Assembly (NCBI GenBank): GCA_030248065.1
Contig: JASAMV010008327.1
Coordinates: 1-64,000 of the forward strand
DNA from: Rhynchonema sp. JSB1_4
Taxonomy: Eukaryota > Nematoda > Chromadorea > Monhysterida > Xyalidae
Direction: 5' to 3'
Length of the DNA: 64,000 nt
Both the position numbers and the translations under genes were made by a program. The notes below the pieces were generated by a model. The model saw nothing but the letters and a program-made list of their open reading frames with translations. It did not search any database and was not told where the DNA came from. Every line of letters starts with the position of its first letter. Position 1 is the first letter of the stretch. Below are positions 1 to 64,000 of the stretch, piece after piece.

Positions 1-888
1 TGCAGCAAGAGAGAAATTATTTTCAGAAATTTGTATTGCCAGCCAACAACAAGTCTGCAAAAGACGCTTGTCGAAACAGACGAAAATCGCGGGCAACAAC
101 CAATATTTGCATAGAGCGCGCGTTTGAACACAAAACTGTATTATGTACGTTGTGTTATCATCAGTGCATTTTGGGTGTGGTCGGCGGACTGTGCACACTC
201 ACGCACGTACATACAGAGACACAGGATACGTCCGAAAGTTGGCCGTTTGTCACCCCGCTATGGGGAAGTCTCTCTTTTCATTTTTAATGTGTGGGGATCA
301 CCTTCGTTTATTGTAGATATATGTACAGTATGCATATGTTGTGAGACTGATGATCCCCTCCAACGGATCTCCTTGCGCGCATACAACACTCAAAAATGAT
401 CATGATAACTGATGATTAACCATTTTTGCTCGAACTGGGGTTTACTTGCGAAGATCTCAGGCGCGCACAAATTGTAGCAGTGCGCGTTTGTAGAATACAA
501 GAGCGTACACACAGTAACAGGGGATGGTTTACCCTAGAACGCCGCGAGAAAGTTTGCGCTTTCCAGCTCTCATATGACGTTATGTTTTGCATCGGAACTG
601 AAACCAAGTCCATGTTTCTGCACAAGATAAAAAGGCACGTGATGAAACAGAAGTGGTGATGCTCTACAGCTCTACTGCTGTTGATGGGTTACTGTGTTTA
701 TTATGCTTGTCTTTCAAAGAAAGTCATTTGTGTAGGATATGAAATGTGTGATAGCTACACTGGAACAAAAATTTATTGGCCAGGATGTTTATCACGTCTG
801 TTCAACACAGAGAGAGTTCATATCGTTTGCGGTTGACACTGAGGTTTAGGCTCCCATCCCAGTCCCAAAACATATCGCAAATCTATAG
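1..888. other. No gene recognised
   Basis: Short open frames occur on both strands, but none has a splice-consistent structure or a recognisable domain. I see no long repeat here. This is the left edge of an intergenic region that runs to the end of the serpin gene at 6467. Confidence 0.4.
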
Positions 889-1454
889 GTATTGGTCGCA
901 CGGTGACTTTATAAGAATTGCTCAATTTTTTTCCCTGAATCGTAAAGCGGGAACGTGACGGGACAGTGACGTTGCGTTGCGCAATCACACACAAGCATGC
1001 GGTCCACAAAATGTTCGAGAGGTGGCCGGGCAATTGAGCAAAGCACATTTGGGCAAGACCACTTTTGAGCAAGCAAAAAAGGGCAGAGCCAAAAGAGCAG
1101 AGCACATATTTAGTCCCAATGGCTTAGGCTTGAACTGATTTAGGTATCAGGCTTAGGCCTACACTTAGGCTTAGTTTTGAGTTTGGGCTTAGGCTTAGGC
1201 CTATTCGTTTTTAGATTCTGCTCGTTTGGCCTCTGCTCTTTTTCACTTGCGCAAAGTGGTCTTGCCCAAACGTGCTTTGCTCAATTGCCGTCCGCCGTTC
1301 CAGACCAGCAGCAACGTGAGTGCTATGCTGGATTATTTTCAGCTGAAAATGTTTTGTGAGAATCACAAATAGCACAGTGGTTAAGAGTGACTGAACGTGA
1401 AAATCAGGATTGATTTGACGAGTTTATATACGTGTGGCCGTTGTGTGGCCAATA
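889..1454. mobile_element. Family A inverted-repeat MITE, interrupted copy
   Basis: The left end reads GTATTGGTCGCAC and the right end is a diverged complement (GTGTGGCCAATAG). Internal sequence matches the intact copies at 1461-1740 and 14127-14404. A second element (1021-1296) is inserted in its middle. Confidence 0.7.
1021..1296. mobile_element. TTAGGC-carrying TIR element nested in a family A MITE
   Basis: The terminal inverted repeats are GGTGGCCGGGCAATTGAG and a diverged complement. They are flanked by an 8-bp near-duplication, GTTCGAGA (1013-1020) and GTTCCAGA (1297-1304). The core at about 1120-1205 holds degenerate TTAGGC units. Relatives lie at 21364-21908 and about 51041-51346. 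Confidence 0.7.
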
Positions 1455-1460
1455 GTACAG

Positions 1461-1740
1461 TATATTGGTCGCACAATGACCATACAAGAATTCATCAAAT
1501 CAATCCTGATTTTCACGTCCAGTTACTCTTAACCACTGTGCCATTTGTGATTCTCACAAAACATTTTCAGCTGAAAATAATCTCGTAGAGCTCCCACGTT
1601 GCTGCGGGAGTGAAACATTCCATTTGTTGCATGTTTTGTGTGCGATCGCGCAACGCAACGTCACTGCACCGTCACTTTCCTGCTTTACGATTCAGGAAAA
1701 AACGTGACCAATTCTTATAAAGTCATTGTGCGACCAATAT
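1461..1740. mobile_element. Family A MITE, intact copy
   Basis: About 280 bp with terminal inverted repeats ATATTGGTCGCACAATGAC and their complement. It carries the TGAAACAT motif at about 1613 near its middle. The copy at 14127-14404 is nearly the same sequence in inverted orientation. Confidence 0.8.
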
Positions 1741-1878
1741 CTAAGCCTAGGAGTAATGTTTCCACGCTGCTGAAATCGATTGCCAGCGTATTATCGTTGT
1801 TAAGCACCTTATACGTAGATTGCAATGTTGGAACTTTGTTTGAACGTTTCCAAGTAGACGTGGCGTAAGTGTAGGTAA

Positions 1879-2147
1879 TATAGTAAATTTCAAATTTCGT
1901 TGCCTCATGCATTCTTACAGACTCAGGGAAACTCCCGTTCGAAGTCGAGGCAGGCAACAAGCTCAACACAGTTAACAAGCAACGCAGCTGACACACACAG
2001 CTTGTGTGACTGAAACATTCGAAACGCACACGAGCCAGCTGCGTGGCTTGTTGACTGTGTGTTGAGCTTGTTGTCTGCTTCGACTTGAACGGAGTTTTCC
2101 TGCGTCTGTAAAAATGCATGAGGCAGCGAAATTAGAAACTCACTATA
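1879..2147. mobile_element. Family B palindromic MITE
   Basis: About 270 bp and nearly palindromic. The ends read TATAGTAAATTTC and its complement, and internal arms include GCAGGGAAACTCC and AGCTGCGTGGCTTGTT. The centre holds TGAAACATTCG (about 2012). Other copies are at 6658-6930, 20604-20847 and 51551-51819. Confidence 0.8.
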
Positions 2148-3634
2148 CCACAACATCTCATACAGCGCATGTGCTCCTATCATCAAAAAATCAATTGAAA
2201 ACACCGCCGTTTCTTATCAGCTTCTCATAGCACCACAGTCAAGCATAGTTTTCACAGAAACGCGGTCTACGCCACAAAATATGGGCGTTGTTTTTTTGCT
2301 TTCTGGGAAACCAAGATTATTCTTTGCGATCGAGTGTTTCCTTTCTTGGAAAACAGTAACTCCACATTTATAGTCCGCCCTCGTTTTGTAACATGATCGG
2401 GAGCGGTCATTTCCTGCAGAGTGTTTGTTACGAGGTTTACTGGACTGTAGCAGACCAACACACCGCTGAAAACTCTCCACTGTATGGAGGGATCACCATA
2501 ATGTGGGTCACTATAAACAGTGTAGACTTTTAGAGTCCGGATCCAACGTGCACCGGACCACACGTAAAGCAAGAGTAAAGGGAAAGCAAAATCCGACGAA
2601 AAATGAATCTCTCAAGGGGTGGGACGCTCATTTGCAGATTTTCGTACGGATGGGTTTGGACTCTACATATTGAGAATTGTGCAATCCTAATGTTCAAAGA
2701 CTAATCCTGAGGCCGCCCTCTGACACCAGCGAAATTCCGCAGCGAAATTTCGCTGGTGTCAGAGAGCGGCCTGGTGCCACCGGAAGACGAAAGACCCCCG
2801 TTGTGCAGTCATGAACTGAAAAACTCTACGGACGTCTCTAAGACCTTCAACAGTTCATCATTTTTAACAACAAAAAATAGTAAAACTGATCACCTTCGTA
2901 CCCAATAAAGATTGGATTGAACTGGGTCAGAGAGGTTATATCAAAATGATATCACTCCGGTCGTATAAATACCAAAAAACAACTTGAGCGATTGAAAAAT
3001 AGTGCATATACTGATACCGTGTACACTCTGCCTCCTTCAAAGTGATGTGATTGGGGAACCCTGCAATTTCAGAAACAATGCGAAAAAATATACGATGCGT
3101 CGTGTTGAGCGGTATATAATTTTGAAAATTGAAGCAGGTCTGAGGACCAAATTGTCCGACTATAAAGAGGGTACACTGTACCTATATCTGAGTCTGGTCT
3201 TCGCAAACGCACAGTACCTTCTTTAAAAAAATAGGGGCCCGCATCGCGTGCCATCTTCTGAAAATTTGGCTTTTGCTGGCACAAATATAAAGATTACCCG
3301 AAAATTCTGGCAAAGTTGGCCAGAACACCATTGTGGTTGAGAAAACAGCTGAGTTTATCAGTATATTTATTTATCTTTGGTCTGACTGGGTTGGGGTTTT
3401 TCCAGACAGCCACGAGTGCAAGGGCGGAAAGATTATGCAGTTTTTTTTCAAGCAAATAATCGCCCGCTCATATTTATTTTCCTTATTTATAATGCTGTTT
3501 ATTTCATTTCTGTGCAAATGCCTGGGCGTTGGCCGACTATATTGTGCAATATATACTTATATCCATGCGTATAAATTTGCAATATCACGACAAGCCGATA
3601 CAAGTCGTACTTTTGGGGGTCCATTAGCGCGGAA
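2148..3634. other. Intergenic; one strong hairpin, otherwise nothing recognised
   Basis: The only clear structure is a near-perfect hairpin at 2711-2772 with CTCTGACACCAGCGAAAT stems and a very short loop. Scattered open frames have no recognisable domain or exon structure. Confidence 0.4.
2711..2772. repeat. Near-perfect short hairpin
   Basis: The arms GGCCGC..CTCTGACACCAGCGAAAT and ATTTCGCTGGTGTCAGAG..GCGGCC are separated by only a few bases. It could be a very short MITE or a structured transcript. There is no other evidence for function. Confidence 0.6.
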
Positions 3635-4357
3635 CAGGGTTGAAAAAAAAAATTTTTTTATTAACGAGCTTTTTTTTTTTTAAAAAAAAAATTTTTTTTT
3701 GATTTTTTTTTTGACGAAAATTTTTTTTATTAGAAAAAGTGTTGCAAACGACGTTTCAGGACAAATGAAATCGATCCAACATATTTTTCAAAAATTGAAA
3801 AATTTTCGCCTGAGACCCAACTTGTGCGGTGACACCCGGTAGTATTGTGCAGATTCTATGGTCTTCTACCAGTCTGAGGTTGATGTTGACTAACGATGTT
3901 ACTCTAATGTATTGTAGCATGCCGTACAACGTATTTTAATGCATCGAATGCCGTATATCTGACATACGACCATCAAAATATCGATTACAGCCCAAATCTT
4001 GCGTGTCAGATCGACTTTGCGCGCCCGGTTTTGCACCAGACCTATGTATATACATGTGTAGTAGCATGCAGTAGTACATTATCGGTGCCACATCACTATA
4101 AAAGACCAGCCCCGCGCATCCCTGTACGGATTTGGGGACAATACAGGGCGCCGCAGGCGCGATTTTGGAAAAATTGTCCCGTCCACAGGAAAAAAGTGCC
4201 ACTTTTTTGCCTCGAAAAAGGCCATTTTTGGACATTTCAGCCCTTTTTGGGCAACTTTTTTTTATTAAAAAAAAGCAAAATCTGAGTTTCAAAAAAAAAA
4301 TTTTTTTTTTTAAAAAAAAATTTTTTAATTAACCACTTTTTTTTTGAAACAACCCTG
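3635..4357. mobile_element. hAT-like MITE with 8-bp target duplication
   Basis: The ends are CAGGGTTG and CAACCCTG, with long A/T homopolymer subterminal runs. It is flanked by an exact 8-bp duplication GCGCGGAA (3627-3634 and 4358-4365). Terminal CAGGG and 8-bp duplications are typical of hAT transposons. It encodes no transposase, so it is non-autonomous. Confidence 0.85.
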
Positions 4358-4571
4358 GCGCGGAACATGGTACGGGAACCTTACGGAACCTGACCGGAAC
4401 AAGAACTGAAAGCTTAGGATGAGATCAATTTCATATGATTATAATACTTTTTTGTACGTGATTACTGGAGCGCGGTTCAGATTTTATTTGTGCGTGCGCA
4501 CACGCCGGGATTTTTAGCAAAAAGGCGTGGCTCTCCCGCAAAGACTGTGCTTGAAATGAAACTGTGCATAA

Positions 4572-4815
4572 TATGGTAAATTTCCAAATTCGCTGCCGCA
4601 CAATAAAATACGCGTTGCAGTTAATGTCACGTTCTGAACCCGAACGCTAACCATGCGCAGTGTTCTGAAACATTGCGCGCAGCTGCCTGGCTGGCTTATA
4701 AGCTGGACGCGCGTCTGCTGCCCGAATGTTTCAAACGTTGACTTTCGGGTTTAGAACGTGACATCAACTATGGGCGTATTTCACTGTGCGGCAGCGAATT
4801 TGGAAATTTGCTATA
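4572..4815. mobile_element. Family B-like palindromic MITE
   Basis: The ends are TATGGTAAATTTCCAAATTC and the complement. Inner arms contain TCACGTTCTGAACCCGAA and its complement. Both arms carry the motif (TGAAACAT at about 4667 and ATGTTTCA at about 4728). Confidence 0.75.
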
Positions 4816-4923
4816 TCAGTCAGAGCCCTTTTTCCCGTTTGCAGCAAACGAAATGGATTTATACTGACTGCAGGCCGTAATCTACAATATCAAAGGACTT
4901 TTGTGCTCGCGGAGAGTGAAACA

Positions 4924-5116
4924 TAAAGGCAAACTACGCCAACACGAGCCCGATTTCGAAGGTGTGGTGTATTCAAAACGAATAGAAAGAGAAAACCATC
5001 ATGCTTCACTTTATATTCTTCAACGTGTAACACTTCCCAAATCAGCAGCCACGTCAGAATGTTTCACTATTCTGCCAGCTGCGAAATCGGGCTCGTGTTG
5101 GCGTAGTTTGCCTATA
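4924..5116. mobile_element. Family C MITE
   Basis: About 190 bp with inverted ends TAAAGGCAAACTACGCC and GGCGTAGTTTGCCTATA, extended by CAACACGAGCCCGATTTCG arms. It holds ATGTTTCA at about 5059. Three more copies are at 9863-10056, 36314-36506 and 47166-47355. Confidence 0.8.
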
Positions 5117-5820
5117 CCATTTAACTGCACATTGCCAGGAAAGCCTTGAAGTTCAAATTTTTGAAACTGGTCTGAAGACGACACGAAAAAGTTTCATACC
5201 ACCGGGCAAAATATAGGACTTTTTCCGGTGATCTTGCTCTTTTGGATGGCCTCATGATTTCTTTTATTCTTTGTTTTGTTTTAAAAAATTGAATGGACGG
5301 ATATGTGGGCGGAACGAACATGTCAGTTTTATGGATTCACTTTGTGATAATTTTTACCAATCTATATTGTGTTCATGTTCGCACTTTGAGTCAACAAGGT
5401 ACCGGAATTCCTATTCACTTTTTACTCTTGCCAACCATTTTTTGAAGGTCCAAAACACTGTATGCTTGACCTTGCTGGCAGCACACTGCGTGCGTGAGCG
5501 TGTAATTTTTGTTCAAGCCCATAAAAGAAACACAACAGCACCACACACGCAATCGAAAATGGGCATGCTGCTTGGGCAGGTGAAATTGAATCTGTTTTGA
5601 ATTTCTTGGGGATATCAAAATAAAACACGATGCTTAATTTTTATTTGGGGACCGATGAGTCGATATTTCGAGTGTAAGGGGCATTTGATTGATGGGCTGG
5701 CGCGTAGCACGGTGTATTGTTCGTGCACGCAAAATGCAAGGACAACCGAAATTTCGGAATTATTTCTGATCTTTGATGGGGATCGTGTTATTTGAATTTT
5801 GGGTTATTTTTTCTGCTTTG
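5117..5820. other. Intergenic; nothing recognised
   Basis: The antisense frames around 5415-5628 have no domain signature or splice pattern that I can support. Confidence 0.35.
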
Positions 5821-6067
5821 AGGGCGGACTTAGGTTGAACACGGAACACGGAACACGGAAATATTTCCGTGTTCCGTGTTCCGTGATAAAATTTTGAAAA
5901 TCACGGAATTCCGTGTTCCGTAATTTTCAAAATTGTGTCACGGAACACGGAGCACGGAAATATTTCCGTGCACGGAAATATTTCCGTGACACGGAAATCC
6001 ATGAAACTGGTTTGTATGTAAATTATTTCCGTGTTCCGTGTTCCGTGTTCAACCTAAGTCCGCCCTT
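5821..6067. mobile_element. Inverted-repeat element of CGGAACA units
   Basis: The ends AGGGCGGACTTAGG and CCTAAGTCCGCCCT enclose repeated ACGGAACACGG/CCGTGTTCCGT units, giving many alternative hairpins. A related, diverged element is at 39433-39612. Confidence 0.7.
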
Positions 6068-6466
6068 AGACGGCAAAACGAATATCGGGGTTGAGCCGGC
6101 ACGACGCAAACATGGTGTGACATCAGCTGAGCTGTTTTGTACGGTTCTACCCAGATAAGCTCGCCGCGGATTGCTGAAAACGGCAGAAATTGGCCTACAG
6201 TTTTTTTCCATAAACTGAGTTAGTGTGGTGACACTGTATTGGCACACTATCATCAGATCATCCTTGCCTGAAGTTTCATAGCGGTCATTTCAGGCAATAA
6301 GGTTACAATTCACACATTAATACCCGGGTCAGTTTTATGCAACAAGCAAGACCGACGAAAAAAAAATCTCGCTCAAAATCTCGTGACGAAATCACAAACA
6401 GATACATTCGGGGAAATCACTGTCCGCAAACGATGACGAGGAGACTAAATAGACTGCCATTTCGTC
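6068..6466. other. Downstream flank of serpin gene
   Basis: This is the probable 3' untranslated or intergenic sequence of the minus-strand serpin. I see no clear canonical poly(A) signal. Confidence 0.3.
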
Positions 6467-9400
6467 TCAGGCACCCATGAACTTTCCGACAAACAACGGC
6501 AGATCGGTGCTGCGATGCACAATTGCAAACAGAAACGGATGGTCCGCGGTGAAATTGATAATTCTCGGGCGCGGACTAATCCTTCTTCGCGCAGAAACTA
6601 TCGCTGTCGCAGCCGCCGCCTCCGTGCCGCGTTCGTTGACCTGCGTGTGTGAAGCGGTATGGTAAATTTCTAAATTCGTGCCTCATGCATTTTTACAGAC
6701 GTAGGGAAACTCCCGTTCGAAGTCGAAGCAGGCAACAAGCTCAACACACAGTCAACAAGCGAAGCAGCTGGCTCGCGTGCGTTTCGAATAATATTTCAGT
6801 CACACAAGCTGTGTGTGTCAGCTGCGTGGCTTGTTAACTGTGTTGAGCTTGTTGCCTGCCTCGACTTCGAGCGGGAGTTTCCCTGCGTCTGTAAAAATGC
6901 ATGAGGCAACGAAATTAGAAACTTACTATACCTATCAAACTTGGTGCGATCGGATTCGCCTGCTAGGGCTAATGGTACGGTCGTCAACTTTTACAGCGAA
7001 AAATGAGGGCGAAGAAATTATACCTTAGGCACGATGTGTAGGGTTTGATATTGGTCGCACCAGGGTTGGAAAAAAAAATTTTTTTTTAAACAAGTTTTTT
7101 TTAAAAAAAAATTTTTTAAAAAAAAAAAATTTTTTTTTAAAAAAGTCTGAGATTCGGGGAAATTTTACCAAATTTGCCTAAAAAACGCGTAAAATCGCGA
7201 AAAAAATGCAACTTTAATTTTGCATCACTTATCAAGGGTGTTTACGTCATTTCGGTGCGATCCAACAGTCTGTGCTTGATATGGACCGATGATTGCTGCT
7301 CTGTGGTATCGGACACAACAGTTTGTGGCCGAATAAGCAAGATTCACTCATAAACCACACAGAATTGAGAATATAAGCTGCAGAAATACTTGTCGGGTAG
7401 CTGAATCAGTCGTATATGACCGACCCGATGGGGTATGACATCGAAGTACCCTGTAGGCACATGCATACTGTGTCCCATGTATTACGGGAAGGTATAATAA
7501 CATCATTTGGGGTATCTTAGGCACCAAATACATGCCCCAAAGGTGATTTTGTGAAGGAAATTTTTCGACCCTTGAGAAAAAATGACAAAAAATAACCCCC
7601 AAAAAGGCCATTTTTGGACGTTTTAGAACATTTTGTTCCCCCGAAAATTTAAAAAAAAATTTTTTTTTAAAAAAAAAATTTTTTTCAAAAACCTTTTTTT
7701 AAAAAAAAATTTTTTTTAAAAAAAAAAAATTTTTTTTTTGCCCAACCCTGGGTCGCACAATGACTATATATAAGAATCCATTAAAAAATTTTCCTGAATG
7801 GTAAAGCACGTCTCGCTGAAGATCACAAACGTTCTATATTTTTATTTTTTTCGGAAACATTTCTGCCGATATAGTCTGTTGATTATATTTCGACATAGTG
7901 TATAAGCCCCATTCAGCGATGTTTGGAGCGGGCTGGGTCGACGCCATTCTAAATGAATGTTTCAAGCATTGCTAACTCAGGCAAAAGACCGATTGAACAT
8001 TGCTTGCCGCGTGGCGCAAAAACACGTGGCCTGTCATCGCACAACACCAACAATGTTCAATGGCTCTGCGAATGAGTTGGCAATGCCTGAAACATTCATT
8101 TAGAATGGCGTCGACCCAGCCCGCTCCAAACATCGCTGAATGGGGCTTATACACTATGTCGAAATATAATCAACAGACTATATCACGCTCACTGTGGTCA
8201 AGCAGTTTGACTGTAATATCGGCAGAAAAATAGAACGCTTGTGATCCGCAGCGAGACGTGCCTAACCATTCAGGAAAAAGTTTTGGGTGGATTCTTATAT
8301 AGCCATATTCTGGGACCAATAACAAGAATTGGACAATCTGTGATTTCTCTAATTGATGCCCTCCCTCTAATAGAAGCCAATCTGATGAATGTGTTTCAGT
8401 AATGAATCCAAGTTACGCCCAGGGTGCACAAAAAGACCAACGATTTTAAATTTTGCCCAAAATTTTGTGTGGGCCCCTGTAGTCGTGTACTCCCAGCGCC
8501 CAGGTACTGTTTTTCGCCTTCATAAAGCATCACTTGAGTTGACGACTGTACCCATTAGCCTTCATTATGAATGGGCAGAACTGGTTTCTCTGCAGACAGC
8601 CATATGCATTAAACGTGCTCTAGCAGAATGATGCAGCCCTGCATCGGCGGTCGTGGTGACTTGAGTTTTATTTGATCAAGCTGGAAAACAGACTAAATAC
8701 ACAGCTGAGTTTCTGTTTGAGTACGAAAATAGCCGACTTTTTTAGCGCTGGCTGATTGAAGCGAAATAGCAAAAACCGCCCAATGAACATCGAAAAACAA
8801 TCCGCCCTTCCCGTTTCCCATACCTCAACAAAGGCTTTATGATAAGCACCAGACACTTGCACCCCGCCTGTGGTAGTCATTCTTGTGAAATTCGCTTGAC
8901 CGCTGAACATTTGTCGGGCACCCATGCCGTCCAATATTTTGGTGAGCGGAATGGTTTGTTCGAATCTGAATTTCGGCATGACGATTTGCACTTTTGCAAC
9001 GTGCCCAACGCGTGAAACATCCTCCATCAAGCTGGCGCCAAGTCGGCGCTCCAGTGTTTGCATTGCCTGCGGTTGGGTTACGGTATGAAGATGAAGTCAC
9101 GAAGCTCAAACGTTTTTGTTATCGAGAAGAACTGATCAAATCTGTGATGACGAACTAATGAGTTTATGAGTTTGCACGCAGTGATGTTACAGTCCAGCAA
9201 TAAGATCTGCTGGCGGGGCTTTTGCGGACGCAAATTTGCCAGAGGCGTTCGCACTGACGAGCCCTGGCGCCTCGGTCTGTCTGCGAAACCAAGGGCGAAA
9301 CAGACCAGCATTATGACACTATAGTATGATGTGAACACTCAGGTCGATATCAGGCTTGGTGATCATGCCCCTGAATGGATCGGAACTGCCTTGGCAGCGT

Positions 9401-12148
9401 GTGGATTACCATGAAAACTTTCAACCAGCAAAGTGGTTCATAATAAGATTGGTTTTACAATACAAATAAGACAATTTTTATGTTCGTCAAGGTTACTGGC
9501 TCCAGTCTCTTATCCTTAGGCCGAGGCGACGTACGATCCGATCCAATCACCAAATTTGATATTTCCGACAATTGATATCGACTTTAGGTTGATGGTTCAT
9601 ACACGAACCTGAATACTATTCTCCTTTGGCACTATTATCATCATGTGTAGGTCATTGCCTTTGTAGGGCATTTGTATTGCCTGAATATCACCGTCGTCAT
9701 AGTGCATGACGTCATCGGTCTTCGACATCATTGGGATTTGAATCGGCGACTGATTATAGGCCGTGAAGTTGCGCTGGAAAAAAAGTTGTGCATTGAAAAC
9801 GTGAGAGAAAGATCCTCCTAATCCTAACAAAAATAAATGGACTTGTGTCTCGTCTTGTCAGTTATAGGCAAACTACGCAAACACGAGCCCGATTTCGGAG
9901 GTGGTGAGCTTGCAAAACGCAAAGAAAGAGAAAATCATCATGCTCCACGTTGTATTCCACAACGTGTAACGTTTCCCAAATCAGCAGCCACGTCATGAAT
10001 GTTTCACCATTTTGCCGGCTCCGAAATCGGGCTCGTGTTGGCGTAGTTTTACTTTACGTAGTCCGGCCAATCCATTTTTTTATTTTTATTTTCCAAACCG
10101 AATAATTTTGTACCTACACCATACCTTTTTGGTGTTGCGCTCAGTAAATCTTGTCTTCCAGTCAGCCTTGAAATAAATGGCGTTGACCAGCACCATGACA
10201 GTGCGAGCGTTAACGCCACCTGGTGGTATCAGATTTGTGATTCTGCGATTTGTGCGATCTTTCACCCACTGGTTGATTTTGTGTCTCACTTGGGCTGAAT
10301 TGGCGCTGAAATGATTTTTTTCAGTTTTTCGAGTTTTCAGTTTTTTTTGTCCATTCACGCTGACGGCCACCTGGTGCACCCCAGAATGTCTGTGATAAAC
10401 AGAATGATCGCTTCTCACTCCCAACCTCAATTGCTCAATTGCCTTATTGCTCAATGGAAATAAATGTGAAAATTTGTGAAAAAATGCTTAGGTTTCTTGT
10501 AGCGACAACCTGAAATCTTCCAGTTCAGCCGCAGATCCGAAGCAGTTTGCGAGTGCGCTTGCGAAATCAGGCAACAGGCGCAGACTACGATCGATGTGGA
10601 TTTTATTGGCGGTTGACAGTTCATAATTACCGTCTTGCGATGCAAAAACATTGCGTTGCACATTGTGGAATAGACGGGCAAACTGAAAAATAATCACTGC
10701 CTTATAGTATCACCCTGTATCGAGGTTACATTTTCAATGACATCTTGGTATCCAATCCATCCTCAACATCACCAATTATATCACATTGTCCTACATACAT
10801 ACAACGTACCGTGAGCGTGTTCTTTAGAGTGACTTTCGTTGCCTTTTGCTTCGTCCAGGGTAAAAACCAACAAACTTGAAAAAGGCGTAAAAAGCGTGAA
10901 AACATGCGTGACAGAAAATGACGGATCACATACGGGCCACAATAGAGATGGTATCCTCTGGTGGGCACTCTTGTGCACTCTGCTAACCTGTTGATTGTCG
11001 ACAGCCGAGTATCCCGGGACGAGCAAAGTCTCCAATTCGTGCCTTGTCTGCCCGGCAGCTCCCTGCATCAACATGCCTAGTGCCAGTGCGATTGACATCG
11101 GAGACAGAAATACGGAGTCGTAAGTGCCGACTGCGGTCACCTGAAAAATGATCGACCTGTATTAGTATGCGTTGTTTTTAAATGCTTTATTTTAAGTGTC
11201 ATAAATCGGTGGGATGTTCTTGCTCTACACATAAAAATTTATGGCGCTCAATACATATGCCGGTGTGATTTCGACAAACGTAAAAGCTTTTCTAATTTAC
11301 ATACCGAGGCTATTGACACTAAATGTCGAAATATAGGTACGATAGTTGCATATGGTCAACTGACAAAAATAGATCCGACCCCATCCGAACATCGCTTTTG
11401 ATACAGAAGTTCGTAGTCTCTAAATCCACGCTCTTTGGCAAAAGGAACACAGCGAATGTAACCGTCTGTCTATAGGCGTTGAACGCGTAATCGCGCAGCG
11501 ATCTGCGAAATTCGGCATGTTTTGAATCTGGGATGGCCTTTCTCGACGAATAACAGTCTGCCGTCACGCGTTGTGTCGGAACTGTATGTGGGCTGGTGGT
11601 GGGAACATCAGGTACATCCTGGGGGACGACTGTTAGTGTCCTTGAAACATCAGGCGATTCAGGAGGACAGGTGTTCATCAACCGTCCGCAGGTGAGTCCA
11701 CAATCGTGTCTGATTGCTGAGCCGTCCACATGGCAGAATCTCATGTAGATCTTGCACAGCAAGGTGGGGTGATCATCCACGCAGGTAAGGGTCACTGTAC
11801 CTAATTGTAGAAGTAGAGGTTATGAGTATGCAAGTTCCTTGTCATTTGGAAATGACCCCAAACCGCAGTTTTCCACTTGAAGCCACGTCGAATAGAGCCC
11901 TCGTCGGAGGCTCTAAGTCGAAATTTTGTTTCGTTCTGAAGTCGATAAATTTTTTAACCACTATAAACTTGACAAAATCTAGGCGGCCTCGTGGGAAAAC
12001 TGCGATAGGTAGCTGAAAACAGGGCAATCAAAAAACACAACAGGGCGTAATTCACGAGCAATCACTAACTCTTGCGGGACTGAGCCTGACGTGGTGTGGC
12101 ACACACGCTTGCGACAGGCAACAACAATAGAATTGTGCCGATGATCAT
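6467..12148 (-). CDS. Secreted ShKT-domain serpin (Arg-specific inhibitor predicted)
   Basis: Eight exons, joined on the minus strand: 12148-12070, 11800-11463, 11140-10988, 10682-10510, 10305-10125, 9773-9609, 9066-8824, 6640-6467. The phases agree throughout and give 501 residues. Residues 1 to about 17 are a signal peptide (MIIGTILLLLPVASVCA). Residues 33-71 hold six cysteines in a ShKT-like pattern, then a Pro/Thr linker, then a serpin fold from about residue 120. Serpin hallmarks seen are FLSPMSIALALGM, FASQDGNYELSTAN, VLVNAIYFKADW, the KAFVEV strand, a GTEAAAAT hinge and the C-terminal FTADHPFLFAI. Counting from hinge Glu447 as P17 puts P1 at Arg463 inside an RRR run, so inhibition of a trypsin-like protease is expected (inference). 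The loop exon (6467-6640) is 2.2 kb from the previous exon, in an intron full of transposons. An acceptor-like CTTTGCAG lies 18 nt before the ATG. Confidence 0.88.
6658..6930. mobile_element. Family B palindromic MITE in serpin intron
   Basis: It lies in the last serpin intron, about 17 bp from the 3' splice site of the reactive-loop exon. The ends are TATGGTAAATTTC and GAAACTTACTATA. The central motif copy is mutated to ATATTTCA. Confidence 0.8.
7048..8321. mobile_element. Long family A-type element with a 115-bp palindrome core and a nested hAT MITE
   Basis: The left end ATATTGGTCGCAC and the right end with GGGACCAAT match family A. The core is two arms (7868-7986 and 8067-8184) about 98% identical in inverted orientation. 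Each arm has the motif (7959, 8088). The hAT MITE 7061-7750 is inserted near the left end. Confidence 0.75.
7061..7750. mobile_element. hAT-like MITE with 8-bp duplication, nested
   Basis: The ends are CAGGGTTGG and CCAACCCTG, and the flanking duplication GGTCGCAC (7053-7060, 7751-7758) is exact. Internal sequence matches the inverse-orientation copy at 58462-59178. Confidence 0.88.
9354..9561. repeat. Possible diverged inverted-repeat element
   Basis: CTTGGTGATC near the left end and GATCCAATCACCAA near the right end resemble the ends of the element at 12481-12703. It lies in a serpin intron. The inner sequence is not clearly related. Confidence 0.35.
9863..10056. mobile_element. Family C MITE in serpin intron
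   Basis: It shares TATAGGCAAACTACGC ends, the CACGAGCCCGATTTCG arms and the internal ATGTTTCA (about 10001) with the 4924-5116 copy. It lies between the serpin exons at 9609-9773 and 10125-10305. Confidence 0.8.
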
Positions 12149-12480
12149 GGTTAAGTTCGGATTAAACTGCAAAGCGAAAAGAACATTAGCCAAATAAATT
12201 GTCGAAAGCGTTACCGCCACCGGAGAGCGGTTGCGCAACAGTGTATCTGACGCTCTCCACCTCGGTGCGTAAATTCCATTTCATTCAAAAAAAAACGTGC
12301 GTGCGTTGAACCACGCTGCTGTTCGCTTAGGCACGAAGCACGCAATAACTGGAGCTGGAAGTTATGTCACCGTCGCGATTGGGGGGCGCAACCCCCCCCC
12401 CCCCCCCCGGCCGGGTGGCGGTACGCGTTTGAGAATCTGGGCCATTGTCATTCTCTCTGATGTCCCTCCGTCATCTGAAA
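12149..12480. other. Serpin upstream region with poly-C tract
   Basis: It contains a candidate 3' splice site (AG at 12167-12168, minus strand) and a long C homopolymer followed by GGCCGGG at about 12391-12417. No promoter box is assigned. Confidence 0.4.
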
Positions 12481-12703
12481 CTTGGTGATCGGATCCGATC
12501 GGATGTGATCTGTATTGGTCACGTGACTTTTTTGAATTAAAAATTTAAAGAAATTTAGTGACGCCACAAATTTCGTCCAGCGTAAAGGATGTGAAATGAA
12601 TAACTACATAACAAGCCGGACGAAATTATAATGTCTCCATCCAGTAAATTTCTTAATATCCTCAATGCAAAAATGACGTGCTATTTAACATCCGATCACC
12701 AAG
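12481..12703. mobile_element. MITE with CTTGGTGATCGGAT ends
   Basis: The inverted ends CTTGGTGATCGGAT and ATCCGATCACCAAG enclose about 220 bp. Inner diverged arms include AAATTTAAAGAAATTTA and TAAATTTCTT. It has no coding capacity. Confidence 0.65.
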
Positions 12704-13266
12704 TGTGATATCGACCCAACAGTTTTTAACTCATGGTGAAACAATATTTTTGGGGGCTTCATGCTCGCGTATGTAGCTAGACCTTACGACATACACAAGT
12801 ACATACATACGTATAGTTTATGCTCACGTTACCACCTCCAAGACAATTTTGATTGGAAAGACACGATTTGCCCTTTGTTGCATCCTACGTGTAAACAACA
12901 AAGTAGGACGTTCCGAAATTAAAGAGATGTTTTTTGCGTGTGTGTTACTTGTGTTGCGAGCGTGGCGCCCAGCCCATGCAGTTTGAAATGCGATGCTGTT
13001 AGATTCTTGTGGAAATACACCTACGCTTATCGTTACGAAGCATTTTAGATTATCGTTTGGATAATCTAAACAGAGATACAGATACAGTATAATAGGATAT
13101 GTATAATGGAATTCTGTGGAAATTACGGAGGACAAAGATCCGTCAACACCATGTACCACATATGTATTTCTCGCGCTCATTTAGCCATGCTTTGGCCTGG
13201 CCATGCGTTGACCACTAGCGTGGACGATTTGCGTTGACAACCAAACAATCAGCCCCATAGATCAAG
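12704..13266. other. Intergenic; nothing recognised
   Basis: A minus-strand open frame (12824-13180) has no recognisable domain. The region is the probable 3' flank of the ankyrin exon. Confidence 0.35.
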
Positions 13267-13480
13267 TCATCGGGCGTTTCCGCTCTCTAATTCATCGCGT
13301 CCCGTAGTGTCGTGTGCCCCGTTTTCAATGAGCATTTGTGCCAATGTGTGCATGTGTTTGCGGCGGCGCGCCTTTTGCAATGGGGTGTCATTACCGCAAC
13401 GATTGGACAGGTTGAGATCTAATCGATCGCCGCCCTCCTCGAACAACACGCGCAGCACGCGCGCCGCACCCTCGTCGTCG
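13267..13480 (-). CDS. Ankyrin-repeat protein, C-terminal exon (partial)
   Basis: The exon runs from an acceptor (ATTCTTCCACAG, minus strand) in phase 2 to a TGA at 13267-13269 and encodes 70 residues. Seen directly: a Leu-rich helix (VLRVLFEEGG), then NRCGNDTPLQKARRRKHMHT and LAQMLIENGAH, matching the TPL and helix pattern of ankyrin repeats, and a short polar tail. I could not find the upstream exons between here and the TPR gene. The gene may have long introns filled by the repeats at 14-17 kb, or this may be an orphan remnant. The parent family beyond 'ankyrin' is not identified. Confidence 0.55.
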
Positions 13481-14126
13481 CTGTGGAAGAATATTAAAAT
13501 GTGGGTGATATAAATCTCGGATATAAACACGGAATTAACCTTCAACCAGATTTCACTTCACTGTGTTTTCAAAGGAATTCAAAACATTTCCGAGTTCTGC
13601 GTTTTTCATAGGCTTGTATTACACTGGTCAACTCAAGTGGTCAACTCATGCCGAATGTTCTTTGTGCTGAAAAACAACTGTTCCGAAAAATATGGTGCGC
13701 TAAAGTACATACATTATGTGCTTTTTCTCTCGCGCGCTCACTCGGGGCAGCTGCGAGTTGATGAAAAGTGATTTCACTGCTTCAGTTGACCACTGTGGTG
13801 TCAATCGCTCTGCAGTATATTTATACTGTATGTTCAACTTTGACATCAGGATATCAGGAGCAGACAAAGACAGCCGTACCAGCCAGGTGGGCTGCTGGAT
13901 CACAAAAGGGGCGCGGGGGCCTATGCACATACAGTGTCAGCGGGTAATTTTCAGGCTCAAATTTATCGTGAACACCCTGTAATTCATTGTGTTTGCACCC
14001 ACACCGCATGGTCGCAATTTTTCGCTATAACATGGGCGTGGAGGCTTTGTGAAATTTGTAATTTGTAAAAAAACCTGAGAAGATTTGTGCTGTGGATTAA
14101 AAAATTCGTAAAGGTGAGCCATAGCA
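13481..14126. other. Non-coding region, possible intron of the ankyrin gene
   Basis: No exon is recognised. Short inverted CAACTCA/TGAGTTG stretches occur near 13628-13760. Nothing further can be supported. Confidence 0.3.
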
Positions 14127-14404
14127 ATATTGGTCGCACAATGACTTTATAAGAATTGGTCAAATTTTTTTCCTGAATCGTAAATAGGGAAAGTGACGGG
14201 GCAATGACGTTGCGCTGTGCGATCACACACAAAGCATGTAGTAAAGAGAATGTTTCAGACCTGCGGCAACGTGGTTGATCTGCTAGATTTTTTCAGCTGA
14301 AAATGTTTTGTGAGAATCACAAATAGCACAGTGGTTAAGAGTGACTGAACGTGAAAATCAGGATTGATTTGATGAATTCTTACATAGTCATTGTGCGACC
14401 AATA
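14127..14404. mobile_element. Family A MITE, intact copy
   Basis: The inverted ends ATATTGGTCGCACAATGAC and GTCATTGTGCGACCAATA enclose 278 bp, in opposite orientation to 1461-1740. It contains ATGTTTCAG at about 14252. Confidence 0.8.
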
Positions 14405-14747
14405 CCAATCGCACGCAGCGAGCAACACGCGGTTTGCGTGTGAAGCCGATAAACAACACACACACGACGACAAAGTGTGCTAAATGTTTCATGCTTTTCG
14501 CAGCGCTTTCATACGCAAACGAAACGAGACGTGACTATAGTGACCCATGTCTGAGAATTCAGGGTGATACGGTATGGTTCAAGACTGCAAAGCACGGGAA
14601 AAGCACGGCTGATTTGCCTTCAGATCGTTGCACCAAAACCTGAGACCTCTTCCTCCACTCTCAAAAGGATAAGAAAACCCACGCTGTTTTGGTGGTCTCT
14701 GGAGATAAAAATCTTTGGAAAATCATCCAGGTGCCCTTGATCATCAG
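14405..14747. other. Non-coding; nothing recognised
   Basis: It contains one ATGTTTCA (about 14487). No exon or repeat boundary can be supported. Confidence 0.3.
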
Positions 14748-15590
14748 CAGAGATCGGAAACGGGCCGGGTAAAGTCGGCCCGGCCCGGCCCGGTCGGCGA
14801 AAAGTCCGGCCCGGCCCGGCCCGGCCCGGTGGATGGCTGCAGGTCGGCCCGGCCCGTTTTGGCTTGAGGTCGGCCCGGCCCGGCCCGGCCCGGTCAGCCA
14901 ATTTTCAAGGGCTGAAAACTAAAAAAGTCCAAAAAGCTGAAAAAAAATTCAAAAATTTTCTGCAGAATACTTGTTTTCACTGGTTGGTACAGCTGGGGGG
15001 AAGGGTAGGTAGGTAGGTAGGTAGATTGACGCGCCATCCTGATGCAGTACGTAAGTCGCCGCCCCGGTTGGTACAGTAGTGTAGTAGGTATGGTATAATT
15101 TTTTGCTCAAAATGGTTTGAAATCGGTATTTTTCACTCCATATAGGCGAAAAAACGCGCGAAATTAGCGCTCAGGAGTACATTCTCATCAATATGTAGAC
15201 ATAATAAAATTTTGTTCCCGGACGACTCCCCCCAGCTTGTCCGGTCGGTACTACAGTAGGTAGATTGATTGCAGGCAGGCTTTTTTGGTGGTACAGTAGG
15301 TTGATTGCTGCAAAGCAAAGGCCTGGGTATGGGTAGCTACTGCTTCTTTCTTCAAAACGATGACTGAAAAGATCAAGAACTAGAAAATGTTATTGCGCGA
15401 AGCGCAAAAATTTTGAAAATTTTGGTTCAAAAAATGGTAATTTCGTTCAAATTTAGGCATACCGGGCCGGACCGGGCCGGGCTGCTCGGCCCGGCCCGGC
15501 CCGGTCCCCCAAAATCTCCGGCCCGGCCCGGCCCGGCCCGGTCGACCAACTCCAAAATCGCGGCCCGGCCCAGCCCGTTTCCGATCTCTG
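14748..15590. mobile_element. Non-autonomous hAT-like element with CCGGCC subterminal arrays
   Basis: The ends are CAGAGATCGGAAACGGGC and its complement, flanked by an exact 8-bp duplication ATCATCAG (14740-14747 and 15591-15598). Dense CGGCCCGG units lie just inside both ends (about 14760-14895 and 15465-15570). The middle holds GTAGGTAGG runs and a GGTACAGTAGG segment shared with other elements in the window. Confidence 0.85.
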
Positions 15591-15718
15591 ATCATCAGGT
15601 TTAACCGTTACACGCAGCTGGCTGTGTGTGTGCATTAGTTAATACACGTGTGTGTCTGTGTGTATTAGACAGCAGCAGCGCTAAACATAAATACCAGTGG
15701 ATAGACGGCAGTGTGTGT

Positions 15719-15792
15719 CGGCTGGATGGCTCAGTGGTAAAGGCGTTGGACTCGTGCCTGTGGGACCGCTGGTTCGAGTCCCGCCGGCGCCG
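15719..15792 (+). tRNA. tRNA-like sequence, degenerate (possible SINE head)
   Basis: It has an A box TGGCTCAGTGG (15727-15737), a perfect B box GGTTCGAGTCC (15771-15781) and a T run at 15799-15804 that could stop RNA polymerase III. The acceptor and anticodon stems do not pair well: only GGC/GCC matches at the ends, and no convincing anticodon stem forms. It is more likely a tRNA-derived SINE head or pseudogene than a working tRNA. No anticodon is assigned. Confidence 0.45.
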
Positions 15793-15985
15793 TGAAAATT
15801 TTTTGTTTTTTTGGCTTTTTGGTTTAAACTAATTTATACATGCACAAAATGATGAGAAATAGTGCTTATAACAGTAAAATCGGGGTTGGGGTGTCAAAAC
15901 ATAGCCATCATTTTTTGTTTGTTTCCTTCAGCTTGGGCTTAGGCTTAGGCTTAGGCTTGGGATTGGGCTTAGGCTTAGGCCTAGG

Positions 15986-16836
15986 CAGTGTAGTGGCTGG
16001 GGGGGGATGGGGGGGATTCCCCCCCCCCCTAAGGAGTAGGTACCTTGCAACCACCCCTTGGGGGGATGGGGGGGGAAGGGTAGGTACCTTGCAACCACCC
16101 CGGAGGGTACCTTGCAACCATCAATTTATGGTTTTTATAGGCAAAAATGGGTGTTTTTCGACCTCAAAACCCCAAAAATCGCGCGCTCCGCGCGCAAACC
16201 TCCATATAATAGGTATTTTAGGCAAATTTTCGGCCAAAATGCAAAAAAGTACCAATTTTTCGGCCAAATTTGCAGTATAATGCATGCAAAAAACACCCTT
16301 TTTTCGGACCTCAGGGCAGTGGTGTAGCTACCCAGGCGGGGCGGCAACCTACTGTACCACCCAAAATGCGGGGCGGCAACCTACCTACTGTACCAGCCGA
16401 GCTAGGGGGGGGGTCGTACCACTTGGGGGGGGGGGTCATCTGGAAACCGAAATTTTTTATGTCTAAATACTGAAGAAAATGTGGCCTAAAACACTAATTT
16501 CGCGCGCAGCGCGCGATTTTTCGCCTATTTGCAGACAAATATGCTAATTTTATGCAATTTTAAGCCAAAAATGAATGTTTTGGGTGAAAAGTTAGGTGGG
16601 GCGGCAACCTACCTACTGTACCAGGGGAGGGGCGGCAACCTACCTACTGTACCAGGCGAGGGGCGGCAACCTACCTACTGTACCTTGGGGGGGGGGGACC
16701 CCCCCCCCCCCCAGCCACACCATTGCCTCAGGGGTACCTTGCAACCTCCCGGAGGCTGGGTAGGGGGGTACCTTGCAACCATCTGGATCCATCCCCCCCA
16801 AGGGTACCTTGCAACCATCTGCCTGCCACTACACTG
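15986..16836. mobile_element. hAT-like MITE (CAGTGTAGTGGC ends)
   Basis: The ends are CAGTGTAGTGGC and GCCACTACACTG, with the duplication GGCCTAGG at 15978-15985 and 16837-16844. Internal GGTACCTTGCAACC units repeat. A further element (16317-16725) is inserted in it. Confidence 0.85.
16317..16725. mobile_element. hAT-like MITE nested within another
   Basis: The ends are CAGTGGTGTAGC and CCACACCATTG, with the exact duplication CCTCAGGG at 16309-16316 and 16726-16733. Inside are several GCGGCAACCTACCTACTGT units and G/C homopolymers. Confidence 0.85.
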
Positions 16837-17099
16837 GGCCTAGGCTTCTTAGGCTTGTGCTTAAACGTAATCTGAAGCGGCTGGCCTCAAAACGCCGTTT
16901 TCTGCCTTTTATAGGCGTGGATGATTTTCCAAAGATTTTTATCTCCTCTTCTGGATAGATCCCACCCCGTAGCACACATCACACAATGAACGGGGATCTG
17001 TTCTACACAGAATAATGGTCTCCAAGTTGCTGGGCCTGTGTAAAAATCCCTACCATGGGACATGGGACAATTCCACACTGGGCCGCGCCTGCCCACGAA

Positions 17100-17416
17100 T
17101 CATCATCGGTCACCAAGTAAAAAAGTGTTGATTTTAGTGCCAAAATGACCCATTTTATGGGCCAAATTTTGGCCGCCAAAATGGTCAAATTCGTTCACAT
17201 TTTCTCACACGTGCACAAAAATACGCATTTTAAGGCTTATTTTAGCATAATTTCGACCAATTTTTATATCCATGTTTTTGGCTTCTGGACCCCCCAAATC
17301 GGGGTACCCGGCTAGCTTGCTAGCTTTCTTGCGCCGGACCCCTCCAGCTAGCTAGCTTTCTTGCGCCGGACCCCTCCAGCTAGCTAGCTTTCTTGCTCGG
17401 ACCAACCACATCACTG
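17100..17416. mobile_element. Diverged copy of the 38805-39154 element
   Basis: GATTTTAGTGCCAAAATGA, GCATTTTAAGGC and CCCCCAAATCGG line up with the element at 38805-39154. It ends in ACATCACTG. It lies directly upstream of TPR and carries the tandem repeat at 17308-17400. Confidence 0.5.
17308..17400. repeat. Tandem repeat, about 33 bp x 3
   Basis: Units read AGCTAGCTAGCTTTCTTGCG followed by CCGGACCCCTCC. It ends about 170 bp before the TPR start codon. It could affect the promoter but may be neutral. Confidence 0.75.
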
Positions 17417-17534
17417 GTCGGGGCCGGGGGCTTTTCAGCGCAGGTTTGGGCTGTAGCCCCCAATAGGGCTGTGGGCTGTGGCCTATAGATCCGCCCATCG
17501 GCCCATGCCACTTGACATGACAGACACTGTGCTG

Positions 17535-17546
17535 GAATATCTTCAG
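17535..17546 (+). promoter_or_regulatory. Candidate trans-splice acceptor of TPR
   Basis: The site AATATCTTCAG ends at 17546, leaving 23 nt to the ATG at 17570. A similar AG precedes the ATG of each complete gene here. Confidence 0.4.
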
Positions 17547-17569
17547 GCCGGTAGAAACTGCGTTCGAAA

Positions 17570-20500
17570 ATGGACGTCAACGTCAGCCGATCGGAGGCGT
17601 TGCTGCTGACGGTGCTGACGCCGGGAGAGTTGACGGCGATCACAAATCACTCGCGATCGCGGCTCGAAACTTTGATTCAACAATCCAAATTGTCGCACGT
17701 CGCATTATCGGCACAAAAAGTCGAATCGGAACAGCAGGTTTTCGAAGCCAAACAGCGACTGGATTCGATGCGGAATGAACTGGCGGCGGTGACGAAGAAA
17801 AACAGTGATTTGCAACGGCGATGCGAAAATTTGGGTGTGTGTTTTTTTATTTGGGAGTTTATCGTGCTGAGTTTGCCTGATGATATCAACAAAGATTGCA
17901 CTTATTTTCAGAAAAAGACCGAAACGAACGAATCCGATTGCTCCACGAATCGGAAAATGCGCGTGATGCCGCCGTGTGTGCTCAGGTTTGACTTGCGCGT
18001 AATTGAAGTGCAGTCTGTTTTTCCTCAAGAGACGAAGTTTACTCTGCGTTTGGTTGGGATCAAATTCCGCTCACGAAACGCTCATTTTCAGCACTCGGCC
18101 ACTCGCAAGCTTGAGGGCATGGAAAACGAAACGTCCAGTTTGGCTGATGTGGTCGCCAAAAAGAATGAATTCATCAAAACCCTTGAAGGTTGGCTCCTGT
18201 GGTCCTATTTGTGGCCAGGAATTTAGCTATTGTGGCTATGTGGAATGTGGCTATTTAATTTTTACGTTCTTTATTATTTTTTTCGCATTTCCACTCTTAA
18301 CCAGTCGATATACTCGTGTGTTTATCTTCTCTTGTCAGAGAACATCGAGCGGCTGAAGACCGAAATTCAAAAGATCAGCGCCGAAAAATCCGACGCGGAC
18401 ATGAAAGTGTTTGAGATTGACTCGCGCGAACGATTGTTGCAGGCAAGAAATAAAAACTTTTTTTTTCAATTTTTATACAATATTTATTCTTCGAGCACAT
18501 CTAAAAAAATAATCTTTTTCAGGCGCGCGAAGAGCGAATCAACAAAGAACTCGAAATGAGTGAAACATCGAAACGGTGGTACATGGAAGAGGTGGAACGG
18601 AAGGATCAGATAATCTATCAGGAGCGCAAGGAATCGGTTAGAATCGGCTGTTTTTCATTTTGATAGGTTTTCGGCACTTTTTACTTTTACTTTTTTTTGC
18701 GACTTCGCGTCAACAACATTTTGCGATCAAATATGTTGCTTTTTTTGGCGTGCTTGCAAAAGATTTTCGCATAGCTTGCGGAAGGTCGCAACCACTGGCT
18801 ATTGTTCTGTGCTCACAAAGCTGTTCGTAATCCAACATTTGTCTGGTTAATTGATTTTCGGTGGCCGTCGAAAACCCCGAAAAAAAAACCCCGAAACGGA
18901 AAACCCCGAAAAAAAACCCCGAAAATGAAAAACCCCGAAAATAAAACCCCGAAAACGAAAAACCCCGAAAAAAGCCCGAAAAATAAATAATGTCAGGGAT
19001 GAAAAAAAATCTTGTTAGAGGTGGGTATTCATGTCGCTCGTGACCCACGAGTGAAACATCACCCCTACACTATACTGGCAGGCGGAAAAAAACCGGTTTT
19101 TTTCCGGAAAAAAAACCGTTTTTTTTCCGAGACCCGAATACTTTTTCATTTATTTTTCCGTGGGTATCTTTTCGGTTTTTGATCGGAAAAATATCGGTAC
19201 TTTATCCCAAAGTTTCCAAAAAATTGTAATGCAAAACTGATGAGTTTTTCGATTTCAGTGAAAAATTGGCTCGAGCACAAAAATTAACCGACCCAAAATG
19301 GGCCAAAAAGCGTGTAAACCAAGTGTTTTCGACTGACTTCAACACTCTTCAAGAGCACTCTCGTCACTTCGAACAAATTTTGCACTGAAATTGTTATATT
19401 TTTCGAAATTACGTTCTTAAGACGGAAAAGATTTGGAAAAAAAAACGGTTTTTTTTCAAAAAAACCCCTTTTTCCCCCAAAAAAAAAAAAAACACCCTTC
19501 TTTAAAAAAAACCCTACACTTGATAAATTGGCTTCGGATCAGACTTCAACCTAGACTTGGGCTTAGGCTTGTTCATAGGCTTAGGCTTAGGCTACCAGCC
19601 AGGAAGACATGTCCACATGAAGGAAACATCCACAAATGTACAGCTGCACAGGCTTTCTTTCAGGGTTAGGCTTAGGCTTAGGCTGCCAGCCAGGAAGACC
19701 TGTCCATTTGAAGAAAACTTCCACAAAAACCTAACTGCTCAGGCTTTCCTTCAGGGGTAGGCTTAGGCCTAGGCTGCCAGCCAGGAAGACCTGGCCACAT
19801 GAAGACAACATCCACAAAAGTTTAACGGAATAGGCCTTCAATCAGGGTTAGGCTTAGGCTTAGGCTGCCAGCCAGGAAGACATGAACAAAGGAGAATTAC
19901 CTAACTTGTGCCCGAACTGTACCAGTGCCCATTTTTTGGTGCACGAACGACATGAATACCCTTCTCTAACCAAAAGAATTGTTTTCCACACATTTTATGT
20001 TTTTCGGGGTTTTTCGTTTTCGGGGTTTTTATTTTTCGGGGGTTTTTTCGGGGTTTTTTTTTCGGCGTTTTTTTTTTCGGGGTTTTTTTTCGGGGTTTTC
20101 GACCCCACCCTGATTTTCAGTCAACGAAAGCGCTGGAATTGCAAACCAAGATCGGAACGCTTGAACACGACGTCAGACTTCGTTCGTCCACTCTCGATGC
20201 GCAAAAAGAGCGCAATGTGCAGCTCGAGAAACAGTTACACGAATTGCAGGAGAAAATGCGCAATGTTCGCGACCGTTTTTTTCTTCTGTTCTGTTTTGTT
20301 TATTGATTTATTTTCCATTTTTTATTCAAAATGTCGACTTTCAGTTTGAACGCGAGCGCGCTGATCTGGTGCAAAACTACGAGGCTGAGCTTGAGTGTCA
20401 AAGGAAAGTCATTGAGACCAATGAGGTGACTTTTTCGTGTTCTCTTGCGTTTTAATGGTTTTTTTCATTTCGTGTCAAATTTTCAGACTAGCTTATACGA

Positions 20501-23500
20501 GGCCGAAGCCAAAGTGGATGAAGTGACCAAAACGCTCGAATCTTGTCGAACATTGCACCAGGAAAGCAAAGAGGGTTGGTATTTTTGCGCATGTTGTCCT
20601 GATCTAGTAAGCTTCTAATTTCGTTGCGTCACGCATTCTTACAGACGCAGGGAAACTCCCGTTCGAAGTCGAGGCAGGCAGCAAGCCACGCAGCTGATGA
20701 CACACACACAGCTTGTGTGACTGAAACATTCGAAACGCACACGAGCCAGCTGCGTGGCTTGTTGACTGCGTGCGCCTCGACTTCGAACGAGAGTTTCACT
20801 GCGTCTATAAAAATGCATGAGGCAACGAATTTAGAAATTTACTATACATGGCAAATTCGATGCCGTGATGCATTTATGTAACCAGTTTGATTTTTTTTCA
20901 GCTGTGGAAAGCATGCAGGCTGAACTGAACGAAACCAATGCCAAGCATGCTGAAGATCTCTGTGCCAAAGGTACGCTCATGGAGATTCATGTTCTGTGCT
21001 TTACCGCCTTTCTTGTGAAGCTTCAGCCATTTATATTGACTGGCAGAATGTTTCAGCGATAGACACTTTTGCGTGGCTGGCTGGCAGATGTTCGACTTTA
21101 TGTATAAAAAACGCTGAGTAATTATTTTCTTGCAGATGAGTCAATTGCCAAACTGCAAGATGAACTCAAGCACGCCAATGAACTGTTGTCTTCCAAACAT
21201 CGAGGTTGGGCGTTAACTAGATTTATCTTTGTTGTAAAGTGTCAGGCAACTAAGACAAAAATGTTCTGATGAATAACCTTAGTTCGATTCAGAATTACGA
21301 TTTTTAATTTCAATGTGTCTTGATTGACAAAAGCAACAATGTGCGAACCAACGGTGTATGGTAGACGGTCGGGCAAAGCACATTTGAGCAGGACCATTTT
21401 GAGCAGGTGAAAAAGAGCAGAGTCCAAAATGGCAGAATCTAAAGACGAGAAGGCCTTAGCCCAAGCCAAAGCCCAAACACAAAACTAATCTTAAGCCTAA
21501 TTATAAAAATGGAAAGGGACAGATAATATTATCATAGAGAAGACACCAAAAAAGGAGAGGAGAAAGGAAAAAAAAAGAAAAAAAAAAGAAAAAGAAAAAA
21601 AAGGAGAAAAAAAAAAAAAAAAGTAAAAAAAAAAAAAAAACAAAAAAACAAAAACCAAACCCCACCCAAAACAAAGAAAAAAAAAAACCAACCACACCAC
21701 TTCACCAAAAAAAAAAAAAAAAAATAACGAAAGAAGAAAAAATAACACAATAAACTCCAAAAGACAGCACCAAACAACCCCTCACACCCCCCCCTGATAA
21801 GCCTAAGCCTGATACCAAAATCAGGCTTAGCCAAAGCCACTGGAACAAAATAAGTGCCCTGCTCTTTTTCACTTGCTCAAATGCGCTTTGCTCAATTGCC
21901 CGGCCACCGTATGGTACGGTATAAGAACGCAACCAAATACGAACTGAAATAGCATTAAAATGGAATCGAACCGAAAATACGCTGTGTGAAACGCCTGTCA
22001 TGAAATAACAGAGAAGATGTTTCGTGTTTCACGTAAACTATGTTTTGCATCGTATTTGGCAATTAGTCCTTGATGGAGGGCGTCCTGACACCAAATAATC
22101 AATTTAAGTAATTAAAAGTGCTTCAGTGATGCTGTCGGACGATGAGATCGCTGAATTATCACCGGGCGCTGCTGCGGCTAGTCGGTTGATCAAACAAGGT
22201 TATCGCGAAAAACAAATTTTTTTATATTTTTTGAATTTTGTTTGAATTTATTATTGTTTTTTATATAGTTGTTCATTGTATATGCTTTATAGTTTATTTT
22301 TTCAAAATAGGCTAGCGGCAAGAACGTAGTGTAATGAAAACGGCTTGTAGCTTTGTTCTTCTGAAGTGCCAATTTATCAGCTTTTTGGCCTAAATGTATA
22401 ATTTTTGAGGGTTTGCGCCACTAAATTGGAAAATTTACTTGCCTTGTAAATAATTTAGCAGCTTAAAAACCTGCAAATTTGGTAAAAAAAAGATCTATGA
22501 CGCCAGGCATCACCCTGACGTCGATTTACCGCGAGCACGTGAAAGCAGTTGATGAGCTGCACGCGCAGAAAGCTGAGAACACACGACTGCAGAAGTATTT
22601 TAATGAACTGGTGCAGGTATGTATGGGCTATAGGGTTAGAGGTGTGGGTACCCGACACCCGACATCTGGAGACACCCGACACCTATAGTTTTTTCGGCAC
22701 CCGACACCCGACATCTCTCTAACCCTAAGGGCTACATTCATATTTTTATTTTGTGCTTTTTACTTCGTTCGACCAGTTTCGGTACATCTTGAGTGACCAT
22801 TCAAAATCAAATGCAAGTCGCGATTTTTATCGTTGTTTTCTTTCAACAGGACATCCAAAACAAAGCGCCGATCTTGCGCCAACAGAAACTCGACTATGAG
22901 CAAACGTTGGACATGTGTCAACGATTGAGACATCAGCTCGCCTGTGTGGATCGGGAGGAAAAGGTAAAATCAACTGAAATGATCGTTTGTTAAATTTTTG
23001 AAAATAAAATTTAAAACAAACATTTTCAGGAGCTGAAACTGACCAAAGACAACAGCGACCGAGAGTTGGCGTACACCAAGGCTGAACTGGAACGATATCA
23101 ACGCGACGTGAAGGACTTGAACAATCAGGTGATTGTTTGTGGATTGTTTTATGGATGTTTTTTATGTTTGTGAACGGGTCAAGTGCGATAAGATATCCCA
23201 GGAGGGGGCTGAACTCAGCGAGTTGCAAGATGCCAGATACCTACTCCAAATGGTCGAAAAAAAGGATGTTTTTGCGTGCATTTTCAGTGCAAGAATCGGC
23301 AGAATGCAGGCCCAGCAACAAAAACGGCTATTTTTTGTGTATATGTTTTCGCGGTCGGGCAGGGCATCCGAGGTCGAAAAACAACCATTTCCCCCATAGA
23401 AATCATAAATATACTGGTGCAAGATGACATGATGCATGATTGATACCCTTTGGCGGTGGCATGGCAGCCCCCAGGCACTACACTGGTCTTTGCTGAACTT

Positions 23501-26500
23501 TCAGCTGGTAAAGTGTGCGAGTTCGTTGTTATCGCCCCGAATACTCAATTGCAGATACGCCATCTGCTGCGTAGCATCGAGCTGCAGCGACAGGGCCTGT
23601 CCGAACAGGAATGCAGTGACGGACGGGCCACGTCACCTGCCTCGTTGCTCATGTTCAGGTTGGTTTTTTTGAAAAAAAAAGAAAAACTTGCGAGGAAGAT
23701 TGTGTTTCTTGTGTCACTCGTGAATTTCGTTAATTTTGTTGCATTTGTGCGTTGTGGAGTGCCTAATGGCATGACAGATACACTCCGATGTTTCTGTTGG
23801 TTGTCGTTGACTAAAACTGTTGATCTCCGGGTTGCAGACAAATGAAAGTGCAATACTATCATTATTACTGAAATTTCTTAGATCTAACACCCGAAGATGA
23901 ACACCTTAGTTATGTCTTTGCTCGTTTTTCCCAGCAACATCGACGAACTACAACAAACCAATCAACGTCTGATGTCCGAACTGCGCGAGGCGCAAGTGAA
24001 ACGCGACGAAATGGTGAAAGCCGCGCAGGAAGCCGAGTACGGAATATTTTCTCTTAATTTGCACTTTATTTTCTCTTAAATATTATTTTTCTGCCCAGAA
24101 TGAACGAGCTGAAACGCGACCTACGAAAGTACGAACAGGAAGTGGCGAGTATTCGGACGCATTACGAGAAACAGCGCGTCGCTTTGGATAGTGTGTGTGA
24201 GCAGAGGGATAGATACAAGAAGTTGTTGGAAACGTCGAAGAATAGACCGGATGCGGGAGACGTGGTTCGTGTGGTGAGGGATAAAATGTACATTTGTGGG
24301 CTAAGGAAACCGTTTTTTGTCCGCAAAAAAGCCGTTTGTTTCCCGAGACCGGAAAAATACGTGCTTCCGTCCTGAAATTTTTCCAAGTGGTAACTTTTGA
24401 GAAAAAACGGCTTGTAGAACAAGCTCCGAGTGCATTTGTAGCATGTCGCAGCCAATTCCTGACAAAATTTTTTGAACATAGGCGTCTATGGACATGGCAT
24501 GGTTATCCTGAAGTATTGGAAAATATAAAAAAACTGTTTTTTTTCCAAAAGAAACACGTTTTATATTTTGCGGAAAAATACACAATCATAGCAATTTGGT
24601 AAATCTGGGGTGCGGGCAAAACAGCACTTTCGCTCTTTGTCTTGTCCCGGACTCCGGCCCGGCCATGGGCCTGCCCTGCCGTTAATAGTACTGTAACAGC
24701 AGTGAGTTTTGCCCGTTTCGGCCTGTTTTCACAGACGGGCGAGGCATCAGGCCTCGTCGGTGAGAACATCTCTGGCCGTTTTTTTATATCTACTCTTCCA
24801 TCCCAACCTGTCTCTATAATGTGTTTATGCCTACACATAAATGTTTCACCGCACTTGTAAAGCCAGACGGTGGATGACGCAGATAATATTTTCCCATTTT
24901 CTATCAGAACAACCAAAAATAAAAACTTCAAGAATTTAAACGGGTTCGCGAATACAAACCCCACATATGACACACACCAATTCGCACAACCAACCCACAA
25001 GAACGGGATGGTGGCGTCCAATATCGTGAGCCATGAAGCCAGTGATGCAGTTAATTCGGCCAACTAATACCCAACCTGTCGCTATTGGTCAAGGCCGTAA
25101 AAATGTTTCACCACAGCTATAATCCTGCTGGTAATAATGCAGCGTTAATCCCGTCACCTGTGTTGTTTTAACGCCAAACAAACCAAAAAGAAATTCGAAC
25201 TCAAACATACTACATGTATCAATCGAAAGCTGTATACTGTTTTGATTGAACATCAGAGAACAATATTATTATTCTTTTCCAGAACCAAACAACTTCAAAA
25301 TCGGTCCCGTTGAGTTCTGATGATCCGGTGCTGAATGAACGAATTGAGAATTTGCAAAAAGACTTGGAGAAGACGGAGAAGGAGTACAGTTTGTATCGCA
25401 GTGAGAGTGTGCAAAGAGAGAAGTGAGTTGTTTCGAAGCCGATTTTTGTGATTGTTTCTGTGGATTTGCCATTTAGGTAGGTCTAGATTGGCTGCCGTTG
25501 ACGTTTTAGCGTGATCACTGATTTTTAACAGTAGTTGAACCAAAAGTGTTTTCAGAAAGATAAAAAACGCTGTGTTTAAAGTTAAAATCGAAAAAGGTTG
25601 ATTTATTTTTATAGAATGCTGCAAGATAGAATCGACGCTTCGCAGAGAGAATTCAGTCTGCTGCAATCAGCGCAGGCCAAGCTGCAAGCCGAACTCACGT
25701 ATCAACAAGAGAGATTCAAGGTTTGCGTTTATGTTTAGGCTATGTTCCAGTCGGTCATCCGATGTCCTGACGTGGTTGGACCGGCCACTGTCGAATTTGA
25801 GGGTGTCGTCGTATTTGCAACCGTAGTGGAACCTGGAAAGTGTGACTGTAGCAGTAACGGTAGCGCTTCCTGTTCCTGCTACGCCGCGTCTGCCCACGAA
25901 TCATCGTTATGCGAAATTCCAATTTCTTTCACCAAATTTGTATGTTTTAATTCAAAATGCACTTTTACATAATTTATTCAGGTGATCGCCGCCAATACCG
26001 AATCATACAAGCGTGAATTGGATGTTTACAAAGAGAAAGTCAACGGACTGAACACGTCAATCGGGCAGTATGAACACAGGGTTCGTGTCTTACTCGATTA
26101 ATGCAGCAAAAAGACGAAAATAATATGTTTCCCTGCCATCAGGAACATACGTACATAGTATAATTTTTTTGAAAAATCATGAGTTAAAAAGTATCTTTGA
26201 GCCCTGAAAAGTATTTTTTCACACAAGGCTTTGTTGCTGCAAGCTCGCGCATCCATTCTTCGCAGGACACCTCTTGAGAATAATAAAAAAAAACAATTCT
26301 GACGCAACAAATGCAAAATGCCGGCGTTGGTCAAATTTTGGATTTGTCATCGAAAACTTGCCAGATCTCTGTCAGTCGTCTTGTGACATTATTGCCCAAA
26401 AGCACTACAGATGGCATGCTTACAGACGAAAGAACTAACGAACGAACTGGTTAACACGCGACAAGAATTGGCCGGCCATCGAGTGGAAGTGAAAGTCACC

Positions 26501-29500
26501 AAGGAGGCATTGGGTTCGCGTTGTGTTTTGTTGATTTTTATATTTTTTTGCTTTTTTTATTCATGTTGTATGAAACTATGATAAAAAATAAAATAACTTC
26601 GTTCTTTCCAGAGACGGCGCGGTCAACGGAACGAAAATTGACGGCCGAAATGCACGTGTTGCGTCAGGAAGACAGACGGCACACGGAACTGATTGATCAA
26701 TTGAAATCGGTGCAGGTTTGTGTTGCTCGTGTTTGGTTCATTCGCTGTTCGACGTGTTGTAGTGATATGGAAGGCATTATTTCAAATTGGTCAGAATGTA
26801 TTTATGGGTGTTGTGAAACAGTTTCGGTTGTCTTATCATGCTGCGAAAAATGAGTTCGTCCACAACAGGTCAACTCAGTGAACGAGAATATTGATTTCTT
26901 GTAAGATTGGGAACCTGACAAATTCTGTGCGTATTTTTTTGTCTCACTCATTTGCCCGAAATAACTTCCAGAACCGTCTAAAGCTGGTGGAGAGTTCAAC
27001 GAATGTCAGCTTGGAGAATAAAATCACAAATCTGACTGCGGAACGGGACAAATTGCTGAAGTTGTTGGATACCACTAATGAACAACACAAACAGTACATC
27101 GCTGACACGGCGGTGGGTTTGCTTGCACATAGTTTTCACTTTTGGATTTATTTTTCCAACGTAATTCTGGTCAGGCTCTGATTTTTGCGTTGATTTGTTT
27201 GCCTGTTGAACTTAGATCCTTTTAGCCGGAAATGTTTTCAGCGTTCATGTTAGTTCGATCGTGTTGAAATTTATGGTTTGATTTCGGCTCGGATGACGCT
27301 TATTTACAAAAAAATCATATTTTTGTCCAGAAAAAGACGACGGCGTTGCAAGGCGAGCTGGACGAGTTGCGTGCACAATTCAGCGCGCAAACGAAAGAGT
27401 TGGATTTCAGCAGATCACAATTGGAGGCGAATGAGGATAAATTGGCGAAGACCGCGCATGAATTGATCCAGCTGAGAAGCTCGTCCAATGGTTGGTGCAA
27501 TTTTCGGCTTTTGGTTTGTTCTTTTCAATTTATTTTTGATATTGACGCCCCGAATTTGAAATTTTCGCGTCTATTTCTCGTTTTCTTTTTTGATTTTTTT
27601 ATTTGGGGAAGTACAGATATCGAAAGCAACCTTCATGTTATCAGAAGCGATATATAGCTTGTCATTGAAACATTTAGTCTGGCGCAAACCTCCGTCTTTT
27701 TTTGGCTGTCTGTCTGTAAAATTCTCAAACTGACGGGTTTTCGTTAGCTTCACATTCCTACTGTTGTGAAAAAAAGACCTAATACGAAGACGATTCCATT
27801 ATTATCAATATTATAAATGCCGCAATCATTCTCAATCGTTCATCACCCGTCACAGACCCGAGCAAGGAACGTTACCAGGGTGCGGCCGAGCAGTTGACGA
27901 TTCGACTCAATTACCTCGAAGTGCAGTACAAGGCGTTGGAGACGAAGAACGCTGAGCAGGCGGAGGAGTTGAAGAGAAAGCAGGTGGGTGTGGGTGGAGG
28001 AAGATGATTTTGGTTTCGTGCGTTGGTGTGGTTGCATCAAACTTGGTGATCGCGATCGGTGCCGTCTTCATGCTTGATTGATTGATTGCCAGCGAACGAG
28101 TGTTGTATAGTCCAATCACGAGCTCATGAGACCCATATTATGGTCGCACGTATTTCGAAACTGTTCGAAAACAAAAGACCGAGAAATCGACAATGCATAA
28201 GCGCGCTCAATTTCTCTTTCTTTTGTTTTCGAAAAGTGTTGAAACACGTGGCACCGTGACGCCGGTCTCATGAGCTCATGGTAGGACTACGGCCGCTACA
28301 CAGCTGGTCACTCACTGAAGATATCGGCCAACGACGTTGTACGCTGAATCGGGTTGCTCGGTCTTGATCGCATGACTGTTTCACTTTTTTGTGACCAAAG
28401 TAAATCTGTTTTCGGATTCCTTCCGAAGCAGCGTTTATACTGTTCGATGTTCTGTTCGCTGCTGTGACCAGTGGTGTCGTTTAGGGGGGGGTTGGGGGGA
28501 GGGGGTTACCCTCTGGTATGGGGTGTGGGAAATCGGCCGCGGGTATGGGGTATGAGAAATTTTTTACTTTTGGAACAAGCACCAACTAAGAAATGACTTT
28601 TTGACCCCGAGAAATACCAAAATTAACCATTTTTGCCTAAAAATGTCAAAAAATCGCTTGCTGCCGCATTAAAACTCTGTTTTAGGCACCTTTAGACCAC
28701 CTGTTTGTACTGTTAGAAGATTTTTGGGGTCATTTTTTCAGAAACTCCCTCGGGTATGGGAAATTTTTGATTTTCGGCGTGCGTATGGGAAATTTCCCGA
28801 AAATTGGGCTGGGTATGGGAAAATTTCGATTTATGAACGACACCACTGGCTGTGACACGTATAATAAATTTTGAAGTGTTGAATGCTGATGAAAACGGCG
28901 GCATGACAGAATTGATTCGGATAGGATAGGAACGATCGCTAACTTTTGGCCACTGACCAATCAATATCTGCCTTAATTTTCAATTTTTTTCGAATTTCTT
29001 TCCATTTATTTGCAGGCTGAACTGGATCGTTATGAGAGCTCGGTGAAAACTTTCGAAACCAGTCTAACGGAGAAACACAAGGTAACGGATGATTTTCTTT
29101 TCCATTTGATTTGTGAGTTTTTTCTCTTTCTTTCCATTCAGCTCGAGTCGGCCGAAAGGGATCGTCTGTTGGAAGAGATAGAGTCGCTGAAGAACCGCCT
29201 TCACGAATCAGGCGAACTGTCGACCGAATTACGGCGGCAATTTGAAAATCAGAATGAACGGATCAGGGAAATGAGAGATCAGAATGAAGTCGATGTGAAT
29301 AGGGCCGCGCAGGTTTGGACTGGGAAGTGCTTTGTTTTGTATATTTTTGTGTTTTTTCTTCACGTTGTTTTACACGAGTGCCATTATTTGCAATAATTGC
29401 ATTTCAAATTATCCATTTCCTACATGCTCGGATCGAAACATTCCCTGCTGCTTTTTTAAGCTTTTAAGCTCTTTGCACTTTCAGGAGAAAACTGCTCTCG

Positions 29501-32500
29501 AGCAACGGTTGACGGTATTGGGTCAAAATCTTGAAGACTCGGAGCAGAAATACAAAGAAGCCTGTGCGGAAAGGGATACAACTGCGGCGAGATTGACTGA
29601 GGTGGGGGTTGTGGTGACGAGGCAATGATCTCAGGATCAGGCGCACCCCATGGACATATCTATTATCTATCTGTGGACTGTCTTTGGCGCGTGAAATAAT
29701 AACCCGTATTACCATTACTATAGGTAATCACTATTTCTTGACCATTTTAATTTTCGGGATGTTTTTTCGGCTGCGCCATTTCGGTTTGGATTACTGCGAC
29801 AGGAAACGTTAGTTGTTACGCTCAACCGCTCATATATACCAGCTGTGAAACATTCTAGTTTCTCAATTTACACAGATGCAATCCAAGTACGATTCAACGT
29901 GCGCCGAATTGCAACAGCGGAGTGCGGCGTTGGATGAACAAAAGTTGAACGGGGATGCACTGACGCGGCAAGTGGCTGAAAAACAACAGTTGTTGAGCGA
30001 AACACAGGCCAGCGTGATGGCGCTGCAGGTCAGCCGGTCGGCGCGTCTAGTTTTTAATTTTGTGGCACCGTTTGGCAAGTTGGTGAAATCGTTGGTTTGC
30101 TGAAACCGAAATAACTTCCAAGTGCGCGACCACTACGTTGCATCAAGTTCATTTTTTTCTAAAAATTGTTGTACTCCAATTGGAATGTCTATGAATATAA
30201 ATAAACCCTGTCATCAGATAAGATATCAGAGTTGAAATTAATTTCGGCTTTTTAGAATAGCGATTAAACGTTTCCTCCCAATTTTGCTTGGAGCTAGATT
30301 TTAATTTGTTTGGTGATCTACGATAGAGGCTAACTTTTATTGTATGTACTGTATGTTAGTTCCAGCGAATGCTAAAGCTTGCGATAAGCAAAGTATGTTT
30401 ATGTTTCATGTAAAAGGTAAAAATAAAAAGGGAATTTTAGTTTAGGACCGATCGGATCACTCACAATCGGCAACATTTAGATTATCGTTGTTTTATAGAC
30501 CTCGCTGAACACGCACAAGCACGACACCGAAGCTGTCAAACAACAACTGATTGACGAACTAACACTGTTGAAAGAACGAAATGCGAAACTGTGCGATGAA
30601 ACACAATCGGTTAGCTGAAATATTTATGTGATAATTTTTACTCTTTTTTTCCGTGGCATACGGGAGTGTTTGTTGCATGCGTTTTCATTGGTTGTGCTAT
30701 CTGGATGCAAATGATCGTTTTGTTCAAAGACCAGGTTTACGTGGCGGTGAGAAAACATTTTCACCCATTGTCTCAGTCTGTGCCTTTGCTTTATCTATTT
30801 CAAGCCTGAAATTCCGTGATCAGATGTAACGAGCATCAAAACACAACATTTTTCTCACCAAAAACTTCCAATGTCAAAATTTTGCTACTCAAAACGTGCG
30901 AATTTAATTTATTTACAGCTTGCCAATGAAGTCAGTGTGTTGAAACGTCACGTCGACAGTTCGAGTGTGAGTGCAGCCGGCGGTGAAACATCATCCAGCG
31001 AGGTATCAGCCTTGAACGAGGTTAGTGGATGTGTTTGGAGTGATTTGTTTGGTTGATTTTGACTTTCGAAATCAGTTTTGTTTCCATGAACTTAGTGGCA
31101 CACTTTTGTTATGGATATATGATTGGACATTTTTGTGTTGGGTATGACAACAAGACAACAAGAATGCTTCAAGTGCACTGTCTTTTGTTGACAACGGAAA
31201 ACATTTTTGACTTTGTCAACATGCTGGCTGATTCTTCATGAGCCAGTGCAGATCTGGGGTCCGATCACGTTTCTGTTGACAGATCGATTCATGTTCTTGT
31301 TGAAAAGATCGAAAATTGAGCAAGAATTTATCAAACAATTTCATAAAAAACGGAATATTTGTTTCTGCAGACAATGAAATACCTGCGCGACGATAAAGAA
31401 GCGGCGGAGCAGAAAGCGGAGAAATTCGAATTCGACCTATGTCAGGCGCAGTGCCGCGTACAGGCCTTGGAAGAACAGGCAACAATCAGACTCAAAGATT
31501 TGGAAACGGCGAAGCGAGATGTGCAAGTGGGTAAAAAATAGTTGTAATTGTTTGTCTAGGCTGTAAAATTTTGATATTTTTGAATTGCCAAATTTGGTAC
31601 GATGTTCGTTTTGCGTGACTAATTGAAATGTGATCTGATTTTCACATACTTGGGGATTGCGTTCATTGCACCGACGGACCGACCACTGGTGTTGGAGGGA
31701 AGGGGTGGGGTCCCCCCAAGGTACAGTAAGCTGCGATTTTTGGCTCAAAATGATATAAAATCGGTATTTTTTACTCCAAATAGACGAAAAATCCCGCGCT
31801 ACGCGCAAAATTAGCGTTTTAGAGTACATTTCCATCAATATTTATACCGAAAAAATTTTGTTCCCACTAGCTCGGCGCAGTAGGAAGGTTGCCGCCCCAC
31901 ATTTTTGGTGGTACAGTAGGTTGCCGCCCCGCACCACTGGGACAGACCCCTGCAGTGGCGGATCCAGCTTTTGTTCAAGGGAGGGGCCAAATCCAAAAGT
32001 CATTTTTGTCCAGTGCTTGTCCCGTTTTTTTTGAAAAGTCGTTTTTATCCTGTGCTTGTTCCGAATTTGGCAATTTTTAAACCAAAAGCGATGCCAAATA
32101 TGACGTAGCGTGCAAAATTTTGGCCCTTTTAGCAATCTATTTTCCTTGACAATGTGTGTATCTAACGTTAAAAGTTAGTTAAGGTCGAATCCAGAGTTAA
32201 AATCGTTCGTTTTATTGGTTCCTAGATCATGCCCCCTCCATTGTCCACTTGGACCAAAGGAGAGGGGCGGCCCCTGGACCTCCCCTGGATCCGCCCTCCC
32301 TTGGTATGCTGGCTGGCAGGCAAGACGAACACACTCCAAATTTGCTCGACCTGTAAATTTGACTTTGTGTCGTCTCGTTTTCACTGCACCCAAATACGTT
32401 CAAGCGATAAGGTAGCACAAGACACTGTGCAATACCAATTTCAAAGAAAGGTGATTTTGCAATTCGGCTTGACTTTGTTTTCATTATTAACGTTATCAAA

Positions 32501-35500
32501 AAGGGATGTTCACTACCCCAGTATGAATGGCTTCCGATTAAAACCGGTTGCTGAAACATTTTGCTTCGGCAAATGCATCTTGAGAAACGTTGGAATTCCG
32601 TGTTTCCTCATTAAAAAACGGAACAATAAAAGTTGGGGGTGATTTTCAGAAAGCGCAAGAGCAACTGGCTGACTACGCAGCGCTGCAGCAGAAACTACAG
32701 TCGTTGCAGAGTGTGCAGTCAACGGCAGCTGAGTTGGAAAAGATCAATATTGAGCTCGAGGTCGGCTGGCGATCTTTTTTTGACTCATAAATATTATTAT
32801 GTATGGTTGCTCTTTCATTTGCCTCCGCTATGCCGACTGGTATTTCTAGTTTTTGGTTTCGTGATTTTTTCGATTTTTGTGTCTACCCGCAACGGAACAG
32901 TATCGCAGCACCAGGTGAACGGTTGTCTTACCTATCTGGTGTGAGTGAAACATTTTCTAATCGCACAGTATAATCGCATATCGCGTATGTCTCGACAAAA
33001 AATCCAGTTTTTTTTTTAAATTGTACATTCATTTTTTTCCAGTCGCAACTCAATGATCTCACAGCCAAGTCCGACCAACTCACCGCACAGCTGATGGCGG
33101 AGACAAAAGACAAACAACAGGCCGAAGCTCGTGTGGTGCAATTGACAGGGGAACGGGCACAGGCCATGGAGCAGACGAAAGTGTTGGAGGTATCGGGCTG
33201 GGTTGTTGTGTGGTTTGGTGTTTGGATGATGAATTGAATTTGGGAAATTTTGTGGACTTATTATGTACATATTGTGCAGTGGCGGATCCAGGTTTTGGCA
33301 TGGGGGGGGCAAATCCCAAAAGTCATTTTTGCCTAGTGCATGTTTGATTTTTCAAAAATCGTTTTTATCCAGTGCTTGTTTTAATTGGGCGAATTTAAGC
33401 TGAATAGCACGGATTTTTTTGCGCTTTTTGCACGAGCGACGGCCACCTTTCAATTACACGGTTCAGTTAAATTCTATTTCAATTAAATTTCCAATGTAGG
33501 TCGGTCATGTGCAGCAATATTCCAAAAACGCAGTTTTCTGCCACAACAATAGATATACAGTATATGGACAAAAAATTGCACCGATCGATTGTAAGCTCAA
33601 GCGACTAACCATGATACGGTTGCAGGCGCGCAACAAAGAACTAATGGATGAGAGGACAAATTTGGACCGTGCCGCTTCGCAGGCTCAACAGTGAGTGATT
33701 TTTCTGTTTCATGTTTTATTTTGTTGTTGGATGGAAGGGACGCGAATTGGTAAACTGAGAATTTATTTTTTTTGAATTCAATGGAACATTTTCGATTTCT
33801 GATTCTGAGTTGACAACAAAATCAATAATGTTTTCTGGCTTCGGTAAATTATTGCAAAGCGCTGCTATTGTGTTATGAATGTAGGCACGATATAAGATTC
33901 AAACCGTCTCAAACGAGATCACCAACATTTGCTTGGTTGCAGGGCTCAATCAGAGGCCGGTGCGCTGAAACAGGCAATAATTGACAGAGAAAATCAATTG
34001 AACAAGCTGAAAAACGAACTCGAAAATGTCACGGCTGAGCTGGCAACGCACAAGTTTGTGTTCTTTTCGTTATCCATGTTAATTTCTCAAACATTTTTGC
34101 CTTTTTTATTGAATTTGCTATTTTTCTCAGGTCGCATGCAATCGACCTGACGGAGAAAATAGAAGTGATGCAACAGGTGTCAAAGAACAATGCAGCCACA
34201 ATTCAACAGGTTCGTTATTTTTTTTACCAATTTGTGGCGAAAAAAAACGTGGTGAGAAAAATTATAAGTTTCTCGGAAATATTTCCAGTTGCGAACGGTG
34301 GGCCGTAATTACAAGACGAAGTTTGTGGACTTGCACGAAAAGTATGAACAGCTGAAGACACAGCTGCCGGAGGGACAGGGAGTGGCGTCGCCTGTAGTCA
34401 GCGTCAGTGCTTCCGCATCGGTTTGTTGTATAGTTTGCTATAGGTTTTGTGCCTGTGGGTCTTGTTGATTGCATGTTTTGAATCCACTCAGTGGTGTCGT
34501 TGGGGGGGAAGGGGGGGTTACCCCCCTTGGTATCCGGTATCCGGTATCTTGATTTTTTCACCCAGGGGTATCCGGTATCCTGACTTTTTGTCCAGGGGTA
34601 TCCTACCCTAAAATTTTTTTTCGAAAACCGTAAAAATCGCCCATTTTTACCTCCAAAATGCTCAAAATCGCTTGCTAGGGCAAGCATAACCCCCAAAATG
34701 ACCATTTTTGCGCTTTCAACACCGATTTTGCTCGATTTTCCTCTTAAAAAATTGACCTTTTTTGAACAAGCCCCCCTGGGTATCCGAGATTTTTTATTTT
34801 AGGGAGCAACCCCCCCTGGTATCCGAGATTTTTCATTTTGGGTATCCGGTATCCGAAAATTTTGGATTTTGGGTATCCGGTATCCTGACTTTTTGATTTC
34901 CCAACGACACCACTGAATCCACTTACGCTTTTGTAGTAACGGTGACACATCAAGCAAAAACCTGCCACTGCTTATGGGGTTTGCCGATCAGAATTCATTA
35001 TGACAAGCAATTTGGTGCTTAGGCATTGTTTATTTCACAGCAACCGTTACGAATCCCAGAATGTTACAAACGTGCAAAAAAACTGTTTTTGACTGGATTT
35101 GAATTTTTCATCATTATGTCAGGCCGAAACGCAGCCAACGGAAGAAACAGCCGCGGCCTCGGAGAAACAGGACGATCAGAAATCGCTGAAAAAAATGATT
35201 GAACTGCTCAGCAAGGTGTTCATTGCGATTTATGCGTTTTTGCAGTTTTTTGAGAGGGTGATGATTCGTGCTGAACTTGGTCATGTCCGTTTCAGGAACA
35301 AGCACAGAGCAAAGAGTGGGTAGCGAAGAGCGCCAAGCAAGTCTCGGAACTGAAAGGTGATCTTTTGGCTTGTGTGATTTTTTTGATTTATTTTGATCGT
35401 TTCTTAACTGCCCTTTTTGACCCTTATTCTTTTCTTCATGTTTTGTTGACAACTATTAGTTTTGTTGGTATTGCAGAAGCACTGAACAACAAAGAACAGC

Positions 35501-38500
35501 AGATAGCGTCACTGCAGCAGGAGCTGAATGTGTCACGTGAAAAGTGCGCTGCGCTGGAAGCTGAACTCAAGACTGCCAGAGACAGCTTATGTTGGTTTTC
35601 AATTTTTAATCGTTTTTATTTCATTTTGGTCTCATCGTGAAGGACGTGACATAGCGCTTATTAAAATACGTCATTTTACATTATCAGTATGTCGAAACAT
35701 TTCGCTTCCTTACCATTGTGAATTGCCTCTGCCGCCCGTGTTGCTATAGTTTGGAAAAGCTGCAAACGGCACCCATTTCGGTGTCATTATATCATATATC
35801 AGAAGGAGCGTGATATAATTATTCTACATAACCACGATTGAGAAAAACCGACATTAGCCCAGACCGAACTATCGTTAACCATGTTCAGCCGAGCGTCAAT
35901 TCCGTATCAAGACGTTGGAGTCGCAGCACGCGCGCATGAGCGACGAAATCAAGCAGAAAGAGACGCAAATGAATGAATTAGGCGCTGAATTGGATCGATT
36001 GAAACATCAGCAGGACACGGCGGTGGTCGGCAGGGCACGCGCCAGACCCATGGCCAGGACTGGTTAGTTTGGTGCACTGGCTGCGTGGCTGATGTTTCAT
36101 ATGGAGTGTTATTGTGCTAAATGCGCTATATTTTGGATTGATTATTGAGTCCGCACTGTTTATTGCGACATGATCCTGACAAAGGGATTTTGATTATGCA
36201 ATGCACAGTGATACGAATCGGATATTCAGGGAAATGCAGAGTAAAAATATCCCTTATAAAATGTTTCACGAAACACGGGGTCTCTCGCTGATCTGCAGTT
36301 CTCGCAACTACTGTAAAGGCAAACTACACCAACACGAGCCCGATTTCGAAGGTGATGTGTATTCAAAACGAATAGAAAGAGAAAATCATCATGCTCCACT
36401 TTGTATTCTTCAACATGTAACATTTCCCAAATCACCAGCCACGTATGAATGTTTCACTGTTCTGCCAGCTGCGAAATCGGGCTCGTGTTGGCGTAGTTTG
36501 CCTTTATGTTTGAACATTGTCAAAATGAACAAAAGTTTTCAGCTGCCTCCGCGAGCACTCAAGCTGGTCAACAACCAGTGGCACAGGTGACCGCGCAGCA
36601 GGTTGCTCAGGTTATTGTCGACTGTTTTTATCAATCTTGTCGATTTTTGCTAGTTTTACATCAAAATGAAATCCGCTGTGAACTGCGCCAGGGTTCTTGC
36701 TGGTCGTTTTCGTTTGTCATGAACACGGGATCTGACGGAAGAGATCTTATAAAACAGCGGTTGCGGTGATGTTGCACTCCATTTTGGGCAAATTGGGAGA
36801 CGAAACATGATGTCAAGCGAGAATGTCTGAATTACATCTGTGAAAGCCTATTTTTTGCGCTCGTTTGATTTTTGAATATGAAAGCTGAAATACAAGGGAC
36901 TTCGGTTACAATGGACTCTGGACGGTTCGCAAGCATACATGCAGTAAACACGAGCGAACGTGAAAGAAAATGTGTGACCTTTCCTACACCCTAATTCTCA
37001 CACCCGTGGTTGGGCAAAAATTTTAGAGCAACAATCATCGGTCCATATCAAGCACAGACTGTTGGAGCGCACCGATATTACGTAAACACCCTTCATGAGT
37101 GATGCTTGCGTTTTTTTAGCGTTTTTTGCGCGTTTGTTTGGCAAATTTCCATTAGTCTGAGACTTTAAAGAATTTCATCTAAAAGTTTTTTTGAAAAATT
37201 TTTTTTCCAACCCTGCTTACGCGACCCTTTTCCCCTGACGCAGGACCGCGCCAGTCCGTCGGCGCCTCTGCCAGTGACTACGTCGAGTCAACAATCCAGC
37301 TCAACCTCAACCGCAGCACGTCCCAGAATACGGTTGCCGGCGTTGAACACACAAAGCACGCCGACGGCTAAGGTTAGCTGGTTGGGATTTTAGATGGTTG
37401 TGGAATTTTGGACTGATGGTTTTGTCGTCAAATGTTTTCGTCAAATCAAGCAATAATACATGAGCCCCAAATGAGCGCGAGAAATAATGCATGTGATTTA
37501 ACGAAACGATTTGACGCGGTGATTTGACGACATTACTATAAGCCAATTTTTGTTCTGTTTTTTTTCCAACTGATGCTTCGCATTATCCATTAGCCAATGA
37601 ATAGTTGTGCGCGAAACAGTTTTTTGATGAGATGTTATAAATTCAGGTTGGACCCACGATCCAAACGACCACTCGTGTTTTCGCCGCGCAGCCGGCCGAT
37701 CAAAGCACAAGTTGGTATTTTGGCGTTGCGATAATTTCGTTATTTGTTTGTTTGTCTATTTTGTTTTTATTCGCAGCTAGCAGACAGCAGCGAGACTTGT
37801 ACAAACAGGAATAAGATGGGGGAAGTCGTAAAGCCTTTCGAATGCAGATTAAAAGCTACTGAAACAATAAGTATATGGACACAGAATTACAAAGTTGTTG
37901 TCATTGTTATGCGGCGATGTTGTGTAACGAAATAATGCGCCACACAATTATCTTGATGATTCTATTTATCGTGAAAGTTTTTGTGTTTAATATTGTTCCC
38001 TTTTTAGTCCCCGCGGTTTTTCACGCGATTACTAAGTGTGGCTGGCTAAACATTTCGCTCCGTCAGCGGTTTCCCTCACTATTATTATGATGATGGTGAG
38101 CACAATAAGTGCGCAGCAAAAAATTCAAGTTAAATTTTGCGCAGGCGCCAATAACGGCAGCGGCAGCAATACGACAACGAGCACGACCACAGTCGCATCA
38201 AGCGTGCCGGTTCACGCCGTGTCCGTTGCGCCGATGTTAGCCGCCAGCGCAGCAGCAGCAGCAGCAGCGACTGTTGGTGGTGACACTGGTGCTGCGCACA
38301 ACACTGCGCCACCGCAGGCCGTTGTACAACCGCACGTCGACGCGCAGCAAGGTTGTTGTTGTTGTTGCTGTTGTTGTTGTTGTTGTTGTTGTTGTGGGGG
38401 ATTGTAGTTTGAGACGCTGATGATGACCTGGTGCGCCAGTTGGCTGTTTGCTTGCACGTACGTGCTGGTCAGCACAGTTGCTCGTCCGGAGCGGGAACAG

Positions 38501-41500
38501 GCGGTACCCCCACTTTTTTGGGGGGAACAGACGCACCTACCTGGGGGAAGGGCGGGAAAATCCAAATTTGGAGAAGTCATTTCTAAGGTGGAAAAGTTGA
38601 CCCATTTTGCCCATTTTTTGTAAAAATCCCAATAAAAAGGGTATTTTTGGCGATGTTTGACAACATTCACCTAAAAATCACCAATTTCATGCCTAAAAAT
38701 GCTTATTTTAGGCCGAAATTTGCTTGTCTCAGGCAAAAAATTGGGGGGAGCAGACGTGCCCGGAAGGGGAGCATGCGGCAGGCCTGTGAAACATCAGTTC
38801 AATGCAGTGATGTAGTTGTGGGATAATACCCCCAAACCCAGGTCAGCTGTCTACGTATGTCTAGTGACAAATCTGTACCCATTCCAAAGCCAGCTATCCG
38901 TGTCCACCCCCTACCCTGTCCGGACATCAACCAAAGAGTGTGGATTTTAGTCCCACAATGATCACTTTATGGTCCAAAATAGTCACATTCGCTCATATTT
39001 TTAATAACATGCAGAAAGTTACGCGTTTTAAGGCCTATCTTGGCATAATTTTTACCCATTTAGTTACCCCTGGCTTTGACTTCTGGACTAATACCCCCAA
39101 ATCGGTATACCCGGCCAGCTATCTATGTCTACCACCCTGACAACTGCACCACTGGTTCACCGACAGCGACAACACGCGTGTGCTTGTTGTCTCTTTCTGA
39201 CAACATTTTGTGTCAAATTTTGAGCTCATATTTTGTCGTTTGTTTATTGCGGTTAAGCCTACGTCTACTGCGGTGAACAAGCAACACGCTGAGGTCATTT
39301 GGGCGTGAAACATCAGCGCTTCAATTCGACTCTGTTTATTCACACGACAAAAGTCAAAAGCTGGAATTCAATGCATGTCGTGAAATCCATAAATTGCACG
39401 ATCTATCATCACGGAAATTTACAACAATTCCTCAGGGCGGGCGAACTTAGGTGAAATCCGGAACCCGGAAATAAGTTGCATTCAAAAACACAGAACATTT
39501 CTGAGCTGAGCCCCGGAACTACTTCTGGAAAACGCACGATTTTACGTGCAAAAATAATGCGTTTTCCGGAAATATTTCCGGATTCCGATTTCCGGAATCA
39601 CCTTAGCGCATCCTTACCATGGCCAATCCATCACAGATTCATCCGTGTCGGGCAGTATGGACATTGTACCGCCAACTCGTTCCCTCGCCGCCAGCACAAC
39701 GACGGCAACGACTACTTCAATGTTGTTTGGAACATCAGCCAGCTTGGTGGACTCATCGGCCGAGGCACAGGCCGCGCAGCCAAGCACCAGCAGGAAACGG
39801 ACGGTGGATGAAATGTGAGTGTGTTTCTGGCGTTAAAAAAATGCAAAATGTGCGATGAGTTGTTGGTTGGTTGGTCTTCTGGGTTGTTCTTGCGCAAGCG
39901 TGAACACAAGCTCGTGTTTTTGTTTTTGGGAGTCACGTGGCCAGCTGGTTGACGCTGACGATGACCTGGTGCACCGCCCGGCTGAAACAGTAGGCCGAAA
40001 TGCGCAAGCAAAAGCATGCTGCACAATAATTGCATGTTTTTGGTGTGATGCGCCTGGATGTGTAACATCAGCTGGCTGGCCGCGTGCGCACCGTGTTCGG
40101 GCATAAAAACAGCGCAGCTGGGCAGTTTGATCCGTTTTTTACGTTTTTTTGGTAGTGAGTTTCTTTCCATGTTTCGGTGAGAGAATATACCGCAGTAGCA
40201 CCCGATCCAGGACTCACATCTTATCTATATACGAGCTGAAACATTCCGTGACGCCTGTGCACTGGCAGTCGATAACGCTGCGGTCAAAACAGTGGCACAA
40301 CATGCTTCAGACATGAAAAAAGTGATTAATAGCGATCAAACATATTGTCAGCGCACATTCATTTTGCAGCACACGCACAATCGAAAAATAATATTATTGT
40401 TCTTGCAGAGATTCGTCACACATCAAACGATCCCGTACAAGTCCGTTCGAACAAGCCCAGGTGTCCACCAGCACCAATGCAGCACAGCCTCGTCGATTGA
40501 TTGCACGATTGCCGCAACCGATTAGTAGTCACGGTGAAACATCAGCTGTTGGTGGAGCTGCTGCGGCTGTAGCTGATGCTGGAAATGAAGGTTGTGCATT
40601 TTTGGATTTGTTTGGTTTGTTTTTTTTTGTGACTTATTGTCATGTGATAAAGATTATAATCGGGTTTCGGTGTGGTGCAGTTTGGTTGTGTCTCTGACCG
40701 GACTCAGAGAGCAGCGCAATGTAAAATACACTGGCAGGCGAGAAAAAAAACAGTTTTTTTCGCGAAAAAATAAAAGGGTTCTTTGTGACAGTATAATTGT
40801 ACCGGAACTGATTGTAGCGGATGAGATTCACTAACTGCAACTTCGGAACAACCAGGCAGTCATGTGATGTTTTTGACTTGTGCTGCATTAGATTGGAATG
40901 TGTGTGCGCACTGCTAAACCAGCTTATATTGTGTAATCTTCCATGTACTAGTCAGTTGCGTCAGTTTGCTTTCTCCGCAACATCAAGAGTAAATGCAAGA
41001 GAGCTACGGACGGTTGATGCTCATGTGCGCATTTTCAACGCTCGTTGTCACGTCACGTTTTCTGCATTTCCACATTGTGCCGTATTAGATATGTATGATC
41101 TCGTGCTTTTTGCTTCAGTTTATTCATTTGCACAGTGGGGCGGGCGTGCAGTCACTTTGGGACCGAACAATGTTTCGATTTGTGATTATAAGCAATGCAG
41201 TGTCGTGAATCACACGCTTTAACTGATAAGCACACACAAGACAGATCAATAATGTTTGCATGAAATGTTATAAAGAAAATCAATCATTGAATCATTGTTG
41301 GCGTCTGCCACATTTGATATGCTAATGTGCTTATCGCTCTTGTCAGTTGTCAGTGATCGGATAGCAACAACCGAAATTTAAAAAAAATACTACACACTAA
41401 CCCTTGAAACATTTCCCAACAGTGCACCGACTCGAACCAGTGCACAAGCTAACCATCTGGCTGGCTAGCTGATGTTTCAACAAATCTATATGATGTCAAC

Positions 41501-44500
41501 CCGAACCTAATTATTCTTGCAGCCGTTGCGTCATCGCAGGACGAGACAGCCGATAACTTGGCAGCTGCAGCTGAAATGAGCGGCTACAACATCATTCGGC
41601 AGCTCGACCGCGCCACAGCTGCGGCAAGGGCAGTGGTTAATGTTCAAGGGGCTAGTGTCCCTGATCATCAAGGCGAAGACGACGGGGATGTGATACAAGT
41701 GGGCGATGAATCGGATGATGAAACATTAGCTGTCGACGATGGACAACAGCAGGGCGTCGTTATTGTCGGCCAGGAGGAAGTGGGTTGATGATTGTAATGT
41801 TGTCAATATTTTTTTCGATGAGGCTCAGAAATAGTATGTGTTCTTGTTGTCGTGTTCGGTTGAAGCAGCCGTAGTCTAACATATCAGGCGACCAATAACT
41901 TTTCTGAGTTAAGAAGGCAGTGTTTTTCATATTTCTGCAGAAAGCTATGGCAGAAGCAAAGCGCAGGCGGAAAGTTCTACGCGTCGTTTTCGAGTGAAAC
42001 ATCAGCGGTCAAGCCGTTGAAAAACGTCTGATTTGAACATTGAACACCCACTGAGCAACATCAAACTGTCCAACGAGACCATAAAGTTGGAAAAGTTACC
42101 GTTTTTTTATACTTATATCATTTGCAGGACGAAAGTGACAACGAGCCGGAGATGCTCGACGAGGAAATGGATGCGGGCGGTGGTCAGGGGGGCGACGGAA
42201 TGTACGACGATCTGGATCTTTTGCCTGAACAACAACAACAGGTTGGGGTATTGGAGAGGGGGGGGGGGGGGTTAGACGAATTGTGAACGATAGGCGTTGC
42301 AGGTTTATTGCGCAATGTTTGCAAGTTTTTATTAGTTTCACAATTGATTTGGCAATATCGGTTGACAAGGGCGGATCTAGGGAGCAAGTTTTGGTGCATT
42401 TCAGAAAGAAAAGAAAAAAGGACACCCTAAATCGCAGAATTTTACCCTGAATACCTAAAAAAAACCCAGAAATCGCGAGATTCAAGATTAAAAAACCTTC
42501 AATATTCTCACTGTCATATTTTGTATGCCATTTAGTTTAAAAATCGCCAAATTCGAAACAAGCATTGAATAAAAGCGACTTCAAAAAACGGGACATGTAC
42601 CAGAAAAAATGACTTGATGACTAATTTGGTCCCTCCCCTTGGCCAAATGCTGGATCCATCACTGTTCCTTGATAATGATCTTTTATCTTGGTTGAGGCTT
42701 TACAAAACTGATTGGAGCAACGGAGTTGAGAACGACCATAGTGAAGTTCGGAAACATTTCTTAGCGACGAACGAGATTTATGCAACTTGCTGAATCTGTG
42801 ATAAGAGAATAAAAAAATAAAATTTCATAGGCCGACGATGACATCGACGTTCTACAATTGCAAGAGGGCGTCAGAGGCGGGCAGCAGGGCGACAATTATG
42901 ATCAGATTCCCAGCGGTTGGTTGTGTTTTAGTTTTGTTGTTGTTTCTTCGAGATTCGTAGCTTCAGATTGTCACAGACGGCACCGGCCACGGAGGTCATT
43001 CTCACGTGAAACATCAGCCTATGATCGTTTGCTGCGATCTGACTTTGGATCTCAATGAAATTATACAAATGCTGTTATGATTTTGGATAAAGTGTGCGCT
43101 TTTTTCTCCTGCAGATCTACAAGCATACGGCGGTATTGCAATTCCGGCGCTCAATCCCGACTTTGACCAGCCGCAGGGATACATGGGCGATCAGCAGATG
43201 TTGGATGTGACGCCCGCTTCCGGTATGTGTGTGCAGGATAATTTTCTCTTGATTTTTGTAATTGTTTTATTTGTGATTCTTTTTCAGCAGTTGAGAGCGC
43301 GTTGTGCATTTAGTTACAAATTGGCTGTCCAGAGTAACCACAGTAATGCACGCAGCCTATATTCATACTGTATTCATTCGTGGTTATCATGCCCATTGTT
43401 TGTTGCTATTATTTAGCCGTAATATTTTTGCCCCGAACTAAGCAAACAAACAGCAATATATTATCACATTGCACAATGTCACGCACAGGTGCAGCAGCGC
43501 AGCAAGATTTCGTGTCAGCGAGTGGACAGGGGGACAGTGAAGTGCCAACAGCACCGAGTTACATGCGCAGCGCATTCGCACGACCCGGCCAGGCCGCATC
43601 TGCGTCGGTCACCTATTTGGAAGGGTTGGTTGTTGGGTTTTTTTTCGCATTTTTGTTGTTTAATGGCGATTGAGAGGCGATCTTGAATAATCAAGGCTTT
43701 GCTTTTTCAATTCTTCGATTTGTCATTGCCACGGTTCTGATCAGCGTGTTGATGGTTGCTTTGATCATAAATGTTTCACCATCACTATAAATTCCGGCTA
43801 AAGAGTGACGACCCGCAATTACCCCTTTTTCTTCAACAGGTGAAAACATGACCGCCCAAAAATCAAAATAGAATTCGAAATAAAAACGAATGCGACAAGG
43901 TTTTTTCACTGCTTCTGCATCACTGTGAGAAACCAAAACCGAACTATTCGTTGTCACACATAACAGTTGCATATCGACATGCAATTTTTCTCAATTATTT
44001 ATTGTGGCAAGTTAATCATGCTCAAATCGACAAGTAATCTAGTTGCCTGTCGGGTTGCCTGACAAAAATTCGGTTTGCCAATGTCAAGCGGCCTTGTAAA
44101 ATTAAAAAATAACCCTGATTTGAGCAAAAATAAATAGCAATCAAATGTTTCAGGTCGCAAATGCCGCAGAGCAGCGGAATGGGCGGCTTCCAAGCCGCGA
44201 GTACTTTTGGTGAGACAATCTGTTGATTTTCGGCTAATTCTAATGCAGTTGACGCACGTCGAGTCGCACATAGTCGTCCTCGTCGCAGGCAGAAATGATC
44301 TCAAGAAATACATAGATTATTCATGAGTTTCGTCGACGACATTAGAATTAGCCCGAATTTCTTTCATGTCCTGTTTTTTCTCTGGCATAAATTTGATAAC
44401 ACATATTAAATTATCAAGGGAGCTGTTTTGCACTAGTCTTTCTTTGTCGCAGGTGGTTTCGGCCGTCAACGTGGTCCCGAGTGGAGCATTGTGTCGTCGG

Positions 44501-47500
44501 AACAACCACCCGAAGTTGTGCTAGGTCAGAAATCGGGATTTCGGTTTTGTTTGTTTTATTTGTGGGTTTTGCGTGACATCAATCACGTTTAAAGTGTTGC
44601 GCTCGGGAACAAGATACCGGCTTGAACCTGTGATGTGCTAATGCGTGACAGCAGAATTCCATACTTTGCGTGATTCTGTAAGTGCTGTTGGTGGCACTAA
44701 TCGACCTAAACAAACAGCAATATAAATAAAAATCGGGGGAATCGATTCCCGAAATATTAGGCGAACTATTCTTGAGACAGTTCTGACGAGCATTCCCTAA
44801 AACGCTATGATATTCTTCAAAATTATCACCAATTGGCGCATCAAATAAGTTTGTGGGGTGGCTGATGTTTCACTTGGCAATGACCCAGGATGTCGACCGA
44901 GCGCTGCTCACTAACTGGATCATAAGCTGCAATTAAATAAAATAAAAATAAAAACCAATCACAAAGCACAAAGTAACCATCAAGTCAAAGTCAATAACGT
45001 TTTTTTATAATCCACGCTCAGATACGGACAGCAACGAGGCCACATCCAGCACGCAGCCATCAGCCGTCGTGCCGAATGATGATGATGAGGTGGTGATGCC
45101 ACATGTTGCACAGGTTGGAATGGGGGTGAGGAGATTGTGTCCGTCAGTTGGAATTGTCTGATGTTTGTCGATCATTTGAGCCTTTTGTTGGTAAAATGTG
45201 CCGTCGATGTTTGGCGAGAACTAAGCGCTTGCCTGGACATTGCTGGAACAGGTGATTCAGTTCATTCCCGGCTGTAACATCCACCAGCCAGCCGTCTAAG
45301 TGTGTGTATTTGTGGACCTATATGTACATAGTTGTATTGTTGCTGCAAACGCTTATCTGAATCTTGCTCCAAGCGTGGGCTATACAGTCTAGACTCTTTA
45401 TAGTGACGTGATCATGAGCGATTATTTTCTGTCTCCCTATAAAGAATATCTACTGTATAGAGGAGTGTATGGCAAATACGAAGTTGAAGATGGATCGGGA
45501 ACCAAGATAGCGTAGAAAAATATGAAGGGTTGCGCTATAAAGAGTGTCACGATGAAGGGTGTACACCATATGTGGAACAACTAAAGTATAACACAATGAA
45601 ACATCAGTGCTCTGCTGCTGCGAAGATTATCTTACAGGACGAACCAGCGTTCGCAATGTTGGGCGAGGGACAGGTGGAGGATGTGAATCTGGATGAAGGA
45701 GATGAGGAGGAGGAGGAGGATGCAGGTTGGTGATGTTTCACTCGATGCACGTAATATCGTTATACTCGGCACAACTACTATTTAGTGCACAACATTGCGT
45801 GGTGCCATTATTTGTAGCTGCTCCGAAACATCTTTGAGTCCAAGAGTGATCAACTTGTTATAGTTTTGTTCAACGAAGCACATTTGGCTTGTCGTGTTTG
45901 ATTCGTTGTCAATACGCGTTGTTATTGTGTGTCAAGCCAAGCTCAATGATGTGGTCTGGCCAGCAGCATTCGCACTGACGATGACCTGGTGCACGCTTGG
46001 TCTGTGAAAACTGGCAGAAACAGACGTACAGCCAAAAGAGACACGCTGGATAATTCACATTGTCTTCAATTACTCAATAACGTGATGTGTTCTGAAAAAA
46101 CACATATCTTCAATCCTTACCTAATCCCATCACCGAGTTTCATACGCTCCCAAACCTATCCAACCTGATGTTTCACTCCATCTATATAAATGCAGATGAC
46201 GATGACGAAGACGAGAGTGACGTGGACGACGGAGCTGGCGAGGAGGCGGAGTTGGCGATGCGCTCGCGGCTGTTGGAACAATTGGGCAGGGGCCGGGCGT
46301 TGGGACAACAATCCGGCGATGAACAAGGGTACGGGATTTGGGCGGGGGGGGGGGGGTGGGGGGGGGGTAAAAAAAGAAAAAAGGAACAAAAAAAAAAAAA
46401 AAAAACAAACCAAAAAAAAAAAAAACACAAAAAAAAACACCCAAACAACAACAACCACCCAAAAAAAATTCTCCCCCCCCCCCCAACTCAGAGGGCGCAT
46501 ATTGGGATCAGTCCATATTGTCAACAGTCCAGAACAGATGGTGGGTGGAGCACAAACCCCCCACAAACCCGGGTGTCGACAACAATAGATTTGGGCTTAG
46601 GCGTCAATATTGTTTGGGATGGCGCTTTATTTGTGCGTAAATCGCCAGCTATGCGATACCTGATTGACTGTGGCGGTTTGTATTATGGCACACAATGTGT
46701 GCCATATAAAGTCGTCAGTGTGATAATCATAACGCCAATTTCATCTTTTGTTTTGGTTTCCATTCTCACGCTGAATCTGCAGATTTAGGGAAGTTCACAT
46801 AAAACTTGTTTTCCCCGTTGCAGCAGTGACGGTGAGGCAGGTGCAGCGAGCAGCGCAGCCACAACAACGACCGCTACAGTACCGGCCACAAGTACGAGCA
46901 CGGGCAGCAGAGGTGCGGCTTTGTGGGCGTTTTTATTTTCAAATTTTTCCAATATTTTGTCACCGAATGCACCTGGTATTTCTGCGGATGCAGCAACTTT
47001 GACGCTTGTTCCAATCCCAATATGCGCAAGAATATAATTTTGGTAGTAGCTGTTTTGAAGTTTCAGTCTTGTTTTCTGATGATTCATCGCTAGATGACCC
47101 TCGGTGTTGATTTTCGACAGGGCTGAAAATTGTAGGCCTGAGGCCGTAAAATAACGATATATTTGTACAGGCAAACTGCACCAACACGAGCCCGATTTCG
47201 AAGGTGGCGTGTATTCAAAACGAATAGAAACAGAAAATCATGCTCCATTTTGTAGTCTTCAACGTGTAACATTTCCCAAATCAGCAGCCACGTTTGAATG
47301 TTTCACTATTCTGCCTGCTGCGAAATCGAGCTCATGTAGACGTAGTTTGCCTTTACATAAATTACACTCTCATTTCAAATATTGCAGTGATCAAACTGAA
47401 CATAGTGAGCAGTGGTGGTGAGCCGAGTGGAACATCAGCGGGCACGAGTGCGTCAACGTCAACTGGTGGGCAAGCAGCCACGGCAACACGCGGTGGTCGG

Positions 47501-47608
47501 GGTGGGGCAACCAGGGGAAGCAGGCCGATGGGACGCCGGGCACGCAAGGGGCTGCCGAGGGGAAGGGGTGGTGGAGGTAGTAAGCGGATGGTTTACTATA
47601 CGAGTTGA
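17570..47608 (+). CDS. TPR: Nucleoprotein TPR (nuclear pore basket protein)
   Basis: Complete, 60 exons, 7,089 nt, about 2,362 aa, close to the human length. Exons: 17570-17834, 17912-17985, 18092-18188, 18339-18442, 18523-18636, 20121-20264, 20345-20425, 20487-20574, 20902-20970, 21136-21204, 22127-22198, 22507-22616, 22850-22963, 23030-23128, 23555-23658, 23935-24036, 24099-24273, 25283-25422, 25615-25720, 25982-26080, 26426-26513, 26612-26715, 26972-27112, 27331-27490, 27856-27983, 29016-29081, 29142-29312, 29485-29601, 29876-30028, 30499-30609, 30919-31020, 31371-31526, 32650-32760, 33043-33189, 33626-33690, 33943-34053, 34131-34209, 34289-34420, 35123-35215, 35296-35356, 35477-35590, 35889-36062, 36543-36610, 37244-37372, 37647-37710, 38145-38351, 39637-39814, 40409-40590, 41523-41779, 42128-42241, 42831-42915, 43115-43222, 43489-43624, 44154-44209, 44453-44524, 45022-45113, 45638-45725, 46196-46328, 46824-46912, 47388-47608. 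Phases close exactly. Residues 1 to about 1600 are coiled coil with the TPR signatures LSPGAAAASRLIK, NIDELQQTNQRL and the 'VGRNYKTKF' segment. The rest is a Ser/Thr/Ala-, Asp/Glu- and Gly-rich tail with basic NLS-like RKRT/IKRSR and a C-terminal RG-rich end. It should anchor the nuclear basket and act in mRNA export and checkpoint control (family knowledge). The exon 17 donor could be 3 nt earlier, the exon 21 acceptor 15 nt earlier, and exon 59 has a tandem CAGCAG acceptor. Confidence 0.95.
18443..18522 (+). other. TPR: GC-AG intron in TPR
   Basis: The exon ends TTGTTGCAG and the intron starts GCAAGA, ending TTTTTCAG. Both exon frames join in phase 0 in coiled-coil sequence. No GT alternative keeps the frame. 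Confidence 0.8.
19077..19372. repeat. 300-bp dispersed repeat (copy 1)
   Basis: It starts GGCAGGCGGAAAAAAACCGG and runs to GAGCACTCTCGTCACTTCG. A closely similar copy is at 52677-52976, and a short version with similar ends at 40727-40795. Confidence 0.8.
19545..19890. repeat. 91-bp tandem repeat with embedded TTAGGC
   Basis: GCTGCCAGCCAGGAAGAC recurs at 19591, 19682, 19773 and 19864, a constant 91-bp period. Each boundary carries two or three GGCTTA units. It lies in TPR intron 5. Confidence 0.85.
20604..20847. mobile_element. Family B palindromic MITE in TPR intron 8
   Basis: The ends CTAGTAAGCTTCTAATTTCG and AATTTACTATA enclose the usual arms. The centre is TGAAACATTCGAAACG (about 20722). 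Confidence 0.8.
21364..21908. mobile_element. TTAGGC-carrying TIR element in TPR intron 10
   Basis: The ends are GACGGTCGGGCAAAGC and the complement of GGTGGCCGGGCAATTGAG, with the exact 8-bp duplication GTATGGTA (21356-21363, 21909-21916). The core holds GCCTAA-type units and a long A-rich purine tract (about 21535-21785). Confidence 0.8.
24841..24861 (+). promoter_or_regulatory. ATGTTTCA-N7-TGTAAA motif
   Basis: Bipartite small-RNA-promoter-like motif with seven-base spacing and a weak TATA-like half. Confidence 0.3.
25103..25123 (+). promoter_or_regulatory. ATGTTTCA-N7-TATAAT motif
   Basis: The motif core is followed after exactly seven bases by TATAAT, as in a PSE plus TATA promoter. 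Confidence 0.35.
28120..28277. mobile_element. Inverted-repeat MITE (GAGCTCATGAGAC ends)
   Basis: Perfect 13-bp ends GAGCTCATGAGAC and GTCTCATGAGCTC, 158 bp overall, with further internal complementarity (TTTCGAAAACAAAAGA type). It lies in TPR intron 25. Confidence 0.7.
28469..28849. mobile_element. hAT-like MITE (CAGTGGTGTCGTT ends)
   Basis: Exact 8-bp duplication GCTGTGAC (28461-28468 and 28850-28857), with ends CAGTGGTGTCGTT and AACGACACCACTG. GGTATGGG units repeat inside. It lies in TPR intron 25. Confidence 0.88.
29832..29853 (-). promoter_or_regulatory. ATGTTTCA-N7-TATATAT motif
   Basis: On the minus strand, the core at 29853-29846 is followed after seven bases by TATATAT. It lies just upstream of TPR exon 29. 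Confidence 0.35.
31684..31939. mobile_element. hAT-like MITE
   Basis: The ends are CACTGGTG and CACCACTG, with near-duplication GGACCGAC/GGACAGAC on the flanks. It shares GGTACAGTAGGTTGCCGCC with 16317-16725 and 49137-49455. Confidence 0.7.
31953..32297. mobile_element. Element with CAGTGGCGGATCC ends
   Basis: CAGTGGCGGATCC on the left and GGATCCGCC on the right. Related left ends occur at 33277 (right end not found) and about 42369, which closes at GGATCCATCACTG, 42664. No clear target duplication is seen. Confidence 0.55.
34489..34915. mobile_element. hAT-like MITE (CAGTGGTGTCGTT ends)
   Basis: Exact 8-bp duplication AATCCACT (34481-34488 and 34916-34923). GGTATCCGGTATCC units repeat inside. 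Same family ends as 28469-28849. It lies in TPR intron 38. Confidence 0.88.
36314..36506. mobile_element. Family C MITE in TPR intron 42
   Basis: The ends are TAAAGGCAAACTACACC and GGCGTAGTTTGCCTTTA, with internal ATGTTTCACTGTTCTGCC. It ends about 36 bp before exon 43. Confidence 0.8.
37008..37215. mobile_element. Degenerate hAT-like MITE remnant
   Basis: GGTTGGGCAAAAATT at the left and TTTTTTCCAACCCTG at the right match the 58462-59178 family, as does the internal CAATCATCGGTCCATATCAA. No intact target duplication is seen. Confidence 0.6.
38352..38396. repeat. (GTT)n microsatellite at a TPR 5' splice site
   Basis: The intron after exon 46 begins directly with a GTT-repeat run, so the donor GTTGTT is part of the microsatellite. 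Length variation would leave the donor sequence unchanged. Confidence 0.75.
38805..39154. mobile_element. hAT-like MITE
   Basis: The ends are CAGTGATGTAGTTGT and ACAACTGCACCACTG, flanked by an imperfect duplication GTTCAATG/GTTCACCG. Inner sequence is shared with 17100-17416. Confidence 0.65.
39294..39313 (-). promoter_or_regulatory. ATGTTTCA-N7-ATGAC motif
   Basis: Minus-strand core at 39313-39306, ATGAC after seven bases. TPR intron 46. Confidence 0.35.
39433..39612. mobile_element. Inverted-repeat element of CCGGAAA units
   Basis: The ends are CAGGGCGGGCGAACTTAGG and ACCTTAGCGCATCC, with CCGGAAATA/TATTTCCGG arms. It is a diverged relative of 5821-6067 and ends about 25 bp before TPR exon 47. 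Confidence 0.55.
40727..40795. mobile_element. Short MITE of the GGCAGGCG family
   Basis: CACTGGCAGGCGAGAAAAA to GGTTCTTTGTGACAGTATA. Both ends match those of the long copy around 52677-53025. Confidence 0.6.
41470..41490 (+). promoter_or_regulatory. ATGTTTCA-N7-TATATG motif
   Basis: Plus-strand core then TATATG after seven bases. TPR intron 48, 33 bp before exon 49. Confidence 0.35.
41983..42002 (-). promoter_or_regulatory. ATGTTTCA-N7-ACGAC motif
   Basis: Minus-strand core at 42002-41995, ACGAC after seven bases. TPR intron 49. Confidence 0.35.
42995..43014 (-). promoter_or_regulatory. ATGTTTCA-N7-ATGAC motif
   Basis: Minus-strand core at 43014-43007, spacer CGTGAGA, then ATGAC. TPR intron 51. 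Confidence 0.35.
43771..43792 (+). promoter_or_regulatory. ATGTTTCA-N7-TATAAAT motif
   Basis: Plus-strand core, seven bases, then a good TATA box (TATAAAT). TPR intron 53. Confidence 0.38.
44865..44884 (+). promoter_or_regulatory. ATGTTTCA-N7-ATGAC motif
   Basis: Core with spacer CTTGGCA then ATGAC. TPR intron 55. Confidence 0.35.
46168..46190 (+). promoter_or_regulatory. ATGTTTCA-N7-TATATAAA motif abutting a TPR exon
   Basis: Core, seven bases, then TATATAAA, directly followed by the TGCAG acceptor of exon 58. A transcript started here would begin inside coding sequence. Confidence 0.35.
46340..46490. repeat. Low-complexity G-run, A-rich and C-run tract
   Basis: Homopolymer G tracts, then about 100 bp of almost pure A with sparse C/G, then homopolymer C. 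TPR intron 58. Exact length and content may be affected by sequencing error. Confidence 0.7.
47166..47355. mobile_element. Family C MITE in TPR intron 59
   Basis: CAGGCAAACTGCACC and GTAGTTTGCCTTTA ends, the CACGAGCCCGATTTCG arm, internal ATGTTTCACTATTC. It ends 32 bp before the last TPR exon. Confidence 0.8.
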
Positions 47609-48080
47609 TTGCACTGGGTGAAATGTGGAATTTTTGATAAATTTGCTAAGCCTGAGTTGAAGTAGCTCTGTGTTTTGAAAGTGTTTTTTGCTGTGTAGTT
47701 TATTCTAAGGGGAAGTGTATCAGATCATTGATCAGTACTCCATGTCATTGAACATAGCTAGTGCATGAAACATTTTTGTCCCAATGGTGTACACATCAGC
47801 TGGATATCAATGAATGAATTGCTTCACTGAAATATCCACAACACCTGGTGATTTTCGGATTATTTCGGATTGTTGTACTTTTTTAGTCTCATTTATATGT
47901 AAATCATAATTGTGCAGTTATGTTAAAGTATAAGTATGAACTGAGGTTACTAGTTGTGTTTCTTGTTGCGCCTGTTACTGCGTTATTCACATACAATCCG
48001 GGTTGACATTGATTGTTTTTCTCATGATTTACTTATCTAATTGTGCTGCATGTTTGTTTCATTGTTTCTTACTGTCAATG

Positions 48081-48086
48081 AATAAA
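48081..48086 (+). terminator. TPR: Poly(A) signal of TPR
   Basis: AATAAA in an AT-rich context about 470 bp after the stop codon. It is the only canonical hexamer I see in this spacer. Confidence 0.6.
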
Positions 48087-48199
48087 ATCATTTGAAAAAT
48101 GTTGACTTATTGTGATTTGCGTGTCCGGTTTCGAACTACCGTATGATAAATACTTGAAATTAAATTATCCTGATACCATTTGTAACATTATAAATAATA

Positions 48200-48212
48200 T
48201 TATACAATTCAG
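48200..48212 (+). promoter_or_regulatory. Candidate trans-splice acceptor of PTRH2
   Basis: TTATACAATTCAG with no matching upstream donor required. It is about 126 bp after the TPR poly(A) signal, the spacing usual for spliced-leader-resolved nematode operons. Confidence 0.45.
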
Positions 48213-48236
48213 TACATCCCCACATCATCCCCGCAA

Positions 48237-50985
48237 ATGAGCGATCAGGCAGCTTCCGATCCGAGTCCCCCTGACGTCCCGGGATCGAGCGAGCCAGCAT
48301 CCAGCAGTGCACAAGGCGAGTCAACGGCAGCAACCCAACAGCGACCGGAACCCGCCGGCAGTGGGGCTGAGGCGGTGGAAGACCCGAGACTGCCGAATCC
48401 GTTGGCTGCCGAATGCGCTCGCAGCTCGTTGTTGGTGAACCTTGGTGACTCGAATACTGCCCAGGTGCGGGGGAATTGGTGTTGAGGTTGTTTTATGGTT
48501 TGGTCGAGCGAAATTATGATAGTATGTTGTGAATTAGTCTTGGTGCTTACACTTTGAAATGTTATTCGATGCAGCAGCTGTAACTTGTGAGCTGGCTATT
48601 TGCCTCGTTCGACATTGTAATTTTCGGCTTGTGGCTGCAAAATTTGCTGCTGTTTCAGCCGAGATAGGCTTGCCATGGTGCTCATAATTGCGATAGTATG
48701 TGCGGTTGTGTGTGACATCCGAAAGCATTTGAAATAAAAACCTAGATCATAAAGATTATTGTTTTTGTCCAGCAGACCAGCAGCACAACAACCGGCCCGG
48801 TACCGTCCCCGCCCCGCCAACCCGGCGACGGACAGGAATCGAGCACAGTTCGAACTCCCGGTCTCGGTCCGGTTCGGTCTCAGCCAGCTGCTGCGCCCGG
48901 ACCCGTACCAGGAACTGGGTTGTTCTCGAACGCAACGCCTACAGATCCACCGGTTGGAAATTATTGTGTTTAGTTGGTCGTGCTGCTTTGTCTATCGTGC
49001 GGCAGATCGATGACCACACGACGGCAGTTCAGTGAAAGATGTCATTTAGACGTGAAACATCAGCTGAATGCACGCGGCAAAGTATTGAGTGTGCTGATTT
49101 TATTGACAACTTCAAAGTGACAGTTTCCTCATGAATGTGCGGGGGGAAGGCCCCCCCCAGGTACAATAGGTAGGTTGACGCTCCATCCTGGTACAGAAGG
49201 CAGGTCGGCGCCCCCGGCTGGTCTGTAGGTTGCGATTTTTGGCTCGAAATGGTATAAAATCGGTGTTTTTTCACTCCAAATAGGCGAAAAAATGGCGCGC
49301 TATGCGCGAAATGATCGTTTCTGAGTACATTTTCATCAAAATTTAGACTTAAAAATGTTGTTCCCCCTAGCTTGGCCGGCACAGTGGGTAGGTTGCAGCC
49401 CCACATTTTTGCTGGTACAGTAGGTTGCCGCCCCGCCTGGGTAACTACATCACTGATGTGCACATTTAGCCCGGCTCGAAATGTTTACTTTGCTGGTTTT
49501 TTTATAGGCTGCTTTCTGTTTGTCCATTTCTGCCTATCATTGTCGCACGTTCGCAGATCGCAGAGGTCATTCTCGCGTGAAACATCAGTTCTCACGTCAG
49601 AATACCGAAAGTAACTTCAAAACAACATGTATTTTGCATCCAATTTACTCGCACAGCCATACGATTCATCGCAATCGCGTTGGAAACCGAACGCCGACCA
49701 TTTGGACGCCATCGTGTCGTTCGGATTCAGCCGCGCGGCAGGCGAGCGCGCCTTGTTTCACACGAATAATAGGTGGGGGATTATGTCTAGTTTTTTATCT
49801 GTTTTTTGTATGTAAACTTCATTCAGCTGATGGAATTGGGAAATGTGACCAACTATTCGCGAAATTTTTTCCAAAATATGCTCGTTTCGCGTATTTCAAC
49901 GTTTGTTTATCTGAGTACGTATGAACATTTGAGGTGTTTGTTCTGATTCTTTTTTTGGCTTTTCGAATACTGCACATTATCGGCAGATTGCGTCTTGAAG
50001 TTTCTCCAGGGCAGTCGTTCTCACGTGAAACATCAGTCGCGTAACCGACATAATAGCACAACAGACGTGTGACACACAAAAGTTGACGATTTGCATTTTG
50101 ATTTTCCATGACGTTCCTTCATCTTTCCTCGTGTCCCTACACGACCTAATGTTTCATTCAGATCAGCAGACGAAGCTGTTGGCTGGCTGTTGGACAACCC
50201 GGAAGTGGCTGACGATCCAAGACCGATTGAGGCGGAGGCTGCAGCTGGTATGGTTTTATCAATTTTCCTTTTTTTCGGTGTTTTTAGCTTTCATTAAACA
50301 ACCACTGAAGTGATCACGCACGACGTGTATTTATGGACGAAAGTTAGTATTTAGCAATGATGTTCCAAACATTACAAAAGTGTGCGTCATCTGAAAATGT
50401 TTCGCTGGTAGAATTTGGTGTGGCTTGAAGTTTTCATGCTCCAATTACTGTGGCGCCTCCTGTGTGTAATAAAAGTTTGAAAAAAAATAGTAAACAAAAA
50501 AACATTCATGATATGACACTGTCCAACACTAAATGCTGCCCGTTCTTTCAGGTCTAGATTCATCGAGCGGTGATTCGGAGTCGGACCTGGCCGAAGAGTA
50601 CCGCGAAATGTTGTCCAACACTGCGTTGACGTACAAGATGAGCCTGGTGGTCAACAACGCTCTCAAAATGGGCGTGGGCAAAGTGGCCGCGCAATGCGGC
50701 CATGCCACCCTGGGGCTGTATCGGAAAGTGCTCGACTCGGGGGAGTCCGGGGCGGCGGCTCTGACCGCCTGGGACATGGCAGGGGAGCCGAAAGTTGTGC
50801 TCAAAGTCGATAATGACGTGGAACTGGGGAAATTGTCGGAATTGGCCCGCTCGGCGACGCTACCGCATTATTTGGTGCATGACGCCGGCCGGACACAAAT
50901 TGCGGCGGGTTCGGCTACCGTACTTTCGCTGTTTGGGCCCGCAGATAAAGTCGACGAGATCACTAGCAAATTGCAGTTGTTGTGA
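48237..50985 (+). CDS. PTRH2: UBA-domain peptidyl-tRNA hydrolase 2
   Basis: Five exons: 48237-48464, 48773-48952, 49657-49772, 50162-50247, 50552-50985, giving 347 aa with all phases closing. Residues 1-136 are a low-complexity Pro/Ser/Gln-rich N-terminus. Residues about 150-191 form a UBA domain (LDAIVSFGFSRAAGERAL, then EAVGWLLDN). Residues about 231-347 are a complete PTH2 domain with LKMGVGKVAAQCGHA, the conserved HDAGRTQIAAGS and a C-terminal helix. The enzyme frees peptides from prematurely released peptidyl-tRNA, and the UBA suggests ubiquitin binding (family knowledge). The vertebrate N-terminal membrane anchor is absent. Exon 2 has a tandem CAGCAG acceptor. It follows TPR on the same strand with a short spacer. 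Confidence 0.95.
49041..49060 (-). promoter_or_regulatory. ATGTTTCA-N7-ATGAC motif
   Basis: Minus-strand core at 49060-49053, ATGAC after seven bases. PTRH2 intron 2. Confidence 0.35.
49137..49455. mobile_element. hAT-like MITE, left end truncated
   Basis: The right end is GTAACTACATCACTG followed by ATGTGCAC. On the left, ATGTGC joins directly to GGGGGG, so the left terminal repeat looks lost. The body shares GTAGGTTGCCGCCCCGC with 31684-31939 and 16317-16725. PTRH2 intron 2. Confidence 0.6.
49566..49585 (-). promoter_or_regulatory. ATGTTTCA-N7-ATGAC motif
   Basis: Minus-strand core at 49585-49578, spacer CGCGAGA, ATGAC. PTRH2 intron 2. Confidence 0.35.
50014..50033 (-). promoter_or_regulatory. 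ATGTTTCA-N7-ACGAC motif
   Basis: Minus-strand core at 50033-50026, spacer CGTGAGA, ACGAC. PTRH2 intron 3. Confidence 0.35.
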
Positions 50986-51040
50986 GTTTGGAGATGAGAA
51001 ATGGAGATGGATGGAGATTTGGAGATGAATTGCATAGGCG

Positions 51041-51346
51041 GATGGACGGGCTGTTGTGCAAAGCCGGTTTGAGCAAATCACCTTGAGTGAGAAAGAAAGA
51101 GCAGAAGAATTTCAGAACCTAAAAAGAAGCAGGCCTAATTATAAAATTGGAAAGTTGTGACAGATTAATATTATCTATTAGTAGAAGATTAGTAGAATAT
51201 CTATTAGTAGTAGTTGCCTAAGCCCGACCACAAAACTAAGCCTAAGTCAAAGCCTACACCTGAGCCTAAGCCTGACACCAAAATCATCATTTGGCTCTAC
51301 TCTTTTCTTCTTGCTCAAACCAGTTCTGTCCAATCGCCCGGCCACC
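51041..51346. mobile_element. TTAGGC-carrying TIR element, diverged
   Basis: The right end complements GGTGGCCGGGC. The core has CTAAGCCTAAGTCAAAGCC units (telomere-type, complement orientation). The left end is degenerate. Confidence 0.6.
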
Positions 51347-51550
51347 TTGCTGGTAAACGTGTCACGTGTGGCATTTTCATCACAAAAATGTCCGAACTTT
51401 GATGCCGTGTGTACTATAGATTTGTGGTATGTCTGTTATGAACACACACAAGTAATGCCCGACTTATATAATTACACGCGTCATCGAACAAGGTAGATCA
51501 GATATTTTTCGATTTGTCCCAACCGTACTGCAATTGCATGCTATCCTTGT

Positions 51551-51819
51551 TATAGTAAATTTCTAATTTCGCTGCCTGATGCATTTTTACAGACGCAGGG
51601 AAACTCCTGTTCGAAGTCGAGGCAGGCAACAAGCTCAACGCACAGTCAACAAGCCACGCAGCTGGCTCGTGTGCGTTTCAAATGTTTCCGTCACACAAAC
51701 TGTGTGTGTCAGCTGCGTGGCTTGTTGACTGTGTGTTGAGCTGCATGCCTCGACTTCGAACAGGAGTTTCCATGCGTCTGCAAAAATGCATGAGTCAATG
51801 AAATTGGAAACCTACTATA
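51551..51819. mobile_element. Family B palindromic MITE
   Basis: TATAGTAAATTTCTAATTTC end and AACCTACTATA end, usual arms. The central motif is mutated to ATGTTTCC. Confidence 0.8.
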
Positions 51820-52400
51820 TCATGCCCATTCGTGGCGAGTTTGCATTGGCTGAGGAGATTCCGAACTATTGATCAACATATTGTTATTCTGATATCGATT
51901 TTGTTTCTGCGCACTTTTTGTGGCTTTTTATGAATGTTGTTGTCAGTGATTTGCGAATGGATTCTGTGTTTTCCGATTGAACATTGATTTCGTGCATAAT
52001 TCACTGATAATGTTTTGTTTTGAGCTATAGTCCGTTTCGCGTACTTTTTGGTTGTTCAAAAGCAAGCTCGTGTAACTCTCAAGTCCGACGTATGCATTCT
52101 CTATGTCATTGCAGCTTTAGTCTATTTGATAATACTTATGAAGATTTGATTTTTGCAAGGCTTGGCTTTTTGTTTTGTGAGAATGTTGGTCCCTATCTGT
52201 TACAATGAAAAAAAGGCTATTCATTGAAACTTTTTATGCAGTTTTTTATCATTTGTTGCTTTGAAATCTGCTTTGTGACGCTTATTTCAATGTCTGTTAT
52301 TTTAATATTTGGTCAGCAATTTTAATCAATTGTTTGCAGTGATTGATCAGAAAGATTAATTTATGATTGGTTATTATTATTTCACAAAAAATCTTATACG

Positions 52401-52406
52401 AATAAA
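52401..52406 (+). terminator. Candidate poly(A) signal
   Basis: AATAAA in an AT-rich stretch about 140 bp before the HYI candidate 3' splice site. Confidence 0.35.
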
Positions 52407-52535
52407 ATATCCTAATCATTGTTTAATAGGAACAGTGATTTTCTTCTCCGTCATTTATGGTGTTTGACCAGTGCACGTCTGTGTGATATCTCGGTCCATA
52501 AATAGTCAATATTTTACCACATTTGCACAAAAGTA

Positions 52536-52545
52536 TGTATTTTAG
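52536..52545 (+). promoter_or_regulatory. Candidate trans-splice acceptor of HYI
   Basis: GTATTTTAG-type site ending at 52545, leaving 21 nt to the ATG at 52567. Confidence 0.35.
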
Positions 52546-52566
52546 ATTGTCGACCACCAGCCAAGA

Positions 52567-55500
52567 ATGAAAGTTGCGGCAAATCTCACTTTTATGTTTC
52601 ATGAGGCTGGTGGACTTCTGGCCAGGTTGGCCATATTTTTATTTTCCACGTTTGGTTTCTGGCTCTGACCTATAGTGGCAGGCGGAAAAAAACCGGTTTT
52701 TCGAGAAAAAAACTGAAAAAACCGTTTTTTTTCGAGACCCGAATACTTTTCCATTTATTTTTCCGTGGGTACCTTTTCGGTTTTTGATCGGAAAAATATC
52801 GGTACTTTATTCCAGTTTTTTTCCAAAAAATTGTAATGCAAAATCGATTAGTTTTTCGATTTCAGTGAAAAATTGGCTCGAGCACAAAATTAACCGGCCT
52901 AAAATGGGCCAAAAAGCGTGTAAACCAAGTGTTTTCGACTGACTTCAACACTCTTCAAGAGCACTCTCGTCACTTCGTTTTTTTTTTCACCAAAAATAAA
53001 AAACGGTTCTTTATGACAGTATACTCTGGCCAGTTGGTAAATGTTTCGCAGTATTCGTATACGTGATTGAAACAATCGCCCTAGTCGGTTGTTTGAATCT
53101 TGGCGGATTAAATCGTGAAATAAACCGTGTCGACAAACAAAACCGTAACCGAACGCGAATTTCAGATACGAAGCGGCCGCGGCTGCTGGTTTTCGGCACG
53201 TTGAGTGTGCATATCCGTACAGCGAATCGGCGCAAGCCTGCAGTGAGGTGTTGGATAGATGTGGCCTGGATCAAGTGTTGATCAATGCACCACCCGGTCG
53301 GTGAGAGAGTGGTGTCCATAAATTCAGCGACAATAATGCACGATTGTGAATGTTTGTTGGATTCGTCTTGCTGATGTTTCACGCGAGAATGACTACGTGA
53401 CATTTCGCAATGTCTGCACTAATCATCGTAGTTGACAGAAGACTAATAACGACAACCAACAAAAAATGAATAACAATTACATAATACCTAAATGTGACTA
53501 GCATTATTGTGAGCCGAATTGTTTTGTGATTGGTGTCCACCCCATATGGACATTATGCATCGAATAGGATATCTGAGAAAAATAAACAACAGGAACATGT
53601 TGTTTTGGCTGATGTTTCACTCGAGATAGACTTGACGCAGTTTGTTTTTGCCACACTATTTGAGCTTCTTTTTACAGCCGAAATAAAGAACAAATCATGC
53701 AAACGAAATAATCACAACAGTAAATATTATTTTCAGGTCCACCAGAGACGGGCGGCGTGGGCCTGGCGTGTCTGCCCAACAAACGCGCTGAGTTCGAGGA
53801 CAGCATCAAATTAGCAATCGAATATGCAAAAGCGCTCAGATGCCCGCGGTTGGGCAGGGTTTTTTTTTCAAAATTCACTAGGTGCAACTTAGGTGCAACC
53901 CCCCAATTTTTAGGTGCAAGCTGGCCAAAGTAGGTGCAACCCCTATTTTGGACAAAAAAATGCCAATTTTTTTGCCAGGTTGTGTGTTCAATGCTATTTG
54001 CGTGCTTTTAGAAGTTCAATAAAGTTGTAACGCAATGAATGCCTTTTCCTTTAGCAAAAGCAAACTTTTCAGGGAAAGTTCAACATTTTGGAGCACATTT
54101 TGTACTAGTTTCATTATTGAGAACCGATTGAGAAGAAAACGAAACAGTAAAATTTTCATGTCACCATATCCACATTTGGGGTCACGCACGAATCAATTAC
54201 TTTCGCTGTTCATTTACTGTGTGGGTATCTAATACTGTTGTCATGTTCTGCTCTAGTTCTAGTCAGTGTAGTTCCTGGGGGGAGGGGGTCCCCTCCTAAG
54301 GTACACTAACCGCCGCGACCAAGGTACACTAACCGCCGCACCAGGTACACTAACCGCCGCAATTTTTGCCTAAAATAGGCATTTTTAGCCCAAGATGGGC
54401 ATTTTAGGCCTAAAATGGGTAATTTTCAGGTCAATGTTGTCAAAAGTCGCCAAAATACCCTATTTATGGAGAATTTTTTCCAAAAAAGGGCAAAAATAGG
54501 TCGAATTTTTTATCTCAAAGAAGGACTTTTTCCTGAATTTTGGTCTTCCCCCCTCCTTCCCCCCACAGGGAGCAGGGAGGTACACTAACCGCCGCACCGA
54601 CAAAGTGGGTAGGTTCACTAACCGCCTCGCCGGACCAGGAACTACACTGATCCTAGTACAGCATGTATTTGTTTTGAATCTTATCACCAGCACACCAGGT
54701 ACTAACTGTGTACGAAATCAATCAATCAGATCAATATTTTTTGTCGATGTCGACCAAATGCTTCGATGGAATTTATTGGAAGGAATGAAAAGCCGCGCAG
54801 CGCATTTTTTTGTTTCTAAGCTTTCCAACCTTAAAAGATGCTGTATAAATGCTAAATTAAGCAAATAAGGGCCCAAAATTTTAGGTGCAACCTTGCACCT
54901 AACCCTGAATTTTTAGGTGCAATTCTGATTTTTTAGGTGCAAATTGCACCTAAAAAGTGTCTAAAAAAAACTATGCGGTTGGGAATGTTTTTTTGGATTT
55001 TTTTTTGTTTCGAATGAAGTTTGGTAACACCGTCGTGCGCAGCTGAAATATTTTCGCTTTTGTTTGGTTCACTTGCACAACATCAGAAACGTTTTGCACG
55101 TTTTCAACACAAATGGTCCTAACTTTCACATTTCGTTCGTTTCATGTTGCAGCATTCACGTTATGGCTGGCAGAGCGCCCGGCGATGTTTTGCGAGAGGC
55201 CGCTGAACAACGGTATTTGGAAAGTATCAGATTTGCGGCCGAGACAATGCAAAAGGTGAGATTGTTATTCTGTTTTTGCATTTGGGAAATGTCAAAGCTT
55301 TTGTTATCGCAATCAAAATATTCTGCCACTTTTTTAGGAGGGCATTACGTGTCTGATCGAGCCGATCAATTCTTACTCTGTTCCGGGATATTTTCTCTTC
55401 TCCTATGATCAAGGTGACCTTTTGGTTTATTCATGCGATAATTTTCTTCTCGTTTTATTATTATTTTTTTCTTGATCTGTAGCTATGAGTATCATTACGT

Positions 55501-56846
55501 TTCCACACGGCTGTGTTTCTTATTTAGCAGACGCGACACATTTGCCAGCCTGACGTTCACCTAATTTTGCTTGTGTTGTGCCACAAACGTCGTGTGATAA
55601 CAAAATCATCAAACCCCTTATTCAGCCGTCAACTACATTCAAAAGCTGAATCTGCCCAACTTGAAGTTGCAATTGGTGAGCGATTTATTCGTTGTTTCTT
55701 TTATCCAAATGATCTGAACATTCTGCGCTGCATGAAAATTCGGCGATGAAAATGTTCTGTAGCTGTTGCTATATATATATGATTTGTCTATGATTTAGGT
55801 TTGCGATCGCGCGCGTTCCACTTGAAATTGACATTGAAAGAAAACTCAACTGAAATGTGTCCCAGCATATGTTCACAAATGTTTGCATTTACTTAGTTTT
55901 CAGGACATTTTCCACTTGCAACTGATCTGTGGGGACTTGACTAATCGAATCAGCTCATTGTTCCCGTACATCGGTCAGTACTTTTATTGATGATTGGATA
56001 TTTTCTGTTCATCAAGATCAAAGTCTAGTTCTCCGACTAATTTATTGGTCCACGTGCGTGGTTGTTACGATTGATGATAAACAAATGCAATGCCCTCCTG
56101 TTATCATGCCCATTTGGTCGCGTGTCACGCACGAGACAGATATTGCCCCAGGACCGGGGATGCACCAGAAAATCGTCAGTGCGAATGGTTCGAATGGTCA
56201 CGTAACCTAAAGATAACGATAATCTGATTGATGAAAGTGACTATGCTGATTTTTCAGGTCACATCCAAGTGGCACAACCGCCCTATGACGAACGGCACGA
56301 GCCAGATGCCGCCGGAGAGATCAATTATGCGCATGTGTTTGCGCTGCTCAGGTCGAAAGGTTCGGTGTTCATTGATTTGCTTGTTTCGTGTTTATGTGTG
56401 CGAGTTTATCGTGTAAAGTCAACATCACTCTACCGTTATTGTTCGCTGCCTAGTTATTCGGCGGTGAAACATCAGCTTCAGATCAGTTCAAATGCCGACT
56501 TGAGAAAGTTCGCAGCTCATTTCAGTTCAGTTCACTTTTTATTGGTGTTTACCCTGGACATACAGTATGGAATAACGTAACAATGTGTCACGCACGACAC
56601 CAAAGATGCAATGCGAATGTTCGAAGTTGATGTTTCACTCGCTCACGACTAGAGCGTGTTAGAAATTGCTCGCCGATGAATCATTTATCTGCGTATTGAA
56701 ATTCATTAAAAATTGAAAAACACCGTAATTTACGTCAAACAATATTCACAGGTTATGACGGCTTCATTGGTGGTGAGTACAAACCGAAAACCACGACCGA
56801 AGCCGGATTAGGGTGGATCACGAAATATGGACTGGAACTGAAGTGA
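52567..56846 (+). CDS. HYI: Hydroxypyruvate isomerase (HYI family)
   Basis: Nine exons: 52567-52625, 53166-53296, 53737-53848, 55153-55255, 55338-55413, 55626-55675, 55904-55973, 56258-56359, 56752-56846, giving 265 aa with phases closing. It is a TIM-barrel sugar isomerase of the AP-endonuclease-2 fold and should interconvert hydroxypyruvate and tartronate semialdehyde. Seen: AANLTFMF start, AGFRHVECAYPY, LINAPPG, AIEYAKALRCPRIHVMAGR, LIEPINSY, LQLDIFHLQ, GHIQVAQPPYDER and GGEYKPK. The metal-binding Glu, Asp, Gln/His and Glu positions are therefore all present. The first exon was chosen because its phase-2 donor joins exon 2 exactly and matches the family's N-terminus. Intron 3 holds a transposon inserted across the exon-3 splice donor. 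The family function in nematodes (gip-1) is still loosely defined. Confidence 0.93.
52677..53025. mobile_element. 300-bp dispersed repeat (copy 2), HYI intron 1
   Basis: GGCAGGCGGAAAAAAACCGG to GAGCACTCTCGTCACTTCG matches 19077-19372 closely. The right end (GGTTCTTTATGACAGTATA) matches the short element at 40727-40795. Confidence 0.8.
53374..53393 (+). promoter_or_regulatory. ATGTTTCA-N7-ATGAC motif
   Basis: Core, spacer CGCGAGA, then ATGAC. HYI intron 2. Confidence 0.35.
53612..53631 (+). promoter_or_regulatory. ATGTTTCA-N7-TAGAC motif
   Basis: Core, spacer CTCGAGA, then TAGAC. HYI intron 2, 118 bp before exon 3. Confidence 0.33.
53855..54975. mobile_element. hAT-like element inserted at the HYI exon 3 splice donor
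   Basis: Flanked by exact 8-bp duplications CGGTTGGG (53847-53854, 54976-54983). The left end is CAGGGTTTTTTTT and the right end AAAAAACTATG. AGGTGCAA units lie inside both ends. The left duplication spans the last two bases of exon 3 and the first six of the intron. A second element (54264-54649) is nested within. Confidence 0.85.
54264..54649. mobile_element. Nested hAT-like MITE (CAGTGTAGTTCC ends)
   Basis: The ends are CAGTGTAGTTCCTGG and CCAGGAACTACACTG, with imperfect duplication GTTCTAGT/ATCCTAGT. GGTACACTAACCGCCGC units repeat near both ends. Confidence 0.75.
56452..56472 (-). promoter_or_regulatory. ATGTTTCA-N7-ATAACT motif
   Basis: Minus-strand core at 56472-56465, ATAACT after seven bases. 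HYI intron 8. Confidence 0.3.
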
Positions 56847-57968
56847 TTTGTGCGAAGAATAGTTTGTTACAAAATTACGAGAAAAATGAGAGTATTATTC
56901 TCTACTTTATTGTATCTCACTTATAAAGCTCAATTGCCGGTGTTTTCTATAGTGCAATTATTGTGTGCAGGATTCTTTTCGTTTAAATTTACGAATTTTT
57001 ATGTTTTATGCACTGGTTGATTTGCTGGTCAGTTTTGGAAAGACATTCTATTGTTTTATGATAAAGTCAGTTGTGTTGTTTAATAGTTGAAGTTTTTGCC
57101 GCCGGAGCTGGATAGAAATCTGGCTTCATCTTCCACAAATAATCATTGTCCCATTTGCTAGGCAATTTCTAACACGTGAGTCAAAAATTTTTTTCTGGAA
57201 ATAGCTTTTTTAATTTAATTTTTTTTGTTCCGGCCAAAATCTGCCCGATACGACAAAAAAATGAGCGCTGAAGCAAAAAAATAAGGGGTGATTTTCCATA
57301 ATGTGAACTGAGGGCATGTAAAGCACTGGTGACACGAACACAACACTATACGATGGTCTATAAGTACCAACCGTAGTCAGGTACACATCCGTACGTACAC
57401 TTATTGGTCGCACAATGACCATATCAGAATATGTCCAAAATTTTTCCTGCCTTGTCAAGGGGGGTTTTTTGGCTTTTTTTCAAATTGAACCAGCAGGTTT
57501 TGACGAGCACTTATTATCTCTTTTCTCCATTTAAGTGTTTTTCGCAACGTGTACAGAGATTTCACCCTGAATTCATTCGTTCAAGAAGTGGTTCGAGGCA
57601 TTTTTATTCGTGCCCCATTAAAAAAATTTAATCAAAAAAATTTTTTATTTTAGCCAAAATGTGCCCAACACGATAAAAAATGAGCGCTCAAGTACAAAAG
57701 CACTCAGAGCTGACGGTGTTCCGAGTCACGGCGAGTTGATGGTGGAGACCGGCACAAAGTATTAACAACATCGGTGAAATTCAAATTTAAATTTTTAAAA
57801 TATTGAGACGCACTTTCTTTTTACGGCGGTCTGTGTTACTCATACTAACACTTTCTTGTGAGCTGTTGCTTTGAGTCGTCTTTTCGCTCCCAGATTTCTG
57901 CTACGCCGGATTTGTCTGATCTTCAAAGCTGTCCAGTATTTCAAATTCCATTTACGTTGCATTGTGCC
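56847..57968. other. HYI 3' flank; intergenic
   Basis: No canonical AATAAA is evident right after the stop. A half copy of family A (TATTGGTCGCACAATGACCA, about 57400) and two AAAATGAGCGCT segments (about 57255 and 57680) are the only repeats noticed. Confidence 0.35.
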
Positions 57969-59455
57969 CAGGGTTGGATTAAAAATTTTTATTATCGAAC
58001 TTTTTAAAAAAAAACTTTTTAAAATTTTTTTTAAAAAATCACTTTTTTTATTCCGGACCCCCAACAAATTGGTTTCTTGAGGAATCAAATTTCTGAAATC
58101 ATGTTAGTAAGGTATGTTTTGAGGGACACTAAAGAAAACTTTTCCACTGACTTGCATGTTTACGTAATCACCTGCGATCTAATCCCTTTTGGTCATGACT
58201 TTGAGAAATTCGAAGGTAATGTGTGTGTAATGTGGGTATACATACTGTATGTGACAAAGGGAAGACCAACCTCCTGTTTGTGAATTTGGGGATAAATTTG
58301 AAGAGAGATAGAGACTCACACCATAATCACTTTGTGTCACAAAAGCAACAAATAGCTAATCCACACAACTGCAAACAGGCGAGCAACGTGTGTGTGGATA
58401 GCTTACGACACGCTCAATAACTGTACAGTATACGGTATGGGGTGTCCTATATACATGCAGCCAGGGTTGGGCAAAAAAAAATTTTTTTTTTTTAAATTTT
58501 TTTTTTAAAAAAAAAAGGTTTTTTTAAAAAAAAATTTTTTTTAAAAAAAAAAAATTTTTTTTTTAAAATTTTTTCGGGGGAACAAAATGTTCTAAAACGT
58601 CCAAAAATGGCCTTTTTGGGGGTTATTTTTTGTCATTTTTTCTCAAGGGTCGAAAAATTTTCTTCACAAAATTACCTTTGGGGCATGTATTTGGTACCTA
58701 AGATACCCCAAATGATGTTATTATACCTTCCCTTGGTACATGGGACACAGTATGCATGTGCCTACATGGTACTTCGATGTCATACCCCATCAGGTCGGTC
58801 ATATACGACTGATTCAGCTGCCCGACAAGTATTTCTGCAGCTTATATTCTCAATTCTGTGTGGTTTATGAGTGAATCTTGCTTATTCGGCCACAAACTGT
58901 TGTGTCCGATACCACAGAGCAGCAATCATCGGTCCATATCAAGCACAGACTGTTGGATCGTACCGAAATGACGTAAACACCCTTGATAAGTGATGCAAAC
59001 CAAGTCACAAAAGTGACTTGTCAATTAAAGTTGCATTTTTTCGCGATTTTGGGCGTTTTTTAGGCAAATTTGGTAAAATTTCCCCGAATCTCAGACTTTT
59101 TAAAAAAAAATTTTTTTTTTTAAAAAAATTTTTTTTTAAAAAAAAACTTGTTTAAAAAAAATTTTTTTTCCAACCCTGCATGCAGCTGTTGTTGGGATGT
59201 CTGGGAGCTGTATGAGTCCATCACAACACCATTTCAAACTGAAATATAAGCGCCGCAGGCAATTTTTTGAGAAACATGGGCAATAAAACACATGAAAAAA
59301 TGCCTTTTTACCTTAAAAAAGTCAGAAAATAACGAAAAAAAGTGAAAAAATAATAAAAAAGTGGTCTTACTTTTTAAAATAAAAAAAGTGGCCAACTTTT
59401 TTTTAAAAAAAATTTTTTTGCAAAAAAATTTTTACTTTTTTTTAATCCAACCCTG
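57969..59455. mobile_element. hAT-like element carrying a nested copy of its own superfamily
   Basis: CAGGGTTGG and CCAACCCTG ends with exact duplication ATTGTGCC (57961-57968 and 59456-59463). The insertion 58462-59178 lies inside. No transposase frame is seen. Confidence 0.85.
58462..59178. mobile_element. hAT-like MITE, nested
   Basis: CAGGGTTGGGC and CCAACCCTG ends, exact duplication CATGCAGC (58454-58461 and 59179-59186). The sequence is nearly the reverse complement of 7061-7750. Confidence 0.88.
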
Positions 59456-59623
59456 ATTGTGCCCATTATTTATACTAATGGTTTCAATAACCTGTCATAG
59501 TATTTGCCGGATAAGATTGAAAGCAATTCAAATTACAATTCATAAATCACGCGTAATACCATCACAAAGAGTGTGCTAAAAGCAAGTGCAGTAATACAAC
59601 GAATTCATCTGAGATCGCAATGA

Positions 59624-62600
59624 CTAAAGTTGGACATCGCCACAATACACCACTGGTTCGGTTTGCGTTGTCGTGGATTGAACTTTTGCACTGAGCAATG
59701 GCTCTTCTTCGGCAGCTGCTGGCGGCGATAACAGATTCGACTCCTCGCATGGAGTGTTGCCATCTAAAAGGTTGGTCTTACTTTTTACTTAGAATGTCAG
59801 TCAAAGCATAACGGGAACACTACCAAAATGCAGAGCCAGGGACACAGTCAGAGCCTCCTCAGTCGTAATCAGATTCAGACCTTTAATCTCGGTTTCCCTC
59901 AACGGTGTGGACGACGTGGTGCCCTTTGACAACGACACTGGCTTTTCGTGAAGCAATATCGGTGAGTCTGCGTCGATGCCTGACGAGGCAAGGCGAGCTA
60001 GAGAGTGTTCTAGTTCAACAAGTGGCTTGGGGTTGCCAAAACGGCTGCATAAGTATTGTATACTTAGTTTGGAGCAGTCCGCTGTGCAACACTCCGCCAA
60101 CGAAAATTCGAAAGAAGAGGTTAGGCCAAACAGTGGTTGACAGGTCACGCGAAAGCGGTCCCTGCGGCAATTTGGGTCGGAGAACCCGAATCTGGGTTCA
60201 TTTGGTCACGTGACATATCATCAGCCATTTTTCATTCAAATATATTTTCCAACCCATCATATCGAATTTTCGCTGGAAGATTGTTGCACACGACTGGTTT
60301 GCAAAACAATGTCGCCGACCCGGTCAGATCTTTTGCCAGTCTAAGTGTTGATCAACAACATGACAGACCTGTATCCGGAACCGAGTCCTTAATCTGACCA
60401 GTAACGCTGTTGTAGTGATGTAGTAGGGGACGACGGTGGTTGGAGGCTTGCCTACCCATTACAACCTGAGTGGTGAAAGGATGTTTGATTATATAGTTGT
60501 TCTGGTTAATAGGATATGTAAGTCTCATGTGAAAAAAGGTACACCTCTTTGGTGTTCTTGTGAGGTCTGCAGAGCACAATGTACCACTTGGGTGCGAACA
60601 TGCACAACAGGGTTACGGTAGCGTTGAGTGACAGTGCTCCACACAACGAGAACAGTCGGATCGGGATCTCATTTGTGGCAAACAGCATCGGCACGAACGC
60701 CAGCCAGATGACAACCGTGGAACACGTAGTCACCAGGATGTAGCGTGTCTCGTTGAATTGGCCGGGCATCTTGCGAGCCTGTTGGGGACAAAGGTAAGAA
60801 GATGATGTCTTGAAAACACCTCACAGATCTGTCGTAATGTCTATGAAGCAGTGTGTTTTTAGTGCGCACTGCGCCATGCTTTCACAGGCGCCGGTCACAA
60901 GGTCACCACCAATGTGCAATAAGTACTGTATGTGTTCATCAGATGGCTTGATAACCACAAAAACACCCGCAAACGCACAGTACATGTACATGAAGGTCTA
61001 AGTACATAAACCTGTACGTACCTTAAAAGCGTAAAATGTCGTCAGTGCCAATAAAATGAACGGGAAAATGAGCGCAATGATCATGTCGTAGTCTTCGAAT
61101 GCCTCGCAAAAGAAGTAGACGATCACCTTTTGTTCGTCGAGATCGATTGAACGACTGTAGTCCGTCACCGGCCGACGCAGATACACCCAGACAAAGTTGA
61201 GCAGCAGCTGTAGCTCAACAATTGTCAGTCAATAAGTTTTGTCGGTCAGACTTGTCAGTCAAGCGCTCATTCCCAAATGCTTGGGCTTTTATACTGAAAA
61301 TGCGCGGGATACATACTCAACACGGTTTCCGTTATCACGTCAGTCAGCTACATATCTGCCCTCTTGTTATCTGCCTACACCTATCTGACAAGTCTGGCTG
61401 ACAAAAACCAAATGAAATGGCCCAATTATTGCTAATGGACGCACTATAGTCACACTTTTGTATTGAGTTTCTTTTGTTTTAATGGGAATAGCACCCTAAA
61501 CTTTTCTGTTCAAAAGTAAACGGGAGCCAAACCTGGAATGTGGTGATAAGCACAGTGATGGCCACTTGTGACACCGGACTGACCATCTTAATGTGACGCA
61601 CACCCGAATCGGTACGCTTGGATATGTGGAATATTCGCACTATTCGTTTGGTTTTGACGAAGATCGCTGCGTAACTGATCGTGTAGCTGCAAACGGCGGA
61701 TAAGAATATGATTTTTAATGGTCATAGCATACCGATGATTAGCTAGAGGTCAACCTACCCGACTCCGAACAAAAATCTGATCATGGCACAGCGAAGGGGA
61801 GTGGGATACATGACCAGCAGAATGACGGACAAGTAGCACACACTAATACCGAACAGCAGAACGGTCAACAGTTCACGGCCTAAAAATTGTAAAATTACCA
61901 TACCATTAAAAAAATTACCGTACCACTCTAAAAAAATGAAATAAAAAATAAAAGAATTTGAAAAAAATGAACCATCGCATACACAAACCTGCGGCTTTTA
62001 TGATCGGGGTGGTTGCGAAAACGACGAGCAGAATTGCAGTAAGCGCGACAAACACGCAGCCAAACGATGACAGCGCTGTGACGCTGGCCAGCATCCAATC
62101 GAACCCTTGACCGGTCCACAGCGCTACGATGGTTGCTTCGTGCTTGAAACATCAGCAAGTGTGGAGTTTCAAGAATAAGATTGCAAAACACCGCACTTAC
62201 AATCTCGCAATCGTTTCTGTAGATATTCGGTTTCTTGAAAGGCGGCGTGAGCAGCATGTCGTTGGTTCGCTGGTCGCACAGATCACAATGCGTGATGTTC
62301 ACCTGATACAATGGGAACATGCACTGAACGCACGACCAGCAGCATTTGTCCGTTTTCAGGTATCTGCAGGACAAGTTCAGTTAATTTTTCTTTATTTTTT
62401 GTTGAGTTCAATAAATAAATATTGGATATTCCACGCCTTCAGGATATACTATTAAAAAGGCAATAATGGATACATTATTCAAAAGGGCAAGAGTGCTGCC
62501 TTCAGATCAACTCGCCTTCTCACATATCCTTCCTGACATGGTTCTCCACAGCGTGACATGGTCGCCGTTTTACGAAGCGCCGCCAGTGACTTTTGTTTGA

Positions 62601-63338
62601 ACATTTGCGTCACTTGCGAATCTAAGTTAGAACGTTAAAGTGTTTTCTCAAATTTTTAGCTCTCTTGACCAGCACAAGCATTATGTTCGTTAACCTCCGA
62701 CCGATATTCTAGCCAACTGTTGCCAATCATAGTGTCCTTCTGATGTTTCATCGTAGTACATCACGGTGTAGATCGGTTTACCGTCACGACCGTCGTGAAA
62801 CTCATGACGATTTCCATTCGGGTCTGGTAGTTTTGGTAAAATGCAATTTGCTTGCACCCAGTACGTAAGCTTGTATCGGATACCTTTATATTTCGCGTTC
62901 TTGAGGTAGCGCATCAGCAGTTCAGACTTGTGGTCCTGGGTAAGCTCGTCCTTCATACGGTTGCAATAGACACCGCAGCTATGTTTACAGTACGTGCTGT
63001 GAATTGTCTTGAGCGCCTCGGCGTACGCAGACACCGCTTCAAACACCTGTGGACGTCTTTTTATGAATGATTATTCAAAATATGCGTTAGAAAATGTAAC
63101 AACAGTCATAAGAAACAACACGTACAAAATGAGCAAATCCCAATTCCCAGTCGCGAATGGTTTTGTTGTGCGTTGATTTGTCCACCGGTTTCAATTCATT
63201 CCAAAAGTCGCCGAACCACGGATTCTCTGTGACCGAGACACTTTCATTCGTCAAGCCGACAAAGTGCTTCTCGAACTCGGGCCACGGCTGGTATTCGGGT
63301 CCGAGCAGTAGCGACCCGATTACAGCGTTGTGTAAATC
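59624..63338 (-). CDS. Metabotropic glutamate-type class C GPCR (3' part; 5' end beyond window)
   Basis: Minus-strand exons: 63338-63126, 63046-62695, 62621-62516, 62363-62201, 62142-61989, 61879-61759, 61686-61533, 61207-61022, 60778-60545 (or 60543), then tentative tail exons 60191-59824 and 59763-59624 (stop TAG). The first two encode the end of the Venus-flytrap ligand domain (NPWFGDFWNE, KPIYTVMYYDE). The next two encode the cysteine-rich linker (SRCGEPCQEGYVRR, CCWSCVQC, CDLCDQ). The rest encode the seven-helix domain: TPIIKAAGRELLTVLLFG, FVKTKRIVRIFHISKR, MVSPVSQVAITV, ARKMPGQFNETRYI, CMFAPKWYIVL. These are mGluR hallmarks. Glutamate coupling to G proteins at the plasma membrane is expected from the family. 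The intron after 62516 has a GC donor. The C-terminal tail is the weakest part: a donor 2 nt further on is needed to keep its frame. Confidence 0.87.
62514..62515 (-). other. GC splice donor in the mGluR gene
   Basis: Exon end GTGAGAAG followed by GCGAGT. Joining to the TGCAG acceptor at 62364-62368 gives an uninterrupted cysteine-rich domain. Confidence 0.7.
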
Positions 63339-64000
63339 CTGTAAATCAGGCCGTTGATCGCAACTACAAGCAAGATCGCATCAAACAACCGTGATCGGCC
63401 ACCAGTTGTCCGATCTGGGCTTTTTGGTCATGCATGGGGTGGCATTTTCGAAACGGTGTAAAGCTCAGTTGGGTGTAAAGGTCGGTGTAAGTTCGGTCGA
63501 AAGCTCGGTCGGTGTCGGCTCGGTGTAAACATGAAACATTCCACGTTAACAGCAGGCAATGTTTCATGTTTACACCGAGCTGACACCGACCGAGCTTTCG
63601 ATTGAGCTTACATCGACCTTTACACCCAACTCACCTTTACACCGTTTCGAAAATATCACCCATGGTCACCGTAAGAGATGGGTTCGCTCTCAAAAAATTG
63701 GTTTCGCTCGCTCAATGAGCGATGAGCGAAGAGCGAAATTCTATAGATCAGCTTCGCTCTTTTGCTCTTTTTCGCTGTCAGAAACCGCGCTCCATTTTGG
63801 TTTGAGGTTGTTTTTAGCTGCCCTAAACCTGGTAATGATCAAATTTATGGTATTATTTCATTAAATTTCAGCTTTTTGCCGACTTGTGACAACATGAGCA
63901 GAAAATCTGAAAGCATGGTGGACGGGATGCTTATTTCAGCACCACAAACAGGATGAACAATAGAGTGAAATTCAAAACTGGCTTTGCTCGCTCTTCGCCC
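63339..64000. other. mGluR intron with a palindromic MITE
   Basis: It contains the palindrome 63433-63664 and GCTCGCTC/GAGCGAAGAGCG stretches near the right edge. Upstream mGluR exons must lie beyond 64000. Confidence 0.4.
63433..63664. mobile_element. Palindromic MITE with central motif pair
   Basis: The ends CATGGGGTG and CACCCATG enclose ATTTTCGAAACGGTGTAAAG-type arms with CGGTGTAA units. TGAAACAT (about 63531) and ATGTTTCA (about 63558) face each other at the centre. Confidence 0.75.

Follow-up and report, generated by a model that had tools for sequence, protein, structure and literature searches.

Predicted intronic piRNA genes with a U1-type promoter element in a 64-kb nematode sequence

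In the window (i.e., the whole 64-kb stretch of DNA that was analysed), we identified 28 short units between 24.8 and 56.6 kb that are predicted, with a probability of roughly three in four, to be piRNA genes transcribed by RNA polymerase II (Pol II), nearly all of them in introns of three predicted genes (Table 1). As read from the DNA, the traits of these units are the marks of motif-driven intronic piRNA genes of nematodes, known from Pristionchus and Plectus. Their cores are ATGTTTCA in 20 units, ATGTTTCG in five, CTGTTTCA in two and ATGTTTCC in one. The word ATGTTTCA has 59 copies in the window, and 20 of these are likely tiny piRNA genes because they combine a start signal at a fixed distance with an A-rich block and lie outside the predicted exons. 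The earlier note had suggested dispersed intronic piRNA genes for the copies in general; this holds for about 20 of the 59, which have the core, the YRNT start signal and the A-rich end, and not for the 39 that fall outside the 28 units.

An over-used word that matches the U1 promoter core

The 59 copies comprise 27 of ATGTTTCA and 32 of TGAAACAT, close to the previous count of about 58. The excess is real, but a dinucleotide model predicts about 6 copies, not the approximately two given earlier on the basis of equal base use. Among the strand-merged 8-mers of the window, ATGTTTCA ranks eighth behind seven words that are all A runs or near-runs, and over 264 kb (the window plus 200 kb sampled from five other contigs) it is the sole non-simple 8-mer in the top ten. 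The sample contains 123 copies of ATGTTTCA, a number that is biased upward, as its contigs were picked from known carriers of the 12-mer CTGATGTTTCAC. The reported density peak at 36-50 kb was confirmed, with 23 copies at 36,000-50,000 vs. 36 in the remaining 50 kb. Among the 26 starts quoted earlier, 19 are exact, six deviate by 1-2 and one (11650) deviates by 7. CTGTTTCA, previously placed at about 28375 and 33705, was found at 28376 and 33704 and occurs seven times in the window (3 plus, 4 minus).

Nematode piRNA genes are thought to derive their promoter from snRNA genes. The word is present upstream of seven of the nine U1 snRNA genes read in this genome, AAYGAC follows it directly in six, and its A lies 42-43 bases before the U1 start, while the U6 genes carry an element different from this U1-type core. 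Judged by this placement, ATGTTTCA represents the U1 RNA promoter core in this genome. The earlier note had described the word as a near match of CTGTTTCA; that resemblance is not by chance, but the word is better described as the U1 core.

Class A units carry the full U1-type element

In type I nematode piRNA genes, a GTTTC core precedes the 5' U by about 40-47 bases. A matrix built from the U1 genes alone was scanned over the window, the 200-kb sample and one shuffled window, in which sites of at least 16 bits numbered 13, 2 and 0, respectively. At a threshold of at least 14 bits the window had 14 sites, and in 12 of them the spacing from the A of the core to the T of a YRNT was 46-48 bases (T at +46 to +48), vs. 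a mean YRNT count of 2.3 for these 12 sites over all three-wide windows. The sites at 19059 and 29699, both on the minus strand, had a good U1 score and no start signal and were dropped from class A, and 44865 on the plus strand was kept despite its 14.2 bits. The 12 class A units (39-57 kb) possess an A-rich block at +65 to +100, where A makes up 50-62% in five-base blocks from +65 to +99. The block is T-poor as well as A-rich in the window units, and as a low-melting block it was judged by its A content. Class A units have no TATA, and their downstream sequences are unrelated. The purine of YRNT is at about +44 to +46, similar to the U1 distance. The element of the piRNA-like units is nearly identical, letter by letter, to that of the U1 genes.

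The class A pattern occurs 102 times in the genome, seven of these in the window, and 0 times when read backwards. At class A sites on other contigs, the start rule, fixed on the window, was found at 18 of 20 in one set and at 9 of 14 in another (27/34), with a chance of about 0.206 at each site, and was missing at seven; these 34 sites are a non-random set taken from 100 listed class A places, roughly in list order with skips. Two of them (L085 and L086) are near-copies, spotted by eye and missed by an ungapped comparison; counted once, they leave the rule at 26 of 33 sites. A block with at least 42% A was found at 12 of the 20 and 9 of the 14 sites (21/34), vs. 9.4% of random window positions.

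As class A and the U1 genes have their element in common, the units could instead be other SNAPc-driven small RNA genes, such as snRNA variants, SL RNAs or short non-coding RNAs of an unknown kind. The roughly 28 RNAs are predictions only, and a PIWI gene in the genome does not prove that the loci feed PIWI. The sequences downstream of the 28 units, however, share nothing except A-rich stretches and are not unusually foldable (mean fold z -0.09), an Rfam search of the window gave no match, and the A-rich block starts about 19 bases past the predicted U, which leaves too little room for a product of snRNA size. We therefore regard this alternative as distinctly unlikely compared with piRNA genes.

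Table 1. Predicted units and host genes in the window. Cores and predicted 21-mers are window positions.
Feature	Start	End	Strand	Core	Predicted 21-mer	Remarks
Class B unit	24838	24941	+	24841	24887-24907	
Class B unit	25100	25203	+	25103	25149-25169	TATA at +15; strict class B pattern
Class B unit	26721	26824	-	26821	26756-26776	CTGTTTCA; YRNT T at +45
Class B unit	27573	27676	-	27673	27605-27625	
Class B unit	29341	29444	-	29441	29376-29396	ATGTTTCG; YRNT T at +45 and +49
Class B unit	29753	29856	-	29853	29785-29805	
Class B unit	32459	32562	-	32559	32492-32512	
Class B unit	32853	32956	-	32953	32887-32907	
Class B unit	35600	35703	-	35700	35633-35653	ATGTTTCG
Class A unit	39213	39316	-	39313	39247-39267	U1-type element
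Class B unit	40144	40247	-	40244	40177-40197	
Class B unit	41167	41270	+	41170	41218-41238	ATGTTTCG; lowest leave-one-out score (14.5)
Class A unit	41902	42005	-	42002	41935-41955	
Class B unit	42657	42760	-	42757	42691-42711	ATGTTTCC
Class A unit	42914	43017	-	43014	42947-42967	
Class B unit	43768	43871	+	43771	43819-43839	TATA at +15; strict class B pattern
Class A unit	44862	44965	+	44865	44912-44932	14.2 bits, weakest kept
Class B unit	47673	47776	-	47773	47707-47727	
Class A unit	48647	48750	+	48650	48697-48717	CTGTTTCA
Class A unit	48960	49063	-	49060	48993-49013	
Class A unit	49485	49588	-	49585	49519-49539	
Class A unit	49933	50036	-	50033	49967-49987	
Class B unit	50394	50497	+	50397	50445-50465	ATGTTTCG
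Class B unit	53038	53141	+	53041	53089-53109	ATGTTTCG
Class A unit	53371	53474	+	53374	53420-53440	Top U1-element match, 35.7 bits
Class A unit	53609	53712	+	53612	53660-53680	
Class A unit	56372	56475	-	56472	56404-56424	Directly past last predicted exon
Class A unit	56627	56730	+	56630	56677-56697	
Predicted host gene, TPR nucleoporin	17555	46329	+			Coding model and PF25785; borders approximate
Predicted host gene, peptidyl-tRNA hydrolase 2 (PTH2)	48213	50907	+			Coding model and PF01981; 5' border uncertain
Predicted host gene, xylose-isomerase-like TIM barrel	53224	56379	+			Coding model and PF01261; borders approximate

Class B units and the TATA-like site

The class B units have the core AATGTTTC, often with a TATA-like site at +15, in a layout that is the same as that of class A. 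They were chosen from 34 candidate rows, of which those at 650 (-), 22017 (+), 31078 (+), 38794 (-), 41412 (-) and 45831 (-) were left out; because class B was partly selected by the start signal and the A-rich block, these two signals are no test of it. In two class B units the T of YRNT is at +45 instead of +46 to +48 (Table 1). The strict class B pattern was found at six places elsewhere, of which five have the start signal and only two the A-rich block. Both signals together occur at 21 of the 59 word copies in the window, vs. 5.1 at shifted offsets (maximum 10), and at 5 of 120 copies in the 200-kb sample, vs. 2.6 expected (maximum 4).

A TATA-like site at +15 was found in 10 of the 177 sites outside class A, vs. 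0.5 per position, and in Plectus sambesii TATA is restricted to Pol III snRNA genes, according to PMC6436959. Both observations would fit class B units that are U6-type RNA polymerase III genes. We consider this explanation very unlikely: in six of the 28 units, five of which are class B, the predicted transcript has TTTT, a Pol III stop, among its first 26 bases, the genome's own U6 genes use another element, and one U1 gene (L057) likewise has the core plus TATA. Under the Pol II piRNA reading, replacement of the second half of the U1 element by a TATA-like site would be an intermediate step in promoter borrowing.

Host genes and genome context

In our own coding model, which is not an annotation, none of the 28 units overlaps a predicted exon and 26 lie between exons; relative to the host genes, 11 units are in sense and 17 in antisense orientation. 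Among the proteins of the genome is a PIWI-clade Argonaute, placed together with nematode PIWIs (support 100/100), its best match being at 40% and the next three, all from clade V nematodes, at 34-37%. This gene and the start rule at 27 of the 34 class A sites elsewhere add to the evidence for piRNA genes that the earlier note had put forward; the 61 fresh CTGATGTTTCAC-type sites described below do not.

SNAPC1-like exons were observed on three contigs of the genome. No SL1 was found by Rfam among 50 scored of 52,251 candidates, and a search for the SL1 splice pattern gave 0 matches. The PF23278 profile matched nowhere, controls included, and its absence is uninformative because the controls gave no match either. 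Among the best 120 COX1 matches, the top one was at 76%, and the organism-named ones were at 62-65% and came from many ecdysozoans. The GC content of the window is 43.4%, vs. 43.6% for Plectus murrayi (PMC8022722), in keeping with a possible plectid origin.

Comparison with known systems and a proposed mechanism

Class A units have the promoter element and the distance to the start in common with the U1 genes of the same genome, from which they differ in that U1 transcripts are conserved, whereas the sequences of the units are unrelated and an A-rich block comes early. The units resemble the Caenorhabditis elegans type I 21U-RNA genes in the GTTTCA core, the YRNT start, the predicted 5' U and the predicted start two bases upstream. 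As described in PMC6436959, the C. elegans genes differ in having a CTGTTTCA core without the second half and in forming super-clusters in H3K27me3 chromatin on chromosome IV. From the same text, the P-type loci of Pristionchus pacificus are similar to the units in their position in introns of expressed-type genes on both strands and in a strong low-melting block downstream; there the element is reduced to its core half, while class A here keeps the whole U1 element. P-type organisation also entails host genes active in the germline (H3K36me3).

Motif-dependent piRNA genes have also been described in P. sambesii and P. murrayi (Beltran et al., 2019; PMC6436959). We compared the Plectus promoter by its text description in this source. 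On that basis, the likeness includes nearly identical piRNA and snRNA promoters, a GTTTC core, PIWI outside clade V and, in P. sambesii, unclustered loci. An extra motif lies 5' of the core in Plectus, whereas the second half AAYGAC is 3' of it here, and the text describes no TATA at the Plectus piRNA loci, in contrast to some class B units. No conserved position was found at -40 to -5 over 179 copies, and in the twelve class A units the sequence before GCTG showed no evident plectid-type extra motif.

In the mechanism we propose, the SNAPc complex would bind the core, in class A together with AAYGAC and in part of class B together with the TATA-like site. Transcription by Pol II would begin at the YRNT purine, two bases ahead of the U, then pause and terminate within the A-rich block, 65-100 bases from the core. 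The capped precursor, about 28 nt long, would be processed by trimming into a 21-nt 5'-U RNA and loaded onto PIWI. Open chromatin may be provided by the host genes, a role already suggested in Pristionchus. For each of the 28 units the 21-nt RNA and its 5' end are predicted exactly and would be cheap to test, and piRNA-like genes of such a type may be locatable from DNA alone.

A broader picture is possible, though rather unlikely. In a nematode lineage outside Rhabditina, piRNA genes would use an unmodified U1 promoter, and two promoter classes in the same introns, with either AAYGAC or TATA at one and the same position about 30 bases before the start, would represent two piRNA programmes separable by DNA alone. 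The thousands of bare CTGATGTTTCAC cores would be a reservoir of sites that could become new piRNA genes by gaining a start and an A-rich stop. If the two-class reading is true, the programmes could be, for example, those of two sexes or of two SNAPc versions.

Copies outside the units

In a mixed set of 179 copies, the five-wide sum of the start signal at +48 was 102 vs. 63. A fixed start signal for every copy was, however, rejected: at 61 fresh sites, mostly picked for CTGATGTTTCAC, YRNT was at +46 to +49 in 13, vs. a mean of 16 at other offsets. The signal is therefore a trait of classes A and B, and the bare word lacks it. The 39 window copies outside the units, and probably most of the CTGATGTTTCAC copies genome-wide, are bare cores that lack this layout of start and A-rich block.

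Genome-wide, 7,773 copies of CTGATGTTTCAC were counted in 203.9 Mb vs. 23 for the backwards-read pattern. Repeats account for part of the excess, as 69 of the 179 flanks share sequence with another flank. That repeat families explain the whole excess, with the fixed start signal a by-product of copying or chance, is extremely unlikely: several window copies do sit in repeats and one near-copy pair is among the 34 test sites, but the sequences downstream of the 28 units are unrelated and the window-fixed rule recurs on other contigs even with near-copies counted once.

Several CTGATGTTTCAC copies were observed at intron ends (e.g., L029). A splicing element was rejected, as 131 predicted introns (window and 200 kb) had 21 sense vs. 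17 antisense copies and the word has no fixed place relative to exons. Among copy pairs less than 100 bp apart, 12 were divergent vs. 4.5 expected, an observation that bears on the idea of a bidirectional promoter.

Excess of the Word and the U1 Promoter

The earlier note had counted about 58 copies of the 8-mer ATGTTTCA (hereafter the word, whose A is position 0 for all offsets), and this was borne out by our count of 59 (27 and 32 on the two strands), vs. ~6 expected from a dinucleotide model. Nineteen of its 26 quoted starts were exact, and six more were 1–2 bases off. The excess is a feature of the whole genome, as CTGATGTTTCAC, counted over all contigs (203.9 Mb), occurred 7,773 times vs. 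23 times for the reversed pattern (~340-fold). Comparison of flanks revealed that some copies of the word fall in repeats, and a dispersed ~200-base repeat with AATGTTTCAC in every copy contributes part of the excess.

In animals, the proximal sequence element is the binding site of the SNAPc complex. The genome contained 10 U1 snRNA matches, and the upstream regions of the best 9 were read. The word was present in seven of these nine, with its A 42–43 bases before the first U1 base, and in six of the seven it was followed by six bases and then AAYGAC. In the seventh, the U1 copy L057 (C3984:12055-12277), TATAAAG followed the core in place of AAYGAC, resembling class B described below. Neither the word nor AAYGAC/TATAAAG was found in the other two upstream regions read. 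Both full-length U6 genes carried GCTGATGCTACAGG and GATAAAA instead of the word. Given its presence at the U1 genes and the difference at the U6 genes, ATGTTTCA is, judged by sequence, the core of the genome's own proximal sequence element. SNAPc would be expected to bind at the word in the Rhynchonema genome.

Class A Units

Most of the 7,773 CTGATGTTTCAC copies lacked the AAYGAC half of the U1 element. The class A pattern (i.e., core plus AAYGAC) had 102 matches genome-wide, vs. 0 for the reversed pattern; seven of the 102 were in the window, and no other contig had as many among the 100 places listed. When a matrix built solely from the five distinct U1 elements was applied with a 16-bit minimum, the window yielded 13 sites, 200 kb of sequence from elsewhere yielded 2 and one shuffled window yielded none. 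At 14 bits or more there were 14 window sites, 12 of them at 39–57 kb. All 12 possessed a YRNT start signal whose T falls at +46 to +48, vs. a mean of 2.3 over all three-wide windows (per-site chance, 0.206), while the signal was absent at these offsets from the remaining two sites, 19059- and 29699- (window coordinate and strand of the word). The twelve units were also A-rich (50–62% per five-base block) and T-poor from +65 to +99.

With the rules fixed beforehand on the window, 34 of the 100 listed class A places were sampled on other contigs (20, then 14). YRNT was found at +46 to +48 in 18/20 and 9/14 of them (27/34 in total), or in 26/33 when the near-copies L085 and L086 were counted once. 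An A content of at least 42% in +65 to +100 was found in 12/20 and 9/14, vs. 9.4% of random window positions.

Class B Units

Where an A preceded the word, the start signal occurred at the class A offset in 19 of 51 copies (10.2 expected), and TATA at +15 was in excess at sites outside class A (10/177 vs. 0.5 per position). Sixteen class B units were listed, in seven of which the word differed at its first or last base. Because the start signal and the A-rich block (A-block) were both used for selection, they are not independent evidence in class B. Leave-one-out scores ranged from 14.5 to 29.6, and at a score of 18 the class B model identified 18 window sites (all at 24–57 kb) and 8 sites in 200 kb elsewhere, while three Markov copies of the window gave none. 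Genome-wide, a strict class B pattern was matched exactly at eight places, two of them in the window; the six outside included five with the start signal and only two with the A-block.

Placement of the Units and the Remaining Copies

Our own coding model, seeded with exons of the genome's Argonaute, predicted a plus-strand exon chain that reaches 56.4 kb, along which Pfam identified a TPR nucleoporin, PTH2 and a xylose-isomerase-like TIM barrel. None of the 28 listed units overlapped predicted exons: 26 were between exons and two just past the last exon, with 11 sense and 17 antisense. No listed unit was found before 24.8 kb, although the predicted TPR exons start at 17.5 kb. The downstream sequences of the 28 units shared little beyond A-rich runs, apart from a few matches of 12–16 bases, and their folding was unremarkable (mean z, -0.09). 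Of the within-gene piRNA loci of Pristionchus, 97% are intronic, with sense and antisense roughly even (PMC6436959).

These results support the 28 listed units as predicted intronic piRNA genes. The earlier note's proposal of dozens of such genes is supported to the extent of these candidates, in which 20 of the 59 copies lie; for the 39 copies outside them it is not supported. The system would work like those of Plectus and Pristionchus. Compared to the plectid promoter as described in the text of PMC6436959, the order of the element halves differs and a class with TATA is present.

The start signal was not found at fresh sites chosen mostly for CTGATGTTTCAC (13/61 vs. 16 as background), nor was the A-block at TG-type copies outside class A. 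The word is depleted in predicted coding sequence, and its copies have no evident preference for either strand or for splice sites. Where two copies lie close together, they tend to be divergent, at a rate above expectation. A large silent reserve of motifs would not be without precedent, because just 20% of the Pristionchus active-domain motifs match detected 21U-RNAs (PMC6436959).

The gene region is flanked on either side by the arms of a 450-base inverted repeat, which are 51 kb apart and 96% alike. GCTTAG (TTAGGC-like) arrays, which resemble the nematode telomere repeat, lie inside the contig, and minus-strand ORFs look like possible serpin pieces.

Repeats and additional ORFs in the window
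Feature	Position	Strand
450-base inverted repeat	7219-7668 and 58550-58999	
GCTTAG arrays	15931-15986 and 19576-19881	
Minus-strand ORFs	8668-10454	-
Dispersed ~200-base repeat with AATGTTTCAC	4924-5125, 9863-10064, 36314-36515, 47163-47364	

PIWI and SNAPC1

PIWI-domain exons were found on 17 contigs, some being near-copies; the contigs C1663, C3368 and C4595 had matching exon sets, of which that of C1663 was read. The C1663 gene was PIWI-like (124 bits vs. Siwi and 61 vs. human Ago2), and the Argonaute of contig C802 had the opposite preference. In a tree, the 471-aa C1663 PIWI model, one other protein and six clade V nematode PIWIs formed one group (100/100), in which the first two branched beside the clade V proteins, not among them, and the C1663 branch was long. 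According to Beltran et al. (PMC6436959), PIWI outside clade V is reported in plectids only.

SNAPC1-like exons were observed on three contigs (C5596, C4861, and C2656). They may have a counterpart in C. elegans, where the sex-specific SNPC-1.3, a special SNAPC1, serves the male piRNAs (PMC7884074).
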